From a virus, in the IMG/VR virus record IMGVR_UViG_3300045997_000193, positions 1 to 45,343 of that record: a stretch of DNA of 45,343 nucleotides; one strand, written 5' to 3'. How positions within the stretch are numbered: position 1 is the stretch's first letter; the number at the start of each line of letters is the position of its first letter. Below the pieces are notes generated by a model. That model was not told the DNA's origin, did not search any database, and saw nothing but the letters and a program-made list of their open reading frames with translations. A program made the translations under genes and the position numbers. Positions 1 through 45,343 of this stretch are shown piece after piece.

Positions 1-127
1 CAGGTAGGCGATCTCGGTGGGGTGCTCGGAGTGCGCGCGCGCCATCAGCAGTTCCGCCGATACCTTGCTTGCGTAGGTCCCCATCGCATGCGCCGCGGCC
101 TCGATCAAAACGGATTTCCCGTTGCGA
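1..127. repeat. 127-bp terminal direct repeat, left copy (circular genome join)
   Basis: Positions 1-127 are identical to 45217-45343. The repeat lies inside the primase-helicase coding frame and the 45,216-bp unique length is divisible by three, so the frame continues unbroken across the join. An exact overlap of 127 is a common assembler k-mer length, so this most likely marks a circular or circularly permuted molecule rather than a biological terminal repeat. Confidence 0.95.
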
Positions 128-1764
128 CCGCCGCCGACGAAAAACAGCAACCAATGGTCGGACACCGCGGTGACGCCGAACAGGCACGCGCCGAGCGAAC
201 GCTGCAGGAACTGCTCAAGCGCGCGGTCGCCGCCGGTGATCTCCTGCAGGAACCGCCGGAACCGTGAATTCTCGAACGCCTGCGGATCGTGATTCGGGTC
301 GACGGCGGTGCATTTCGACGGCAGCTGCTCGCGGCGGTCGGTGACGACCGAGCCGTCGCGCAAGTCATACATCGCGGAAGGACAGTTGAGCAAAAACGGC
401 GACGCATCGAACGCTCCGGGCTCGGCGACGAACCGGCTGTCGCGCGACGCGGCGCGGATCACGCCGCTGATGAACGCGTTCGACATGACCCGCCGCGCCA
501 GCGACATCGCCGGAATCCCGGGGCGAGCGACGGCCGGATCGTTGATCGCGTGCATGGCGAAATCGCGGCAGGCGTCCTGCATGGCCGATTCCGGGTGGTG
601 GGAGCCGATGCGCCATGTCGCGCCCTCCCAATAGGCCCACGCCTTGAGCGCCGGCACAAAGCGGGTGTCGGCGCCGTGCCGTTCCATGTAGAGCCGGCCG
701 ACCTCGGATTCGGCATAGACGAGAAACGCCGGCAATGACCGCTCCGGGGCGCGCGGCGCCGCGGGTGGGGTGCTGACAGCCTCGGCCGCCGCCGGAGCCG
801 CCAGCGGCCCGTTTTCGGGCTCGTAGGCGGGGTCGAGGTCGACCGGGGCGGGAGAGGGAGCGGAGAACACGTCGGCCGGCGCCTCGGTGAGCGGGGCGGC
901 CAGAATCGGCCCGACGGGCGCCGGGGGATGGTCGCCGAATTTCCGCGCGGCCGACGCGGCCATCATCGGCGCGGCGTTCCACCGTTCCTGCCACGTCGCC
1001 GGGTCGGTCTCCCGCCACGCGCAAGCGTCGAGCAGATCGCGCAGCGTATCCGCGATGTCGGACGCGGCCATGCCGGCGCCGGCCAGCCGCGCCGACAGCG
1101 AAATGAGCGCGTTGTAGACCTCGCCCGGGACGCCGCGCAGGATGATCTCGCGCAGTTCGTCGCGGGTGCGCCGGTGGCCCGGGACAACCTCGGGCGCCTC
1201 CAGCGATGGCGGTCGTGCGGCGGCGACGGCACGCGCCACGTTGATCGCGGCGCCCTCGAAGATACCGGAGTCGCCGCCGACCGGCGGAACGAACCATAGC
1301 CGCGCCGGGTCGCGTGCAACCGGCGAGTCGAAGCGCACGTTGTCGCCCAAGCCGGCGCCGAGCCATTGCTCGATGGCGTCGACGACGAGCGGGTGCTCTT
1401 GCACGGTCGCCGGCCGGTCGAGTTCGAACACGATGCGCCGTTTGAGCACGGCATCCGTCGCGGAGTGCGACGCATACCAAAACGCGGAACGGGTGGCGAC
1501 GCGCGCCATCAGAGTCGGCGCCGCGGCGACGGCGAGATGGTCGACGTCGAGCGCGACGAATGGTGCCGGCAGAGCGCCCTCGGAGCAACGCTTCGGGACG
1601 CCGTCGGCGTCGGTGGCAAAGTCGCGCGCCCAGTAGGGCGCCCGGTCTTTCGGGAGCGGCGTGCGGTCCATCAGCACGGCCGCGGCGAAGTCGATGAAGG
1701 ATTCTGCGGAGCGGGGTTCCGGGTGCGCGTCGAGCCGGTTCTTCCCGCGGGTGTAGTGGATCAT
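1..1764 (-). CDS. P4-type primase-helicase, N-terminal 588 residues (continues at 45216)
   Basis: Replication primase fused to a superfamily 3 helicase. The gene starts at ATG 1762-1764, runs off the left edge and continues at position 45216 to a stop at 44560, about 806 residues in all. Residues 1-175 resemble a prim-pol/primase region with a FVALDVD acidic motif. A Pro/Ala-rich linker lies near residues 320-355. From about residue 360 there is a D5-like domain leading into the SF3 ATPase, with Walker A GGGRNGKS at about residues 544-551. An in-frame TAA at 1795-1797 rules out a longer form. There is no good ribosome binding site directly before the ATG, but a 17-codon leader frame ends on it (ATGA overlap), so translational coupling is possible. 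It should open and prime replication at the repeat-rich region next to its 3' end. Confidence 0.9.
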   Translation of the reverse strand, partial: MIHYTRGKNRLDAHPEPRSAESFIDFAAAVLMDRTPLPKDRAPYWARDFATDADGVPKRCSEGALPAPFVALDVDHLAVAAAPTLMARVATRSAFWYASHSATDAVLKRRIVFELDRPATVQEHPLVVDAIEQWLGAGLGDNVRFDSPVARDPARLWFVPPVGGDSGIFEGAAINVARAVAAARPPSLEAPEVVPGHRRTRDELREIILRGVPGEVYNALISLSARLAGAGMAASDIADTLRDLLDACAWRETDPATWQERWNAAPMMAASAARKFGDHPPAPVGPILAAPLTEAPADVFSAPSPAPVDLDPAYEPENGPLAAPAAAEAVSTPPAAPRAPERSLPAFLVYAESEVGRLYMERHGADTRFVPALKAWAYWEGATWRIGSHHPESAMQDACRDFAMHAINDPAVARPGIPAMSLARRVMSNAFISGVIRAASRDSRFVAEPGAFDASPFLLNCPSAMYDLRDGSVVTDRREQLPSKCTAVDPNHDPQAFENSRFRRFLQEITGGDRALEQFLQRSLGACLFGVTAVSDHWLLFFVGGGRNGKSVLIEAAAHAMGTYASKVSAELLMARAHSEHPTEIAYL

Positions 1765-1814
1765 GTCGCGCTTGCCGAACGCGTAGCGCGACGGTTAGAA
1801 TTCGGAATCTGCAC
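1761..1814 (-). CDS. possible 17-residue leader peptide upstream of primase
   Basis: A GTG at 1812-1814 sits just behind an excellent Shine-Dalgarno sequence (GAGGAAGG, 1817-1824). It opens a 17-codon frame whose TGA overlaps the primase ATG as ATGA. The primase has no ribosome binding site of its own, so the small frame may deliver ribosomes by coupling. The peptide begins MQIPNSNRR and has no recognisable function. The sequence between the GTG and the primase ATG also reads plausibly in the primase frame, so a shifted or mis-assembled start is an alternative. Confidence 0.35.
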   Translation of the reverse strand: MQIPNSNRRATRSASAT

Positions 1815-1880
1815 GGCCTTCCTCGTGTGGGTGAGCGAAGTGGCAACCCGTCGGGCGCAACCCCGACGGGTTGTTTTTTT
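1772..1880 (+). ncRNA. possible short antisense RNA opposite the primase leader
   Basis: On the plus strand a TTGCCG (1772-1777), an 18-bp spacer and TAGAAT (1796-1801) could act as a promoter, starting near 1808 and ending at the strong terminator at 1844-1880. The RNA would be about 70 nt and complementary to the leader, including the leader-peptide ribosome binding site. Satellite phage P4 controls its primase operon with a small RNA (established for P4). The parallel here is inference only. Confidence 0.25.
1844..1880 (+). terminator. intrinsic terminator oriented on the plus strand
   Basis: A perfect 12-bp stem (CAACCCGTCGGG, 1844-1855, with its complement at 1862-1873), a 6-base loop and seven T residues (1874-1880) form a textbook rho-independent terminator for plus-strand transcription. 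No plus-strand gene precedes it. On the minus strand there is no T tract after the stem. It would end antisense transcripts coming from the primase region. Confidence 0.85.
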
Positions 1881-1887
1881 GGCGCGA

Positions 1888-2202
1888 TCAGAAGGGAATA
1901 TCCTCGTCGAGGTCCTCGCCCGGTTGCCGCGTCGGCGCCGGAGCCGCGGCGCGCGGAGCCGGAGCGTGCGTCGCCGGAGCCGCGTCGTCCTTCGGGTCGA
2001 ACATGCTCACGATGATGCGGTCGGACCCATCCTTGACCGGGACACCCGCGGGATTGAACCAACGCGCGAGCATGATCATCGTGTTGCCGTCGTCGGAGCG
2101 CAGGATGCTGCCGACGTTCTGATAGCGGTTCTTCGCTGCCCCTTGCGCGTCGGTGTAGCTCGACACGACGACGGCCAAATCCTTGATCTTTTTCCAGCCC
2201 AT
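1888..2202 (-). CDS. SSB-like single-stranded DNA-binding protein
   Basis: 104 residues starting at ATG 2202 behind GGGAGGTCGCT. The N-terminal part (residues 1-70, with KNRYQNVG near residue 27) resembles short SSB-like proteins of phages and plasmids. A Pro/Ala-rich linker follows, and the protein ends in the acidic tail DLDEDIPF, the hallmark by which SSB recruits partner proteins. It probably coats single strands made during replication and recombination. It lies just upstream of the primase gene and has its own promoter (2249-2277). The OB fold is not provable by eye, so the call rests mainly on the tail and context. Confidence 0.75.
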   Translation of the reverse strand: MGWKKIKDLAVVVSSYTDAQGAAKNRYQNVGSILRSDDGNTMIMLARWFNPAGVPVKDGSDRIIVSMFDPKDDAAPATHAPAPRAAAPAPTRQPGEDLDEDIPF

Positions 2203-2248
2203 AGCGACCTCCCTAGTGACCCGACGCACAAGCGCGACGGGGGGGACG

Positions 2249-2277
2249 AATGTAACTCGCCGCGCGCACGCGAGCAA
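2249..2277 (-). promoter_or_regulatory. sigma-70 promoter for the SSB-like gene
   Basis: Minus strand: -35 TTGCTC (2272-2277), 17-bp spacer, -10 TACATT (2249-2254). Unlike most early promoters here, the spacer has no clear TCGCA-N4-TGCGA repeat and there is no upstream 12-mer box. Confidence 0.55.
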
Positions 2278-2352
2278 GTCGATTGCGTGCAGCGGATGGA
2301 TCGGCTACGATTCGACGGCTCGGTGCAAACGCGACCTCCCAAGTAGCGCCAC

Positions 2353-2384
2353 CCCCGAGCCGGCGCCACCTTCGGGTGGCGTCG
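2353..2384. terminator. hairpin after the 70-residue small gene
   Basis: GCGCCACC and GGTGGCG(T) around a TTCG loop form a stable stem directly after the stop at 2385. There is no clear T tract in either direction, so it is either a weak terminator or an mRNA 3'-end stabiliser. It separates this gene from the promoter of the SSB-like gene. Confidence 0.4.
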
Positions 2385-2597
2385 TCATTTCGTGGCGGCA
2401 ATTGTTCCGGTGCTCATCAGCCGCCGAATTTTCTCATCGGCTTGGTCGCGAGTCTTGCGCCATCGCGCGAGCTTCTCGTCGCAGATGCTGCCGCGGCCGT
2501 GCCGGCGCCGGAGTTCTTCGGCGTTGATGCGCGCCTGCAGGTCGGCGCGGAGTGCAGCCCACTCGTCGAGCGGCGTGCTCACCCCTTCGACTTCCAT
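2385..2597 (-). CDS. small hypothetical protein, helical
   Basis: 70 residues, rich in Arg, Glu and Ala, probably one long helical hairpin. The start is uncertain. ATG 2597 lacks a ribosome binding site. GTG 2582 overlaps the stop of the upstream membrane-protein gene (GTGA), which suggests coupling and a 65-residue product. The 3' end carries one copy of the dispersed CCGGAACAATTGCCG motif (2396-2410), read here as TGTIAA. I do not recognise a family. Confidence 0.55.
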   Translation of the reverse strand: MEVEGVSTPLDEWAALRADLQARINAEELRRRHGRGSICDEKLARWRKTRDQADEKIRRLMSTGTIAATK

Positions 2598-2728
2598 TCG
2601 CGGATCAGCTGCTTGGCGCGGCCGGTCGCGAGGATGATCAGCACGGCACCGCCGCCGATGCCGAGCACCAGCGCGACGGCGAACACGACGAGCAGCAACA
2701 GCGGGAGTTCGAGCGTCGAGAGGTCCAT
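2579..2728 (-). CDS. small single-span membrane protein
   Basis: 49 residues from ATG 2728 behind CAGGAGGG. A hydrophobic segment at about residues 8-32 is followed by a basic tail (RAKQLIREWKSKG), so an N-out/C-in inner-membrane topology is likely. It lies directly downstream of a strong leftward terminator (2743-2780) with no promoter between, so its expression may depend on read-through. No family recognised. Small membrane proteins like this can be holins or spanin parts, but nothing here proves it. Confidence 0.6.
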   Translation of the reverse strand: MDLSTLELPLLLLVVFAVALVLGIGGGAVLIILATGRAKQLIREWKSKG

Positions 2729-2742
2729 AATCCCTCCTGTGG

Positions 2743-2780
2743 GAAAAGAAAAACGCCGCGCGATATTCGCCTCGCGCGGC
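2743..2780 (-). terminator. leftward intrinsic terminator
   Basis: GCCGCGCGA and TCGCGCGGC form a 9-bp GC stem. On the minus strand it is followed by TTTTTC and more T/C residues. It lies between the 93-residue gene and the 49-residue membrane protein gene and would act as an attenuator for what follows. Confidence 0.75.
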
Positions 2781-2857
2781 TCCCGATTATGCCCCGCGGC
2801 GATGCGGGTGGGGGAGTCCCGGGGCGATGCCACGCGCCCGGACAGGCTGACTGCGCA

Positions 2858-3139
2858 TCATCGGGTCGCGCGCAGTTCGCCTGAAATTCCCGTCGAACGT
2901 TCACCGACGGGGTCTGAATCGAGTCGTAGGTCGCGCAGGATTTGGGCGCGGTAGTTCTTGCTGCCACGCCAATCCCCTGCCGCCAGCTGCAGCACCGAAA
3001 CCGTCTCACGGCCGCGGGGAAAGCGCAAGTAGACGACGAGGTGCGACCCCCGGCCGCGGCGCCATCGGGTGATGGCGATGCCGAGCGACCGGAGCCACAC
3101 GACGGTTTCGCGTTGCTCCGGCGTTAGGCGCGGGCTCAT
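2858..3139 (-). CDS. small basic hypothetical protein
   Basis: 93 residues from ATG 3139, which overlaps the upstream stop as ATGA. The protein starts MSPRLTPEQRETVVWLRSLG and has a basic strand-rich centre (RWRRGRGSHLVVYLRF). An HTH-like or toxin-like (HicA-size) fold is conceivable but not shown. It is the third gene of a coupled trio read from the 3667-3695 promoter. Confidence 0.6.
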   Translation of the reverse strand: MSPRLTPEQRETVVWLRSLGIAITRWRRGRGSHLVVYLRFPRGRETVSVLQLAAGDWRGSKNYRAQILRDLRLDSDPVGERSTGISGELRATR

Positions 3140-3324
3140 CCGAGCCGCCGCGATTTGTGCGATGCACCGCAGAGGGGGCAATCGAACGTCACGACGTCGG
3201 CGCCTTGAATGTCCTCCTCGATGTCGGTCGGGTGAACGTCGCGCTCGTCGATCAGTTCGCGCCGGCATTCCGCGTAGACGCGGATGACGCGCTCGCCGTA
3301 GGCGTCGTGCGGCGCCGGCCTCAT
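3136..3324 (-). CDS. small protein with a C-terminal CxxC zinc half-site
   Basis: 62 residues from ATG 3324, overlapping the previous stop as ATGA. The C terminus holds CPLCGASH and one further Cys at about residue 20, which suggests metal binding or dimeric zinc coordination. Function unknown. It is translationally coupled with its neighbours on both sides. Confidence 0.6.
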   Translation of the reverse strand: MRPAPHDAYGERVIRVYAECRRELIDERDVHPTDIEEDIQGADVVTFDCPLCGASHKSRRLG

Positions 3325-3620
3325 GACACGACCCGCAGCGGAACGCGGAGCCCGCGGTCGTTGCTCTTGAGCCCCGCGTCGACGAGGGACCCGAACCGCC
3401 AGAGCAGTTTTTCGGACGTGCCGTCGGTCGTCAGCAGCACGATGGAGTCGGTGGTGCGCGCGATGAAGTTCATCGACTGCACCGCGGGGTCGAACGCCCG
3501 CGCGGCCGCGGCGATTTCGCGCGCGCGCTCGATGGTGATGATCGACGCTGGTTCGAGCAAATCCATGATCTCGAACAGCCCGCGCAGATCGGAGCCGGTG
3601 GGGGGGAGCAGTAGGGACAT
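3321..3620 (-). CDS. hypothetical protein, first gene of a three-gene early unit
   Basis: 99 residues from ATG 3620 behind GGAGGTCCCG. The sequence alternates helices and strands, with a hydrophobic core such as DSIVLLTTDG near residue 67. No family is recognised. The gene has its own promoter (3667-3695) with the spacer inverted repeat, upstream 12-mer and GGCGCC leader element, so it is part of the common early regulon. Confidence 0.65.
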   Translation of the reverse strand: MSLLLPPTGSDLRGLFEIMDLLEPASIITIERAREIAAAARAFDPAVQSMNFIARTTDSIVLLTTDGTSEKLLWRFGSLVDAGLKSNDRGLRVPLRVVS

Positions 3621-3636
3621 CGGGACCTCCTTGAAG

Positions 3637-3723
3637 GGCGCCGCGACAACCGCAGCGCATGAGTGAATCATCGCATTTCTGCGAAAGCCGGTCAAGCGGT
3701 TTCGGCGTCGAGCCGACGAACGG
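3637..3723 (-). promoter_or_regulatory. early promoter with spacer operator, upstream box and leader element
   Basis: Minus strand: -35 TTGACC (3690-3695), 17-bp spacer, -10 GATGAT (3667-3672). The inverted repeat TCGCA-GAAA-TGCGA fills the -10 side of the spacer. The upstream box GCCGACGAACGG (plus strand) is at 3712-3723, 16 bp from the -35. The leader holds GGCGCCGCG (3637-3645). The -35 overlaps the TGA of the preceding gene. Confidence 0.85.
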
Positions 3724-4033
3724 CAGCCGGGGTGACGTCGATGAAGATGACGTTGTCCGGGGCGCGCTCGGCGGCGAACCGCGCCGCGCGGAGTTGATTG
3801 GGCGAAACGTAGCCCTTCTCGTTGAGGATCGTCAGCGGCGGGATGCCGTCGGCGTAGCGCGCGAAATACTCGGCCGGCGTGAAGTTCGCCTGCAAGAATT
3901 TCGCGAACGCCTTCGCGTTGGTCTTCGGCCGCGCGTGCTTGAACCGCGCCACGAACTGGTAAGCGCCGTTGGCGTCGACGTGGTGAATGTAGACCTCGGT
4001 CGAGCCGCCTATTGAGAGATTCCATCCGCGCAT
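3692..4033 (-). CDS. hypothetical early protein
   Basis: 113 residues from ATG 4033 behind AAGGAGTCTCAA. It contains many aromatic and basic residues (ARFKHARPKTNAKAFAKFL). An N-terminal strand region (MRGWNLSIGGSTEVYIHHVD) precedes a helical half. No family is recognised. It is the only gene of its transcription unit before the next promoter, which starts inside its stop codon. Its last codons contain the upstream box of the next promoter. Confidence 0.65.
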   Translation of the reverse strand: MRGWNLSIGGSTEVYIHHVDANGAYQFVARFKHARPKTNAKAFAKFLQANFTPAEYFARYADGIPPLTILNEKGYVSPNQLRAARFAAERAPDNVIFIDVTPAAVRRLDAETA

Positions 4034-4053
4034 TTGAGACTCCTTGAGAGAGC

Positions 4054-4135
4054 GCCACGACGACCGCAGCGCATGTAGAGATATTCGCACAATCGCGAAC
4101 CGGCGTCAAGGAATCTCGACGCCAGCCGACGAACG
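4054..4135 (-). promoter_or_regulatory. early promoter with spacer operator and upstream box
   Basis: Minus strand: -35 TTGACG (4104-4109), 17-bp spacer, -10 GAATAT (4081-4086). The spacer repeat is TTCGC-N6-GCGAA. The upstream box is at 4124-4135, 14 bp from the -35. The leader has a variant GGCGCC element (GTGGCGCTC on the minus strand, near 4054-4062). Confidence 0.85.
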
Positions 4136-4136
4136 G

Positions 4137-4301
4137 TCAATCTTCGCCGTCGCTCCAATCCTCCGGATGCGGCATTGGCGGCCCTTTGTAAAACGGATTC
4201 GGATACCAGACATCGCGGTCGGACAGAATCCACGCGTGCTCCGGGCGGTCGCGACCGACTTCGTGCGCCCATTGCGCGTCTGCTTGCTGGATGTAGTTCA
4301 C
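4137..4301 (-). CDS. 54-residue acidic small protein (GTG start)
   Basis: The frame opens at GTG 4299-4301 behind the strong site GAGGAGTT and runs 54 codons to TGA 4137-4139. The protein is rich in Trp, Asp, Glu and Pro, with a motif like VWYPNPFYKG in the middle. No family recognised. It overlaps the upstream-box region of the next promoter at its 3' end and follows the 89-residue gene by 18 bases, so the two are probably co-transcribed. Confidence 0.7.
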   Translation of the reverse strand: MNYIQQADAQWAHEVGRDRPEHAWILSDRDVWYPNPFYKGPPMPHPEDWSDGED

Positions 4302-4319
4302 GGTTTTAACTCCTCGGGG

Positions 4320-4589
4320 TTAGAGATCGATGACGATTTCTTCGCCTGCGCGCTTCCCGGTCTGGAACACGACCTTGAAGCGCGTGGGCTTCGGGCAGCC
4401 GGCGAACGCGGCGAAGTTGACGCCGCCGACCGCCATCGACTGCAGGAGCGCGGCCGCGAATTCGCGAAGCCCCGCCTCGTTTGCCGCGGGGCGGTCCTTG
4501 CCGCCGAGCGAGCCGACTTGCATGGTCGTCGCGGTATTCGGGCCGCGGTTGCAGAACACGACGGCGGGGATGATGTAGGAACGGCCCAT
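4320..4589 (-). CDS. hypothetical early protein
   Basis: 89 residues from ATG 4589 behind GAGGAGAATCAA. It starts MGRSYIIPAVVFCNRG and has a compact mixed composition with two Cys. No family recognised. It is the first gene behind the near-consensus promoter at 4637-4665 and is followed by the 54-residue gene. Confidence 0.65.
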   Translation of the reverse strand: MGRSYIIPAVVFCNRGPNTATTMQVGSLGGKDRPAANEAGLREFAAALLQSMAVGGVNFAAFAGCPKPTRFKVVFQTGKRAGEEIVIDL

Positions 4590-4607
4590 TTGATTCTCCT
4601 CGGTTTG

Positions 4608-4692
4608 CGGCGCCGCGGGTGCAGCGCATGAGTAGAATCATACCGTTCGCACAAATGCGAGTCAAGCGGTTTTCACGCGAGCCGACGAACGG
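4608..4692 (-). promoter_or_regulatory. near-consensus early promoter with spacer operator
   Basis: Minus strand: -35 TTGACT (4660-4665), 17-bp spacer, -10 TATGAT (4637-4642). The spacer repeat TCGCA-TTTG-TGCGA abuts the -35. The upstream box is at 4681-4692, 15 bp from the -35. The leader has the GGCGCCGCGG element (4610-4619). The TGA of the preceding gene lies within the -35. Confidence 0.9.
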
Positions 4693-5003
4693 TCATTCGC
4701 CAGCGGCGCGGTCAGCTGCGGGAACTGCGCGCGGAGCAGATCGATGGCCCGCTGCGATTCCGGCTGGAGCACGCGCTTCCCGCTCGGCGAGCGGACCTGC
4801 GTGAGCAGTAGCGCCGCGACGGCGTCGCGAGCGTAGGCGCGCGCCTCCTGCAGCGACTCGGCGTCGCGCATGTCGATCACGCAGCGGAGCGCCACGGTGG
4901 ACTGCACCGCGCGGCGGCCTTCGGCGAGAAACCGCTCGCGCACCGTGTCGATCAACGCGATGATCGGCGCGTAGGTTTCGGGTGGGCGGTTGGGGGATTT
5001 CAT
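4662..5003 (-). CDS. hypothetical helical protein
   Basis: 113 residues from ATG 5003 behind GGAGGCCAGCC. Predominantly helical (ALIDTVRERFLAEGRRAV, then ARAYARDAVAALLLTQV), with a C-terminal region that reads through the conserved upstream-box DNA of the next promoter (DRSSARVKTA). No family recognised. It follows the 61-residue gene by 13 bases in the same unit. Confidence 0.65.
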   Translation of the reverse strand: MKSPNRPPETYAPIIALIDTVRERFLAEGRRAVQSTVALRCVIDMRDAESLQEARAYARDAVAALLLTQVRSPSGKRVLQPESQRAIDLLRAQFPQLTAPLANDRSSARVKTA

Positions 5004-5016
5004 GGCTGGCCTCCGA

Positions 5017-5202
5017 TTAGGACATGAACGAGATGGAGTCGCGGAGCTGCACCGACAGGTGCTGCAGGTCGCCGACTTGCCCGTAGTGGGCGCCACCGTT
5101 GGCACGGCAGGCGTGCGCCTCGACGAGAATTTCCAGCGCAGCGATGGCTTCGCGGACGCGCTTCAATTCGGCGTGGTAGGCGACGGTGGCTTGATCGAAC
5201 AT
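5017..5202 (-). CDS. small coiled-coil-like protein
   Basis: 61 residues from ATG 5202 behind CGAGGACCTAGCC. Residues 8-30 form an amphipathic helix (LKRVREAIAALEILVE), followed by a short second helix. Function unknown. It has its own early promoter (5254-5282). Confidence 0.6.
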   Translation of the reverse strand: MFDQATVAYHAELKRVREAIAALEILVEAHACRANGGAHYGQVGDLQHLSVQLRDSISFMS

Positions 5203-5219
5203 GGCTAGGTCCTCGGTTT

Positions 5220-5310
5220 GCGGCGCCGCGGAAATCGCAGCACCATGAAACGAATACTACCGTTCGCAAGGTTGCGAGTCAAGCCCCCGCCGGCACCAGC
5301 CGACGAACGG
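5220..5310 (-). promoter_or_regulatory. early promoter with spacer operator and upstream box
   Basis: Minus strand: -35 TTGACT (5277-5282), 17-bp spacer, -10 TAGTAT (5254-5259). The spacer repeat TCGCA-ACCT-TGCGA abuts the -35. The upstream box is at 5299-5310, 16 bp from the -35. The leader has GGCGCCGCGG at 5222-5231. Confidence 0.85.
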
Positions 5311-5526
5311 TCATTTCTGCCGCTTGGCGTCGTCCGCGTTGGCTTCGCCGACGATGCGGAGCTTGGCCGTGGTGGCGCCGAGCCAGAGTTGCAACCGCGG
5401 CTCGCGGCTGTCGGCGTGGCTGGCCGACATCCGGTCGACCGGGACCGGCGCCGATGCCGGCCCGACGAGGATCACGGTATCGGGCGGGAGCTTGCGCAAC
5501 AGGTCGATCAAGTCAGCGGCAGTCAT
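5311..5526 (-). CDS. hypothetical small protein
   Basis: 71 residues from ATG 5526, which overlaps the preceding stop as ATGA. It starts MTAADLIDLLRKLPPDTVIL, a pattern often seen in small phage proteins of unknown function, followed by a beta-rich half. It is the last gene of the long coupled unit that begins at 7081. Confidence 0.6.
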   Translation of the reverse strand: MTAADLIDLLRKLPPDTVILVGPASAPVPVDRMSASHADSREPRLQLWLGATTAKLRIVGEANADDAKRQK

Positions 5527-5723
5527 GCTGCCTCCCTGCCGACGAGCATCCCGAGAAAAAACGCGCAGAGCAACGCGCCCAACAGGCTGAACAACGGCCA
5601 GAGGTTGTCGGGTGCCGCCGCCATCGGCGCGGTAGCCGGGATGACGAGCAGCACCATCGCCAGCAACAGCGTCAGCATCCGGAACACGACGCGCTCGCGC
5701 CGCGACCGCTCTTGCGGGCTCAT
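5523..5723 (-). CDS. small membrane protein with two hydrophobic segments
   Basis: 66 residues from ATG 5723 (ATGA overlap upstream). A basic N terminus (QERSRRERVV) is followed by a hydrophobic segment at about residues 15-34 and another at 43-61 (LFSLLGALLCAFFLGMLVG). The two-span hairpin and size fit a class II holin, but many early phage membrane proteins look the same. No lysis enzyme lies beside it, so the role is open. Confidence 0.6.
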   Translation of the reverse strand: MSPQERSRRERVVFRMLTLLLAMVLLVIPATAPMAAAPDNLWPLFSLLGALLCAFFLGMLVGREAA

Positions 5724-5962
5724 AGCGCCGCTCCCTCCGGGTTGAGCCGCGCGACGTCGGCTTGCGCCGCGACGAACGCCGCGCGAGCGCGAGCGATGCG
5801 CCGCTGCGCGATGATCAGCTGCTTGTGCGCCGAGCGGAACTCGGTCGCGGCCATCCGCAGTTCGCAGTCGGCCAGATGCCGTTCGATCTGCAGCATCCGC
5901 CGCTCGGACTCCGTGCGGTCGACGACCGCGAACTGCGTGTGATCAACGTGACCCGCGGTCAT
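5720..5962 (-). CDS. helical hypothetical protein
   Basis: 80 residues. ATG 5962 is the better-spaced of two adjacent ATG codons behind GGAGG. From residue 20 on it is a continuous Arg/Ala-rich helix, probably coiled coil. Function unknown. The start overlaps the previous gene's end by 20 bases. Confidence 0.6.
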   Translation of the reverse strand: MTAGHVDHTQFAVVDRTESERRMLQIERHLADCELRMAATEFRSAHKQLIIAQRRIARARAAFVAAQADVARLNPEGAAL

Positions 5963-6194
5963 CATTGCCTCCTTCGAGGTAAACGGTTTCGTTGTTGAGC
6001 CAGCGCGTGCGCAACTCGGCGTGGAGCCAGCGCACGGCCATCGTGTAAGTCAGGCGCGGAGCCCGCAAAACGGGCGCCGCGCGCTCCGGCCAGCGGCGGA
6101 AGCTATAGAGCCCCACGCCGCGCGGCCGCGCGCCGTGCGCGGCAATCCACGCCGACTCGTCGACGTAGACTGCGCGGAGTGACCGGCGTGGCAT
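5943..6194 (-). CDS. hypothetical basic protein
   Basis: 83 residues. ATG 6194 overlaps the upstream stop (TGATG). Rich in Arg and Trp (AVRWLHAELRTRWL). No family recognised. Part of the coupled 7081-5311 unit. Confidence 0.55.
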   Translation of the reverse strand: MPRRSLRAVYVDESAWIAAHGARPRGVGLYSFRRWPERAAPVLRAPRLTYTMAVRWLHAELRTRWLNNETVYLEGGNDDRGSR

Positions 6195-6388
6195 CAGCGC
6201 ACCAGCCAGCGCCAGAAGCGCACCAGCGGGCCGGGACGGCGGCGCGCCACGAAGTCAGCGCGGGCCAGCGCCCGGGACGGCGACTCGCGGCCGGCGGCCG
6301 GCGTCGGTTGGGTCCAGCGCGAGCCGCGCGCCAATTCCAGCCGCAGCCAGCGGTCCAGTTCGCGGTCAGATTCCGTAGGTGTCGGCAT
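6194..6388 (-). CDS. hypothetical small basic protein
   Basis: 64 residues. Three ATG codons in a row follow GGAGG. The third (6388) has the best spacing and is chosen. The product is Arg- and Trp-rich. No family recognised. It overlaps the end of the upstream gene by 23 bases. Confidence 0.55.
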   Translation of the reverse strand: MPTPTESDRELDRWLRLELARGSRWTQPTPAAGRESPSRALARADFVARRRPGPLVRFWRWLVR

Positions 6389-6674
6389 CATCATCCTCCG
6401 ATAAAGTGAGCAGGAACGCGAGCATCAGCGCGCGTTGATTGTGGCCGTGCTTCGTGAAGTGCCAGTAGTAGCCGCCGCGATTGCTGACGCCGCCCATCGC
6501 CCGGAGCATGGCCGGGACGCGGACGTAGGCAGTCGACCAGCCCTCACGATTGCGCATGGCGCCGTGGAACGCGGAACACAAGCCGACGCACCCGCCGCGC
6601 CCCGCTCGGAATGAACTGTCTGCGCAAAACTTCTCAATGGCGGTCAGCACCTCGTCGCGAGTCGGGGTGGTCAC
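6366..6674 (-). CDS. hypothetical protein with two early Cys and Gly-rich centre (GTG start)
   Basis: 102 residues from GTG 6674, overlapping the upstream TGA (GTGA). It contains CADSSFRAGRGGCVGLC near residues 17-33 and an aromatic stretch (GGYYWHFTKHGHNQRAL), and ends in an acidic tail. It may be nucleic-acid-binding, but no family is recognised. Coupled with the exported protein gene upstream. Confidence 0.55.
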   Translation of the reverse strand: MTTPTRDEVLTAIEKFCADSSFRAGRGGCVGLCSAFHGAMRNREGWSTAYVRVPAMLRAMGGVSNRGGYYWHFTKHGHNQRALMLAFLLTLSEDDDADTYGI

Positions 6675-7081
6675 ATGACCCCCTTCGCCGGCTTGGCCGG
6701 CTTGGCGTCGGACGCCGCGACACCGGCACCGCATAGCGCGGCGGTGGTGAAGTCGATCATCGTCTTGCCGTCCATCGACCAGAACATCTGCTGCGCTGAC
6801 CCATCGTCAGCGCGGAGCAGCACGCGCCCCTGCTTGAGCCGGCACGACTCGGCCAGCACCGACAGGTGGAACGTTTCCGACTCGCCATCGCCGCCGATCT
6901 TCACGAACTGCGCCAGCACGAACGCGGCACCCGACTTGGTGGTGCCGAAGTTGATCGTCGACACGTCGAGCGCGTAACGGTCGCCGGACGCCGACGTCCC
7001 CGGGACAACGTAGAGCGTCTCGGCCGCGACCGGAGCGGCGGCGAGCGCGGCGAAAACGGCAACTGCGAGTGCGTGTTTCAT
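6671..7081 (-). CDS. exported protein, surface-adhesin-E-like
   Basis: 136 residues from ATG 7081 behind GAAAGGACGCACC. Residues 1-19 form a clear signal peptide with an AAA/AE cleavage context. The mature part has a strand pattern (LYVVPGT...RYALDVSTINFG...FVLAQFVKI) and two Cys that could pair, resembling the small surface-adhesin-E-like domain of proteobacteria. The family call is tentative. It would be periplasmic or surface-exposed. First gene of the coupled 7081-5311 unit, under its own promoter. Confidence 0.6.
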   Translation of the reverse strand: MKHALAVAVFAALAAAPVAAETLYVVPGTSASGDRYALDVSTINFGTTKSGAAFVLAQFVKIGGDGESETFHLSVLAESCRLKQGRVLLRADDGSAQQMFWSMDGKTMIDFTTAALCGAGVAASDAKPAKPAKGVM

Positions 7082-7114
7082 GGTGCGTCCTTTCATCGGT
7101 GAGTGAGCGAAACA

Positions 7115-7143
7115 AGTGTCGCATAATCGCGAGCGGGGCGCAA
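7115..7143 (-). promoter_or_regulatory. early promoter with spacer operator
   Basis: Minus strand: -35 TTGCGC (7138-7143), 17-bp spacer, -10 GACACT (7115-7120). The spacer repeat CTCGCG-ATTA-TGCGA abuts the -10. No upstream 12-mer box is present. Confidence 0.75.
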
Positions 7144-7161
7144 CCCCCGCCCGCGAATTTC

Positions 7162-7857
7162 TTACGCCGCCTCGGCCAGCGGGAGCGCCGCCTCGCGGTT
7201 CTCGACGCGCGCGGTCGCGCGGTCGGCGTCCCACGGCAGCCCGTAGTGCTCGGCGCAGATGGGACCATAGCCGTGATGCACCGAGCGCGCGTCGGTGAGT
7301 GCGCGCCGGCAGAAACAGCACGCGCCGGTGGCGTGACCCGCGGCGACCGCCTCGGCGGTCGGGTCGGCCATGACGGCCGCGAGCGCGCGGTCGAACTCCT
7401 GCCGCGTCGCCTGCGACGGGTGCCAATCGCGCGACGGCCGGAACTCGGTGCCGATCAGCATGCCGGCGTAGTCGCCGCGCGCCTTGACGAACACGACGGC
7501 CTCACCGTTGTAGCGCGAGCGCGACGACGGGAGCGACACGGTGATCCCCGCGAGCGTCGCCGGGAACCGGAGCGCCGGCCGCAGCAAGCCGCGTTGGCGC
7601 GCGCCGTCGAGCAGGCGGTAAACGCGGTCGCGGCCGGCGGCGATGGTGGCCTGCTCGGCGGTCGTGGGAGCGGCCGGGGCGGCCGCGGCGGCCGCGGCAG
7701 CCGCACCGCGAGCGGCGAGCGTTTCCGCCCAATACAACTGCTTCGGCGTCAGCGGCCGCAGGCTCGTCATCCTCCGCAACAGCGACGTCGCGAACGGCCG
7801 GTCGCGCTCGGGCAGGTTCGGGAGCGCCGCGGTTAGCTTGGTGATCAGGTTCGACAT
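7162..7857 (-). CDS. DUF6011-like zinc-binding protein with poly-Ala linker
   Basis: 231 residues from ATG 7857 behind GAGGAGTCACC. An N-terminal helical part is followed by an Ala/Pro linker near residues 50-66, a middle strand-rich domain, and a C-terminal zinc site (ACCFCRRALTD...GYGPICAEHYG, about residues 178-208) like that of DUF6011 proteins found in many phages and actinobacteria. Function unknown; zinc and DNA or RNA binding is likely. It has its own early promoter. Confidence 0.65.
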   Translation of the reverse strand: MSNLITKLTAALPNLPERDRPFATSLLRRMTSLRPLTPKQLYWAETLAARGAAAAAAAAAPAAPTTAEQATIAAGRDRVYRLLDGARQRGLLRPALRFPATLAGITVSLPSSRSRYNGEAVVFVKARGDYAGMLIGTEFRPSRDWHPSQATRQEFDRALAAVMADPTAEAVAAGHATGACCFCRRALTDARSVHHGYGPICAEHYGLPWDADRATARVENREAALPLAEAA

Positions 7858-7873
7858 GGTGACTCCTCGGAAG

Positions 7874-7961
7874 CGGCGCCACGACAACCGCAACGCCATG
7901 ACCGAATAATCGCACAATTGCGAAAGGGGCGCAAGTCATTTCGCACAAAGCCGACGAACGG
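7874..7961 (-). promoter_or_regulatory. early promoter with spacer operator, box and leader element
   Basis: Minus strand: -35 TTGCGC (7929-7934), 17-bp spacer, -10 GATTAT (7906-7911). The spacer repeat is TCGCA-ATTG-TGCGA, abutting the -10. The upstream box is at 7950-7961, 15 bp from the -35. The leader has GGCGCCACG at 7875-7883. Confidence 0.85.
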
Positions 7962-8080
7962 CTTGTAGGGGCGCCCCCGACAGCGGGTCGGCCTTGTAGG
8001 GTTTCCCCCGACAGCCGCGGCACCGGAACAAATGCCGGTCGAGCCCGTAAAACGCCCCACAAGCGCGCCAAAGCAAAGGG
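7936..8080 (-). other. open frame without ATG, possible zinc-finger peptide or decayed gene
   Basis: The minus-strand frame ending at TGA 7936-7938 is open back to the stop of the 67-residue membrane protein. It reads sensibly from a TTG near 8080: GAFYGLDRHLFRCRGCRGK then PYKADPLSGAPL. The CxxC and the composition look protein-like, but there is no ATG, no ribosome binding site, and a terminator hairpin sits at its start. It may be a remnant or an unusual start. A copy of the dispersed 16-bp motif lies inside (8023-8038). Confidence 0.2.
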
Positions 8081-8104
8081 GCGGGGAAACACCCCCGCCC
8101 CCTT
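8076..8104 (-). terminator. GC hairpin terminator after the membrane-protein gene
   Basis: GGGGCGGGG (8078-8086) and CCCCGCCCC (8093-8101) form a 9-bp stem with a short loop. On the minus strand it is followed by TTTGCTTT. It probably ends the 8636-8137 transcription unit. Confidence 0.5.
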
Positions 8105-8136
8105 GCCTGCGCCCCGCCTGCGCCCGTTTGGGCGGC

Positions 8137-8340
8137 CTAGCGGTCGAACGCCATCGCGAACGCCGCGGTCGAGAAGCAGACCGTCCCGACGATCAACCCC
8201 CACGCGCCGACGCGCGCCCACATCGCGGCCGAATCGAACTCGCCGATGGCGACGGCGATCACCGTGCCGACGAACCCGACGAACGCGCCGGCAATGCCCC
8301 ACGCGCCCGCTGCCAGAATAATCCACATGACGAATTTCAC
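8137..8340 (-). CDS. small two-span membrane protein (GTG start)
   Basis: 67 residues from GTG 8340, which overlaps the upstream TGA (GTGA). Hydrophobic segments at about residues 5-30 and 44-63, with an acidic/charged turn (GEFDSAAMWAR) between. The hairpin topology is compatible with a holin or with another inner-membrane effector. No family recognised. It is coupled with the exported Pro-rich protein upstream. Confidence 0.55.
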   Translation of the reverse strand: MKFVMWIILAAGAWGIAGAFVGFVGTVIAVAIGEFDSAAMWARVGAWGLIVGTVCFSTAAFAMAFDR

Positions 8341-8636
8341 CGCGTCACCGTGGGCGGAAGCGGACCGATCAGCCACGGCGGCGTGATCCGCGGTTGCGGC
8401 GAGCATTCGAAGCCCATGCACGGCCCGGGAACGCGCCCCGGCTTGCCCGGGTCCGTCGGCAGACAAGCCAAGCAAACCGGCGGCGTCGGCCGCGCGCGCG
8501 GGAGCGCCGCCGACGGCGGCAGGATGATCGTCGTCGACGGCACCAGCCACGGTGCGGCGAGTGCCGGCGGTTGCGCGGCCGCGGGAACGGCGAGCGCGAG
8601 TGCTGCGATTGCAGCGAAACGGGTGAGCGTGGTCAC
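8337..8636 (-). CDS. exported Pro-rich Cys protein (GTG start)
   Basis: 99 residues from GTG 8636 behind the strong site TGGAGGAATC. A signal peptide (about 1-22, ending AAAQ) is followed by a Pro-rich mature chain with Cys at about 60, 63, 78 and 83 that could form two disulfides. No family recognised. It would act in the periplasm or outside. A longer ATG form would begin inside the promoter and is not supported. Confidence 0.55.
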   Translation of the reverse strand: MTTLTRFAAIAALALAVPAAAQPPALAAPWLVPSTTIILPPSAALPRARPTPPVCLACLPTDPGKPGRVPGPCMGFECSPQPRITPPWLIGPLPPTVTR

Positions 8637-8652
8637 GATTCCTCCAATGGAA

Positions 8653-8712
8653 AGGGGCGCCGCAACATCGCGACGCCCCGCCATAGTCGCACGAAACCGA
8701 ATCAGGATACAA
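8653..8712 (-). promoter_or_regulatory. early promoter with variant operator
   Basis: Minus strand: -35 TTGTAT (8707-8712), 18-bp spacer, -10 GACTAT (8683-8688). The spacer has a degraded repeat (TTCGG-TTTCG-TGCGA). The leader carries GGCGCC (8657-8662). The promoter overlaps the end of the upstream gene. Confidence 0.65.
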
Positions 8713-9121
8713 CCTTCGGCGCGTAGATCATCAGCTGCTTGCGGCCGCGGAAACGTTCGCACGCCTTGACCTTGAACCGGCCGACGAACTCGGCACCGAC
8801 TTCCGGCATCGGCGACGTTCCCCAGTAGGCGAGCGTGGCGCCGGTGTCGAGATCGCGGAACAGCGTCTTCGGGTCGCGCATCGCCGGCGTCTGCACGACG
8901 AACACGACGCGCAGCTTGCGGGTGAGTTCGGTCCGCGACGGCGTGCGGTAGATCACGCGCCGCGCGAGCGCCGCCTTGACCTTGCGGTAGGCGACGGCCA
9001 TCGCGGCCGCGACGGCGACGCCAGCGACGGCGTAACCGGAGCCCGGGACGGTGGCGTTGGCGGCCGCGACGGCGACCGGGGCGAAAGCACAAACGGAAAG
9101 CGTGGCGATGAACTTGAACAT
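8702..9121 (-). CDS. membrane-anchored protein with cytoplasmic beta-rich domain
   Basis: 139 residues from ATG 9121 behind TTCAGGAGTCGATC. Residues 1-20 look like a signal sequence or first membrane span and residues 29-45 like a second span. They are followed by a basic helix (RKVKAALARRV) and a domain of about 80 residues (LRVVFVVQTPAM...FVGRFKVKACERFRGRKQLMIYAP) with an OB-like strand pattern. No family recognised. A strong terminator lies directly upstream, so read-through or an unseen promoter is needed. Confidence 0.6.
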   Translation of the reverse strand: MFKFIATLSVCAFAPVAVAAANATVPGSGYAVAGVAVAAAMAVAYRKVKAALARRVIYRTPSRTELTRKLRVVFVVQTPAMRDPKTLFRDLDTGATLAYWGTSPMPEVGAEFVGRFKVKACERFRGRKQLMIYAPKVVS

Positions 9122-9140
9122 GATCGACTCCTGAATGAAA

Positions 9141-9170
9141 GAAAAAGGTGGGCGGCCGGAGCCGCCCGGG
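9141..9170 (-). terminator. leftward intrinsic terminator after the 184-residue gene
   Basis: GGGCGGC and GCCGCCC form a 7-bp stem with a TCCG loop. On the minus strand it is followed by ACCTTTTTC. It sits between the stop at 9177 and the start at 9121. Confidence 0.8.
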
Positions 9171-9176
9171 TTGGGA

Positions 9177-9731
9177 TTAGACCGCGATGCCTTCCTCGGC
9201 GAGAAGGTCGGCCGCGTCGTCGACGAACGCGCGGAGCGCGCGGAGCGCCGTGACTTGCTCGGCCGCCGCGGTGATGGCGTAGGCATTCGTCCACGCCGAC
9301 GCGTCGCCAGCGATGGCCGTCATGAACGCATCGAACGCGGCGCGCACGGCAGCCGGAGCGGCGGCCGGGGCGGCCGGGGCGGCCGGGGCGGCCGGGGCAG
9401 CCGGAGCGGCCGGAGCGGCCGGAGCGGCGGCCGGCGTCGCCTGCACGCGCTCGGCGGTGATCGACAGCCGGATACGGCCGGTCGACGCGGACACGATGGT
9501 GCCGGCGCGCTTCAGGTTGGCGACGGCCGTGTAGCCGAGCCGGATGTAGCGGCGAACCTGACGCGTGCCGTGCGTGACGAATTCGAGCGCGGCGGTATCG
9601 TTGCCGTTGTCGGTCGCCCACGATTGGTAGGCGGCGCGCGCGGCTTCCGAAACCCGGACCGCATACGGCATCGTGCGCATGTGGTTCACGATGGCTCGTT
9701 CGGCGGCGGCGACGTTGTAGGTGCGGGGCAT
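9177..9731 (-). CDS. hypothetical early protein with (Ala-Ala-Pro)n linker
   Basis: 184 residues from ATG 9731 behind GAGGAGTCAGAA. An N-terminal basic helical domain of about 95 residues (with RQVRRYIRLGYTAVANLKRAG) may bind DNA. An Ala-Ala-Pro repeat linker at about 99-123 is encoded by 9-bp tandem DNA repeats. A C-terminal helical acidic domain follows. No family recognised. It has its own operator-bearing promoter and is followed by a strong terminator, so it is transcribed alone. Confidence 0.65.
   Translation of the reverse strand: MPRTYNVAAAERAIVNHMRTMPYAVRVSEAARAAYQSWATDNGNDTAALEFVTHGTRQVRRYIRLGYTAVANLKRAGTIVSASTGRIRLSITAERVQATPAAAPAAPAAPAAPAAPAAPAAPAAAPAAVRAAFDAFMTAIAGDASAWTNAYAITAAAEQVTALRALRAFVDDAADLLAEEGIAV
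9352..9432. repeat. 9-bp tandem repeats coding for Ala-Ala-Pro linker
   Basis: Units of the type GGGGCGGCC / GGAGCGGCC recur without frame disruption inside the 184-residue gene. They code for the Ala-Ala-Pro linker. Copy number is likely to vary between related phages by slippage. Confidence 0.85.
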
Positions 9732-9744
9732 TTCTGACTCCTCG

Positions 9745-9846
9745 GTGGTGGCGCCGCGACATGCAGCAGCCGATGACGCATAGTCGCATCAATGCGAATG
9801 GCGCGCAAGGGGTTTTTTGCGAAAAACGCCGCCGGCCGACGAACGG
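9745..9846 (-). promoter_or_regulatory. early promoter with spacer operator, second repeat and distant box
   Basis: Minus strand: -35 TTGCGC (9803-9808), 17-bp spacer, -10 GACTAT (9780-9785). The spacer repeat is TTCGCA-TTGA-TGCGA, abutting the -10. A further TTTTTCGCAAAAAA element lies upstream of the -35 (about 9814-9829). The upstream box is at 9835-9846, 26 bp from the -35. The leader has GGCGCCGCG (9748-9756). Confidence 0.85.
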
Positions 9847-9865
9847 TCGATTTCTGGGGATGAAC

Positions 9866-9890
9866 GGCAAACCCCCGGTTTTCGGGGGTG
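9866..9890 (-). terminator. hairpin after the VRR-NUC gene
   Basis: ACCCCCG and CGGGGGT form a 7-bp stem around a short loop. On the minus strand it is followed by TTTGCC. A modest intrinsic terminator between the stop at 9920 and the next promoter. Confidence 0.5.
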
Positions 9891-9919
9891 GCGGCCGGAA
9901 ACCGACCGCGTAGAACGCG

Positions 9920-10321
9920 CTAGGAACGCTCCGGCGGGAGCGGGTTGGGGTGTAGCACCTGCCCAACCTCGTCCAGCGACCGCGCGACCACGGCCACGCC
10001 GCCGGCCGCCGTAACGGCCTCGCGGAACGCCGCCTGCTCGGCTCGCTCGGCGCCGCGCTCGGACTTGACCTCAACCGCGGCGAACACCGCGACGCGGCGG
10101 CCGACCATCTCGGGGGTGATCACGATGCTCTGCCAGCCGACGAGATCGGACACCCCGGGCGCCATGCCGTGGAACGGCCGCGGAGCGCCGAGCGTGATCG
10201 ACGTCGGCGTCCGCTTGAGCGGCTTTCCCGTCCATGCCATGCCGGCGTTCGCGCGCAGCAACCGGCAGGTTCCACGCGAAAACCGGATGAGGATTTCATT
10301 CAACAGCGCCTTCTCGCTCAT
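9920..10321 (-). CDS. VRR-NUC domain nuclease
   Basis: 133 residues. VRR-NUC proteins are PD-(D/E)XK nucleases that cut DNA junctions and are common in phage replication modules. Visible signs are the substrate/metal motif GVSD at residues 56-59, the EVK core at 84-86 (AAVEVKSERG), and the following helix with conserved Gln (AEQAAFREAV). The length fits stand-alone phage VRR-NUC proteins. The start ATG 10321 lies at the edge of an 8-bp hairpin (10320-10340) that could tune translation. It follows the ParB-like gene by 33 bases. Confidence 0.8.
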   Translation of the reverse strand: MSEKALLNEILIRFSRGTCRLLRANAGMAWTGKPLKRTPTSITLGAPRPFHGMAPGVSDLVGWQSIVITPEMVGRRVAVFAAVEVKSERGAERAEQAAFREAVTAAGGVAVVARSLDEVGQVLHPNPLPPERS

Positions 10322-10340
10322 GCCGTGATCTTCTCACGGC
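10320..10340 (-). promoter_or_regulatory. hairpin at the start codon of the VRR-NUC gene
   Basis: TGCCGTGA and TCACGGCA form a perfect 8-bp stem with a 5-base loop. Its 3' arm on the minus strand runs into the ATG, and the GAGAAG that could serve as ribosome binding site lies in the stem and loop. It could repress initiation or shield the mRNA. There is no T tract after it. Confidence 0.45.
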
Positions 10341-10354
10341 AGGAACGGAAAACG

Positions 10355-11293
10355 CTAGAACGGCATCGGCTGCTCGGGAACGGGACCCAACATCTCGTCG
10401 ATGCGGCGCGCCGCCGCCATTTCCGCGCGGGAGCGCCGCGGCGCCCGGGTGCGCGTCGTCTGCTCGCCCGGGACCGGAACAATTGCCGGTGCCAGCGTCC
10501 CCTCCTCGATGGCGCAATCGACCGCGCGCCGCGCGAACGCCTCGAACACCGGCACCAGCGCACGCGCGTCCTCGGCCGACAACGTGTGCAGCCATGCGGT
10601 CGGGTCGCCGCCGAGCGCGACGATGGCGCGCGCCGCCTGCGTGATCACGTTCCCTTGCGCCGGGTCGAGCGCGGGGATCGCGGTGATGGCTTCGTTCGCC
10701 GGCATCGGGTCGACGAGCACCGGCCGCGGCGCGCGCGCCGGCCGCGGGAACGCCCGCAGCAACGCGTCGCGCAGCGACATGCGGTCGGCGTCGACCTCGT
10801 CGATCAGATCGGCGCGGCCGGTTCCGAGCAGCCGCTCGGCATCGCGAACGTAGCGCGACGTCACGCCGACGAGCCGAGCGACCTCCTCCTGCCCAATCGG
10901 CCGCGGGTTGAGCACGTTCGTGTTGTCGCCCGCCGCCGCCACGCCGTAGTCGTGCCGCATGCGCGCCGCAGTCATGGCGCGTTGCGACGGCGACAGGTGG
11001 CGCCGGTGGATGTTGTGGGCGAGCACGAAGTCGAGCGCCTCGCGCCGCGTCCCGCTAACTTCGACCGCGGGGATGTGAGCCAACCCCGCCGCGCGCGCCG
11101 CGTCGACGCGATGCCGGCCGTCGAGCAGCTGCCCGCCGTAGAGCACGATAGGCGTGAGCACGCCGCGCGCAGCGACGTCGGTCGCCAGCCGCGCGAGATC
11201 GCCTTCCGACATGGTCGGCATGAGTTCGGCGAACGGGTGCGGCACCGGGACATCGCGCAACGCAAGGGGAGCCCGCAACGGAACGGTCAGCAT
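10355..11293 (-). CDS. ParB-like nuclease/partition-domain protein
   Basis: 312 residues. The N-terminal ParB/Srx-type domain shows the GRHR motif (LLDGRHRVDAARAAGL, about residues 57-72) and HNIHRRHLSPSQRA near 93-106, then a helix-turn-helix-like part (RPIGQEEVARLVGVTSRYV). Phage ParB-like proteins bind DNA or act as CTP-dependent clamps or nucleases; which applies here is unknown. The C-terminal 130 residues are Arg/Pro-rich and carry one copy of the dispersed 16-bp DNA motif (10474-10489). Start ATG 11293 overlaps the end of the upstream gene. Confidence 0.75.
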   Translation of the reverse strand: MLTVPLRAPLALRDVPVPHPFAELMPTMSEGDLARLATDVAARGVLTPIVLYGGQLLDGRHRVDAARAAGLAHIPAVEVSGTRREALDFVLAHNIHRRHLSPSQRAMTAARMRHDYGVAAAGDNTNVLNPRPIGQEEVARLVGVTSRYVRDAERLLGTGRADLIDEVDADRMSLRDALLRAFPRPARAPRPVLVDPMPANEAITAIPALDPAQGNVITQAARAIVALGGDPTAWLHTLSAEDARALVPVFEAFARRAVDCAIEEGTLAPAIVPVPGEQTTRTRAPRRSRAEMAAARRIDEMLGPVPEQPMPF

Positions 11294-11607
11294 GAAAACT
11301 CCTTCGGGGCAGACCCCTTGATGAATCGAGCGACGATGCGGCGCCGCGAAACCGTGACCGCGGCGACCGGAGCCGGCGCGGCAGCCGGAGCCGGCGCCTG
11401 CCGGCCCGCGACGATCACCGGCGCCCGGGGCGCCGACGGCGTCGCCGCGCGCTCGCCGTGCGGTTGCTGCGACAGCGACACCGTCGAGCGCACCAGCGGG
11501 TCAGCCTTGCGGTCGATGTAGTAGCGCACCCCCGTCGGCCGATGCACGACGAACTCGCGCCCCTGCGGGTCGATGCGAATCTCGGTAAAGGATTTCGGCA
11601 ACGCCAT
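11287..11607 (-). CDS. hypothetical protein with Pro/Ala linker
   Basis: 106 residues from ATG 11607, two bases after the GGCT-like gene. Residues 1-40 (SFTEIRIDPQGREFVVHRPTG) look like a small folded strand domain, followed by an Ala/Pro linker and a basic tail (SRRRIVARF). No family recognised. It is coupled both to the GGCT-like and to the ParB-like gene. Confidence 0.6.
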   Translation of the reverse strand: MALPKSFTEIRIDPQGREFVVHRPTGVRYYIDRKADPLVRSTVSLSQQPHGERAATPSAPRAPVIVAGRQAPAPAAAPAPVAAVTVSRRRIVARFIKGSAPKEFSC

Positions 11608-11609
11608 GA

Positions 11610-12194
11610 TCAGTTCCCCCCGGTGATGGAGTCGACGCCGTCAATCCAATCGTAGGTCGACGAGCCCTCGCGCCACTTCGACATCGCGACTTCGCGCCGC
11701 GCGCGCCGCGCATCCTCGTCCAGCCATTTCCCGCGGTAGCGCAGTTCGCGCCGGGACGAATCACGCGCGTCGGAAATCGCCGCGTCGAGTTGGTCCTCTG
11801 GCATGCGGCAATCGCGGTAGCCTTGCCGGAGCGTCTGCTCGTAGGAAATCGGCGGCTCGTGGCGGTCGCGCCGCGGACCGTTCATGATGTAGAACATCAT
11901 CTGGCGGTCGCGCTTTTTCCAGCGCAGATCGGCGTAGCGCTTGCCGTAGAAATTCGGGTAGGACTCGAAGCGGTCGAGCGCCGCCTCGTCGGCCGCTTGG
12001 ATTTCCCAAAGCGCGCACACGACGACGGCGTCCTTCTTCGGGATGACGTCGGCCACCGACCGGAACACTAGCCGGTAGTCGAAAATTTCCACGTTGCCAA
12101 CGTAGACCGCGGTCGGACAGCGCTGGCGCATGGCGGCGAAATTCGTGTTGGCGCCGTAGGCGGCGTAGAGCAGAGGATATCGGTTCGGGTTCAA
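11610..12194 (-). CDS. gamma-glutamylcyclotransferase-like protein (TTG start)
   Basis: 194 residues. GGCT/AIG2-like proteins release 5-oxoproline from gamma-glutamyl amines. Signs are the N-terminal nucleotide-free loop YAAYGANTNFAAM (residues 9-21, the YGSN-type motif), the catalytic-Glu-type segment ALDRFESYPNFYGKRY (about 73-88), and YEQTLRQGY near 119. The start is taken as TTG 12194, spaced correctly behind CCGGAGTCAACC. An ATG at 12233 would overlap the promoter. Its neighbour across one promoter is an amidoligase, the opposite type of chemistry. The C-terminal 60 residues are a highly charged extension. Confidence 0.75.
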   Translation of the reverse strand: MNPNRYPLLYAAYGANTNFAAMRQRCPTAVYVGNVEIFDYRLVFRSVADVIPKKDAVVVCALWEIQAADEAALDRFESYPNFYGKRYADLRWKKRDRQMMFYIMNGPRRDRHEPPISYEQTLRQGYRDCRMPEDQLDAAISDARDSSRRELRYRGKWLDEDARRARREVAMSKWREGSSTYDWIDGVDSITGGN

Positions 12195-12231
12195 GGTTGA
12201 CTCCGGTGAGTTGAATGAATGCAGCGAAACC

Positions 12232-12260
12232 ATTGTCGCACGATTGCGAACGCCGGTCAA
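12232..12260 (-). promoter_or_regulatory. early promoter with spacer operator (GGCT unit)
   Basis: Minus strand: -35 TTGACC (12255-12260), 17-bp spacer, -10 GACAAT (12232-12237). The repeat TTCGCA-ATCG-TGCGA abuts the -10. There is no exact upstream 12-mer. The preceding gene's TGA overlaps the -35. Confidence 0.85.
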
Positions 12261-12532
12261 GAGGTCATGCGCACGACGACGATGCCGGCCGCCTCAAGGT
12301 CGTGCAGGAACTCGTCGACCGAGCTAACGCGAACGTGGCTCTTGTTCCATTGCATGACGCGGCCGGCGACCGCCTGCATGTAGCGCTTGAGCGACGGCTC
12401 CGGACAGCCCCATCCGGACATGCGCATCGCCTGCAGCGCATCGCGCGGCGACGCGCCGACGTAGGCGCGGCCGTCGATGGCTTCGATCACGGTGGCAATC
12501 GGCCGGGGAGTGGATTTCATGATTGGCTTCAT
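12257..12532 (-). CDS. hypothetical partner of the amidoligase
   Basis: 91 residues from ATG 12532, three bases after the amidoligase stop, so co-expressed with it. It contains a Trp/Pro-containing centre (MRMSGWGCPEPSLKRYMQ) and a C-terminal helix-strand (VDEFLHDLEAAGIVVV). I do not recognise the family. The tight pairing suggests a substrate or partner of the amidoligase. Confidence 0.6.
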   Translation of the reverse strand: MKPIMKSTPRPIATVIEAIDGRAYVGASPRDALQAMRMSGWGCPEPSLKRYMQAVAGRVMQWNKSHVRVSSVDEFLHDLEAAGIVVVRMTS

Positions 12533-12535
12533 GGA

Positions 12536-13354
12536 TTAGGCTCCGAAGTGAGCGCGACGGTTGGCGAAAAATTCGGCGGTCGAGCGATCAACCTTCCGGG
12601 TGAAATCTTCGAACGTGCCGGCAACCGGAGCAACCGAGCGAACCGACATCGCGGTCGCCATGAACCCGGTGACGAGCTTGACCCACGCGACGATCTTCGC
12701 CGCGTCGGTCGAGCCGGCATGCTGGCGGAACTCGACCGTGCCATGCGTCGCCATCGATTGCAGGTTCATCTTGCGATAGCGAAACGGCGAATACTGCACC
12801 CGGACGAAACCGCCATTCATCGCCTTGCCGAGCGCCTCAACCGTGCGCGCCGAATCGAGCGTCGAGAATTTTTGTTCGAGCGTCGAGCCAGCGAGGATGT
12901 TCACATTCGAGAGCGCGTAGCGGTTGGCATCGCCGCGGCGGCTCGACGCGACGACGGCGTCGAACTGCGACTCATACTTGGCGAACATTTTGCACGCGTT
13001 CCGCAGCTGCGCAACCGACGCGCCGCGCGCACCGACGTGAACGTGCAGACCGCAGTCCTTGTTCACGACGCAACCAATCGCGGTCAGGGTGTTGCAGACC
13101 GTCGTCAGTTGGGCGATGCCTTCTTCGCCGCGGAGGATCGGCGACACGACCTCGATGCCATTCATGCCGGCCGGAGCATTGCGCCCGAGCGAACCGTCGG
13201 TCACGACCTTCCAGCCCGACGTCGTCGCATGCTCGGCGTGGTTGTAAGCCCGCGCCGGGACGCCGGCCGCGTTGAGCTTGGCGGCGATGGCGTCGCGGGT
13301 GATCGGCGAGTAGCACTCGATTTCGACGCCGAAGGTGAGAGCGGTTGCAAGCAT
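12536..13354 (-). CDS. amidoligase-family (COOH-NH2 ligase) enzyme
   Basis: 272 residues. Amidoligases of the glutamine-synthetase-like fold use ATP to join a carboxylate to an amine. Family motifs visible are GVEIEC (residues 9-14, metal Glu pair), WKVVTDGS (48-55), EVVSP (68-72), CGLHVHVG (101-108, His pair) and VEFRQHAGS (207-215, Glu/Arg/His). All catalytic positions appear intact and the length is normal for the PF12224-like family. Start ATG 13354 follows GACGGAGCCAAAA. The substrate is unknown: candidates are host or phage peptides or glutathione-like amines. It is the first gene behind an operator-bearing promoter. Confidence 0.85.
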   Translation of the reverse strand: MLATALTFGVEIECYSPITRDAIAAKLNAAGVPARAYNHAEHATTSGWKVVTDGSLGRNAPAGMNGIEVVSPILRGEEGIAQLTTVCNTLTAIGCVVNKDCGLHVHVGARGASVAQLRNACKMFAKYESQFDAVVASSRRGDANRYALSNVNILAGSTLEQKFSTLDSARTVEALGKAMNGGFVRVQYSPFRYRKMNLQSMATHGTVEFRQHAGSTDAAKIVAWVKLVTGFMATAMSVRSVAPVAGTFEDFTRKVDRSTAEFFANRRAHFGA

Positions 13355-13372
13355 TTTTGGCTCCGTCTTTTG

Positions 13373-13467
13373 GCGCCGCGGAATGCAGCGCCCACAAACG
13401 AATAATACGCGCCTGCTCGCAAAAGTGCAAGCCGATTATCGCGAAATCGCGACCGGCCGACGAACGG
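13373..13467 (-). promoter_or_regulatory. early promoter of the amidoligase unit with second operator and distant box
   Basis: Minus strand: -35 TTGCAC (13425-13430), 17-bp spacer, -10 TATTAT (13402-13407). The spacer repeat is weak (TTGCGAGCAGGCGCG). A perfect palindrome TCGCGAAATCGCGA (13439-13452) lies just upstream of the -35. The upstream box is at 13456-13467, 25 bp from the -35. The leader has GGCGCCGCGG (13373-13382). Confidence 0.8.
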
Positions 13468-13476
13468 TCATGTTGG

Positions 13477-13749
13477 CTACAAAAACGGATCGAGCGCCCG
13501 CGCCCGGATCGGCGCCGAGCCGGCGGCCGCGAGCGACTGCCCCGCGGCCGCCGCGACCTCGGCGACCAGTTCCTCGGACACCCCGGTGACGGCCCCGCGC
13601 AGCATTTGGACGACCTCGGCCGCCGTCGGGTCCCGCTGCCGCAGCCGGGTCAGCAACCCGACGGCGTGCCGGATCAGCGCCACCCGGAGCGGACCGTGCT
13701 CCAGCACGACCGACTCCAGCGCATCCGGCGGCGGCAGCCCCTCGATCAA
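13477..13749 (-). CDS. hypothetical small helical protein
   Basis: 90 residues from ATG 13749, overlapping the RecT stop as ATGA. It is almost wholly helical and Ala/Val/Leu-rich (MLRGAVTGVSEELVAEVAAA). No family recognised. As the last gene of the exonuclease/RecT unit it may be an accessory factor. Confidence 0.6.
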   Translation of the reverse strand: MIEGLPPPDALESVVLEHGPLRVALIRHAVGLLTRLRQRDPTAAEVVQMLRGAVTGVSEELVAEVAAAAGQSLAAAGSAPIRARALDPFL

Positions 13750-14693
13750 AACGGCGCCTCGGCAACCCCGAACCCCGGACCATCATTCGGCCCCGCGGCG
13801 AACGGGTCGACCGGCGCCGGCACCGGCGGCACAAACGGCGCCGGCTCGATCACCGGGGGCGGCACCGCAGCTGCGGCAGCCGGCACCGCAGCTGCGGGCT
13901 CGGGCGCCACGGCAGGCGCCGGATCGGCGGCAGGCGCCGGCTCGGCCGGCGTCGCGGCCTTCGGCGGCCGCCCACGACGCCGCGGCGGTTCCGCCCCGGG
14001 CGCCGCAGCCGGCGCCGTCCGCTCATTCAGCATCGCCAGCGGGTCCCCGCCGGTCGGCGCCACTTCCGCCGCCCGCGCCGGCGTGACGTCGATCTCGCCC
14101 GCGTCGCGGAGTTCGTCCGTGCTCGCCATGCCGGCGAGAATGTGCGCCGCGTAGAGCCGGCCGAAAAACGACGCCGCGCGCCAGCGCAGCATGATCTCCG
14201 GCATCGTCTGCCACTTCGACCCGGTGCGGCCGAACCAGCCCTCCTTCTTCGCCATCGCGACCGACACCCACGGCCCCTGCAGTTCCAACCCGGTCGAGAG
14301 TTCCACCGACACCGCGCGGCAGCCCCAATCGTCCGCGCCCTCGGTTCCCTTCATCTCGTAGCGCAGCGGCCCGAACAGCCCGCAGCCGTTGATCGCGGCG
14401 ACGATGAACTGCGCCGACCACGACGGGCGCCCCTGAATCACGTTGAGCCCCTGCAGCACCATCATCGGCGGCAGCTTGGCGCGCATCGCGACGTCGAGCG
14501 CGACGAGCACGTTGGGCAGGTTGTCCCGATACTGCGCCGGGACCATCGACGACGCGGCGAGCGCGCGCGCCATCCGCTGTCCATGTTCGAACGCCTGCGG
14601 CGACGAGAAAACGCCGCCCTCGTTGCGCGCGGCGACTTCGGTGAAACGCTGCGTCGCCGCAGCGACCGGCAGATTGTCAGAATGATCGGTCAT
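13746..14693 (-). CDS. recT: RecT-family single-strand annealing protein
   Basis: 315 residues. RecT proteins coat and anneal single strands after end resection. The core (residues 55-195) shows RecT signs: LPPMMVLQGLNVIQGRPSWS, FIVAAINGCG, then WQTMPEIMLRWRAASFFGRL and YAAHILAGM. The C-terminal 100 residues are an unusual Pro/Ala-rich tail with an AT-hook-like RRRGRPPK at about 238-245 and an acidic/Phe end. Start ATG 14693 overlaps the exonuclease stop, giving the classical exonuclease-annealase pair. Confidence 0.85.
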   Translation of the reverse strand: MTDHSDNLPVAAATQRFTEVAARNEGGVFSSPQAFEHGQRMARALAASSMVPAQYRDNLPNVLVALDVAMRAKLPPMMVLQGLNVIQGRPSWSAQFIVAAINGCGLFGPLRYEMKGTEGADDWGCRAVSVELSTGLELQGPWVSVAMAKKEGWFGRTGSKWQTMPEIMLRWRAASFFGRLYAAHILAGMASTDELRDAGEIDVTPARAAEVAPTGGDPLAMLNERTAPAAAPGAEPPRRRGRPPKAATPAEPAPAADPAPAVAPEPAAAVPAAAAAVPPPVIEPAPFVPPVPAPVDPFAAGPNDGPGFGVAEAPF

Positions 14694-15514
14694 CAGAATC
14701 CTTCGGGTGCGCGGGCTTGCGCCCACTTGGGAACGTCGATGGGCATGATCTCGGTCGAGTAACCCGGCCACTCACCGGACGCCGAACAATCGGCGAACAG
14801 CGCGAGCGCGCGCGCGATGTCGGCCTCCGCGGCGAACGTCGCGCGGTTGTCGATGCGGTAGAGCGCGGCGCCGTGCGGCGGCTCCGTCTCGACGGCGATG
14901 ATCACGAACGAATGCGGCACAATGCCTTCGGTTGCGGCGAGCGCCTGCATGTAGAACGCCGCCTGCAGATCGTAGCGGAAATTCCAGATCGACTTCTGGA
15001 ACGCCCCGCGCGACGCATCCGGCGTGGTCTTGATGTCGACGAGAAACGAACGGTCCGGAGCGACGAGGTCGGCGCGCGCCTTGCAATCGACGCCGGTCTC
15101 GCCGTCGGTCCAGAGCATCGAAACCTCCGGCATGCACGAATCGATGATGGCCCGCGCGCGCGGGTGCTGCGCAACCGCAGCGGCGCAGTTCAGCGCCCGC
15201 GCGTAGTCCTCGTTCTTGATGGCGATGCGGCCGGCGGCCCGCTCGTTGAATTCGGTCCACCATGCCTTGCCCGCGGTCGAGCGCCGGTCCGGAGCTTCGT
15301 CGGGGATGACGATGAACGCCGCCTTGCGCTCGTCGGGCTCGTCGAGCAACAGCGAATGCACGACCGAGCCGAACTGCATCGCCGCGGACGGTTCCATCGG
15401 CGCCCGCAGCCATTCGCGGTAGTGCGCCGGGGATTGCAACAGCCGCTTGATCGCGGTCTGCGAAAGCCGGGACAGCGCGTGGTATTCGCGCGCCGGCATG
15501 TCGAAACTCAACAT
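14693..15514 (-). CDS. RecE-like PD-(D/E)XK exonuclease
   Basis: 273 residues. A 5'-3' exonuclease partner of RecT. Motifs are the N-terminal LSQTAIKRLLQSPAHYREWL, GSVVHSLLLDEP (about 49-60), the catalytic VDIKTT (about 163-168) and a following helix with a conserved Gln/Tyr (DLQAAFYMQAL). This matches phage exonuclease VIII/DUF3799-type proteins and their length. ATG 15514 is chosen because it sits 5 bases behind GGGAGGT. A TTG four codons upstream is not needed. Confidence 0.85.
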   Translation of the reverse strand: MLSFDMPAREYHALSRLSQTAIKRLLQSPAHYREWLRAPMEPSAAMQFGSVVHSLLLDEPDERKAAFIVIPDEAPDRRSTAGKAWWTEFNERAAGRIAIKNEDYARALNCAAAVAQHPRARAIIDSCMPEVSMLWTDGETGVDCKARADLVAPDRSFLVDIKTTPDASRGAFQKSIWNFRYDLQAAFYMQALAATEGIVPHSFVIIAVETEPPHGAALYRIDNRATFAAEADIARALALFADCSASGEWPGYSTEIMPIDVPKWAQARAPEGF

Positions 15515-15542
15515 TTGACCTCCCAAGTGAACGAATCCGATG

Positions 15543-15755
15543 TTAGCTCGCGTCGCGCGCGGTCGGCAACGGCTCCGGCGAAATATTTTCGCGCGGCGAG
15601 AATCCTTCGGGGATGACGCACGCCGCGGTCGGGAGCGACCACACTAGCGTGCAATCGGGATAGGGGAGCGCGAGACAGTTCTTCGCCTCGTCGCCCATCT
15701 CCCCGAACGCATCGAAGTGCCAGCGGCAGTTGCCGCAAATCTTCGCGATGGTCAT
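15543..15755 (-). CDS. small four-Cys zinc-binding protein
   Basis: 70 residues from ATG 15755 (ATGA overlap with the upstream gene). CGNCRWH near residue 8 and two later Cys (about 27 and 36, 46) form a probable zinc site, a pattern seen in many short phage proteins. Function unknown. It lies between the J-domain-like protein and the exonuclease and is probably transcribed with both. Confidence 0.65.
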   Translation of the reverse strand: MTIAKICGNCRWHFDAFGEMGDEAKNCLALPYPDCTLVWSLPTAACVIPEGFSPRENISPEPLPTARDAS

Positions 15756-16951
15756 CGCGGGAGCGCGTCGACGTAACGTTCCAGCTTGCGGAAAATGTCG
15801 AACGCGCGCCCATACTTCTCACGGCGATCTTCCGGAACGCGGTCGGGATGCAGCAACCCGAGGATAAAACGGTAATCCTCTTTCGTGACCAGCGGACGAA
15901 TCCCCGAGATCAGGCGCGCGTAATTTTCGGCGGCCTCTTGCTGCTCCGTGGCGCGGCGAGTGTATTCTGGCACCAGTTCGCGAGCGCGCGCATCGGAGTG
16001 CATGAGAAATTCTTCCTGCAACTGCCGGTGCTTCGCGTCGAACGCCGCTTGCAGTTCCCGTTGCTTCGCATCGAACTCCCGCTGCAACCGCCGCGTCTCG
16101 GCGGCAATGGCGCGGTCGAGCGCCGCCTGCGGCCCGCGCGGCCCGGAGCGAATCTGCTCCAACGCGGAAGCGTCAACCTGCGCCGCGAGCGACGGGATCG
16201 TTGCAATCGCGATATCCGCAATGCGCTCGGCTTCCGCGACCGGCAGCCGCTGCGAGAGCGAGCGCGACTCCACGCCCGCGGCCGCCTCGATCTCGCGGCG
16301 CAATTGCGACGCGTGACCGAATGCATGCGGCAACGCCGCGCCGCGCGCAGCGAGCGCTTCCGCGACATTCATGCGCGGCCCGGAAGGGCGAGCAGCCCGC
16401 GGAACGCGAACGGGCTCGGGCTCCGGTTCCGGCGTTGGCACGGCCGCCTGCGGGATAACTGGCCGAGCACCGCGCGGCGGAACGTGATCGCCGCGCGGCG
16501 GAATCGGCTCGGCGGCGGCGGCGCGTTGCTCCCGATGCCGCTGCGCCCGTGGAGTCTGCGAACGCGGAGCGGCGCGCTCGGTCGTCGACCGGCGTTCGCT
16601 TGCGGGGAGCGCGGCGATCAACGCCTGCGCGGCGCGCTCCGACTCCGGCCGCTTCGACTCCCACGCGAAACGATGCAGCGCGAGTTCCATGCGCTCCCTC
16701 GCGCGTCGCGGACCGCCGGCCAATTCGGCGGCGGTGCCGCCGGATTGGCCGCTCCACCGGACCTCGGCGCAGCGGCGCGAAAACTCGCCGCGCGGCGTCG
16801 ATTCCTTGAGCGCGAGCAACTCGTCGCCCGACTTGGCGAGCGCCTGCACGCGAGCGAATCCACTCGCGGCGGCGGCGGCTTCGTGTTCGTTGACGCGAGC
16901 CCACCGGGCGGCGTCGATGTTGGTGACTTCAGCGGTAGCATTCATGGTCAT
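15752..16951 (-). CDS. large coiled-coil protein with C-terminal J-domain-like HPD motif
   Basis: 399 residues from ATG 16951 (ATG 16945 is an alternative). A helical Arg/Glu/Ala-rich N-terminal half is followed by a Pro-rich linker (about 145-185), a second helical domain, a coiled coil with repeated FDAKQRELQ / FDAKHRQLQ units (about 285-315), and a C-terminal segment FILGLLHPDRVPEDRREKYG with HPD at about 368-370. HPD between two helices is the signature of DnaJ-type domains that stimulate Hsp70. If real, it would recruit host DnaK to the replication or recombination complex, as lambda P and DnaJ do in lambda. No named family recognised. Confidence 0.6.
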   Translation of the reverse strand: MTMNATAEVTNIDAARWARVNEHEAAAAASGFARVQALAKSGDELLALKESTPRGEFSRRCAEVRWSGQSGGTAAELAGGPRRARERMELALHRFAWESKRPESERAAQALIAALPASERRSTTERAAPRSQTPRAQRHREQRAAAAEPIPPRGDHVPPRGARPVIPQAAVPTPEPEPEPVRVPRAARPSGPRMNVAEALAARGAALPHAFGHASQLRREIEAAAGVESRSLSQRLPVAEAERIADIAIATIPSLAAQVDASALEQIRSGPRGPQAALDRAIAAETRRLQREFDAKQRELQAAFDAKHRQLQEEFLMHSDARARELVPEYTRRATEQQEAAENYARLISGIRPLVTKEDYRFILGLLHPDRVPEDRREKYGRAFDIFRKLERYVDALPR

Positions 16952-16996
16952 GATTAGGTGCCGCCGCCCGTTATTGGCGAGCGGCGGCAATCCCTA

Positions 16997-17431
16997 CTAC
17001 GATGCGACCGGCTCCGCGGCCGACTGCGCCGCGGGGTTCTGCGCAGCGGCGCTGCGCGCTTCCTGCCGCGCGAGCCGCAGCTGATACGACTGCGAGTGAT
17101 GCCCGGTCAGCTTCCCGGTCTTCGCATCGACCTCGTATTCACGACGCAAAACGCCGTCGAGAATCTGCGACTTCCGAAACAGCGACACGCGCTCGTCTTC
17201 GAGATCGCGCCGCAGGTGCGGATACGCGGCAGCGATCAGCGCTTCGACCGCCTTGATGTTGTCGCCGACCTTGTGGCCGGTGACGCTACCGTTCGCCTTA
17301 AAGGGCGAAATGACGCGAGCGATCTCGGGAATCGAGAGCGCCGCAATCATCGCCGCACGCACGTTCTTCTCCGGCGACTCCGGAGCGCGAGCGTGATGCA
17401 GCGTCGGCACGAACAGGTTGCTAGTTGTCAT
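16997..17431 (-). CDS. hypothetical early protein
   Basis: 144 residues from ATG 17431 behind CAGGAATGGCACC. A helical N-terminal half (EKNVRAAMIAALSIPEIARVI) precedes a region with KAVEALIAAAYPHLRRDLEDE and a basic, Ala-rich C terminus. No family recognised. It is the first gene behind the 17557-17585 promoter and may lead the recombination operon downstream. Confidence 0.6.
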   Translation of the reverse strand: MTTSNLFVPTLHHARAPESPEKNVRAAMIAALSIPEIARVISPFKANGSVTGHKVGDNIKAVEALIAAAYPHLRRDLEDERVSLFRKSQILDGVLRREYEVDAKTGKLTGHHSQSYQLRLARQEARSAAAQNPAAQSAAEPVAS

Positions 17432-17556
17432 GGTGCCATTCCTGAAACTCGTTCGTGAACCGCACGAACAACGGTTGCCGTGGGACCGCACGACGCGGGT
17501 GCTTCTACTGATTGCCGCGGAACCGCCGCGGCGCGGACACTTCAACAACGGAACCG

Positions 17557-17585
17557 ATTGTATATCACTCGGCGCCGAAACGCAA
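17557..17585 (-). promoter_or_regulatory. sigma-70 promoter for the recombination operon
   Basis: Minus strand: -35 TTGCGT (17580-17585), 17-bp spacer, -10 TACAAT (17557-17562), preceded by TATA. No TCGCA-N4-TGCGA repeat and no upstream 12-mer, so it is probably regulated differently from the other early promoters. It overlaps the end of the zinc-finger gene. The 133 bases 17432-17564 otherwise hold only leader sequence. Confidence 0.7.
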
Positions 17586-17738
17586 CCGATTCTTTCGATG
17601 ATTCGCAAGCCTGCACTTCGGGGAGCAAAACAGCGCGAGCGTGATACCCGTAAACATGCGCCCGCAAAACCGACAAGGCTTGCGCGATACCTTTCGCATG
17701 GCGCCCAATTCTGCCGCCGGATGTTTTCCCTTGCTCAT
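17565..17738 (-). CDS. 57-residue zinc-finger protein
   Basis: 57 residues from ATG 17738, overlapping the helicase stop as ATGA. A single zinc site CRFCGRMFTG...FCSPKCRLANHRKNR (Cys pairs about 15 residues apart) with a basic tail resembles treble-clef/Zn-ribbon nucleic-acid-binding mini-proteins. It is coupled to the SF2 helicase and is probably a DNA-binding accessory. Confidence 0.7.
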   Translation of the reverse strand: MSKGKHPAAELGAMRKVSRKPCRFCGRMFTGITLALFCSPKCRLANHRKNRLRFGAE

Positions 17739-19147
17739 GCCGCACCCCCGTTCGCCCGCCCCGCGCGCGCCCGCATCATGCGAAACACCCATCCGGGTTT
17801 GTAGCCGCGCCGCTCGGCCAGCGCGCGCAGTTCCGCCTCGGTGCGCGCCAACCCGATTTCCCGACTCCGCGCCAACCGCCGCTCGGCGATCATCTCCGGC
17901 GTGAGTTCGATCAACTCGCCCGCGACCTCGTCGATCTCGCGCTTGCGGGTTTCGGCCACCGGGAACGCCGCGCCGCAGTTCGTGCAAACGCGCGAGCCCG
18001 ACGCGGACGCCGCGAAACACGACGGGCAAACGCGGACCCCGGGCGGCTCGTCCCGCCGCTTCCGACCGTCAAGCGTCCAATCGCGCTCGTCCTGCGGGAG
18101 CCCATGCCGCGTCGTGTTCTCGGCATGGTCGAGGATGAACGCGTGCGGCTTGCCCGGAGCCGGCCGCAGCGCCCGCCCGACTTGCTGCAGGAACAGCGAC
18201 TCGGACTGCGTCGGGCGCAGCAACAGCGCGGCGCCGCAGACCGGGACGTCGAAGCCCTCGCTGACGAGGTCGACGCTCACCATGACATCGAGCCGACCCT
18301 CGGCCAGATCGGACACGACCGACATGCGGTCGACGTCGGACATCGCGCCATCGATGCGCCGCGCGCGGAACCCGCCGCGCCGGAACGCGTCGACGACGGC
18401 ATCGGCGTGCGCGAGCGAAACGCAAAACGCGATAGCCGGGACCCCGGGGCAAATCCGCCGGTAGTGCGCGACGGCATCGCCGACGACGCGCGTATCGCGC
18501 ACCGCCTCGTCCATCTCGCCGCGGTTGAAATCGCCGGCCGTCGTGCGCACCCCGGTCATGTCGGGATTGACCTCGGCGACGAACACCCGCGGTTGCGCAA
18601 GGAACCCGCCGTCGATCAACTCCTGCATCGACGGCCCCTCGATCAGCCGGTCGAAGTAGCCGCCCGAGCGCACGCCTAGCCCCTTGCCGTCGAGCCGCTC
18701 CGGCGTCGCGGTGACGCCGAGCAGCCGCGCGTTCGGGAACGCCTCGATGATCTTCTGCCACGTTCCGGCGACGGCATGATGCGCCTCGTCGACGATGACA
18801 AGGTCGGGCGGGGCGATGCGCTGCAGCCGCCTGACGACGGTCTGCACCGACGCGACCTGAACATGATGCCCGGTCATCCCGGGCGCCCCCGCCACGATGC
18901 AGCCATGCGGAACGCCCCACGCCGTCAGCGACCGCGACGCCTGCCGCAGCAACTCCGCGCGGTGGACGAGGATCAGCACGCGCTTCCCGCGCTCGACGGC
19001 GCCCTTCGTGATGTAGGAAAAGACCAGCGTCTTCCCCCCGCCCGTCGGGAGCGCGTAGAGCGGCGCGCGACAGCGGTCGCGATAGGCAGCCCGCAGCGCA
19101 TCGACGCCGGCCCGCTGATACGGCCGGAGTGAGAAGTTAACGTGCAT
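17735..19147 (-). CDS. SF2 DEAD/DEAH-box helicase with zinc finger
   Basis: 470 residues, DNA-unwinding or -remodelling ATPase. Motifs: Walker A LPTGGGKT (33-40), motif Ia LVHRAELLRQ (about 60-69), DEAH (120-123), motif III VTATPERLDG (145-154), motif IV-VI with DLVSEGFDVP and QQVGRALRP (about 293-330). After the helicase core come CPSC and CTNC (374-391), a zinc ribbon, and a charged C-terminal helix. The architecture matches phage SF2 helicases such as the UvsW/RadD-like group. Start ATG 19147 overlaps the HTH gene's stop, so both are co-expressed. Confidence 0.88.
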   Translation of the reverse strand: MHVNFSLRPYQRAGVDALRAAYRDRCRAPLYALPTGGGKTLVFSYITKGAVERGKRVLILVHRAELLRQASRSLTAWGVPHGCIVAGAPGMTGHHVQVASVQTVVRRLQRIAPPDLVIVDEAHHAVAGTWQKIIEAFPNARLLGVTATPERLDGKGLGVRSGGYFDRLIEGPSMQELIDGGFLAQPRVFVAEVNPDMTGVRTTAGDFNRGEMDEAVRDTRVVGDAVAHYRRICPGVPAIAFCVSLAHADAVVDAFRRGGFRARRIDGAMSDVDRMSVVSDLAEGRLDVMVSVDLVSEGFDVPVCGAALLLRPTQSESLFLQQVGRALRPAPGKPHAFILDHAENTTRHGLPQDERDWTLDGRKRRDEPPGVRVCPSCFAASASGSRVCTNCGAAFPVAETRKREIDEVAGELIELTPEMIAERRLARSREIGLARTEAELRALAERRGYKPGWVFRMMRARAGRANGGAA

Positions 19148-19364
19148 CGCCCGCCTGCGCTTCGATACGGTCGAGCGCCGCCAGCAACGGCCGGAGCACG
19201 CGCAGCGTCGGCAGGGTTTCGCCAGCGAACCAACGGTAGACAACGGACTGATGCACGCGCGGAGTCGTCTGCGCGCAGACTTCGCCGACGGTTACACCGG
19301 CGCCGTCAATGCGCTCGCGCAGCTTCTCGACAAACGGGTCCAGCTTCGGTTTCTTGGGCGGCAT
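19137..19364 (-). CDS. small Cro/XRE-type helix-turn-helix protein
   Basis: 75 residues from ATG 19364 behind AGGAGAGCGGTC. The helix-turn-helix part reads GVTVGEVCAQTTPRVHQSVV followed by YRWFAGETLPTLRVLRPLL, a pattern of XRE/Cro-like regulators (choose-a-motif helix at about 30-50). It is the only clear small DNA-binding regulator in the genome, and so the leading candidate to bind the TCGCA-N4-TGCGA repeats. Its own promoter (19397-19425) carries a related repeat, suggesting autoregulation. That link is inference. Confidence 0.7.
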   Translation of the reverse strand: MPPKKPKLDPFVEKLRERIDGAGVTVGEVCAQTTPRVHQSVVYRWFAGETLPTLRVLRPLLAALDRIEAQAGDAR

Positions 19365-19396
19365 GACCGCTCTCCTGTGGGTGATTGACCGAGCGA

Positions 19397-19449
19397 AGTC
19401 TACGCGAAAATGCGAAACAACGCAACGGTGCGACCGGCAATCGTTCCGG
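19397..19449 (-). promoter_or_regulatory. promoter of the HTH/helicase operon with two motif types
   Basis: Minus strand: -35 TTGCGT (19420-19425), 17-bp spacer, -10 TAGACT (19397-19402). The spacer has TTCGCATTTTCGCG, a variant of the early operator. A copy of the second dispersed palindrome (CCGGCAATCGTTCCGG, 19434-19449) sits 8 bp upstream of the -35. Confidence 0.75.
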
Positions 19450-19452
19450 TGC

Positions 19453-19482
19453 AAAAGAAAACGCCGGCCGAAGCCGGCGTTC
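19453..19482 (-). terminator. leftward intrinsic terminator
   Basis: ACGCCGGC and GCCGGCGT form an 8-bp stem with a TTCG loop. On the minus strand it is followed by TTTCTTTT. It ends the single-gene unit 19876-19499 just before the HTH promoter. Confidence 0.85.
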
Positions 19483-19498
19483 CGCGGAGCACGTCCGG

Positions 19499-19876
19499 TT
19501 ACTGCGCGGCCACCGGCGACAGCCCGACGATGTGCGACCGGACCGATGCCGCCGCGGCGTAGACCTCGCGCACGCGATGCTCGATCATCGACGCCTCCTG
19601 CACCGCGTTCGCCTTGAACAGCGATTGCGTCTTGCGGTTCAACTCGTCGGCGAACGCCCCGAGCGCCCCGAGCGCGAGCGCGGAGTCGGCGACGTTCGAC
19701 AGCCCGTCGGAGCCGAGCAACGCGACGACGCGCCGAGCGTCGCGCTCGGTTTCGATGGCGGCGGTCCGGATGTTGGCATCCTCGAACCGCTCGGCCAGCT
19801 GCGCGATGAGCCGATACTTCTCGGCCATGAACAGCAGAGCGGCGGCGATGACGTTGAGGTGATTGCTGATGGTCAT
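19499..19876 (-). CDS. hypothetical helical protein under the divergent switch
   Basis: 125 residues from ATG 19876 behind AAGGAGTTTCAC. Entirely helical, Ala/Leu-rich. Begins MTISNHLNVIAAALLFMAEK and ends VRSHIVGLSPVAAQ. No family recognised. It is transcribed alone from the strongest early promoter (TTGACA/TATCAT) and closed by a terminator, so it is probably made in large amount early. Confidence 0.65.
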   Translation of the reverse strand: MTISNHLNVIAAALLFMAEKYRLIAQLAERFEDANIRTAAIETERDARRVVALLGSDGLSNVADSALALGALGAFADELNRKTQSLFKANAVQEASMIEHRVREVYAAAASVRSHIVGLSPVAAQ

Positions 19877-19910
19877 GTGAAACTCCTTGGTGGAAGTGGA
19901 ATGCGCCCCC

Positions 19911-19959
19911 TTGAATTCGAGCGCAAACGGATGATACAATTCGCAGCGATGCGTGTCAA
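19911..19959. promoter_or_regulatory. overlapping divergent promoters sharing one operator
   Basis: Minus strand: -35 TTGACA (19954-19959), 17-bp spacer, -10 TATCAT (19931-19936). Plus strand: -35 TTGAAT (19911-19916), 18-bp spacer, -10 TACAAT (19935-19940). The two -10 boxes overlap by two bases, so both cannot be occupied together. The repeat CGCAGCGATGCG (19942-19953) is in the minus spacer and just downstream of the plus -10, where a bound protein would affect both directions. Confidence 0.85.
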
Positions 19960-19988
19960 CCCCGACTCGCACAAACAGGAATGACATC

Positions 19989-20168
19989 ATGCCCGATATC
20001 GGATTCGACCCCCGCCACTACACGACCCCGCGCCGCGACACGACCCCGGGCGCCATCTACGTCGAGGATGACCGCCCGCGATGGGTGATCCCCGTCGTCA
20101 TCCTCGCGATGCTGCTGCTCGCCGCCGCGGTCGTGGCGACCGATTGCGGCGACGTCTGGTGCTGGTAG
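19989..20168 (+). CDS. small single-span membrane protein (plus strand)
   Basis: 59 residues from ATG 19989 behind AGGAATGACATC. A polar N-terminal half (GFDPRHYTTPRRD) precedes one membrane span (about 33-50, WVIPVVILAMLLLAAAVV) and a short tail with two Cys. One of only two rightward genes. It is controlled by the plus promoter at 19911-19940. The role is unknown: a superinfection or lysis function would fit its position but is not shown. Confidence 0.65.
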   Translation: MPDIGFDPRHYTTPRRDTTPGAIYVEDDRPRWVIPVVILAMLLLAAAVVATDCGDVWCW

Positions 20169-20170
20169 AC

Positions 20171-20190
20171 TGCCGGGGAACGCAACCCCG
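20171..20190 (+). promoter_or_regulatory. hairpin before the second plus-strand gene
   Basis: CCGGGG and CCCCGG form a stem between the two rightward genes. The GGGAG ribosome binding site of the second gene overlaps its 3' arm, so it could limit translation. Confidence 0.4.
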
Positions 20191-20202
20191 GGAGCGCCCG
20201 CC

Positions 20203-20574
20203 ATGACCCCGCACCGCCTCGCCGTCGCCCTCCTCGCCGCCGCCTGCTGCGGCCCCGCCGCCGCCGCGCCGGTGACCATCCTGCTCTCCGGCGGCCCCGC
20301 GCAGAGCACGCGCATCGTCGAAAGCCGGAGCACCAGCGACCGCGTCAGCTTCCCCGGGACCGGCGCCACGCCGCCATTGCTGCCGTCCCTTGCGGACGCC
20401 GCCGTCGACGCCAAGCCGGTGAAGCAGAGCAAGTCGTCGTCGACCAGCGCGGGGCGCGACCGGCGCCCGTTCGCCTTCCTGAAGCAGCTGCAGCGGACCT
20501 CCGACGATGCCACCGCGGTATGGGCGAACGTAGCCCACGGTGGCCCCGCCACGCCCGCAGGCGACGACGACTGA
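20203..20574 (+). CDS. exported hypothetical protein (plus strand)
   Basis: 123 residues from ATG 20203 behind GGGAGCGCCCGCC. Residues 1-22 are a signal peptide (MTPHRLAVALLAAACCG, cleavage near AAA). A Cys pair at the end of the hydrophobic core (CCGPAAA) raises the possibility of a lipoprotein, but the lipobox is imperfect. The mature part is Ser/Thr/Asp-rich with low complexity. No family recognised. Co-transcribed with the upstream membrane protein and closed by the bidirectional terminator. Confidence 0.6.
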   Translation: MTPHRLAVALLAAACCGPAAAAPVTILLSGGPAQSTRIVESRSTSDRVSFPGTGATPPLLPSLADAAVDAKPVKQSKSSSTSAGRDRRPFAFLKQLQRTSDDATAVWANVAHGGPATPAGDDD

Positions 20575-20589
20575 CCCTACCGCACCCCC

Positions 20590-20628
20590 CAAAGAAAACG
20601 GCCGCCCGAGGGCGGCCGTCCTCTTTTC
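20590..20628. terminator. bidirectional terminator between convergent genes
   Basis: GGCCGCC and GGGCGGCC form a stable stem with a CGA loop, flanked by AAAGAAAAC on the left and GTCCTCTTTTC on the right. T tracts therefore follow the stem in both directions. It closes the rightward pair and the leftward exported-protein group. Confidence 0.85.
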
Positions 20629-20640
20629 AGCGGCGAACGC

Positions 20641-21024
20641 TTACGGGGTGATGAAAATCCCGAGCACGTTCGTGGTGCCGAGCGCCGCGCCCGCGCCGGC
20701 TTGCTGACCGAGCGAAGCCGACGTCTGCAGCGCCGAGCCGAGCGACCCGCCGAACGACGAGCCCGCCGTGTTGCCGGTCGAGCCGCTGGCGACGGTCACG
20801 CCGCCATTGCCGATACGACCCGCGCCAGCCGCGGCATTGCTCGCCGAGCCCTGCGTGGTGTTGCCGGCGAGTCCGAAGCCAGCGGAAGCCGAGCCGGCGA
20901 ACGACGTGCCGGTGACGGCCGACTGCGCGCCGGTTTGGACCGTGCCGGTTTGCACGCCGAGCGTGACCGCACCGGCGTTGACCGCGAACAGCGCGGCAAC
21001 AGCTGCGAAGATGATGCGCTTCAT
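20641..21024 (-). CDS. exported Gly/Ala/Ser/Thr-rich repeat protein
   Basis: 127 residues from ATG 21024 behind AAGGGGATTCACC. Residues 1-19 are a signal peptide (MKRIIFAAVAALFAVNAGA). The mature chain is made of Gly-Ser-Thr-Ala-rich alternating segments (FAGSASAGFGLAGN, GNTAGSSFGGSLG), like a beta-helical or fibrous secreted protein, and has no Cys. No family recognised. Last gene of the leftward late region. Confidence 0.6.
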   Translation of the reverse strand: MKRIIFAAVAALFAVNAGAVTLGVQTGTVQTGAQSAVTGTSFAGSASAGFGLAGNTTQGSASNAAAGAGRIGNGGVTVASGSTGNTAGSSFGGSLGSALQTSASLGQQAGAGAALGTTNVLGIFITP

Positions 21025-21092
21025 GGTGAATCCCCTTGCAAGAGAGAGTGACGAGTGCCGCGATTGCCCGCGCAGCGTCGGGTGGTGAAATC

Positions 21093-21272
21093 CTACTCCG
21101 TCGGCGCCTTCGATTCCAGCGCGGCGACGACGGCGACCAGCGCGGCCTTCACCGCCGCCTCGGCCGCCGCAACCTTCGCCGGATCGTAGGGCCCGCCGGA
21201 ATTGTGCTCCGCGATCACCGCGGCGATCTTCTCGGCCGCATGCTTCGCTTCGCGCATCTGGTGGAGCGTCAT
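21093..21272 (-). CDS. small helical protein
   Basis: 59 residues from ATG 21272, two bases after the previous stop. Two amphipathic Ala/Lys/Glu helices (MREAKHAAEKIAAVIAEHN and AAEAAVKAALVAVVAALES). Function unknown. It may pair with the 86-residue neighbour. Confidence 0.55.
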   Translation of the reverse strand: MTLHQMREAKHAAEKIAAVIAEHNSGGPYDPAKVAAAEAAVKAALVAVVAALESKAPTE

Positions 21273-21274
21273 GG

Positions 21275-21535
21275 TTACGTCCCGGTCCCGGTCGCTCCGG
21301 TCGCGCCGGTCGGCGGCTCGGCCACGCCGGTCGCTCCGGTCGCGCCGGTGCCGCCCCCGGGCGGAACCGGGACGGCGATCTGCGGCGGATACGGGTCGGC
21401 GTGCGTGACGCCGAACTTGGCCTTCCACGCCGCGAACAGCGACGCGGCCGAAGCCCCCGCCGCGTCGGTTATGGCTTTGACTTTCTCCGAATTCGCGACC
21501 TGCGCCTCGGTGTAATCGATCAACGCTGCAGCCAT
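21275..21535 (-). CDS. small protein with C-terminal Gly-Ala-Thr collagen-like repeats
   Basis: 86 residues from ATG 21535, three bases after the upstream stop. A helical N-terminal half (ALIDYTEAQVANSEKVKAI) is followed by Pro/Gly segments and GATGATG / GATGATGTG repeats, short collagen-like stretches. Such repeats occur in tail and capsid decoration proteins. It lies after the tail-fibre genes. Function unknown. Confidence 0.55.
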   Translation of the reverse strand: MAAALIDYTEAQVANSEKVKAITDAAGASAASLFAAWKAKFGVTHADPYPPQIAVPVPPGGGTGATGATGVAEPPTGATGATGTGT

Positions 21536-21537
21536 GT

Positions 21538-21744
21538 CTAGCCCTCCTTCCGTTGCTTGATCACGCCGGCCCATGCGGAGCGCAGCGCCTCGTTGTTCAT
21601 CCTGATCGCGGCGACCATGCGCGCGACCAGAGCACCCGCATCCGACGCGACGTGAGCCCGCTCCGGCGCCACGCCATCGTCGAACAACCCGGAGCGGCGC
21701 CGACCCGCACGCCGCGACCGGGTGTCGAGATCATCAACGCCCAC
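21538..21744 (-). CDS. small hypothetical protein (GTG start)
   Basis: 68 residues from GTG 21744, overlapping the stop of the exported Gln-rich protein by 11 bases. Helical in its C-terminal half (ALVARMVAAIRMNNEALRSA). No ATG is available at a sensible place. It fills the space between two well-supported genes. Function unknown. Confidence 0.5.
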   Translation of the reverse strand: MGVDDLDTRSRRAGRRRSGLFDDGVAPERAHVASDAGALVARMVAAIRMNNEALRSAWAGVIKQRKEG

Positions 21745-22609
21745 GCGGGCTCGCGAAGTTCTGGACGATGATGTCGCGGCCCTCGTAGCCGGTCTGGTCG
21801 ACCGGCGCCGCGGTGTTCGAAACCTGCTGCCACGCGCCGTTCTGCCAGCGGTAGTTAGGACCCGGTGGCGGCGACGTCGGTTCATCCTTGCTCGACTTCG
21901 GCGCCTCCTTCGAATCCTTCGGCGCATCCTTCTCGCCCTTGTCCGCGGCCGGAGCATTGGCGGCCGGCTTCGACTGCTTCGGCGCCTCCTTCTGCCCCTT
22001 CATCGTGTCGCCCGCGGCGAGATCGCGCTCGGCCTGCGCGACGTTCATCGCGATGGCCTCGGCCTTCTTGCAGAGCGCCGGAGCGCGCGCCGCAACCTCG
22101 GCGTTGCCGCAGAGCAACGAAACAGCGCTGGCGTTCTCGTTGAGCGCCGACAGCATCCGCGCGTTCTCGCGCCGGGTGCATTCGGGATCGATCACGCCGC
22201 CGCCGAGCGCCACGCCGAACCCCATGCCGGAAACGCCGCCTTGATAGGTGGCGAAACACGGCGTCGTCGGGTTCATCACGCCGAGCGACATCGCCGGAGC
22301 GTATTTCAGCTTCTGCTCGGACGGGGTGTCGTTGTCGAACGTGATCTGGTTCGCGTTGCCGACGAGATTCGAGTTGCCTTGCTGCTGCGCCTGACCCTGC
22401 CGACTCGACGCCGACTGCGACTGCCCCTGATCCTGACCCTGCGCCTGCCCTTGATTCTGACGCTGGTTCGATTGGGCGGCGGAAAGCGAACCCGACTGCG
22501 AGTTCGCCGTGCTCGCAGAATTGCTCTGCGCATTCGTTTCCTGCGCGGCCGCGGGGAACGCCGCAAACAGCGCGGCGAGCAACAGCCCGGAATAGATGGT
22601 GGATTTCAC
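21734..22609 (-). CDS. exported Gln/Ser-rich protein with Cys core (GTG start)
   Basis: 291 residues from GTG 22609 behind GGGAGGTTTC. A signal peptide (1-22, ending AAAQ) precedes a low-complexity Gln/Ser/Gly region (about 24-80), a conserved-looking core with four Cys (PTTPCFA, DPECTRRENARML, LLCGNAEV, ALCKKAEA), a Lys/Pro/Asp-rich linker (about 210-250) and a short C-terminal strand module (YRWQNGAWQQV). It is an unusual product for a phage: exported and disulfide-capable. No family recognised. Confidence 0.65.
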   Translation of the reverse strand: MKSTIYSGLLLAALFAAFPAAAQETNAQSNSASTANSQSGSLSAAQSNQRQNQGQAQGQDQGQSQSASSRQGQAQQQGNSNLVGNANQITFDNDTPSEQKLKYAPAMSLGVMNPTTPCFATYQGGVSGMGFGVALGGGVIDPECTRRENARMLSALNENASAVSLLCGNAEVAARAPALCKKAEAIAMNVAQAERDLAAGDTMKGQKEAPKQSKPAANAPAADKGEKDAPKDSKEAPKSSKDEPTSPPPGPNYRWQNGAWQQVSNTAAPVDQTGYEGRDIIVQNFASPRGR

Positions 22610-22653
22610 GAAACCTCCCTATGGTATGGCCGACGGCCGATGAGAATCTTGCG

Positions 22654-23781
22654 CTATTCGGAAATGAAAAGCAACGGCCCCCCGGACGTTCCCGAGCCCC
22701 CGGAAGCCGTCCGATATTGCACCTGCGTCCGCACCTGCGAGATGACCAGATTGTTACCGGCCGGCGCCTGATTGCTGCTGGCAACCTGCGCCACAATCGA
22801 CAGCATGAACCCCGACCCCTGCTTGACCTCGCGCAGCGTGTCCCGGGTGACGCCGCGCGCCGCCAACTGCGCCTCGGTGATGGTGAACGAAAGCACCTGC
22901 GTTCCGGCCCCCGGAGCCGGCGAGCCGCCGCCGCCGCCAACCTGCTGCGCGTTGGTCAGCACGCCATTAAAATGCCCGTTGTTCGTCCACGCCACCGAAA
23001 CGTCGATGGCATTCGGGCTTTGATTCATGCCGTGGATTTGCACATCCAGCCGCGTGATCGTCGCGCCATCGGGGATGTCGGCCCAGTTCGCGTAGCAGAA
23101 CGCGGTGAGGAACTTCGACCGCTCGCCCTGCACCCCCTGCTGCGAGAGCGTCGTCGAATACGCCGACGCGCCGCCACCGACCCATGTTGCCCATGCCGTT
23201 CCCGGGTTGTCGGAGTCGAGCAGCAGCTGCGCCGCGTAGAGGTAGTCGGACCCGAGCCAGCCGGTAACCGCCCCGGGCGGCAGCGTGCCAGCCCCGCCCC
23301 CGGATGGCGGCGGAGTATCGCCGGCCGGTGACCAAGTGATCGACGCGCCGGTCTGCCCCGGGGCGAGGAACCCGCGCAGCGTGACGCCGCCGGTGGAACC
23401 TTCCGCGAGGTAGGCTTGGATCTCCACCGCGCCGCCTTGATCGCGGACCAGCTGCGATGTCTCGTCGTTGTTCAGGTAGAACGTGAACGAGCCGCCGCCG
23501 CCCGCGACCTTCGACGAATACGAGCCGAGCGGAATCACACGGCGCGGCGCGTTGCCGACGTTCGTGACCGCCGTCAGCGTCACGATCTGACCGTCGAACG
23601 TCGCCGCCGATTGCGAGATGGAAACGGTGAACTTGGCCTGCCCCGCCTGCGCATCGTTGGGGATGGCCGGCGTCGGTTCGAGCGCCCATCCGAAAATCGG
23701 CTTCGGGCCGCGGTCGACGTTCGAGACTGTCTGCGTCGTCGACGCCGTTTGCGCCGGCAGGTTGGAAGTGGTCGCGGCCAT
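22654..23781 (-). CDS. tail tip/fibre protein, possible receptor-binding
   Basis: 375 residues from ATG 23781, whose first base overlaps the upstream TGA. A Thr/Ser-rich N terminus is followed by strand-rich modules with loops (WLGSDYLYAAQLLLDSDNPG, FCYANWADIPDG), Pro/Gly linkers near 155 and 280, and a C-terminal strand domain. Position after the J-like tip and the fibre fits a receptor-binding or fibre-tip protein. No named family is recognised. Confidence 0.55.
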   Translation of the reverse strand: MAATTSNLPAQTASTTQTVSNVDRGPKPIFGWALEPTPAIPNDAQAGQAKFTVSISQSAATFDGQIVTLTAVTNVGNAPRRVIPLGSYSSKVAGGGGSFTFYLNNDETSQLVRDQGGAVEIQAYLAEGSTGGVTLRGFLAPGQTGASITWSPAGDTPPPSGGGAGTLPPGAVTGWLGSDYLYAAQLLLDSDNPGTAWATWVGGGASAYSTTLSQQGVQGERSKFLTAFCYANWADIPDGATITRLDVQIHGMNQSPNAIDVSVAWTNNGHFNGVLTNAQQVGGGGGSPAPGAGTQVLSFTITEAQLAARGVTRDTLREVKQGSGFMLSIVAQVASSNQAPAGNNLVISQVRTQVQYRTASGGSGTSGGPLLFISE

Positions 23782-24704
23782 CAGTAGATCGCGGCGTTGC
23801 AATGAAAGATCGACGACTGCGCATCCCACCAAAACGAGATGACGGCTTCCTTGCGCGCGCCGGCCGCAAGATCAGGTGCAACGCCAATCGCGTAGCCGGG
23901 GAATACCATGTTCGCGGACGCGGTGAACGCGCCCAAGTTCGTCCCGCGCACGCGCATGCGGTAGATCACATTCGGATTCGGCGTCGACGCGAACGTGACA
24001 CTCCACGGCCCGCTGACGTTGACCGCCCATTGTGCGCCGTTCTTCGGCTCGATGGTGACGACGCCGGTGCCGTTGAACACCTGCTCGGTCGTCTGGTAAG
24101 ACGCGGCGCGATGACTCGACCATTGCGGCCCGCCCCAAAAGATCGTCGTCCCGCCATCGGCCAGCCGCGCAATGACGCTCGACGTTGCGGTGACCCAAGC
24201 CATCTGTGCGTTCGCCGCCGGAGCGCTGCCCTGCGCGACGATCTGCGACGATGGTGCCGAAGCGTCGACCGCGGTCGCCGACGCGGCGAGCAACCCCGCC
24301 CCGAGAATCTGGATGCCGTTGCGCGACACCAGCACGCCGGTATTGCGCTTGAAAATAATCGCGTCGCCAATCAGCGCGCCGGCATCGTTGTAGCGGTAGA
24401 ACCGCAGATCGTTGCCGGCCTCGGAGCCGCCTTCGGGTTGCCCGTCCGTGGCGACCGCCCACCGAATCGCCGGCGTGCCACCCGCGCCGCCGGTCGGGTT
24501 GACCCAATAGGAACCGATGCCGCCCGCGCCAACCGCCGCCGGGAAATTGATGTTGCCCGACATCGTGCCGCCGGTGAGCGGCAGGTAGCCGCCGCCGCCG
24601 AGCGCAAGGAACCGCGCGTCGATGCCCTGAAAGTTCTCGCGGATTTGATCAATCGCCGCTTGCCGCGTCTGATCGATGGTCGGTTTGTTGTAGTCGACGG
24701 CCAT
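23781..24704 (-). CDS. tail fibre protein
   Basis: 307 residues from ATG 24704. The N-terminal helix (about 1-35, IDQTRQAAIDQIRENFQGID) would attach to the tail tip. YLPLTGGTMSGNINF at about 40-54 is the classic phage tail-fibre shaft repeat motif. The rest is strand-rich with an aromatic C terminus (ISFWWDAQSSIFHCNAAIY). It lies directly after the J-like gene, as fibre genes do in siphoviruses. Confidence 0.75.
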   Translation of the reverse strand: MAVDYNKPTIDQTRQAAIDQIRENFQGIDARFLALGGGGYLPLTGGTMSGNINFPAAVGAGGIGSYWVNPTGGAGGTPAIRWAVATDGQPEGGSEAGNDLRFYRYNDAGALIGDAIIFKRNTGVLVSRNGIQILGAGLLAASATAVDASAPSSQIVAQGSAPAANAQMAWVTATSSVIARLADGGTTIFWGGPQWSSHRAASYQTTEQVFNGTGVVTIEPKNGAQWAVNVSGPWSVTFASTPNPNVIYRMRVRGTNLGAFTASANMVFPGYAIGVAPDLAAGARKEAVISFWWDAQSSIFHCNAAIY

Positions 24705-24705
24705 G

Positions 24706-27411
24706 TTAGAGCCCCTTGAATTGCCACGAAGCGCGGCCGGAAGTCGGCTGCCCCGCCGAGTTGAACAGCTTGACCGTGATGGTATTCGGAACGCCGCCCC
24801 CGATCACGATATTGTCGACGCGCGAGTAAACCGCGGTCGACGCGCCGTCGCCGATGATCGACGCGAACGCCGACTCCCACGACGAGTAACGATTCACCAG
24901 CGGAACAATTGCCGCCCCGCCGGCCGGAACGTCGACGGTCCCGCTCTCGATGGTCGGCACCGTCGAGTAGAGCAGCTGCCACGTTTGCGTCGTGCGGACG
25001 ATGGTGCCGGCATCGACCTCGATGCGCAGCTTGGCCCACCGCCCGCTCCCGGTCAGCGACGGGACCTCGGTGAACGGCCCCGCCTGCGTATCGGCGAGCA
25101 GCAGCTTCAGCCGGTAGCCATTCGACGGCCCGCCGATGACCTCGATGTTCCCGAGCAGCTGCCAATCGCCAGCCATGATCTGCCCGACGTCAATCGGCCC
25201 CGATTCAATCCACGCCGGGACCGTCGACGGCAACGCGATGATCGTGTCCTTGAGCGAGTCGTCGAACCGCCCGACCGCGTTGTCGGGGTTGTCCGCGCCG
25301 TCGCCCCACAAGCCCGCGGGGTTCGTGTTGACCATGTAGACCACGCCGCCCGCGGTCCATTGATCGAAGTTCTGCGAAGTGTAGGGAGCGAACGGCCACG
25401 GCCCCCGGGTGATGATCTGCCCGCCGTCGTGCGCAACCGTCACCCGCTGCCGCGTATCGCGCGCCGACAACTGCCCCGCCGTGTCGCGCGCCCGGATGGA
25501 GTAATCCCAAACGCCCTCCGGCTGATTGAACGCCACGAAGGAATTCGCGTCGACGTCGGTGACCGGAACCATCTGCGCCCACGTCGCGCCGGGAACGCCG
25601 CGGCGAATCTCGAACCCCGCAAGGTCCGGATCGGTCGGCCGCGTCCAGTTCATGAACACATCGCCGCCGGCTTCGACCGCAAAGAACGCCGGGACATCCC
25701 CGGGCGGAACGTCCTTGCCGACGACGGTGAACGGCGTCGACGTGACCTCGTTGCTCACCGCGCCACTCGGCGAGATCGCGCGCACCGAGAGGTAGTAGGT
25801 CCCGCCGACCGCGAGCGGATAGCTTTGAAACGACGGGAGCGCCGTCGTGCGCGAATCGACGACGACCTGCGCCGCCGGGTTGGTGACGTTGTAGAGCGTC
25901 GTCTGGAACGCCGAGTGCGCCTGCGTCGGACGCGCCCAATCGAACGCCAGCTGCGACAGCCAAGTGCCGTCGCCCTGCAGCGTCGACACCTCGCGCACGT
26001 TGACCGGCGGCACCATCACCGGCGGATCGAGCGTCGGAATCATCCCGCCCGGATTCAGCGGCGGCGGATCGACAATGGCGACCCCGTCGTAGATCGAGTC
26101 GGCGTAGGATTCCGCCTCGATGGACCAGCGACCGAAGCCCTGATCGGCCACCCGCGTCAACCGGAACGGCGCGTTGATCCCGTAATCCGGCAGCTGCACC
26201 GTCACCACTTCGGCCTGCTGCAGTTCCATCCCGGGATCGAACGCCGCCCATGCAAGCTCGGTCGTCGCCACGGTGAATTGATTCTGCCGTTCGAGCGCAT
26301 CGCGCGCCGCCTGCTCCGGCCGCGTGATCCCCGGCATCGCAAGCACCGACTCACGCCGGCCCGCGCCGGTTGCGACGCGCGGAGCATACTGCCGCCGCGT
26401 CTGAAAATTCTCCGGCACCGAGACATCGGTGTAGGCAATGCCGACGTCGGTCGGAATGTCGCGCAACCGCGCCCGCGAAATCTTCAGCGACCCCTGCAGC
26501 ATGTCGCCGTAGCTCACCAGCCGCGACGGCGTCGACCGACGCAACGGCTTGAAGTAGTAGACCCCGCCCCGCTCCCACAAAGCGCAGCCGGTGTAAGCCT
26601 GCATGTGAGCGATGATGTCTTCTACCTTCTGCGACTCGACGAACGCAATCGCGATTTGCTTGCGCCGCTGGCCGTCGACATCCTCGTCGCAGAAGTTCGC
26701 CGCGTCGATCAGCGACGCTTGATCGACCAGCCGCCCCGCGCCGAACTTGTCGTTCGTGATGAAATCCGCAAGGCAGAGCGCCGGGTTTGCGCTAAACACG
26801 GTGGTGTTCGAGCGCGGGTCAAACACCTTCCGCCCCGCCACGGTGGCCGAGATATTCGGGAACGCGTTCAGCTTCAGCGTCGGCGGGAGCGACAACCGAA
26901 CGTAGGCGACGTCAGGCATCGCATCCGCGAACGTCACGCCGACGCTTGCATACGCCACGACCGACGACGGGTCGACCGTCTGCGTCGGCGTGCCGGTGTA
27001 GAACTGCGCGTTCAATTCGGCCGGCGCGTAGCCCTTGCCGTCCATCTCAAGCGTCGACAGCAACTCCAACTCGCCGTGACCGATGACGCCGAGGATGTTC
27101 AGGAACCCGGCCTGCACGATCAGCCCGACAATCGCCAGCCCCACGCGCACCGGCGTGCCGTAGACAATCGGGATGACGGCATTCGCGCCCGCGATGCTGC
27201 GCGCACTCCACTCCACCGGCCGCGCCGCCGCGTTGACGCGCCCCGCCGACGGCGAGTTGACGTCGACGATCTCCCACACTTGCCCGTTCGCGACATAGAC
27301 GTTCTTCGGAATCGTCGCCGAGTTCCAATAGCCGTGGTGCGCAAGCAACGCAAGCTCGGCGTCGGTGAAGCGGTTGCCGCCCCCCGATGGCCGGTTGGGG
27401 ATGATGCTCAT
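24706..27411 (-). CDS. lambda J-like tail tip / host-specificity protein
   Basis: 901 residues from ATG 27411. Forms the central tail tip that contacts the receptor. The order fits the family: an N-terminal basal region (about 1-200), a phage-tail tip attachment domain with CADEDVDG-type and YTGCALWERGGVYYFKP segments (about 270-310), two fibronectin-III-like modules (about 470-560 and 580-670, WTRPTDPDLAGFEIRRG) and a C-terminal strand domain. The start overlaps the upstream stop. One copy of the dispersed 14-bp motif is at 24901-24914. Good confidence in the role; module boundaries are by eye. Confidence 0.8.
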   Translation of the reverse strand: MSIIPNRPSGGGNRFTDAELALLAHHGYWNSATIPKNVYVANGQVWEIVDVNSPSAGRVNAAARPVEWSARSIAGANAVIPIVYGTPVRVGLAIVGLIVQAGFLNILGVIGHGELELLSTLEMDGKGYAPAELNAQFYTGTPTQTVDPSSVVAYASVGVTFADAMPDVAYVRLSLPPTLKLNAFPNISATVAGRKVFDPRSNTTVFSANPALCLADFITNDKFGAGRLVDQASLIDAANFCDEDVDGQRRKQIAIAFVESQKVEDIIAHMQAYTGCALWERGGVYYFKPLRRSTPSRLVSYGDMLQGSLKISRARLRDIPTDVGIAYTDVSVPENFQTRRQYAPRVATGAGRRESVLAMPGITRPEQAARDALERQNQFTVATTELAWAAFDPGMELQQAEVVTVQLPDYGINAPFRLTRVADQGFGRWSIEAESYADSIYDGVAIVDPPPLNPGGMIPTLDPPVMVPPVNVREVSTLQGDGTWLSQLAFDWARPTQAHSAFQTTLYNVTNPAAQVVVDSRTTALPSFQSYPLAVGGTYYLSVRAISPSGAVSNEVTSTPFTVVGKDVPPGDVPAFFAVEAGGDVFMNWTRPTDPDLAGFEIRRGVPGATWAQMVPVTDVDANSFVAFNQPEGVWDYSIRARDTAGQLSARDTRQRVTVAHDGGQIITRGPWPFAPYTSQNFDQWTAGGVVYMVNTNPAGLWGDGADNPDNAVGRFDDSLKDTIIALPSTVPAWIESGPIDVGQIMAGDWQLLGNIEVIGGPSNGYRLKLLLADTQAGPFTEVPSLTGSGRWAKLRIEVDAGTIVRTTQTWQLLYSTVPTIESGTVDVPAGGAAIVPLVNRYSSWESAFASIIGDGASTAVYSRVDNIVIGGGVPNTITVKLFNSAGQPTSGRASWQFKGL

Positions 27412-27743
27412 GGGAATTGCTCTAGACTCAATTCAGCCGAGTAGACATCCTTGCCGACCTGCCGGAACACCGGCGGCCGGGTGATGATGGCAGAGATCGC
27501 CGGCCCGGAGCCGTGCGGGTTGAACTCAATCGGCAGCCGCCGGTTCGCCTTGTAGAACGTCCACAATTCCGCGCGCTCGTGCGCGGTGAGGTAGGGATGC
27601 ACGATGCGCCACATTTGCTTCGGCTCGACGTAGAACGCGCGCGCGCGCCCCGTCCCGTCGATGGCGCGATCAATCGCGAGGTCGTCGGCGTAGTCGAGCG
27701 TCGACGCAAAGCCGACGCACTTGATCGGGTAGCGATTCGCCAT
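27408..27743 (-). CDS. minor tail protein, tip assembly
   Basis: 111 residues from ATG 27743, overlapping the upstream TAA (TAATG). A small strand-rich domain with FYVEPKQMWRIVHPYLTAHE and FYKANRRLPIEF resembles short phage minor tail proteins placed between the hub and the J-like tip. No exact family is claimed. Confidence 0.6.
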   Translation of the reverse strand: MANRYPIKCVGFASTLDYADDLAIDRAIDGTGRARAFYVEPKQMWRIVHPYLTAHERAELWTFYKANRRLPIEFNPHGSGPAISAIITRPPVFRQVGKDVYSAELSLEQFP

Positions 27744-28231
27744 TACCGTTCCGCCTCCAGCGAAATCGTGCGCCCGCCCCATTCGAACTTCAGCCCCGGG
27801 GGCGGCAGCACCGAAAAACCGTTCTCGACGTTGATGACCGTGCGCGGCGCATAGATTTTCGCGGCCGACGATTGCCACAATTGGACCGTGATGTTGCTCA
27901 CCAGATCAGAGATGCCGTCGATGAAACCATCGAACATCTTCAGCACCGTGTCAGGCGTCGGGACCTCGCCGTAGAAAATCCACACTTGCGCCCGCGCGTT
28001 GTAAATGTCGCCGGAAGTCATGAGTCGCGCAATCGCCGGGTTCCCGCCCGGGAGCACCATCGCCGAGCCGCGGAACTCCCACCCGCCCGGGACCCATTGA
28101 TGCCCGTCGTAGGAAAACGGCCCGCGCGTGGTGTAGCGCAGCGTGCCTGACGGCAAATCGAGTTGGAACAGGTAGCCCGGGAGCGTGACCGGCTTGTGCA
28201 GTTCCGATACCAGCGGAACGGGCAACGTCAT
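27743..28231 (-). CDS. minor tail protein (hub/tip-associated)
   Basis: 162 residues from ATG 28231, overlapping the tape measure stop as ATGA. Strand-rich with GYLFQLDLPSGTLRYTTRG, YDGHQWVPGG and FDGFIDG, as in the DUF2163-like tail proteins that follow the tape measure in siphoviruses. Family assignment is by pattern and position. Confidence 0.6.
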   Translation of the reverse strand: MTLPVPLVSELHKPVTLPGYLFQLDLPSGTLRYTTRGPFSYDGHQWVPGGWEFRGSAMVLPGGNPAIARLMTSGDIYNARAQVWIFYGEVPTPDTVLKMFDGFIDGISDLVSNITVQLWQSSAAKIYAPRTVINVENGFSVLPPPGLKFEWGGRTISLEAER

Positions 28232-31200
28232 CCCGTCACCTCGTAGTCGATGCGACCATCCTCGACGGTGATATCGACCTGCACGCCGCGCGCCGCGGTC
28301 GCCGCAATCGTGTCGGCGCCCGCGGTGAAATCCTCGCCCGCCTTGCCGAACTTCTCGACGATGGAATCGAGCGCCGACTGAATGAACTCGCGGTCGGTCT
28401 GCCCCGCCTCGATCAGCACGTCGGCCATCGCGTCCAGCTTCGATTGGACCGAGCCGTTCACCATCTCGATCTGCGCGAGGTATTCGCCGGCCGCCGCCTT
28501 CTGCTCTTCCGGCGAGAGCATGCCGAAGCTGCGCTCAAGCAGGGAGTTCAACAGGTCCGCATACTTGGCGACCTCGGCCGGGTCGGTGGCCGTCTGCAGC
28601 GCCTCGAACGCCGCCTGCGCCTGCCGCTGCAGATCGGCATAGAGTTCGTCCTCGGTCATCACCGACTCGCGAATCCGCTGCGCCGTGTCCTTGAACATCG
28701 AATCGACGTCGGCCTTCAGCGCCTTGATCTGCGCGATGACCGTGACCATCGCCCGCGCATAATCCGCCGACGCCGCGGTGAGTTTCTTCGTCGAGTCGAG
28801 CGTGCCGTCGAACGAGTCGGTCAGTTCCAACAGCGACTCGCGCGACTTGATGAAAACGTCGTAGGCGGTCTGCCCCGCCGCGGCCAGCATCTCGTCGGCC
28901 GCCTTCATCGGGTCGCCCATCGCGTCAAAAACGTCCGTCAACTCCTTGACCGCATTGGCAAAATCCAACGCCTCGCGAACCTGCTCTTCGGACGCCGTGC
29001 TCGCGACGACCGAGTTCAACGCGGCCGCGACCGCCGCCGGGAATTCGGACGCCTGCAGCGCCGACAGCAACGCCCGCTGCGATTCCAGCTGCAGCGCCGC
29101 TTCGAGCGCAGCGTCGTCGCGACCGACCGACTGATCCCAAACCCGGTAGGCGTCCGACCCGTTGACCTGCGCCAGCACCTTCAGCCGGTTCTCGGCGGTG
29201 CCTTTCGGGTCGGTGTCGAAGCCGATGCCGAACGCGAGCGAGCCCTTCCCGCCGAGCGCCTTCAGCGTGTCCTCGTAGGCGCGCGTAACGCCCTTCGCGA
29301 TGTCGCCGACCATCGCGTCCGCGGTCGCCGGCGTGAACAGGCGGCCCGACGAATCCAGCCCGCCGGTGACGAGGTCGCCGATGATCGCGGACCCGCCGCC
29401 CTTCGGCCCGCCCCGCTTGAACGCGCCGAGCGCCGACGCAATCGCCACCGCGCCGGCAATCCACGGTGCCGCCGCGCCGATCATCCCGAGCGCCCCGGTC
29501 ATCGCGCCGCCGGACAGGGACGACCCGAAGCCCAAGCTGCCGAGCATCCCGCCCAAACCGCCATTACCGCCGCCGAGCATCCCGCCGAGGTTGCCGAGCA
29601 GCCCGCCGCCGCCGCCGCCCGCGCCGCCGCCGCCGGTGATCCCACCGATGATCGAGTTCACGCCGCCCGCAATCGGCTGCACGATGGCCTGAATGATCGG
29701 CCGCAGCACCAGCGTGTTGAACATGTTCTTGAGCGTCTGCGTGAAATTCTTCGCGAAATCGGCGCCCGACTCGAACCCGCGCAGCAACGCATCCGTCAGC
29801 GAATCGCGAATCGAATCGGACGTCTTCTGCCATTCGTCCTTCGCCTTCTTCGCGCCCTCCTCCATCGCCTTCGCCGCGTCGCCTTTCGCCATCGACTCGC
29901 GCACCATCCGCAGCGCCTTGATCTGCTCGTCGAGCGCGGCATTGACCTCGGCGACGCCATCGCCGAACAGCACGTTCCCCTTCTGCGCCTCCAGCGTGGC
30001 GATGCGATAGTCGATCATCTCCGACGCGGTCAGGTTCATCGTCTCGGCCTGACGCACCAGCCCGTTCGTCGTTTCCTTGAGCGACCGCACCATCTTCGCA
30101 GAACTGCTATCAAGGTCGTTGAACTTCAAGGAAAATTCGGCGACGTGCTTCAGCGGCGTGCGCAGCGCAGCGTCGAGATCGGCCATCGCCTTCTTCGTCT
30201 CGGACGCAAGTTTCTTCGCGGCATCGGTCGCCTTCTTGTTCGATTCCGCGGTCTTGTCGAGTTCGCGCGTGACCTTCTGCATCGACGCCGCCTGCGCCGC
30301 CGACGCGCTCCCGGTGTTGTCGATCAGTTCCTTGATCGCCTGACCAGCGCGCACCGACGACGCGGCCATCTCGTCCATGCCCTTCGAGAACGCGACGCCG
30401 ACATCGCCCCATCGCCCCTCGGCAATGGCCGACATCATCTTGCCGAGCGTGCCGAGCGCGATGAGCACCAACCGCACCCCGTTGGTCAAGCCGACGAACG
30501 CGATACTGACAGCCGCAATCACGACCCGCATGCCATCGCCAGCCGCGCTCGCGCCATTCATTTCCTTCGACACGTCGAGGATGTAGCTCGCCATCGTCTG
30601 CAGCGTCGGCAGCAACGCCTCGGCGATGCGCATGAACCCGCCCTGCATCACCGTCGAAACCATCGTCAGCGTGTCGTTGAACGCCTCGGCCGCCTTCGCC
30701 GCCTCATCGGAAACGCCGTAGTATTCCTGCCAGAATCCGATCTGCTGCTGCAGCGCCTCGCTGCCCTGATTCAACATCGGGATCAGGTTCGCGCCCGCCT
30801 TGCCGAACAACTCCGTCGCGATGGCGACCTTCTGCGCGCCGTCCTGCATCGTCGCGAAACGGTCGGCGACCTGCTTGATCACTTCGGTCGCCGGGAGCAT
30901 GCCGCCGTTCACCGTGTCGCGAATCTGCACGCCGAGCCGCTTGAACATGTCGACTTGCTTCTCGCCACCGTCGTAGGCGAGCGTCATCGCCTGCGACAGC
31001 TTCTTCACCGCGACGTCCATCTCCTGCGTCGACACCCCCGCGAGTTGCGCCGCGGCGCGCATGCCGCCGAGTTCGTTCGCGGTGACGCCGGCAACCTGCG
31101 CCGCCTTGCCGAGCGCGTCCGCGTAGTCGATGGCGTCCTTGATCTGCTTCCCAAACGAACCGATGGCGGCGACGCCGACCATCGCACCGATGAAACCCTT

Positions 31201-31341
31201 CGCCGCGCTCGCCGCCGCCGAAAACGTCTTGGTGACGTTGCGCTCGAATTGCTTCGCCTGATAGCTGGCCTTGTCGAGCCCGCCGACGAACTCGGCCGTG
31301 TCCAGCGCCAGCGAAGCGACCAGCCGACCGAGCGATGCCAT
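28228..31341 (-). CDS. tail tape measure protein
   Basis: 1037 residues from ATG 31341, one base overlapping the chaperone-fusion stop (a TTG one codon earlier is possible). Its length sets the tail length. An N-terminal helical region (AKQFERNVTKTFSAAASAAK) precedes the tape-measure core (ALGKAAQVAGVTANELGGM, KKLSQAMTLAYDGG), membrane-like and coiled-coil stretches around 230-330, and a Gly-rich hydrophobic segment at about 560-620 (NSIIGGITGGGGAGGGG), followed by a helical C-terminal domain. At about 1.5 angstrom per residue this implies a tail of roughly 155 nm. Confidence 0.92.
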   Translation of the reverse strand: MASLGRLVASLALDTAEFVGGLDKASYQAKQFERNVTKTFSAAASAAKGFIGAMVGVAAIGSFGKQIKDAIDYADALGKAAQVAGVTANELGGMRAAAQLAGVSTQEMDVAVKKLSQAMTLAYDGGEKQVDMFKRLGVQIRDTVNGGMLPATEVIKQVADRFATMQDGAQKVAIATELFGKAGANLIPMLNQGSEALQQQIGFWQEYYGVSDEAAKAAEAFNDTLTMVSTVMQGGFMRIAEALLPTLQTMASYILDVSKEMNGASAAGDGMRVVIAAVSIAFVGLTNGVRLVLIALGTLGKMMSAIAEGRWGDVGVAFSKGMDEMAASSVRAGQAIKELIDNTGSASAAQAASMQKVTRELDKTAESNKKATDAAKKLASETKKAMADLDAALRTPLKHVAEFSLKFNDLDSSSAKMVRSLKETTNGLVRQAETMNLTASEMIDYRIATLEAQKGNVLFGDGVAEVNAALDEQIKALRMVRESMAKGDAAKAMEEGAKKAKDEWQKTSDSIRDSLTDALLRGFESGADFAKNFTQTLKNMFNTLVLRPIIQAIVQPIAGGVNSIIGGITGGGGAGGGGGGLLGNLGGMLGGGNGGLGGMLGSLGFGSSLSGGAMTGALGMIGAAAPWIAGAVAIASALGAFKRGGPKGGGSAIIGDLVTGGLDSSGRLFTPATADAMVGDIAKGVTRAYEDTLKALGGKGSLAFGIGFDTDPKGTAENRLKVLAQVNGSDAYRVWDQSVGRDDAALEAALQLESQRALLSALQASEFPAAVAAALNSVVASTASEEQVREALDFANAVKELTDVFDAMGDPMKAADEMLAAAGQTAYDVFIKSRESLLELTDSFDGTLDSTKKLTAASADYARAMVTVIAQIKALKADVDSMFKDTAQRIRESVMTEDELYADLQRQAQAAFEALQTATDPAEVAKYADLLNSLLERSFGMLSPEEQKAAAGEYLAQIEMVNGSVQSKLDAMADVLIEAGQTDREFIQSALDSIVEKFGKAGEDFTAGADTIAATAARGVQVDITVEDGRIDYEVTG

Positions 31342-32011
31342 CAATGACCTCTGCGGATAATGTGCTTCGGAACGTGCTGCGAAGCCTTGAAGAATTCCCG
31401 ATGGAACCGTTCAGCCAGCTGCGCCGACGTCTCCTCTTTCGCTTCCGCCCGCTCGAAAAACGGCATGAAATCGAGCGGCGTGGTGCGCCGCCCCTTCAAC
31501 GCCGCGACCGCAGCTGCGATGATGCCGGCGCGAATGTCCGCGCGGATTTCGCCGAACGGTTCCTTCGCGGCGAACATCATCCACTCCTGCATCTCGACCG
31601 CGGTCATCGTCTGCTCCAATTCGCCCACCGTCTTCCCGAGCGCCAACGCCAGCCGGAACAAAAACCGGCGTTGGTCCGTCAGTTTCCCGCGGCGCCCCCG
31701 GTGGTCAACCCGTTGACCTTGTTCGCCGGTTCCATGATCGCGCGCACATAAGGCCACGGCAACGCCATGATCTCGGCCAGCGCCTCGGCCGAATTCGGAT
31801 CGTAGACCGGCGAGCCGTCCTCGTTCACCAGCACCCGCGCCAGCGCCCGCGCAATCGCCGGCCGGTTGTCGCCGTCCTTCGTGTCGTCGGTCTGTTCGAG
31901 AATCTCGCCAACCGTCAGCATCCGGACGAACACCGGATCGGCCAGCCCTTCGACTTGAACGCGCACCGGCTTCGGTGAAGCGGCCGCGCGGAGCATCTCA
32001 CGAATGTTCAT
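31341..32011 (-). CDS. tail assembly chaperone fusion made by -1 frameshift
   Basis: Predicted 223-residue G-T-type product. Frame 0 gives 110 residues. At GGGAAAC (31682-31688) ribosomes slip back one base and add 113 residues in the -1 frame, beginning LTDQRRFLFRLALALGK and ending in IIRRGH. The extension has the LGKTVGELEQTMTAVEMQEW pattern of DUF4035-like tail assembly T proteins. Both frames are long and open, and the extension has no usable start of its own. The fusion bridges tail tube and tape measure during assembly. Confidence 0.85.
31679..32011 (-). CDS. tail assembly chaperone, short form
   Basis: 110 residues from ATG 32011 behind AAAGGAAGTC. Wraps the tape measure before tail-tube polymerisation. 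The sequence (PKPVRVQVEGLADPVFVRML, then a helical half with AEALAEIMALPWPYVRAIM) and position between major tail protein and tape measure fit lambda G-like chaperones. Most ribosomes should stop at TGA 31679-31681. A fraction shift into the -1 frame. Confidence 0.85.
   Translation of the reverse strand: MNIREMLRAAASPKPVRVQVEGLADPVFVRMLTVGEILEQTDDTKDGDNRPAIARALARVLVNEDGSPVYDPNSAEALAEIMALPWPYVRAIMEPANKVNGLTTGGAAGN
31682..31688 (-). other. -1 programmed frameshift site (GGGAAAC)
   Basis: On the minus strand the heptamer G-GGA-AAC is in phase (codons GGA, AAC) and is followed at once by the TGA of the short product. It matches the X-XXY-YYZ rule and differs in the last base from the GGGAAAG of lambda G/T. 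Confidence 0.85.
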
Positions 32012-32025
32012 GACTTCCTTTCAGG

Positions 32026-32901
32026 TTAGGGGGTGGGGGTGACTACGTTCTGCACCTTCGAAACGCGCAACACCGGATGCGCCGGGTCGGCCTTCGTGAT
32101 CTGGACGGTGAGAATCGAGCCGTCCTCGATCCATTGCTTGAGCACCGACGTCGCCACGTCGGCGTGCGTGCCCGTCACGTGCCCGAGCGCGCCGTTGAGG
32201 TCGAACCATGCCACCGGCGAGTTATCCGGCGACACGAGGTCGGCCGGCGTTCCCGAGCGCATCGCCAGCGTGACCCGATGCGTCGCGCCGTCGTCGAGGT
32301 TGAGCGTCGGGTTAGCGGCGATCGCCGCGGCATCCCAATGCACCGTCGGGAACGTCGTCGAGTAGACGTCGACCGGGAGTTCGCCCTCGGACGGGTCGAC
32401 GGCGGCCTCCAGCGCGGTGAGCCGCGCCGTGAGCCCGGTGATGTAGGAATGCAGCGACGCGGTATCCGCCTCGATGCGCGTCGCCCGCGCCGCCACGTTC
32501 GACGCCGCCACGTGCGCCGCCGATGCGTTGGTCTTCGCGATGTTGGCGTCGGCCTGCGCATCATCGGCCGCCGTCTGCGCGGCCGCCGCTGCAACGCCGG
32601 CCGAGTCGGCCGCCGTCTGCGCCGTCGTCGCCGCGCCGCGCGCCGCATCGGCCGATTGCTGCGCGATCACGACCGCCGCCGCCGCGGAGTCGGCCGTCGA
32701 CTGCGCACCATCCGCCGCCGTCGACACTTCCGCCACGCGCGCCGCAGCGTGATAGAGCACCGACAAAAACGCCTGCCACGCGAACTGCAGATCGTCGGGC
32801 TTGATGTAGCCGGTCGCCCCCTCGCCAACCGCGGGCTCCAACCGCGCGAGGATGTCGTCGGGAGTCGGCAATTGTTCCGGTGGAGTCGGGACGAAAGGCA
32901 T
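32026..32901 (-). CDS. coiled-coil tail protein with C-terminal strand domain
   Basis: 291 residues from ATG 32901 behind AGGTGTTCC. Residues 35-165 are a long Ala-rich heptad region (repeats of AQQSADAARGAATTAQTAAD type) forming a trimeric coiled coil. Residues 175-291 are a strand-rich domain (FPTVHWDAAAIAANPTL, GALGHVTGTHADV). The unusual place, between the major tail protein and the chaperone, suggests an extra tail decoration or fibre. A strong terminator precedes it, so it needs read-through or its own promoter. A copy of the dispersed motif (32866-32880) lies in its 5' end. Confidence 0.6.
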   Translation of the reverse strand: MPFVPTPPEQLPTPDDILARLEPAVGEGATGYIKPDDLQFAWQAFLSVLYHAAARVAEVSTAADGAQSTADSAAAAVVIAQQSADAARGAATTAQTAADSAGVAAAAAQTAADDAQADANIAKTNASAAHVAASNVAARATRIEADTASLHSYITGLTARLTALEAAVDPSEGELPVDVYSTTFPTVHWDAAAIAANPTLNLDDGATHRVTLAMRSGTPADLVSPDNSPVAWFDLNGALGHVTGTHADVATSVLKQWIEDGSILTVQITKADPAHPVLRVSKVQNVVTPTP

Positions 32902-32911
32902 GGAACACCTC

Positions 32912-32952
32912 TAGAAAAACCCCGCGCCGCCGCGGGAAACGGCGACGCGGGG
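32912..32952 (-). terminator. leftward terminator after the major tail protein gene
   Basis: CCCCGCG/CGCCG pairs with CGGCG/GCGCGGGG around a short loop. On the minus strand it is followed by TTTTTC. It probably lets the capsid-to-tail-tube genes be made in larger amount than the genes that follow. Confidence 0.85.
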
Positions 32953-32963
32953 GAACCGCTTGC

Positions 32964-33635
32964 TTACGGGGTGACGGCCGCCGGCTCGATGAACGTCGGG
33001 GCGCCGGTGATGCGCAGCGACACCGACGACGAGAGCACCGTATCCACGCCGCCCGACATGGTGATCTGCCGCACCAGCGCCTGAAAAACGTAGGCGCCCA
33101 TGTTGTCCGGAAGCGTGACCCGAATCCAGATCGGCTTGCCGGATGCCTTCGCATCCATCAGCGCCTTCTGCGATTCGTCGGTCGGAACGTAGTTCATGTC
33201 GAAATCGAACGTCCCGAAATCCTGCAGCCCGGTGCGGTATTCCTTCGCCTCGGAGCAGATGGTCGTGACGTCGATCTCGGACGCCTGCCCGTTGAACCCG
33301 TTGAACGTCTTCGTTTCGCAGAGTTGCGCCCAATCGACGAGTTCCACCGACGCGGCCGAGTCGTCGGTTTCCCCGGTCGTGTCGGACCCGACCATCTCGG
33401 CCGTGCCGGCGGCAGCGGTGCCGGTCGGCTTCAGCGGAAACGACATGCCGACCAGCGGAGCAATCGTCGACGTCTTGATGTAGGCGACGTCGCCGAGTTC
33501 CCACGCCTCGTTGGCCTTCGTCAGAACGGCCGGCTTGGCGGCAGAAATCTCGACAGTAGAGATCGCCGTTTGCTTCCCGGTTTCGACTTCGATCTTCAGC
33601 CCTTGCGAGCTGACGGCTTTCGACTTGAATGCCAT
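32964..33635 (-). CDS. major tail (tube) protein
   Basis: 223 residues from ATG 33635 behind CGGAGGGCATC. The pattern GDVAYIKTSTIAPLVGMSFP, the acidic loop GSDTTGETDDSAASVELVDW, and FNGFNGQASEIDVTTICSEAKEYRTGLQDFGTFDFD match the phage tail tube fold. The C-terminal ALVRQITMSGGVDTVLSSSV strand region is normal. The position before the frameshifted chaperone and the strong terminator afterwards support the call. Confidence 0.85.
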   Translation of the reverse strand: MAFKSKAVSSQGLKIEVETGKQTAISTVEISAAKPAVLTKANEAWELGDVAYIKTSTIAPLVGMSFPLKPTGTAAAGTAEMVGSDTTGETDDSAASVELVDWAQLCETKTFNGFNGQASEIDVTTICSEAKEYRTGLQDFGTFDFDMNYVPTDESQKALMDAKASGKPIWIRVTLPDNMGAYVFQALVRQITMSGGVDTVLSSSVSLRITGAPTFIEPAAVTP

Positions 33636-33702
33636 GATGCCCTCCGTAGCCCTTCCGGGCGGTTGTGCCTTGCGGCGAAATTGCGGCAATCGCGCCGCGC
33701 GT

Positions 33703-34161
33703 TTACAGGGGCGGCAACGCCGCCTCGTTCTGGTGAATCGAGTAGTCCAACATCCGCCGGAACACCCGCGTCTCCGGCTCGTAGCCATCCATGTCCATCA
33801 CCTGCAACGCCGGATACGGGAACCCGTCCATGACCTCGGTGACGAGGTCGCGCAGCAACAGCATGTCGATCATTGTCGCAGCAAAAACGTCGATGCGAAA
33901 CCGCCAGATATTCAGCGACGAGCGACCGCAGATCGTGTTGTCCGGACCCCCGCCGACGTTGGCATAGCGGATGCATGGATACACCGGACGCTCCGGCAGG
34001 ATCACCGGGTGCGCGCGGCCCGCGACCAGCGGCGCCAGCCGGTCATGCAACGCCAGCGACAGCAACAGCATCGGTGGGCTCGGCGTCGGAACCGGCGGCT
34101 CCGGCGAGCCCGCGACCGCGTCGAACGCCGAGGAAAACGAAGTGTCGAACTCGCCGCTCAT
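33703..34161 (-). CDS. tail terminator / DUF3168-like protein
   Basis: 152 residues from ATG 34161, overlapping the gp10-like stop as ATGA. Shows LSLALHDRLAPLVAGRAHPV and an IDVFAATMIDMLLLRDLVTEVMDGF helix-strand core, as in phage tail terminators that cap the tube and join it to the head. Located directly before the tail tube gene. Confidence 0.75.
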   Translation of the reverse strand: MSGEFDTSFSSAFDAVAGSPEPPVPTPSPPMLLLSLALHDRLAPLVAGRAHPVILPERPVYPCIRYANVGGGPDNTICGRSSLNIWRFRIDVFAATMIDMLLLRDLVTEVMDGFPYPALQVMDMDGYEPETRVFRRMLDYSIHQNEAALPPL

Positions 34162-34619
34162 TTCACGAACTGATCCCAATTCGACTTAAACGCCTTCAGC
34201 AACTGCTTCGCGAGCGACTGCTTGAGCGACGCGAACGCCCGGGACTGCGCCCCCTGATCGGCAATCGCCCGCGTCAGCAGGTTCTTCGCCGGCACCTGCG
34301 TGCCGTCACGATGCGTGAACCCGAACTCGTGGAACCACCAATAGAACGGATCGTCGCCCGACTTGATCTGCTTTACCGTGCCGTGCCGCACGCCGATTTC
34401 ATATTCCGGCGTGCGCTTGCGCGCGACCGCGACGCCGCGCAGGAACGCGCCGGAGTCGACCAGCCCCGCCGACCGGATGTTCTCTTTGAACTGGTCGGCG
34501 ATGCGCGCCGCGCCGGCCCGCGTCGCCTTGTAACTCACCGACTTCAGATCGCGCTCGGACAGCGCGCCCATCGCGCGCGCGACCTGATCCATCGGCGGCA
34601 TCTTGAACGTGATCTTCAC
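34158..34619 (-). CDS. HK97 gp10-like tail-completion protein (GTG start)
   Basis: 153 residues from GTG 34619, overlapping the upstream TGA. Contains the family features MDQVARAMGALSERDLKSV, a basic segment (ATRAGAARIADQFKENIRSA), and GDDPFYWWFHEFGFTHRDGT near 90-110, common to HK97-gp10-family neck proteins. It sits between the head-tail adaptor and the tail terminator. Confidence 0.85.
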   Translation of the reverse strand: MKITFKMPPMDQVARAMGALSERDLKSVSYKATRAGAARIADQFKENIRSAGLVDSGAFLRGVAVARKRTPEYEIGVRHGTVKQIKSGDDPFYWWFHEFGFTHRDGTQVPAKNLLTRAIADQGAQSRAFASLKQSLAKQLLKAFKSNWDQFVK

Positions 34620-34963
34620 GGCGTATTGTCGTTGTCGATGCGCTTCGCCAGCAACGTCAGCGTGCGCCGCGCCATATTCGGTTCAAGCACCGTCTGCAGA
34701 TCGTAACGCCCGCCCTGCGGCGAGAGCACCTGCGCCCAATCGTGCGCGTTCAACTGCTGGTGCGGCAGGTAACGGATGACGATCTTCGTGTCGACGCGGT
34801 CGATGTGGTGCTCGGCGCCGAACATTTCGCGACCGTTCACCGGACCGACGTCGGCCCAACATTCGAACAGCGGCATCAGCTGCACATGCTGTTGCCCGAG
34901 CGCGTCGAGCCCCGCCTTGCGGCGCATGAACTTGACACGATGACGAGCCGGCCCGGATTTCAT
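34616..34963 (-). CDS. head-tail adaptor / head closure protein
   Basis: 115 residues from ATG 34963, overlapping the upstream stop as ATGA. Matches the small beta-barrel head-tail adaptor (SPP1 gp16-like): VKFMRRKAGLDALGQQHVQL, FECWADVGPVNGREMFGAEH and VDTKIVIRYLPHQQL, DWAQVLSPQGGRYDLQ. Normal length. Confidence 0.85.
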   Translation of the reverse strand: MKSGPARHRVKFMRRKAGLDALGQQHVQLMPLFECWADVGPVNGREMFGAEHHIDRVDTKIVIRYLPHQQLNAHDWAQVLSPQGGRYDLQTVLEPNMARRTLTLLAKRIDNDNTP

Positions 34964-35529
34964 GCGTAGCTCAAGTTCGCCCACGACGCGAGCAGGTGCA
35001 ACGGCAGGAACGCGGCATCCTCCACCTTCGCGTAGTTCGCCAACTCGCGGACCTCATACATCGCCGCCGCCGCGACCAGCACGAACTGCCGCACGTCGGC
35101 CGGCGTCTCGGCCCACGTCTCGTAGCCGCCGCCGAGCAACAGCTTGTGCTCGCGCACCGCCCCGCCGTCCGCAACGCATTCGCACCGGCAGTAACGCTGC
35201 AGATCGACGAACAGCCCCGGAGTCCGCTCATGGTGGTTGTAGTCGAGCCGCCAATCCGACGCGAACGGAACGTCGGCGCCGACCAGATCGGTGACCTTGA
35301 GCTTCCGCACGAACCCGCGCTTATAGGCGAACCCCATCGTCATGCTGCCGACGTAGACCCGCTCCGACGCGACGACGTCCCGGTCGAGCGCGTGCTCGGC
35401 CGCGTCGAGCGCCGCCTCGAGATATTGCTTCAACAGCGGGTCCTCGATGGCGTGCTCGATGCGCGAGTGCGCCTTGAACACCGGCAACGCCGCGTCGACG
35501 AACGCCTGCACTTCGCGCGTGATCGACAT
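34960..35529 (-). CDS. gp6-like head-tail connector
   Basis: 189 residues from ATG 35529 (an ATG at 35568 overlapping the portal stop is an alternative). A helical connector with SRIEHAIEDPLLKQYLEAAL, a strand insertion, and a C-terminal helical pair (PADVRQFVLVAAAAMYEVRE). Binds below the portal to form the neck. Its length and position next to the adaptor fit HK97 gp6-type proteins. Confidence 0.8.
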   Translation of the reverse strand: MSITREVQAFVDAALPVFKAHSRIEHAIEDPLLKQYLEAALDAAEHALDRDVVASERVYVGSMTMGFAYKRGFVRKLKVTDLVGADVPFASDWRLDYNHHERTPGLFVDLQRYCRCECVADGGAVREHKLLLGGGYETWAETPADVRQFVLVAAAAMYEVRELANYAKVEDAAFLPLHLLASWANLSYA

Positions 35530-35557
35530 CAACCGCCAGCCGCCGTAAACGGGCAGG

Positions 35558-37729
35558 TTACGGTGCATCGCCGGCCTCCATGAACGTATCCCACGCGCCG
35601 TCGGCCGCCACCCGCGGCGCGTCCATCGTCTTCCGCTTGGCAATCCACACGCGACCGTCCTTGCGCACCAGATCGTTCAGGTGGTAGGTGCGGCCAGCGA
35701 CGAACACCCCGCGCCAGTTCAACCCGAGCGCGACGCGGCCGTCCTTGCCGTCGGCCCCCCGCTTCACGATCAGCCGCCACGAATCCACCGCCGCCGCCGT
35801 CCCCGGCTTGCCGGTCGGCTTGTCGCACTTCGCGACCCAAACCGAGCCGTCATGGGTGACCTGATCGCCCCGAGCGTAGTCGACCGCCGCCGTCCAGACC
35901 CCCCGGTGCTCGTTCTTCACGACCAACTCGCCGGTGCCATCCCGGCCATCGGCCCCGGGCGGCCCCGCCGCGCCGTCCGCACCCCGCTCGCCCGCCGGCC
36001 CCGCCGGTCCGGGCGCACCGGGCTCGCCCGCCGGCCCCTGCGGCCCCGTAGCGCCCGCAGGCCCCGCGGGACCTACCTGACCAGCCTGACCGTCCGCGCC
36101 GCGCTCTCCGGGCTCGCCTTGCGGCCCCTGCGGCCCCTGCGGCCCGGGATCGCCGCGCGGCCCCGGCAATCCATCCGCGCCCCGCTCGCCCTGTGGCCCC
36201 GGCAGCCCGTCGAGCCCGCGCTCGCCCTGCGGCCCCGCCGGCCCCGCCGGCCCCGCCGGCCCCGGAACCGGCGCCCGCGCCACGGCCTCCGCGATGACCT
36301 CACGCGCCGCACCGACCTCCTCGGCCAGCATCCGCACCGCCGCCGGGATGCCGCGCTTCCGCGCAACACCGGCAACGCGCGCCGACCACGAACGGCCCGC
36401 GTCGGCGTTGTCGTCGCCACCCGCATCGGGATCATCGTCGGGATCATCATCCGGCGGCACCGGAGCGGCCGGAACAACTGCCGGTGCCGGCCCCTTCGCC
36501 GCCATCGACAGCGGGACGTATTGCATCTGCACCAGCGGCTCGTCGCCGCCCTTCAGCTTCGCCTCGCCTTCCTTCGCCCGCACGTCGTTGATCGACAGCC
36601 AGCCCGACGAGAGCGCCGACTGATACGCGGTGAACCGAACGTCCATCTCGGTCCGCAACAGCGCATTCACGTCGAACTCGATGTAGACGTCCGCGGCCAG
36701 ATCGAACGCGCGCGCGAACCGCGCCTCCAACGCTTCGAGATGATAGGACAGGCACCCCGAGTAGTAGGTGCGCATCATCTGCTCGGAATTGCGGTAGCTC
36801 GCCTTCGTCAGATCACCGAGCAGGAACGTCGGCACCCGGAACACCCGCGCGACGTCCTCGATGGACCAGCGCAACTGCTCGATCAACTGCGCGTCGACCG
36901 CCGTCATCGTGAGCGGTTTCCATTCCAGCCCGGACCCGAGCACCGCCGTGCGCCCCTGCCCGCCCGCACCGTAGCTCCGCTCCCAATCCGTCTTCAGCCG
37001 CTCGGCGAGTTCCTTGTCGATCTTCCCCGGAGCCGTCAGCACGCCCGCCGGCCGCGCCGAGTTCTGGAAAAAGTTCTGCGACGCTGCGGTGATCCCCGCA
37101 CCGACCGCCGCCGACATCGCGGCCGCGAACATCGGCGACACGCCGACCAGCGGATGATCCACGGTCATGACGCGGTGATGCATGATGTCGCGCGCCGGCA
37201 GAATCCAACGGTCCTCGTTCCCAATCCCCGTCAACGGGTGCGACTGCGAACGATTCAACTGGTAGTAGACCGAGCCGTCCTCCGCGACCAGCGGCGTGAC
37301 GTAGCTCGGATTCAGCACATGCATCTCGGACACGACGCCACGGTCGTCCCGGATCAGGTAGACGTAGGCATTCCCCGCGAGCAGCACCGACACCTTCAGC
37401 TGCTGAATGAAATCGACCGTCGTCTGGTAGTGATTCGGGGAACGCAACAGCCGGTCAATCGGATGCCGCGGTTGCAACTCGCGCCCGCCATCCTCACGCG
37501 ACCGCCAAACCCGCACCGGCAACTTGCCGATGTCGGAACTGATCACGTTGATGCAGGCATAGACCGCAGAAAACGCCAACAGCGAAACCGGATTGGCGCA
37601 AGAGAGATTCCGCTGCCACGCACCGAGAAACGGCTCGTGAATCGACGGCAGCAATGGCGAACCCGGAACATTCGGCAACCGAGTGGTCACCGGGAACAGC
37701 GCAGCCTTCAGTTTAGCCCACGGTCCCAT
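35558..37729 (-). CDS. portal protein fused to collagen-like stalk and C-terminal modules
   Basis: 723 residues from ATG 37729 behind AGGGCAGAAG. Residues 1-412 are a full HK97-family portal ([57 protein letters not shown]). After an acidic linker (DDDPDDDPD) and a helical region (445-487) come 37 uninterrupted Gly-X-Y triplets (490-600), then two related modules at about 608-655 and 671-717 ([20 protein letters not shown] and [20 protein letters not shown]), like small chitin-binding-type/carbohydrate-binding repeats. The extension would extend from the dodecameric portal, perhaps outside the neck. The frame is open throughout, so it is a true fusion. Confidence 0.92.
35930..36262. repeat. 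collagen-coding repeat in the portal gene
   Basis: Plus-strand units of the type GGCCCCGCC / GGCCCCTGC code on the minus strand for 37 uninterrupted Gly-X-Y triplets rich in GPA, GPQ, GER and GAD. GC is even higher than in the neighbouring genes. Confidence 0.9.
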
Positions 37730-37916
37730 CTTCTGCCCTCATGTCACGCCGCCGGTAACGCCCGACGCGCGCCGGAACCAATTCAGCCAGCCCGCCGTTC
37801 ACCAACCTCATCCCCTGCGTATGCGGCATCGTGAACCGCGCCCCGGGAGAGATCAGGCGCCCGCCGAGCCGAAACTCGACGAGCGCCCGCAGAGCAAGGT
37901 GACCCTTGCCCGTCAT
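37713..37916 (-). CDS. small hypothetical protein between capsid and portal
   Basis: 67 residues from ATG 37916, six bases after the capsid gene; its end overlaps the portal start by 17 bases. A compact basic sequence with [20 protein letters not shown]. Phages often keep a small head protein here, but no family is recognised. No ribosome binding site is clear, so translation may be coupled to the capsid gene. Confidence 0.55.
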
Positions 37917-37922
37917 CGCCGG

Positions 37923-39275
37923 TTAGTAGGCGACGCCGCTGATCACCTGCACCGCCGGCAGCCGACGACGCTGCCACCAGATGTAGCGCTCGGCCTTGAG
38001 CGCCAGCAGGTTCTGCTGCCAGAGCGACACCAGCGGGGTCGGCGGCGTGGCCGGCGCCGTATCCAGCTGCAGCGCCGCTTCACGCGACGAGTCGAGCATG
38101 ATCTGCCCGTCGTCCGCGAGCAGGATTTCCGCCGCGTCCATGAGCACGATGCTCGTCTGCCCCGCCGTCGGGCCGGTGCCGACCGGCATCGCCGTCGACG
38201 TCACGACCGGGATGCCGAGCAGCCGGCTCTGCGCGAGTTCCGTGCCGAACACGAACGTGTCCATCGTGCCGCGCAGCAGCGACAGGTAGGTCTTCGTCCG
38301 CGGATGCATCACCCAGACCGGCGCGCGCATCGCGATGTTCGCAACCTGCATCGCACCGACCGCCGACGCGAGGTCCGCGGTGATCTCGGCAATGGTCGCG
38401 CCGGTCGACGCAATCGGCGTGACGCCGTTCGTGACCGCGCCCGGATGCACGCCAGCCGACACCGCAACCGCCGGGTCGATGAACTGCTGGTCCATGAATT
38501 CGGAAATCGCGTCGACGAGATCGTTGCGCACCAGCACTTCGGCCGACGGATCGCTGAACCGCGCGAGTTCCTCGGTGATGACGACGATGACCGCCATCTT
38601 CGCTTCCGGAATCGTGACCTGATCGAACGCCAGCTTGCTCACCGGCTTGCTCATGCCCTCGCCGACCCACGCGGCCGTGCTGCCCGCGGTCTGCAGCGCC
38701 ATGCGCACGTTGAACGGAACCTGCCGGAATCCGTTGATCTGTCCGACGATGGATGCCGGCCGCAGGAGATCGATGAACTCGTTCGCCATCGTGCGGTAGT
38801 CGACCAGCGGCTTCGCCCAGTTCGCGTCCGACGTGGTGCCAGCGGCGACCGCCGCCTTCAGCACGTTCTCGACGCCCGGGGTCGAATCCTTCCAGCGCTT
38901 CGCGATCTCGGCCGCCTGCATCAGGTTCCCGCGCGACGCGGCGAGCGCCATCGCGAACCGGGCAAACGCGATGCCCTTCTCGACCTTCGGGTCGCGCATC
39001 TGGATCACCGGCAACGGCCCGGAACCCGACGCCGGCACGATGACCGACTGCGCCGGTTGCGCCGCCTTCGCGAGCAGCCGCTCGGTGGTTTCGAGTTGGT
39101 CGACGTGCTGGTTCAGCGTCTCCGCTTCCTTCTCCAGCTTCGAGAACGTGGTCGTCTCGTCGTCCGAGAACGTCCGACCTTCGGCTTCGACCGTGTCGGT
39201 CAGCGCCTGCATCGACCGCAGGACTTCTTCGCGGCGGCCCTTCGCCGCGGCAATGCGCTCGGCAATCGTCTTCAT
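37923..39275 (-). CDS. HK97-fold major capsid protein
   Basis: 450 residues from ATG 39275 behind AGAAGGAATTCACTC. N-terminal 1-80 is a helical delta/scaffold domain (RREEVLRSMQALTDTVEAEG, FSKLEKEAETLNQHVDQLE) expected to be removed by the prohead protease. The capsid core follows, with PASIVGQINGFRQVPFNVRM, AAWVGEGMSKPVSKLAF, FMDQQFIDPA and WVMHPRTKTYLSLLRG. Normal length for the family with delta domain. Upstream is the protease gene. Confidence 0.93.
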   Translation of the reverse strand: MKTIAERIAAAKGRREEVLRSMQALTDTVEAEGRTFSDDETTTFSKLEKEAETLNQHVDQLETTERLLAKAAQPAQSVIVPASGSGPLPVIQMRDPKVEKGIAFARFAMALAASRGNLMQAAEIAKRWKDSTPGVENVLKAAVAAGTTSDANWAKPLVDYRTMANEFIDLLRPASIVGQINGFRQVPFNVRMALQTAGSTAAWVGEGMSKPVSKLAFDQVTIPEAKMAVIVVITEELARFSDPSAEVLVRNDLVDAISEFMDQQFIDPAVAVSAGVHPGAVTNGVTPIASTGATIAEITADLASAVGAMQVANIAMRAPVWVMHPRTKTYLSLLRGTMDTFVFGTELAQSRLLGIPVVTSTAMPVGTGPTAGQTSIVLMDAAEILLADDGQIMLDSSREAALQLDTAPATPPTPLVSLWQQNLLALKAERYIWWQRRRLPAVQVISGVAY

Positions 39276-39305
39276 GAGTGAATTCCTTCTGGTGGATTGA
39301 GAGAG

Positions 39306-39884
39306 TCAGCGACCGGCGACGCCCGACCGCAACGCCGCGATGCGCGCACGCCGCTGCGCCACGAACTCCGAAACCTTCTCCGGGTCGTGCGCGAGCACCA
39401 GCCGCTGCACCTCGACAGGAAACGCCTTTGCAACCGCGAGCGCGGCGGCATTGGCAGGAACTGAAACAAGAGAGAGTTCGAGCAGTTCCTGCCCGATGTA
39501 TTCGTAGCCGGTCACGCGATCATTGTGTTCGTCGCGAATGACATTCGGCTCCTTCGTCGGCCGGAACCCGACCGACGTCGCGCGCATGATCTTCTGCGCG
39601 ACCAGCGCGCGCACCATGTCCACAATCGGAGAGGTCCCGGGCGCCGCAAGCGTGATGTCGGACATCAACCGCTTGCCCTTGATCCGCATCTCGGCCGTGC
39701 CGACGATATGCCGCGAATCGTGCGCGAACAGCACGACGGGATTCGCCCGGAAATTGTCGAGTTCCCACCCGGATACCCGGATGATGTCGCCGTAACGGTC
39801 GACCGACTCGTCCGACGCGACAACGGAAACGGTATCGGCGTCCAGCGACGCCGCGCTCGGCGCCAGCCGATGAACGACCTGCAT
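39306..39884 (-). CDS. prohead protease (S78-like)
   Basis: 192 residues from ATG 39884. Cleaves the capsid delta domain during maturation. Catalytic-type residues are visible: His55 in VLFAHDSRH, Ser104 in ATSVGFRP, and Glu near 137 in ELLELSLVSVPANAAAL. A TTG 11 codons upstream is possible, but the ATG has a GGGA site in reach. It lies directly before the capsid gene, as usual. Confidence 0.9.
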   Translation of the reverse strand: MQVVHRLAPSAASLDADTVSVVASDESVDRYGDIIRVSGWELDNFRANPVVLFAHDSRHIVGTAEMRIKGKRLMSDITLAAPGTSPIVDMVRALVAQKIMRATSVGFRPTKEPNVIRDEHNDRVTGYEYIGQELLELSLVSVPANAAALAVAKAFPVEVQRLVLAHDPEKVSEFVAQRRARIAALRSGVAGR

Positions 39885-40056
39885 GCTTCGATTTCCCGAC
39901 ACGATGCACCCCCGCAATGGAAGTTCATCGCCCCGGTATCCGTCGCCTCGGAAGCCGTCGGGCGCCTATGTGCTGGCGATCAGCGACGCCGCGGCGGTGA
40001 CGCCGCCCGGTCCTCCGGCGGCGGTCGATTCCTGCAGCTATCGCTCATGGGCGCCG

Positions 40057-40085
40057 AAGATAACCGGAACAAAAGCCGCCGTCAA
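40057..40085 (-). promoter_or_regulatory. promoter for the head structural genes
   Basis: Minus strand: -35 TTGACG (40080-40085), 17-bp spacer, -10 TATCTT (40057-40062). The -35 overlaps the terminase stop. The spacer reads GGCTTTTGTTCCGG, an imperfect copy of the dispersed palindrome. No early-type TCGCA repeat or 12-mer box. A leader of about 165 bases (39885-40050) with a GC hairpin and a 22-codon open frame precedes the protease. Confidence 0.75.
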
Positions 40086-41920
40086 GTCAACAGGATTTCA
40101 GGGGTCGTGTCGGTCGCGTCCAGCGTCATCTGCCGCCCGAGCGCCATCAGCAACGCGATCACCCCGTCGATCTTCTGCCGCGGGTCCGACTTGTCCTTGC
40201 GCGGGAAAATGTTGCCCTTCTCGTCCTCCTTCACCTGCACGCAAGAGAGGCACCAAGCCAGCAACGGATTTCCGTCATGATGCAACCGCCGCTCCCGCAC
40301 CAGCGCATCCAACTCCTTCATCGGCGGCGAAAAGTTCGCCACGTTGGGACGATACTCGATCACCGACACGCCGGCGTCCTGCAGCGACGACGCCATCTGC
40401 AGCGACTGCCACGGATCGTAGGCGACATCCGTCACCGAGAACCGCTCGGCATCCGCGAGAATCGACTTCTCCACGAAATCGAACGCCAGCGTCTCGCCCG
40501 GAGTCGTCTGCAGCCAGCCATCGCCCTGCCACGTCGCGTAGGAATCGTTCCGCCCTTCGTCCACCGCTGCCTGCGGCAGGAACGCATCGCAGAAAACGTA
40601 GTAGTGCAGCACGCCCTCGATCTCGCGCCGGAACAGCAACACCTTCGCCGCGATGTCGATCTTCGCCGCGAGGTCGACCCCGAGCACGCACGCCTCGCCC
40701 TCGAACGCCGCCCGGTCAAGCGTCGGGTCCGCGCACGCCCGCCACGACTCCATGTTCATCCACGCAACCGCCGCCGTCGTCCACACGTTCAAGTGCTTCT
40801 GCTTGAACGCGTTCTGCTGCGACGCAACCGCCTGCGCCCGCTGACACAACCGCTCGATGACATCCGGCATCACCGACACCCCCCAATTCGGATTGGCCTT
40901 GCGCCACGCATCCGGCGACGTCCAATCGTCGTCCTTGTCGATGGTGTAGAGCACCGCAAAAAACTGATCGTCCTCCACCGCGCCCGACAGCACCTTCTGC
41001 GCGTAACCCCATTGCTCGAACCCGATGGATGACTGATTCGAGCCCGCCGTCGTGATCGCGAACACCATCGCTTGCGACCGCTTGCCGGTCGCCGTGAGCA
41101 AGACATCGTGAACCTCGCGCGACTTGTGCTGCGCGAGTTCGTCGAGAATCGCAAGGTGGACATTCAGCCCGTCCAGCGACGACGCATCGCGCGACAACGG
41201 CCGAAATACCGACACGGTCGACTGCTGCGAAATCGCATGCGTCGAAACCTCCACCCCATACTTGCCGCGGAACTGCGGCTCCTTGCGCGCCATGAACTGC
41301 GCCGTGTCGAACACCAGCCGCGCCTGCTGCCGCGTCACCGCCGCCGCATAGACCTCGGCCCCGCCCTCGTTGTCGAGCGCCAGCATGAACAGCCCGAGCG
41401 GCGCCGCCAGCGTCGTCTTGCCATTGCCCCGCGGAACGTAGCAGAGCACATAACGGAACCGCCGATTCCCCGCCTCGTCAACCCATCCGAACGCCGACGC
41501 GACGATGAACTTTTGCCACGCCCCGAGCTTCAGGTATTGCCCCGCGCGCGGCCCCTTGACCTCCCGAAACTTCTGCACCGCGACCAACGCCCGCTCGGCC
41601 GCCGCCGGATCGAAGCGGAACCGGAACCCCGCCGTCCCCATCCGCTTAAGATCGCGCTCGTGCCGCTTGCACGCCAGCTTGACCCACTTGCACGCCGGGA
41701 TCGCGCCCGACAGCACGTCGAGCGGATACTGCAGCGCATCCGCGACGTTGGGAAACCCCGCCTCGGCCACCTCCGCGAACTCGGACGCCGCACGCCGACG
41801 CACCTCATCCGCCTCGGCATCCAGCTTCGCCACCCGCACAGCCGGCGGCGGCAACGATGCCTTGCCGCCCGTCCGCACCCGCCGCGCACGCGCCCGCGGC
41901 ACCGCTACGTCATCACTCAA
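40082..41920 (-). CDS. terminase large subunit (TTG start)
   Basis: 612 residues. Packaging ATPase-nuclease. Walker A RGNGKT (about 164-169), Walker B VHLAILDE (about 253-260), motif III-type segment TATGKRSQAMVF, and the RNase-H-like nuclease with GVDLAAKIDIA, a mid acidic cluster, and KIDGVIALLMALGR at the C terminus. Start TTG 41920 is chosen because it follows GGGAGG by a good distance and overlaps the small-subunit stop. A GTG five codons earlier is possible. Confidence 0.93.
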   Translation of the reverse strand: MSDDVAVPRARARRVRTGGKASLPPPAVRVAKLDAEADEVRRRAASEFAEVAEAGFPNVADALQYPLDVLSGAIPACKWVKLACKRHERDLKRMGTAGFRFRFDPAAAERALVAVQKFREVKGPRAGQYLKLGAWQKFIVASAFGWVDEAGNRRFRYVLCYVPRGNGKTTLAAPLGLFMLALDNEGGAEVYAAAVTRQQARLVFDTAQFMARKEPQFRGKYGVEVSTHAISQQSTVSVFRPLSRDASSLDGLNVHLAILDELAQHKSREVHDVLLTATGKRSQAMVFAITTAGSNQSSIGFEQWGYAQKVLSGAVEDDQFFAVLYTIDKDDDWTSPDAWRKANPNWGVSVMPDVIERLCQRAQAVASQQNAFKQKHLNVWTTAAVAWMNMESWRACADPTLDRAAFEGEACVLGVDLAAKIDIAAKVLLFRREIEGVLHYYVFCDAFLPQAAVDEGRNDSYATWQGDGWLQTTPGETLAFDFVEKSILADAERFSVTDVAYDPWQSLQMASSLQDAGVSVIEYRPNVANFSPPMKELDALVRERRLHHDGNPLLAWCLSCVQVKEDEKGNIFPRKDKSDPRQKIDGVIALLMALGRQMTLDATDTTPEILLT

Positions 41921-42384
41921 TCGAACGCCTCCCACGAACCCTCGGTCGGCCGCGTCGACGATGGCGGCGCGAACTTCAACCGCCCCGACGGCGAGAAACC
42001 AAGTTCATTCATCAGCCGCCGCATCTCGTTCTCCTCGGCGACCAGCGCCGTGTAAAACGGCGACTGCATCGGCTTCCCCGACGTCGGATGCTTGAACACC
42101 ATCCCGAGCGTCGCGACCTTCGCCTCCAGCGACCGCACCCGAATCAGCATCCGCGTCAACCGGAGCATGAGCAATCCATCCGGCCGACCATGCACGCCCT
42201 TCACCAGCATCACTTCATGCAGCCACGCCAGAATCGCCTTCTCGTCGTCGGCCAGCGTTTCCCACGGTGGGACCTCCGGCAACGGATCGCGCGGCATCAC
42301 CGCAACCTCGTCGCGCATGCGGTCGCGTCGCGCCGACCCATGCAGGATTTTCACCACGTTGCTCGTTCGCGGTCTGCCCGCCAT
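41917..42384 (-). CDS. terminase small subunit, P27-like
   Basis: 155 residues from ATG 42384 behind GGGGTGGGGG. Starts MAGRPRTSNVVKILHGSARR, the AT-hook-like N terminus of the P27 family, then PLPEVPPWETLADDEKAILA, a helical middle (LMLRLTRMLIRVRSLEAKVA) and FYTALVAEENEMRRLMNEL. Recognises the packaging site. It is coupled to the large subunit. Confidence 0.85.
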   Translation of the reverse strand: MAGRPRTSNVVKILHGSARRDRMRDEVAVMPRDPLPEVPPWETLADDEKAILAWLHEVMLVKGVHGRPDGLLMLRLTRMLIRVRSLEAKVATLGMVFKHPTSGKPMQSPFYTALVAEENEMRRLMNELGFSPSGRLKFAPPSSTRPTEGSWEAFD

Positions 42385-42537
42385 AAAACCCCCACCCCAT
42401 CGTTGACCGGCGCCCCACCCCGCAGGCACCCGAGAGAAACCACTCGACAACCCCACCGCAACTAATTGAATACCCTACGTTTTCACTCGGAATAACGTCC
42501 GCATGGAAAAAAGACGGGGGCGGCGGTATCCAGCGGA

Positions 42538-42620
42538 CCGGCAATTGTTCCGCTTCCTCCCCCCCACCGCGCGGCCGCCGCGCCGATGGCAATTGCCTTC
42601 GAGCCTATGGCAATTGCCAT
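42538..42620. promoter_or_regulatory. cluster of CAATTG palindromes before the packaging genes
   Basis: Intergenic 42385-42625 holds CCGGCAATTGTTCCG (42538-42552), GGCAATTGCC (42587-42596) and the perfect 14-mer ATGGCAATTGCCAT (42607-42620). The last two centres are 22 bp apart, two helical turns. They could be operators for the late genes or a terminase recognition (cos/pac) region. A weak TTATTC-17-TATTCA element lies downstream near 42466-42495. No gene is seen here. Confidence 0.55.
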
Positions 42621-42625
42621 GCGCA

Positions 42626-42994
42626 TCACACGATGAACAGCCCGTCGTCGTCGTCGTCCGGAGCGGGCGCCGGCCGTGCGCGCCCGAACCCGCCGTCGTG
42701 CTTGGCCGTCTTCCGGTCGTGGCATGGCTTGCAGAGCGGCTGCAGGTTGGCGGCAGCAAAGAACTTCTCGGCCGCACCGTGGTGCGGCTCGATGTGGTCG
42801 ACGACGGTCGCACGCTTGCGGCACCCGGGGGTGCTGCACCCGGGATGCTCGAACAGGATGAGAGAGCGAAGCGTTGCCCATGCCTTCGTGTTGTAGAGCC
42901 GGCGGTTGGTCGTCGCATTGCGACGCCGCTCCGATTCTGCTACGGCGCGCGGTTGCCGGTCAAGAAACGGTGGACGGTTGAACCGATTCTGCAT
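42626..42994 (-). CDS. HNH endonuclease
   Basis: 122 residues from ATG 42994 behind GAGGCGCTCC, overlapping the methyltransferase end by 35 bases. The HNH core is complete: Cys53 and Cys58, DHIEPH (66-71), Asn83 and CKPCH (88-92), with the four Cys binding structural zinc. It lies one gene from the terminase genes; HNH proteins next to terminase assist in packaging-end cleavage in many HK97-like phages (established), so a packaging role is likely rather than homing. Confidence 0.88.
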   Translation of the reverse strand: MQNRFNRPPFLDRQPRAVAESERRRNATTNRRLYNTKAWATLRSLILFEHPGCSTPGCRKRATVVDHIEPHHGAAEKFFAAANLQPLCKPCHDRKTAKHDGGFGRARPAPAPDDDDDGLFIV

Positions 42995-44330
42995 GGAGCG
43001 CCTCTCGATTGGCGAACGTCTCGCCGGTGGTGGCGTGGACAGCTTCGCGCCCGGTGAAGTCTTGCCAGCGACGCACGATGACGTCGACGAACCGCGGCTC
43101 CAACTCGATCAACCGAGCCGAGCAGCCGAGCCTATCGGCCGCAATGAGTGTAGACCCTGATCCGCCGAACGGGTCGAGCACAAGGTCGCCAGCGCGCACG
43201 TTGTTCCCGAGCGTGCGCTCGATGAGCGCGACGGGCTTCATGGTGGGGTGGAGTCCTGACGCTGACGGGCGGTCGACGTGGAGCACCGAGGGGATGACCT
43301 CATCAAGCGTGGCGGCGCCGTTGACGTGGAGCACCCGGTCGCCGATGCGGATGGCGAATGAGCCGTCGGGTTGCTGCACGAACGGCGAGCCATCGCCGAG
43401 TTGCGCGATGGTGGTTTGCTTGCGGCCGCCGTGCCAGCGATGCGCGGCGCCCGGTCGCCAGCCGTACAGGATGGGCTCGTGCTGCGGTTGGTAGTCGGTG
43501 CGCGCCAGCACGAAGCGGTCCTTCACCCATTGCACGGTGATGTGCAGCTTGAAGCCGACGCCGGAGAACGCCTGCCTGAACGCGAGTCCCTGCGTGCCGT
43601 CGGCGTGCGCGACGTAGATGGCGGCACCGGGCTTCATCGATGCAAACGCCAGCGCAAACGCATCGCGCAGGAACAACGCGAAGTCAGCGTCGGACATCGA
43701 GTCGTTGGCGATCGTGCCAGCGGCGCCTTCGTAGGCGACGTTGTACGGCGGGTCGGTCCAGCATGCGTCGACCTTTTCGGCGCCGAGCAATGCGGCGTAG
43801 GTATCGGCCGAACGGCAATCGCCGCAGGCGACGCGATGCGGTCCGAGCGTCCACACGTCGCCGGGGCGCGAGAGTGCGACGGGTGGCGGTTCTGGCGCAG
43901 CGTCGGGGTCGTTCCCGGTCGCCGCGGGAGTGCCGAACAGGACGGCGAGTTCTTCCTCGCTGAAGCCGGTGAGGGATGCGTCGAAGCCGGCCGACTGCAG
44001 CGCTTCGAGTTCGACGCGGAGCAAGTCGGCATCCCAATCGCCGTCTTCGGCGATGCGGTTGTCGGCGAGCCGGTAGGCACGGACCTGATCGTCGGACCAG
44101 CCCTCGGCGACCATGACCGGAACAGTTGCCGCCCCGAGCAGCCGTGCGGCTTCAAGCCGGCCGTGGCCCGCGATGATGACGCCGGCCGAGTCGACGAGGA
44201 TGGGGTAGGTGAAGCCGAACTCGCGGATCGACGCGGCGATCTTGGCGATCTGCTCCGGGGGGTGCCGCTTGGCGTTTCCGGGGTAGGCGGCGAGCGCGTC
44301 GGGGGGGCGAAATTCAATTCGGTGGTCCAT
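42960..44330 (-). CDS. ParB-domain fused DNA methyltransferase (beta class)
   Basis: 456 residues from ATG 44330 behind CAGGAAAATAAATC. Residues 1-125 are a ParB/Srx-like domain (ILVDSAGVIIAGHGRLEAAR, RAYRLADNRIAEDGDWD). The catalytic N6-adenine/N4-cytosine methylase domain has DPPY at 193-196 before VLDPFGGSGSTL at about 384-395, the beta-class order. No restriction enzyme is near, so it probably modifies phage DNA against host restriction or marks the origin or packaging region. One copy of the dispersed motif (44117-44131) is inside. Confidence 0.9.
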   Translation of the reverse strand: MDHRIEFRPPDALAAYPGNAKRHPPEQIAKIAASIREFGFTYPILVDSAGVIIAGHGRLEAARLLGAATVPVMVAEGWSDDQVRAYRLADNRIAEDGDWDADLLRVELEALQSAGFDASLTGFSEEELAVLFGTPAATGNDPDAAPEPPPVALSRPGDVWTLGPHRVACGDCRSADTYAALLGAEKVDACWTDPPYNVAYEGAAGTIANDSMSDADFALFLRDAFALAFASMKPGAAIYVAHADGTQGLAFRQAFSGVGFKLHITVQWVKDRFVLARTDYQPQHEPILYGWRPGAAHRWHGGRKQTTIAQLGDGSPFVQQPDGSFAIRIGDRVLHVNGAATLDEVIPSVLHVDRPSASGLHPTMKPVALIERTLGNNVRAGDLVLDPFGGSGSTLIAADRLGCSARLIELEPRFVDVIVRRWQDFTGREAVHATTGETFANREALHAESVQPSTVS

Positions 44331-44559
44331 GATTTATTTTCCTGATTTAATTTCGGTCATGCCGGGGCTGCCGGGTTGGAACCCGGCTTTTGACATTACT
44401 TGCTACACGCGCGCGCACGTATAGAAAACAAAGGTGAAATGCCGGGTTTTACCCGGCAACCCGGCAGATTCTGCCGGGTTAGCCGGGTTTGACGGCTTTT
44501 CCGGGTTTAAAATAAATTCCACAAAAATCGCAATCCGAATTAAATAAATTCGCCGAAAA
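44331..44559. other. candidate replication origin with CCGGGT iterons and AT-rich block
   Basis: Between the primase end and the methylase start, the hexamer CCGGGT/ACCCGG occurs eight times in about 136 bp (44371-44506) in both orientations, including the perfect hairpins GCCGGGTT-GG-AACCCGGC (44370-44387) and TGCCGGGT...ACCCGGCA (44440-44458). Next to it is an unusually AT-rich stretch (44505-44575) in an otherwise GC-rich genome. P4-type primases bind repeats at their origin, which supports the call. Terminator function of the hairpins for either direction is an alternative. Confidence 0.65.
44370..44391 (+). terminator. hairpin with T tract in the origin-like region
   Basis: GCCGGGTT and AACCCGGC (8-bp perfect stem, two-base loop) are followed on the plus strand by TTTT. 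It may be part of the iteron set or end plus-strand transcripts. Confidence 0.4.
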
Positions 44560-45343
44560 TCAATAACCCGAATTTCTAGAGCCGAGCAAATCCGGCCGGG
44601 TAGGCGACAATTTAACTCCCTGCACGCCGCGAATCGAATTCACGCGCCGCTTCTGCAGCGCAGCATGCCGGCCCAACTGCTCGCCGAACCGGGTCTCGGA
44701 CGGGACGCCTTCGCCGCGGGTTTCCTTCCACCGGCGGAAGTCGGCGTAGAGTTCGCGGGTCGGGGTGAACGCTTCCGGGTCGAGCATGCAGCGCTCCTCA
44801 ATCCAATGATCGAGGATCGAGTGCGCCTCGAAATACTCCTCGGTCTGCTCGGCCACGGCCGCGCAGTTCCGGAGTTCGCCGGCCTCGTAGAACGCCTCGG
44901 CGCCGCGGATCAGCCACCCGAGCACGATGGCAGCCTCGCCCCGGATGGTGCGCGGCAGGTGGGTGTCCTCGCGCCCCGCGAAGTTCTGCAGGAACGGCAC
45001 CATGCGCAACCGCGAGCGCAACGCCTGATCAGGCGTCGAGATCGACGGCCGCGAGTTGGCGGCGATGACGAATCGGTGCGTCGGCGTGAACGTGAAAAAA
45101 TTCCCATGCATCACGCGCGCCTGCAGCGTCGAGTCGCCGGTCGCCTCTTTGATGCGCGCTTCGTTCCACCGCGCGCCCTCGTTGAGTTCTGCAGCAAAGG
45201 CAAGCCGGAGCCCGCGCAGGTAGGCGATCTCGGTGGGGTGCTCGGAGTGCGCGCGCGCCATCAGCAGTTCCGCCGATACCTTGCTTGCGTAGGTCCCCAT
45301 CGCATGCGCCGCGGCCTCGATCAAAACGGATTTCCCGTTGCGA
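44560..45343 (-). CDS. P4-type primase-helicase, C-terminal part (5' part at 1-1764)
   Basis: Final part of the primase-helicase gene; the frame enters from position 1 (equivalent to 45217) and ends at 44560. It holds the SF3 helicase Walker-B-type segment LRLAFAAELNEG, the sensor-like THRFVIAANSRP, an arginine-finger region (RSRLRMVPFLQNF) and a C-terminal winged-helix-like domain with FRRWKETRGEGVPS and FGEQLGRHAALQKRRV, which in this family contacts the origin. The CCGGGT repeats start just beyond its stop. Confidence 0.9.
   Translation of the reverse strand, partial: RNGKSVLIEAAAHAMGTYASKVSAELLMARAHSEHPTEIAYLRGLRLAFAAELNEGARWNEARIKEATGDSTLQARVMHGNFFTFTPTHRFVIAANSRPSISTPDQALRSRLRMVPFLQNFAGREDTHLPRTIRGEAAIVLGWLIRGAEAFYEAGELRNCAAVAEQTEEYFEAHSILDHWIEERCMLDPEAFTPTRELYADFRRWKETRGEGVPSETRFGEQLGRHAALQKRRVNSIRGVQGVKLSPTRPDLLGSRNSGY
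45217..45343. repeat. 127-bp terminal direct repeat, right copy
   Basis: Identical to 1-127. Together with the uninterrupted primase frame it shows that the contig closes on itself. Confidence 0.95.

Follow-up and report, generated by a model that had tools for sequence, protein, structure and literature searches.

In a small bacterial virus whose 45,343-nt sequence constitutes the window analysed here, and which as a single genome underlies all findings, the short inverted repeat TCGCA-N4-TGCGA or a close variant lies in the spacer of 12 of 14 leftward promoters. The best reading of this promoter anatomy is a dispersed repressor regulon in which, given the same operator inside most promoters, one small protein could switch off many separate genes together. 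Judging from the sequence and a predicted protein fold, we assign a probability of about 55% to the more specific proposal of an autoregulated early shut-off by a 75-residue protein, with core promoters exempt and short mRNAs protected by hairpins.

Operators within promoter spacers

All 14 leftward promoters proposed in the initial annotation were found where it had placed their -10 elements (Table 1), and the 17-bp spacer ascribed to them is present in 13, P8683 having 18 bp. The expectation that most spacers carry the repeat was borne out by six exact copies, four copies with one mismatch and two with two mismatches, and P2249 and P17557, described as lacking it, indeed have no spacer site, a weak site being found upstream of P17557 at 17602. 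With the second site at P19397, this amounts to 13 sites over 12 leftward promoters, that is, many copies of one site at separate phage promoters. The full 16-mer put forward as the search motif, TTCGCANNNNTGCGAA, has zero exact matches. The leftward orientation itself is not distinctive, 60 of the 62 called genes being leftward.

Table 1. Coordinates of promoters, operators and associated elements in the window.
Feature	Position	Strand	Description
P2249, TTGCTC-17-TACATT	2249-2277	-	precedes g61 and primase; no spacer operator
P3667, TTGACC-17-GATGAT	3667-3695	-	register A; operator 3670-3685, exact
P4081, TTGACG-17-GAATAT	4081-4109	-	register A; operator 4084-4099, one mismatch
P4637, TTGACT-17-TATGAT	4637-4665	-	register B; operator 4646-4661, exact
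P5254, TTGACT-17-TAGTAT	5254-5282	-	register B; operator 5263-5278, exact
P7115, TTGCGC-17-GACACT	7115-7143	-	register A; operator 7118-7133, one mismatch; box and leader hairpin absent
P7906, TTGCGC-17-GATTAT	7906-7934	-	register A; operator 7909-7924, exact; weaker upstream site at 7940
P8683, TTGTAT-18-GACTAT	8683-8712	-	register A; operator 8686-8701, two mismatches in left half
P9780, TTGCGC-17-GACTAT	9780-9808	-	register A; operator 9783-9798, exact
P12232, TTGACC-17-GACAAT	12232-12260	-	register A; operator 12235-12250, exact; box and leader hairpin absent
P13402, TTGCAC-17-TATTAT	13402-13430	-	register B; operator 13416-13431, one mismatch
P17557, TTGCGT-17-TACAAT	17557-17585	-	precedes gene run including exonuclease and RecT; no spacer operator
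P19397, HTH gene promoter	19397-19425	-	spacer operator 19401-19416, two mismatches; second operator 19419-19434 over -35, one mismatch
P19931, TTGACA-17-TATCAT	19931-19959	-	register B; operator 19940-19955, one mismatch
Possible rightward promoter, TTGAAT-18-TACAAT	19911-19940	+	TG before -10; consensus match only
75-residue XRE/HTH_3-like protein, proposed repressor	19137-19364	-	profile, predicted fold, promoter operators
Upstream box, CCGTTCGTCGGC	3712-3723, 4125-4136, 4681-4692, 5299-5310, 7950-7961, 9835-9846, 13456-13467	-	seven exact copies
5' leader hairpins	3638-3658, 4052-4072, 4610-4627, 5222-5244, 7875-7897, 8654-8679, 9750-9771, 13372-13392	-	hand-drawn stems

The exact repeat occurs six times genome-wide (at 3671, 4647, 5264, 7910, 9784 and 12236), each time inside a listed spacer and outside called genes, against 0.18 copies expected under a first-order Markov model (Poisson P(≥6) ~4e-8). 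One-mismatch variants occupy the spacers of P4081, P7115, P13402 and P19931, and two-mismatch variants those of P8683 and P19397. Equal frequency in coding DNA, named in the initial annotation as refuting its proposal, was looked for with a weight matrix: at ≥12 bits there are 13 sites (3.4 expected), 10 outside and three inside called genes, and at ≥14 bits nine sites (1.0 expected in all), seven outside and two inside. The sites fall mostly outside called genes at both cut-offs, so that coding DNA does not carry the motif at equal frequency. The raw palindrome count is unexceptional, CGCCG (seven) and CGAGC (six) equalling or exceeding TCGCA (six) at a gap of 4; the distinguishing feature of the operator is its location. 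In a motif-blind promoter scan, no exact palindrome other than TCGCA with gap 4 was present in at least two promoter candidates; it occurred in 4 of 14 minus-strand candidates versus none of 15 on the plus strand.

The two registers proposed earlier were recovered, register A at eight promoters and register B at four. In seven of the eight register-A promoters the right half-site provides the TGC just before the -10 element, hence the TGn of an extended -10, together with the first two -10 bases; the exception is P19397, where the operator is shifted by 1 bp and makes no such contribution. In register B the left half-site starts at, and shares, the end of the -35 element. The TGCG of the right half-site is near-invariant across the 13 sites (T in 12, G, C and G in 13 each), while N4 and the outer flanks vary. 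P13402 has, in addition, the palindrome TCGCG-N4-CGCGA at 13438 (7.0 bits).

Upstream boxes and leader hairpins

The initial annotation mentions neither the leader hairpins nor the upstream boxes, and it also lacks the second P19397 operator at 19419 and a rightward promoter candidate that abuts the operator at 19940. All seven copies of the upstream box are on the minus strand and lie at a distance of 15-16 or 25-26 bp from the -35 element; the box probably serves as a further site for protein binding. Its interpretation as an RNA hairpin was rejected, as few certain pairs could be seen by eye and the 10-bp step points to DNA binding.

Leader hairpins follow eight promoters, with all 68 of 68 pair cells standard (a bulged base at P9780 left out); no pair changed on both sides, so that the support consists in retained pairing. 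Taken one by one, the leaders have modest fold z-scores, only P8683 among the eight falling below -2 (-3.25) and P9780 scoring -0.01. The stem lies 2 nt from the predicted start in five leaders and 3-4 nt in two; at P8683, the poorer fit, it begins 4 nt after the -10 element, i.e., before a start at +7. CATG is present at five predicted starts, where it is more simply read as a preferred initiation sequence; a leader peptide from CATG was set aside.

Seven cassettes share the upstream box and leader hairpin and look duplicated, which would accord with the palindrome being merely inherited from a duplicated promoter cassette, with no regulatory role. We consider this very unlikely, because the operator is also retained at promoters without this type of box and hairpin (P7115, P12232, P19397 and P19931) and in a second register, and because its N4 and flanks vary. 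In T4-like phages, mobile cassettes likewise consist of a repeated sigma70 early promoter and a stem-loop between genes; the cassettes described here differ in including an operator and in having the stem-loop at the predicted transcript start.

The 75-residue protein and a proposed early shut-off

The initial annotation singled out a 75-residue HTH protein as the best candidate ligand. In a genome-wide search in which HTH_3 was the DNA-binding family covered, this protein gives the only HTH_3 match (E 9e-4, below the curated cut-off) and, in a PHROGs comparison covering 43 distinct window proteins or ORFs, matches a CII-like regulator at E 0.011. It models as an XRE-like fold: the best single-sequence AF2 model has a pLDDT of 80 (the other four 67-72), and its Foldseek PDB neighbours are XRE proteins with probabilities up to 1.00, none at E ≤ 0.001. 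Its own promoter bears two operator-like sites in tandem (12.3 and 10.7 bits), through which the protein may limit its own level. The sole HTH_3 match, the predicted fold and the tandem operators thus sustain its choice as the best in-genome candidate ligand.

Under the favoured proposal, many small early genes would be expressed from strong promoters of the sigma70 type, each at its own place; seven of these promoters are built on one standard cassette, and all would fire after infection. As the HTH protein builds up, its dimer would bind TCGCA-N4-TGCGA within the spacers and block RNA polymerase, so that the accessory early modules would close in concert, along with the helicase operon to which the protein itself belongs. 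The two promoters with no spacer site, those preceding the exonuclease/RecT run and the primase, would stay open. The hairpins, 2-4 bases from the predicted 5' ends of seven transcripts (P8683 fitting less well), would probably protect the short mRNAs in the way of ompA-type 5'-terminal stabilising hairpins. The scheme also has points against it. The weak site at 17602 speaks against P17557 being exempt; furthermore, terminator-like sites are barely above chance (22 versus 14.4 expected, sd 3.7), and with nearly all genes co-directional, read-through could undo the logic of exempt promoters.

The same anatomy could belong to a temperate phage, episomal or otherwise, in which the HTH protein or another protein acts as an immunity repressor silencing all early modules, as in P1 and L5, where dispersed operators of immunity repressors are documented. 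Two phage proteins have ParB-like domains, and the operator at 19940-19955 may separate back-to-back promoters as in lysogeny switches; it would cover the start of the rightward candidate facing P19931 (consensus matches number seven region-wide versus 1.3 expected). However, no integrase (PF00589) or serine recombinase/resolvase (PF00239) match was obtained at E ≤ 1, in a search confined to these two families of recombinases, and no S24-type repressor match was found in the phage. Moreover, the primase and RecT/exonuclease promoters, prime targets of immunity, have no spacer operators, and the repressor candidate is only a bare HTH domain. Lysogenic immunity is therefore rather unlikely, and we favour the early shut-off circuit over it.

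No relative of the 75-residue protein was detected when viral contigs, phages and plasmids were searched by tblastn. A homologue does occur in Bordetella phage PBb002, where a related helicase (27% identity) lies two genes downstream of it, but this phage has no exact TCGCA-N4-TGCGA within the 30.8 of 41.5 kb examined; an HTH gene near such a helicase is therefore no sign of this circuit.

Comparison with dispersed-operator systems

At the phiC31 CIR sites, conserved inverted repeats overlap many of the early promoters, and a single repressor binds them. The departure from usual phage design claimed for this virus was overstated, given the dispersed operators of P1 and of cluster A phages; dispersed-operator circuits are already known, and what is unusual here is the compact, standardised form. 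According to the excerpted text of PMC8546580, P1 C1 serves 22 dispersed operators, a likeness in that one repressor, here a candidate, faces many sites; the P1 site is asymmetric and 17 bp long, and that system has a corepressor, Lxc, and an inhibitor, Coi, whereas here a short palindrome lies in the promoter spacer, the protein has 75 residues, and lysogeny genes were not found (integrase, resolvase and S24 searched). Cluster A mycobacteriophages, in the excerpt of PMC6550527, have as many as 30 stoperators, and in L5 and its relatives, as here, one site recurs many times, with most copies oriented alike relative to transcription. Stoperators are asymmetric, occur also inside genes and halt elongation (excerpts of PMC6550527 and PMC9283540), in contrast to the palindromes described here, which are concentrated in promoters. 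The SAS/ESAS of cluster K resemble them as a repeated element ahead of many genes, but the SAS lie at translation starts, with a proposed role in translation initiation (excerpt of PMC3203893).

The virus offers a compact natural case in which one small repressor may be wired to ~12 promoters through a site whose bases are also part of the promoter, and a ready set of similar promoters varying in operator register and strength.

The operator in other viruses and in bacterial chromosomes

The register-A pattern was found at 24 loci in viral contigs. Six are similar low-GC promoters (L037, L048, L049, L054, L056 and L059; four read in detail), and in low-GC prophages the same operator precedes CI-like repressor genes. 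L047 is promoter-like, with no repressor gene within the stretch examined, L045 lies inside an ORF, and the remaining 16 have a single exact site each, several being near-copies of one another. The one register-B match, flanked on either side by a large ORF that looks structural by eye, is a lone site with no good -10 element and was judged a chance occurrence. The upstream-box pattern matched at least 120 loci, with the exact operator in none of those listed; the cassette DNA had no match in phages, and a helicase query found no relative in viral contigs. None of these searches brought up a relative that carries the cassette. Among 36 RecT relatives, the stretches examined contained no exact operator and no palindrome shared by at least three promoter candidates except in L019 (TTGCA-N4-TGCAA, three candidates), which was dropped as AT-rich and of different context.

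In bacterial genome contigs, a scan fixing register A and exact half-sites, and hence undercounting, gave 25 matches; as the pattern itself dictated the register that they share, the new information lies in the neighbouring genes only. Seventeen of the 25 precede a Gp49-type toxin gene and 16 have an XRE gene by text pattern, two toxin/XRE pairs being confirmed by Pfam, and the main arrangement is operator promoter, Gp49 toxin, then XRE antitoxin. In four toxin loci (L186, L190, L194 and L195) the text pattern found no XRE gene. Of the eight loci without a toxin by text pattern, three (L193, L206 and L210) contain an XRE gene; L200 has a downstream HTH-like protein (by eye) and L201 a CI-like repressor, while L196, L205 and L209 look like chance matches. 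Record titles name Nitrospirota, Acidobacteriota or Planctomycetota in 18 of 25; LexA, considered as ligand because of this clustering, was rejected, the downstream genes being toxin-antitoxin and not SOS genes. Standing ahead of both Gp49/XRE operons and CI-like repressor genes, the site behaves like an XRE-family operator.

These neighbours raise the alternative that the ligand is a host XRE regulator, such as the antitoxin of a Gp49-type operon, by which the phage is read or repressed. The chromosomal promoters have the same operator core between -35 and -10 (a position fixed by the search pattern), yet they serve single operons. The sequence is GTTCGCA-N4-TGCGAAC at 16 of the 25 chromosomal sites, whereas the outer G and C occur in only one of 13 phage sites (both counts by eye), so that specificity probably differs. 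The phage moreover encodes an HTH protein itself, with tandem operators at the promoter of that gene, and we regard a host ligand as unlikely. Counting against the phage protein as ligand, it matches the XRE antitoxins facing this operator only weakly (best E 0.038); the phage has no match to the Gp49 toxin (PF05973) at E ≤ 10. A further proposal, that the phage regulon and chromosomal Gp49/XRE operons share an operator code, so that the phage genome with its 13 sites could titrate a host antitoxin or be silenced by it, is highly doubtful; if true, a toxin-antitoxin repressor would directly sense phage early transcription or act as a brake on it. The recurrence of one operator core in three settings, namely this phage, CI-like prophage repressors and Gp49-XRE operons, gives a starting point for studying cross-talk of phages with toxin-antitoxin systems.

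Genome Organization

The phage genome comprises 45,343 bases with a GC content of 67% and an exact terminal repeat of 127 bp; no tRNA genes were found in it. Of the 62 genes called, 60 are leftward (minus strand), and the operator-promoter region comes after the structural block (table). A megablast search for close relatives of positions 2000-20500 gave no match among 50,697 phage records, and the top-listed match of the terminase, from a Marinobacter phage, is 45% identical. The early proteins recognized are an SF2 helicase, an exonuclease VIII-like protein, RecT, an amidoligase, a gamma-glutamyl cyclotransferase, a ParB-like-domain protein and a nuclease; the proximity of the amidoligase and cyclotransferase genes suggests gamma-glutamyl chemistry in the infected cell. 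An AT-rich gap adjoining the primase gene contains repeated ACCCGGCA-type words that, judged by eye, look like iterons of a replication origin. An ORF in the same stretch as repeats of CAATTGCC is HNH endonuclease-like by eye and has no match in PHROGs, and the portal-protein ORF has a long, collagen-like or tail-fibre-like C-terminal part.

Coordinates of features in the phage genome
Feature	Position	Strand	Remark
Structural genes (terminase, protease, capsid, portal, tail proteins, tape measure)	~42 to 25 kb		
Portal-protein ORF	35558-37729		
D5-type primase			starts at far end of operator region, runs on across contig ends
Amidoligase and gamma-glutamyl cyclotransferase genes	12536-13354 and 11610-12194		early region
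75-residue protein gene	19137-19364	-	HTH/XRE-like
Rightward promoter-like site	19911-19940	+	faces P19931
Operator	19940-19955		abuts rightward promoter-like site
Two small ORFs	19989-20168, 20203-20574	+	behind rightward site
CAATTGCC repeats	42290-42975		
HNH endonuclease-like ORF	42475-42918	-	in same stretch as CAATTGCC repeats
AT-rich gap	44330-44560		adjoins primase

A Dispersed Operator in Promoter Spacers

All 14 leftward promoters named in the initial annotation (here P plus the minus-strand -10 position) are present at the sequence level. The genome holds six exact copies of TCGCA-N4-TGCGA (0.18 expected under a Markov-1 model), each within the spacer of one of these promoters, and six more promoters carry variants with one (four promoters) or two (two promoters) mismatches, leaving P17557 and P2249 with no spacer operator. 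Genome-wide counts of exact palindromes at gap 4 are 7 for CGCCG, 6 for CGAGC and 6 for TCGCA; the position of the TCGCA palindromes is the unusual part, their raw count being ordinary for this GC-rich genome. In a mechanical promoter scan run blind to the motif, no exact palindrome but TCGCA at gap 4 was shared by at least two candidate promoters; it was in 4 of the 14 minus-strand ones. Among 36 RecT-bearing stretches one palindrome recurred in at least three candidates nowhere but in the AT-rich stretch L019. TTGCA-N4-TGCAA palindromes are present in L019 and three further AT-rich phage stretches (L015, L017 and L018), each with one palindrome in a similar place, ~15 bp from a ATATTTGCAA word.

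A weight matrix derived from the six exact sites returned 13 sites of at least 12 bits versus 3.4 in simulated sequence, three of them inside called genes, and nine of at least 14 bits versus 1.0, two of them inside called genes. Across the 13 operator sites, the right-half TGCG is near-invariant, while the N4 and the flanks are variable.

The proposal that the operator occupies two registers was likewise borne out. Eight promoters belong to register A, in seven of which the right half TGCGA supplies the extended -10 TGn and the first two -10 bases; in the eighth, P19397, the operator is offset by one base and does not contribute these bases. In the four register B promoters, the left half starts at the end of the -35 hexamer. 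By coordinates, 6 bp separate the operator centres of registers A and B.

Further Elements around the Promoters

Three elements are additional to the initial annotation: an upstream box, a leader hairpin and a rightward promoter-like site. The box, CCGTTCGTCGGC, has seven exact copies, all on the minus strand and each upstream of an operator promoter, at distances of 15, 15, 15, 16, 16, 25 and 26 bp from the -35. Since 40 copies versus 23 expected are found in the window when two mismatches are allowed, only the exact copies are informative. The 10-bp step approximates one helical turn and may point to a DNA-binding site on one face, an argument that is suggestive only, because five of the seven copies are likely recent duplicates.

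The -10 together with a CAT initiator was used to predict transcript starts. A GC-rich stem is present in eight leaders, those of the seven box promoters and of P8683. It begins 2 nt from the predicted start in five leaders and 3-4 nt from it in two; that of P8683 begins too early. All 68 of the 68 pair cells in the stems drawn by hand are standard, with one bulged base left aside; all substitutions preserve pairing via G-U, no pair is altered on both sides, and the fold z-scores of individual leaders are modest. E. coli mRNAs can be stabilised by stem-loops at the 5' end (works cited in PMC3997798), and by likeness to these the hairpin may protect the mRNA.

Seven consensus matches of the rightward site's grade occur in the region versus 1.3 expected, and a match of this grade can arise by chance. 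Neither ORF behind the site has a match in PHROGs.

Early Shut-Off versus Lysogenic Immunity

P17557 precedes a gene run with the exonuclease and RecT, and P2249 precedes the primase. Because these promoters are without a spacer operator, and because integrase, resolvase and S24 had no match in the phage genome, the circuit would seem to serve autoregulated early shut-off rather than lysogenic immunity, at a probability of roughly 0.55. Likely read-through between co-directional genes weakens the argument from exempt promoters, as does a weak operator site upstream of P17557.

Repeated early cassettes with stem-loops are known from T4-like phages, and CIR sites from phiC31. Dispersed phage operators as such are already known, excerpts of the literature giving 22 dispersed C1 operators for phage P1 and up to 30 stoperators for cluster A mycobacteriophages. 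No description of the present operator was found in the limited literature searched or in excerpts of PMC5906591, a weak sign that none exists. What is new, in our judgement, is that a single repeated cassette brings together a spacer operator that also serves as promoter sequence, an upstream box in phase and a hairpin at the 5' end, and that the promoters ahead of exonuclease/RecT and of the primase are exempt.

Candidate Ligand and Occurrence in Other Genomes

The 75-residue protein is the sole HTH_3 match in the genome, with a score below the curated cut-off. Its best single-sequence AlphaFold model (mean pLDDT 80; the other four 67-72) resembles the XRE regulators C.BclI, C.AhdI, DdrO, HipB and SinR with high Foldseek probability and no E-value of 0.001 or below. 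Its promoter, P19397, carries a spacer operator with two mismatches (10.7 bits) and, 18 bp away, a second operator over the -35 with one mismatch (12.3 bits). These tandem operators are the strongest sign within the genome that this protein may be autoregulated and may be the ligand.

Upstream of a related helicase, Bordetella phage PBb002 encodes a small, diverged HTH protein (9006-9221; 27% identity over 63 residues), and its region 14700-20060 contains many small genes with repeated AAGGAAAGGA in the start region. The 30.8 kb of PBb002 read contains no exact TCGCA-N4-TGCGA, and thus the HTH-helicase neighbourhood exists without dispersed operators.

A search of the genome collection with TTGAC-N5-TTCGCA-N4-TGCGA-N2-AT, a pattern in which register A is fixed by design, gave 25 matches, with ~7 expected by chance from base-count arithmetic. 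A Gp49-type toxin gene begins within ~30 nt of the site at 17 of the 25, and an XRE gene is in range at 16; two such pairs were confirmed by Pfam (Gp49 with HTH_31/HTH_3). A CI-like repressor gene lies downstream of the same site in the low-GC prophage loci L037, L048 (HTH_3 by Pfam), L056 and L059 and in Lactobacillus kullabergensis. Because Gp49/XRE operons and CI-like repressor genes follow it, TCGCA-N4-TGCGA appears to behave as an XRE-family operator in other genomes. By a by-eye count, the extended form GTTCGCA-N4-TGCGAAC is found at 16 of 25 chromosomal sites versus 1 of 13 phage sites, a difference that speaks against one and the same protein acting at both. In the Gp49-toxin/XRE-antitoxin operons among loci L186-L210, one promoter-operator design, TTGAC-N5-TTCGCA-N4-TGCGA, is common to Nitrospirota, Acidobacteriota, Planctomycetota and others.

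Follow-up and report, generated by a model that had tools for sequence, protein, structure and literature searches.

The window, by which we mean the whole stretch of DNA analysed, is a 45,343-base viral contig from IMG/VR (IMGVR_UViG_3300045997_000193) that may be incomplete and that encodes a terminase, a major head protein and a helicase. Downstream of a RecT-like/exonuclease VIII-like gene pair lies a cassette transcribed on the minus strand, comprising an amidoligase (AMI), a small partner protein (P91) and a gamma-glutamyl cyclotransferase-like protein (GGCT). The features of this region are as follows.

13439..13453, minus strand: second operator-like site upstream of AMI, 3 mismatches (palindrome scan)
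13417..13431, minus strand: operator-like site in the AMI promoter, 3 mismatches (palindrome scan)
13402..13430, minus strand: AMI promoter, TTGCAC-17-TATTAT (read by eye from the sequence)
12536..13354, minus strand: AMI, PF12224 amidoligase of 272 aa, predicted GS-fold carboxylate-amine ligase (Pfam, AlphaFold2 model, fold matches, invariant residues)
12257..12532, minus strand: P91, member of an undescribed amidoligase-partner family (alignment, HMM, model)
12232..12260, minus strand: GGCT promoter, TTGACC-17-GACAAT, between P91 and GGCT (promoter consensus scan)
12236..12250, minus strand: operator TTCGCAATCGTGCGA, a perfect match within the GGCT promoter spacer (palindrome scan)
11610..12194, minus strand: GGCT, phrog_2520 type, 194 aa from TTG 12194 (PF06094, phrog_2520, human GGCT profile match)
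11287..11607, minus strand: conserved 106-aa neighbour directly behind GGCT (same position in the related contigs L006 and L007)

The AMI protein matched PF12224 (Amidoligase_2) at E=6e-34 with 118.4 bits, against a curated cut-off of 22, and phrog_2443 at 1.9e-44. All of the columns that were invariant over 20 relatives were kept (E11, E13, D53, S55, E68, G102, H104, H106, R192, N197, E208 and R210), including the conserved acidic, histidine and arginine active-site residues. The AlphaFold2 model showed a confident GS-type fold (pLDDT 93.2, pTM 0.91), the best PDB fold matches of which were YbdK (1r8g; E=4.6e-5, probability 1.00) and then GS, gamma-glutamylmethylamide synthetase (GMAS) and Dop. 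By family, residues and modelled fold, AMI is an intact GS-fold protein and a predicted ATP-dependent carboxylate-amine ligase, in agreement with the original prediction of an intact amidoligase carrying all motif residues.

The GGCT-like protein matched PF06094 at 4e-8 (34.2 bits; cut-off 22.8) and phrog_2520 at 1.4e-26, and its family profile found human GGCT (2pn7) at 2.8e-21. The catalytic Glu98 of the human enzyme corresponds in this alignment to an invariant glutamate, which is E90 in the 207-aa translation and E77 in the 194-aa form. The start was moved to TTG 12194, which is preceded by GGAG, because ATG 12233 falls inside the -10 box (12237-12232) and the genes of L006 and L007 begin equivalently. 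The YGSN loop reads YGAN in the window as well as in L006 and L007, the Tyr, Gly and Asn being kept and the Ser replaced by Ala. Judged from its sequence, this is an intact-looking, predicted gamma-glutamyl cyclotransferase, as had been proposed. Two outcomes, loss of catalytic residues and lack of co-occurrence in related phages, would have spoken against the original prediction; the residues were present and the pair was widespread in other viruses.

P91 is an intact ORF whose start lies 3 nt past the AMI stop, and the 91-residue partner noted earlier is a genuine gene of an amidoligase-linked family with members of 75-91 aa. The family HMM was built from an alignment of 32 relatives (A5), and the broad family was reached by iterative HMMs, with early inflated matches re-checked by position and with a rebuilt model; a scan seeded by one lineage recovered only the same contigs. 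Conservation of the partner in other phages, which had been proposed as a check, was found: each of the 74 viral HMM matches fell within an amidoligase locus, and 63 came straight after the AMI stop. Since these viral loci had been fetched via AMI or GGCT, whole bacterial genomes were also searched, giving 16 matches in 14 genomes that had been picked as AMI carriers, with 15 of the 16 beside a PF12224 gene, whereas the remaining 150 genomes, drawn from a single bacterial family, had none. The family was absent from Pfam, PHROGs, NCBIfam and PADLOC. The confident P91 model (pLDDT 91.2) had a beta-beta-alpha-alpha-alpha-beta topology, for which a PDB search gave no fold match at E<=1e-3 and none that was credible. 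A Pup- or LysW-like tag was ruled out by the missing conserved C-terminal Glu, and a role as part of a defence system was rejected with the absence of a PADLOC match. P91 thus defines a family of small proteins that are dedicated to PF12224 amidoligases and accompany them in both phages and bacterial genomes; this undescribed family directly behind the ligases is the more novel part of the cassette. In Phocaeicola vulgatus ATCC 8482 (L249), an AMI-P91 pair was followed by transposase-like genes (IstA/IstB-like by eye), and the pair may therefore be carried outside phages too.

The promoter in front of GGCT and the operator type common to GGCT and AMI had both been pointed out from the sequence, and both were recovered here, the operator as an exact copy at GGCT and in weaker form at AMI. 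The AMI promoter was not listed by the consensus scan because its -35 box matches just 3 of 6 positions. Allowing up to 3 mismatches, the operator TTCGCAATNNTGCGA had 40 matches in the window against 20 expected, a number that none of 100 shuffles reached, and 8 of the 9 best sites preceded a minus-strand gene start by no more than 90 b (P=2e-7). Operator palindromes TTCGCAnnnnTGCGA were observed in early promoter spacers at 3671, 4085, 4647, 5264, 7119, 7910, 9784, 12236, 13417 and 19402, and this family of at least 10 sites would constitute a sizeable predicted repressor regulon. In L006 and L007, a site of another sequence but comparable position, GCGCAA(n)GCGC, was seen by eye at both the AMI and GGCT genes. 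Co-control of AMI and GGCT is well supported, because both promoters carry one operator type and the relatives have analogous sites.

The nearest relatives (L006 and L007/L008; 48-51% identity) keep the order AMI-P91-GGCT-106aa-ParB-VRR, the VRR-NUC gene being seen in L007 only. In L007, where GGCT lies ~1.7 kb behind AMI, a MarR-like winged-helix gene with its own operator was observed between P91 and GGCT (10129-10536). Independent IMG/VR scans seeded by AMI and by GGCT repeatedly recovered each other, with AMI nearby in most of the 80 GGCT-seeded viral loci; a single-sequence GGCT scan of viral contigs gave no match because its patterns were too specific, while the alignment-based scan succeeded. 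Given that the gene set recurs in many phages, the cassette is taken to be a real working unit. It is very improbable that the genes are unlinked passengers that became neighbours by chance in early-region accessory slots: phage early regions do shuffle small metabolic genes and GGCT is separable from AMI-P91, as P91-only loci exist, but the association recurs across very divergent amidoligases (~25-50% identity) in independent scans, with tight gene order and with domain fusions adjacent to the ligase. Numerous P91 loci lack a GGCT in their vicinity, indicating that GGCT is not always required. Two tandem GGCT genes behind AMI-P91 were observed in two bacterial MAGs (L225 and L278).

We then compared the genes that accompany AMI. 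Among 65 distinct AMI-seeded viral loci, each with at least 2.5 kb downstream, 29 had a GGCT of the phrog_2520 type, 21 had a class-II glutamine amidotransferase (GATase) and 0 had both. Full-contig searches of 33 contigs gave GGCT in 10 and GATase in 18 with an overlap of 0, and in loci from bacterial genomes AMI was followed by P91 in 37 cases and by GATase in 15 (directly behind in 15 of 56 loci), never by both. In the combined set of 156 distinct viral and bacterial genome loci, GATase and phrog_2520 GGCT were together in 0 (36 vs 70) and GATase and P91 in 3 (36 vs 79). The AMI tree implied at least 5 partner switches. Sign tests of GATase/GGCT exclusion that respect relatedness were not significant, and with only 3-6 usable pairs the exclusivity is no more than suggestive. 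Strict exclusivity as proof of replacement was dropped, as the phylogeny-corrected tests were not significant and shorter GGCTs do co-occur with GATase, namely in LUZ24, phiEco32 and Arthrobacter phage Waltz. The pattern is suggestive of a class-II glutamine amidotransferase taking the place of P91 and GGCT in sister lineages, and would fit either protection and deprotection of an amine or amine supply.

Two phages fuse amidotransferase and GGCT domains beside a ligase, which is new here. In phage C75C1 (L202 5693-6589), a 298-aa protein near the amidoligase combines a class-II GATase-type domain at its N-terminus with a GGCT at its C-terminus, and in MW202828 (L203 5001-6218) a homologous fusion immediately follows an ORF in which divergent GS-type ligase motifs were identified by eye. 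GATase and GGCT domains both act on gamma-glutamyl amides, the former by hydrolysis or ammonia release and the latter by cyclisation, and gamma-glutamyl chemistry is therefore the common thread.

The association of amidoligase and GGCT in phages has already been published (PMC5498523, PMC11945000, PMC5513430, PMC11318856), and the original statement that such neighbours had been noticed before was correct (PMC5498523, PMC5513430, PMC11318856). The 'peptidoglycan modification cassette' of LUZ24, phiEco32 and PSA-HP1 (Iyer 2009; Hardies 2013; as cited in PMC5498523) resembles the window in having an early-region amidoligase and a GGCT in one neighbourhood; in its fuller published form, two further ligases and a glutamine amidotransferase are added to this pair (PMC5498523). 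In contrast, the window has P91 instead, and its GGCT is of the longer phrog_2520/human-GGCT type. The class-II GATase profile PF13522 was absent across the whole contig, itself possibly incomplete, with no phmmer match either, and the LUZ24 and phiEco32 references for the COOH-NH2 ligase and the RimK-type ATP-grasp protein had no phmmer match in the window, a search of limited sensitivity with two sequences each. We do not regard the window as a LUZ24-type cassette, since the searches for GATase, COOH-NH2 ligase and ATP-grasp came back empty; it is a variant set apart by P91, the amidoligase-GGCT pairing itself being known.

Candidatus Heliusvirales gut phages and related prophages (PV0364xx records and Terrisporobacter phage TPDSL_ph1; PMC11318856) have adjacent genes of the same amidoligase and GGCT families without GATase, but P91 was not detected there and GGCT lies directly behind AMI. 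Two Heliusvirales proteins (L003 9866-10594 and L002 4502-5296), one of them annotated as an amidoligase, are without the ligase motifs and are similar to the true amidoligase in its C-terminal tail alone, which suggests a likely misannotation and perhaps another partner. Arthrobacter phage Waltz (Laroyevirus; cluster AL, PMC5513430) also has adjacent GGCT and amidoligase genes, but with a short GGACT-type protein upstream, a GATase downstream and no P91.

Our preferred reading, held tentatively and at a little under an even chance, is an early repressor-controlled cassette in which AMI attaches gamma-glutamate to an amine as a cap, P91 assists the ligase and GGCT takes the cap off. AMI would activate the gamma-carboxylate of glutamate with ATP and attach it to an amine, either of a small molecule or of a lysine or DAP side chain, while P91 would bind AMI and set its activity or substrate. 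GGCT would later free the amine, yielding 5-oxoproline, and in sister lineages a class-II amidotransferase-type hydrolase would do the uncapping or amine release. Cyclotransferase chemistry forms 5-oxoproline, for which the alpha-amine of the gamma-glutamyl group must be free. This points to free glutamate attached via its gamma-carboxylate, as in the structural relatives of AMI, rather than to cleavage at the D-Glu of peptidoglycan stems, and capping is favoured for this reason. In EgtA/EgtC, BtrJ/BtrG and PuuA/PuuD, a ligase adds gamma-Glu and a GGCT- or GATase-type enzyme removes it, and capping and uncapping enzymes encoded by neighbouring phage genes would follow the same logic. EgtA is listed as a gamma-glutamylcysteine synthase and EgtC as a glutamine amidohydrolase (PMC6154287). 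These are cellular pathways with known substrates, and the phage cassette is like them in logic only.

We counted in favour of capping the fold and residues of AMI, the catalytic Glu of GGCT, synteny, the specificity of P91, the GATase/GGCT pattern, the fusions and the shared operator, and against it the non-significant exclusivity, the presence of both partners in LUZ24, phiEco32 and Waltz, the P91 loci lacking GGCT, the YGAN loop and the assignment of P91 by position. Beyond family membership, synteny, operators and models, the account is one that we infer, the substrate and direction of the pathway being part of the proposal. The earlier idea that a gamma-glutamyl group is made and then removed is compatible with the data. 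For P91, whose role we read from gene position only, a plausible proposal that also falls somewhat short of even is that of a hitherto unrecognised subunit or modulator dedicated to PF12224 amidoligases, standing in functionally for the glutamine amidotransferase. Ligases of the P91 type would then take amines other than ammonia and constitute a separate branch of amide chemistry carried by phages, in which GGCT would be the corresponding hydrolase.

Rather unlikely, although the best placed of the alternatives to capping, is amine supply, in which GGCT, or the class-II GATase of sister phages, would split a host gamma-glutamyl amide to release an amine (ammonia in the case of glutamine, an amino acid or amine in that of gamma-Glu-X) for AMI to ligate to a target carboxylate. 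The bacterial loci with GATase directly behind AMI recall amine-supplying glutaminases paired with ligases, and GATase and GGCT are exchangeable and, in the two phages above, fused. However, no GGCT is known to pass amines on to a ligase, the GGCT of the window has its own promoter, that of L007 is distant from AMI, and the slot next to AMI is taken by P91 rather than GGCT. Modification of the cell envelope for superinfection exclusion, as proposed for the cassettes of the phiEco32/LUZ24/RIO1 type, is improbable. The published proposal covers larger amidoligase and GGCT cassettes (PMC5498523; PMC11945000) but rests on gene content, and the additional enzymes were not found in the window with two references per ligase type. 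Cleavage by GGCT within a peptidoglycan stem is chemically unlikely, because the D-Glu there does not offer the free alpha-amine that the cyclotransferase needs. Improbable too, and if anything slightly more so, is a regulatory mark that AMI would place on a host or phage protein, for instance on lysine, and that GGCT would erase at another time. Separate promoters under one operator type would give co-control with some independence, and GGACT-type enzymes act on gamma-glutamyl-epsilon-lysine, but their substrate there is the free dipeptide and not the intact protein.

Phage amidoligases have been annotated for more than 10 years without a substrate, and the small conserved partner, the choice between GATase and P91 with or without GGCT, and the ligase-adjacent fusions narrow the chemistry. 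AMI, P91 and GGCT make up a minimal three-protein set for reconstitution, and related two-enzyme loci occur in phages of Bacillus subtilis, a host amenable to laboratory work.

The 106-aa neighbour behind GGCT matched no known family. Its relatives (window 11287-11607, L006 2368-2622 and L007 11224-11607; 85-128 aa) share an unvarying GRxxVxHxxTGxRY motif at the N-terminus and, near the C-terminus, a conserved FIxGSxP tail; it belongs to the lineage and is a candidate member of the cassette. Elsewhere in the window, a ParB-like domain fused to a DNA methyltransferase (42960-44330) adjoins the terminase.

Follow-up and report, generated by a model that had tools for sequence, protein, structure and literature searches.

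Why should a phage portal protein continue, in a single reading frame, into a collagen-like stalk and two chitin-binding-type modules, and on which side of the capsid would such an extension lie? The question is raised by a 723-aa gene on the minus strand (35558..37729, with its stop codon at 35558–35560) of a 45,343-nucleotide viral record (IMG/VR IMGVR_UViG_3300045997_000193), the whole of which is referred to here as the window. The gene reads without stop or break, bearing out the in-frame succession of portal, collagen and carbohydrate-binding-module (CBM)-like domains given in a preliminary description made from the letters alone. Residues 1–408 (36506..37729, minus strand) form an HK97-type portal, and a domain search upheld the claim that it is complete, with both Pfam Phage_portal (PF04860; E 2.2e-94 over residues 54–388, 316.7 bits against a cut-off of 39.1) and NCBIfam portal_HK97 (TIGR01537; 239.7 bits against a curated cut-off of 112.05) above threshold. 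The portal model matched the in-situ HK97 portal (8cez) with Z 27.6 and an rmsd of 3.8 over 342 aligned residues. In this structure comparison, residues 33–395 aligned to residues 32–398 of the HK97 chain, and the last ordered HK97 residue, 398, corresponds to residue 395 of the window protein, just before the extension.

The extension begins with an acidic, fast-evolving linker (residues 409–489; 36263..36505, minus strand), recognized from dN/dS, modelled helices and comparison with the tails of unfused relatives. AlphaFold predicted helices at residues 444–458 and 462–485; its full-length model was confident for the portal, less so for these two helices, and did not resolve the collagen, as expected since a single chain was modelled. 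The stalk itself (residues 490–600; 35930..36262, minus strand) comprises exactly the 37 uninterrupted Gly-X-Y triplets first reported, matches the Pfam collagen repeat (PF01391) at 63.4 bits against a cut-off of 27.2 and recurs in relatives; it would be about 32 nm long if triple-helical. Chance or a GC artefact as its source was excluded by comparison with all six frames of the window, where the next longest Gly-X-Y run is 7 triplets, and with residue shuffles of the 723-aa protein, which never gave a run above 6. Two CBM5/12-like (chitin-binding-type) modules follow, module 1 at residues 601–663 (35741..35929) and module 2 at residues 664–723 (35561..35740), both on the minus strand. Module 1 has the motif W-x5-Y-x2-GD-x-V-x3-G-x2-W and matches the C-terminus of family phrog_1289 (profile positions 277–331) with E 7e-14; against CBM_5_12 (PF02839) it scores just under the Pfam cut-off (E 6e-5, 23.4 bits against 26.2). 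Module 2, identified by its fold and by alignment to module 1 and homologues, carries F for the first W and ND for GD, so that the twin motif originally proposed fits module 1 exactly and module 2 only as a variant. AlphaFold rendered this C-terminus as two small beta modules (mean pLDDT 84.5), for which Foldseek ranked phage tail fibres on top (9rkv, 8fqc) and, below them, chitin-related enzymes and chitinase chitin-binding domains, all at modest E-values; the ChiB and ChiC chitin-binding domains gave E 0.02–0.07 and a best target TM of 0.69 (2d49).

That this portal–collagen–module fusion is real is virtually certain. Two separately assembled viral contigs, L002 and L003, diverged to pS 0.3–0.6, share the window's frame and layout, with 36 triplets in L002 and 35 in L003; no copy breaks the Gly-X-Y register, even though each relative differs from the window at about two fifths of its collagen residues. 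Because frame and layout are kept despite this divergence, these assembled contigs argue strongly against a local frameshift or a sequencing or assembly error. Pairwise dN/dS among the three fused copies was 0.10–0.12 for the portal and 0.08–0.14 for module 1, which is under purifying selection equal to that on the portal, compared with 0.22–0.57 for module 2, 0.23–0.37 for the collagen and 0.40–0.62 for the linker. Release of a free accessory protein by internal restart was also considered; it is made less likely, because the window protein's ATG codon at residue 468 has no counterpart ATG at the equivalent position in L003, and no clear Shine-Dalgarno sequence was seen.

Where the extension came from is indicated by more distant relatives, in which the portal is unfused and the gene after it carries a stalk and a window-type module. 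This arrangement was found in contig L004 and in five named phages, EBPR siphovirus 3 (gp5), Rhizobium phage RHph_X2_26, Pseudomonas phage PAJU2 (ORF007), Salmonella phage FSL SP-016 and Stenotrophomonas phage SOVA965, four of which match phrog_1289 with E 6e-28 to 3e-146 and the last, SOVA965, with 1e-12. The preliminary description thus had the domains of the extension right but missed its origin as the fused form of a separate gene usually found just downstream of the portal. We are highly confident that the partner of the portal in the fusion is this adjacent-gene family; judged from these comparisons, the extension is not a random addition, and the old junction between the two genes probably lies near residues 455–470. 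PHROGs names phrog_1289 'portal protein', yet the family is the portal's neighbour, and public annotation often calls the accessory protein a second 'portal protein'. A direct look for solved structures resembling the separate accessory protein gave nothing significant.

Scanning viral contigs by portal sequence alone yielded 79 new loci, 72 of them usable (a complete portal with enough sequence behind it). A stalk gene adjoins the portal downstream in 64 of these 72 and the module is present in 58, with no module-bearing ORF elsewhere in the usable loci. The accessory stalks vary, being absent, helical or collagen of 7–107 triplets; two separate accessory proteins (L261:6220-7521 and L278:5908-7470) have 107 and 92 uninterrupted Gly-X-Y triplets respectively, corresponding to 79–92 nm if straight. 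The accessory gene is missing from eight of the 72 loci, and six of the eight belong to one portal clade, in several loci of which the connector was read directly after the portal; the gene is therefore dispensable in that related clade. Tail length correlates with the accessory gene (Mann-Whitney p 1e-4), which is a lead only because the gene-lacking group is essentially one clade. A scan of genome contigs returned mostly unrelated collagen proteins, and weak matches to the window-type module were seen in the uncultured human-gut phages MT774376, MT774380 and MT774375 (98–100 kb).

At the portal/accessory junctions read, the two genes mostly overlap by a few bases (ATGA, for example), so that a small indel can fuse them. 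On the portal tree, fusion has occurred independently at least three times: in the window clade (support 100/100), whose sister is the unfused pair L237/L238; in Moraxella phage Mcat9, whose portal ends, after a short linker, in a window-type module but differs from the window protein in having no stalk and a single module; and in E. coli, where an additional G in AGGGGG makes the two genes one, encoding an 832–861-aa 'phage portal protein'. The profile of phrog_2271 itself covers both portal and accessory protein. We counted the exact fused E. coli junction in 742 records and the exact unfused one in 150, these figures referring to two sequence variants and not to all prophages. Two E. coli genomes that we inspected have the unfused form annotated as a frameshifted portal pseudogene. 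The E. coli junction is a G5/G6 run (L233:3120-3160, with L234, L316 and L319 near the same place), at which slippage could yield either the two separate products or the fused one. Since such joining has occurred independently at least three times, the overlooked accessory protein probably works attached to the portal, and the existence of fusions suggests a shared site of action for the two parts.

Portal, collagen repeat and module are each of a known kind, and fused portals already stand unremarked in E. coli annotation. The phrog_1289 proteins (PAJU2 ORF007, FSL SP-016 SP016_00155, EBPR siphovirus 3 gp5) resemble the window protein in C-terminal module, post-portal place and head gene order, but are encoded by a separate gene, most with helical or other stalks and collagen in some only, such as that of Stenotrophomonas phage SOVA965. 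The E. coli prophage 'phage portal protein' (861 aa, WP_149508935.1) and those of phages vB_EcoS-783R2 and 705R7 (phrog_2271) have portal and accessory protein in one frame, as in the window, but without a Gly-X-Y stalk and with an origin, by the inserted G, independent of the window clade. SPP1 gp7, a portal-bound minor head protein (PMC5576092), and MuF proteins are encoded, like the accessory protein, directly after the portal, but we saw no domain relation to the window extension, MuF proteins can carry toxin domains, and Pfam scans of the fusion and of five separate relatives gave no match to the MuF domain (PF04233, PF06152). The head decoration protein SPP1 gp12, a type that binds the capsid exterior at hexamers, and EPcl of O157 prophages are phage-encoded collagen-like trimers, EPclA lying beside a trimeric coiled coil (PMC7602432, PMC3368898); these differ in being attached to the outer capsid surface or accompanied by tail-fibre domains and in not being joined to a portal. 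No fibritin (wac)-type match was listed in family profile scans of the fusion. Literature searches covering open-licence papers turned up no account of the accessory protein or of its fusion with a portal, and the publications on AH14a (a prophage) and on phages BiPBO1 and MD8 gave no virion data for it.

The gene is best read as two adjacent head genes that have fused naturally, one for an HK97-type portal and the other for an accessory protein encoded beside it, which has a helix at its N-terminus, a stalk that is collagen in this case, and chitin-binding-type modules at the tip. The accessory protein would act at or beside the portal's C-terminal crown, and a portal 12-mer would then bear as many as 12 extensions inside the head, on its inner face. 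Helix and collagen could zip into trimers, giving at most four rods, each about 32 nm long, with tip modules that may contact the capsid interior, scaffold or DNA. Such a portal-anchored minor head protein, in a place comparable to that of SPP1 gp7, might serve in assembly, packaging or genome release; trimerization, copy number, location and ligand are what we infer here. In solved HK97-type portals the C-termini lie inside the head, as they do in 80alpha (PMC10541612), and because of this, and because the last ordered HK97 residue precedes the extension, we prefer a lumenal, portal-anchored minor head protein to a neck whisker. Whisker and internal tether had stood on an equal footing in the preliminary description; the comparisons with relatives, together with where the portal C-terminus is known to lie, appear to tip that choice towards the inside. 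Even so, our preference for a lumenal site is slight, and we regard the reading as a whole, a fused portal–accessory protein that is a lumenal, portal-anchored minor head protein, as evenly poised. The fuller picture, in which the crown bears trimeric stalks with chitin-binding-type tips in the DNA space, as the tethered form of an undescribed and widespread partner that many phages encode separately, is put forward tentatively.

The best-surviving alternative, which we nonetheless think unlikely, is that of external neck or head fibres: an adhesin outside, near the portal vertex, would bind host-surface sugars, and in fused phages the linker would bring it outside or a separate copy would be made. 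A stalk with a CBM-type tip is the usual layout of a phage adhesin, the nearest solved folds are those of phage tail fibres and chitin-binding domains, and collagen and CBM5/12-type modules occur elsewhere in surface-exposed fibres (SPP1 gp12, the Stx phage tail fibre), with no case of lumenal collagen found in the literature searched. The adhesin-like modules and the very long stalks of some relatives, which reach 92 nm, speak for an outside position; separate stalks of 79–92 nm are longer than we would expect inside such a head. Against external fibres stand the lumenal C-terminus of solved HK97-type portals, the Mcat9 module, whose short linker to the portal would not easily let it reach the outside, and the window clade, in which no conserved internal start was found.

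Less probable still is that the extension acts only in assembly, or is cut by the prohead protease to leave a normal virion portal and a detached stalk that would stay inside, be ejected or disappear. The protease gene just upstream of the capsid gene and the long, acidic, fast-evolving linker would suit this, but we identified no cleavage site, and the tight conservation of module 1 argues for a function that persists, even if perhaps outside the mature virion stage. A neutral or decaying fusion, reading through into a dispensable neighbour and without function when fused, accords with the single-base difference in the E. coli G run and with the clade lacking the gene, but is very improbable given the purifying selection on module 1, the unbroken Gly-X-Y repeat in three diverged copies and the excess of fused over unfused exact junctions.

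On the reading of a portal-anchored minor head protein, the locus would expose an overlooked protein common in this HK97-type phage group, hidden by the name 'portal protein' and, through recurrent fusion of the genes, physically linked to the portal. The module resembles an adhesin, yet portal C-termini face the head interior, so the module's location would be informative either way, revealing a new internal head structure or a portal that presents fibres outside. The pseudogene label on the separate-gene form in the two E. coli genomes is an annotation problem that we flag here.

The fusion gene lies among head genes, all on the minus strand: the large terminase (40082..41935; PF20441, PF03354), the prohead protease (39306..39917; PF04586, 7e-5; phrog_80), the major capsid protein (37923..39275; PF05065, 1e-21; phrog_617) and a head–tail connector (34960..35643; PF05135; phrog_40, Ad1), which comes directly after the fusion gene with no accessory gene between them. 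Between the capsid and portal genes is a 67-aa ORF without a family match (37713-37916, minus strand). Small ORFs also occupy this slot in PAJU2 and the E. coli phages, an SGNH-hydrolase gene in Rhizobium phage RHph_X2_26 (L145:4699-5913, plus strand) and a hypothetical gene in SOVA965 (L148:3754-4830). Rfam and tRNA scans of the window gave no matches. Adjoining the terminase genes, a ParB-like nuclease domain is fused to a DNA methyltransferase (42960-44330, minus strand; phrog_498, 1.9e-152). Elsewhere in the window, two very long ORFs occupy one stretch on opposite strands (24703-27444, plus; 24706-27411, minus); since the minus-strand ORF encodes a central tail fibre J-like protein, its plus-strand partner is probably a high-GC artefact.
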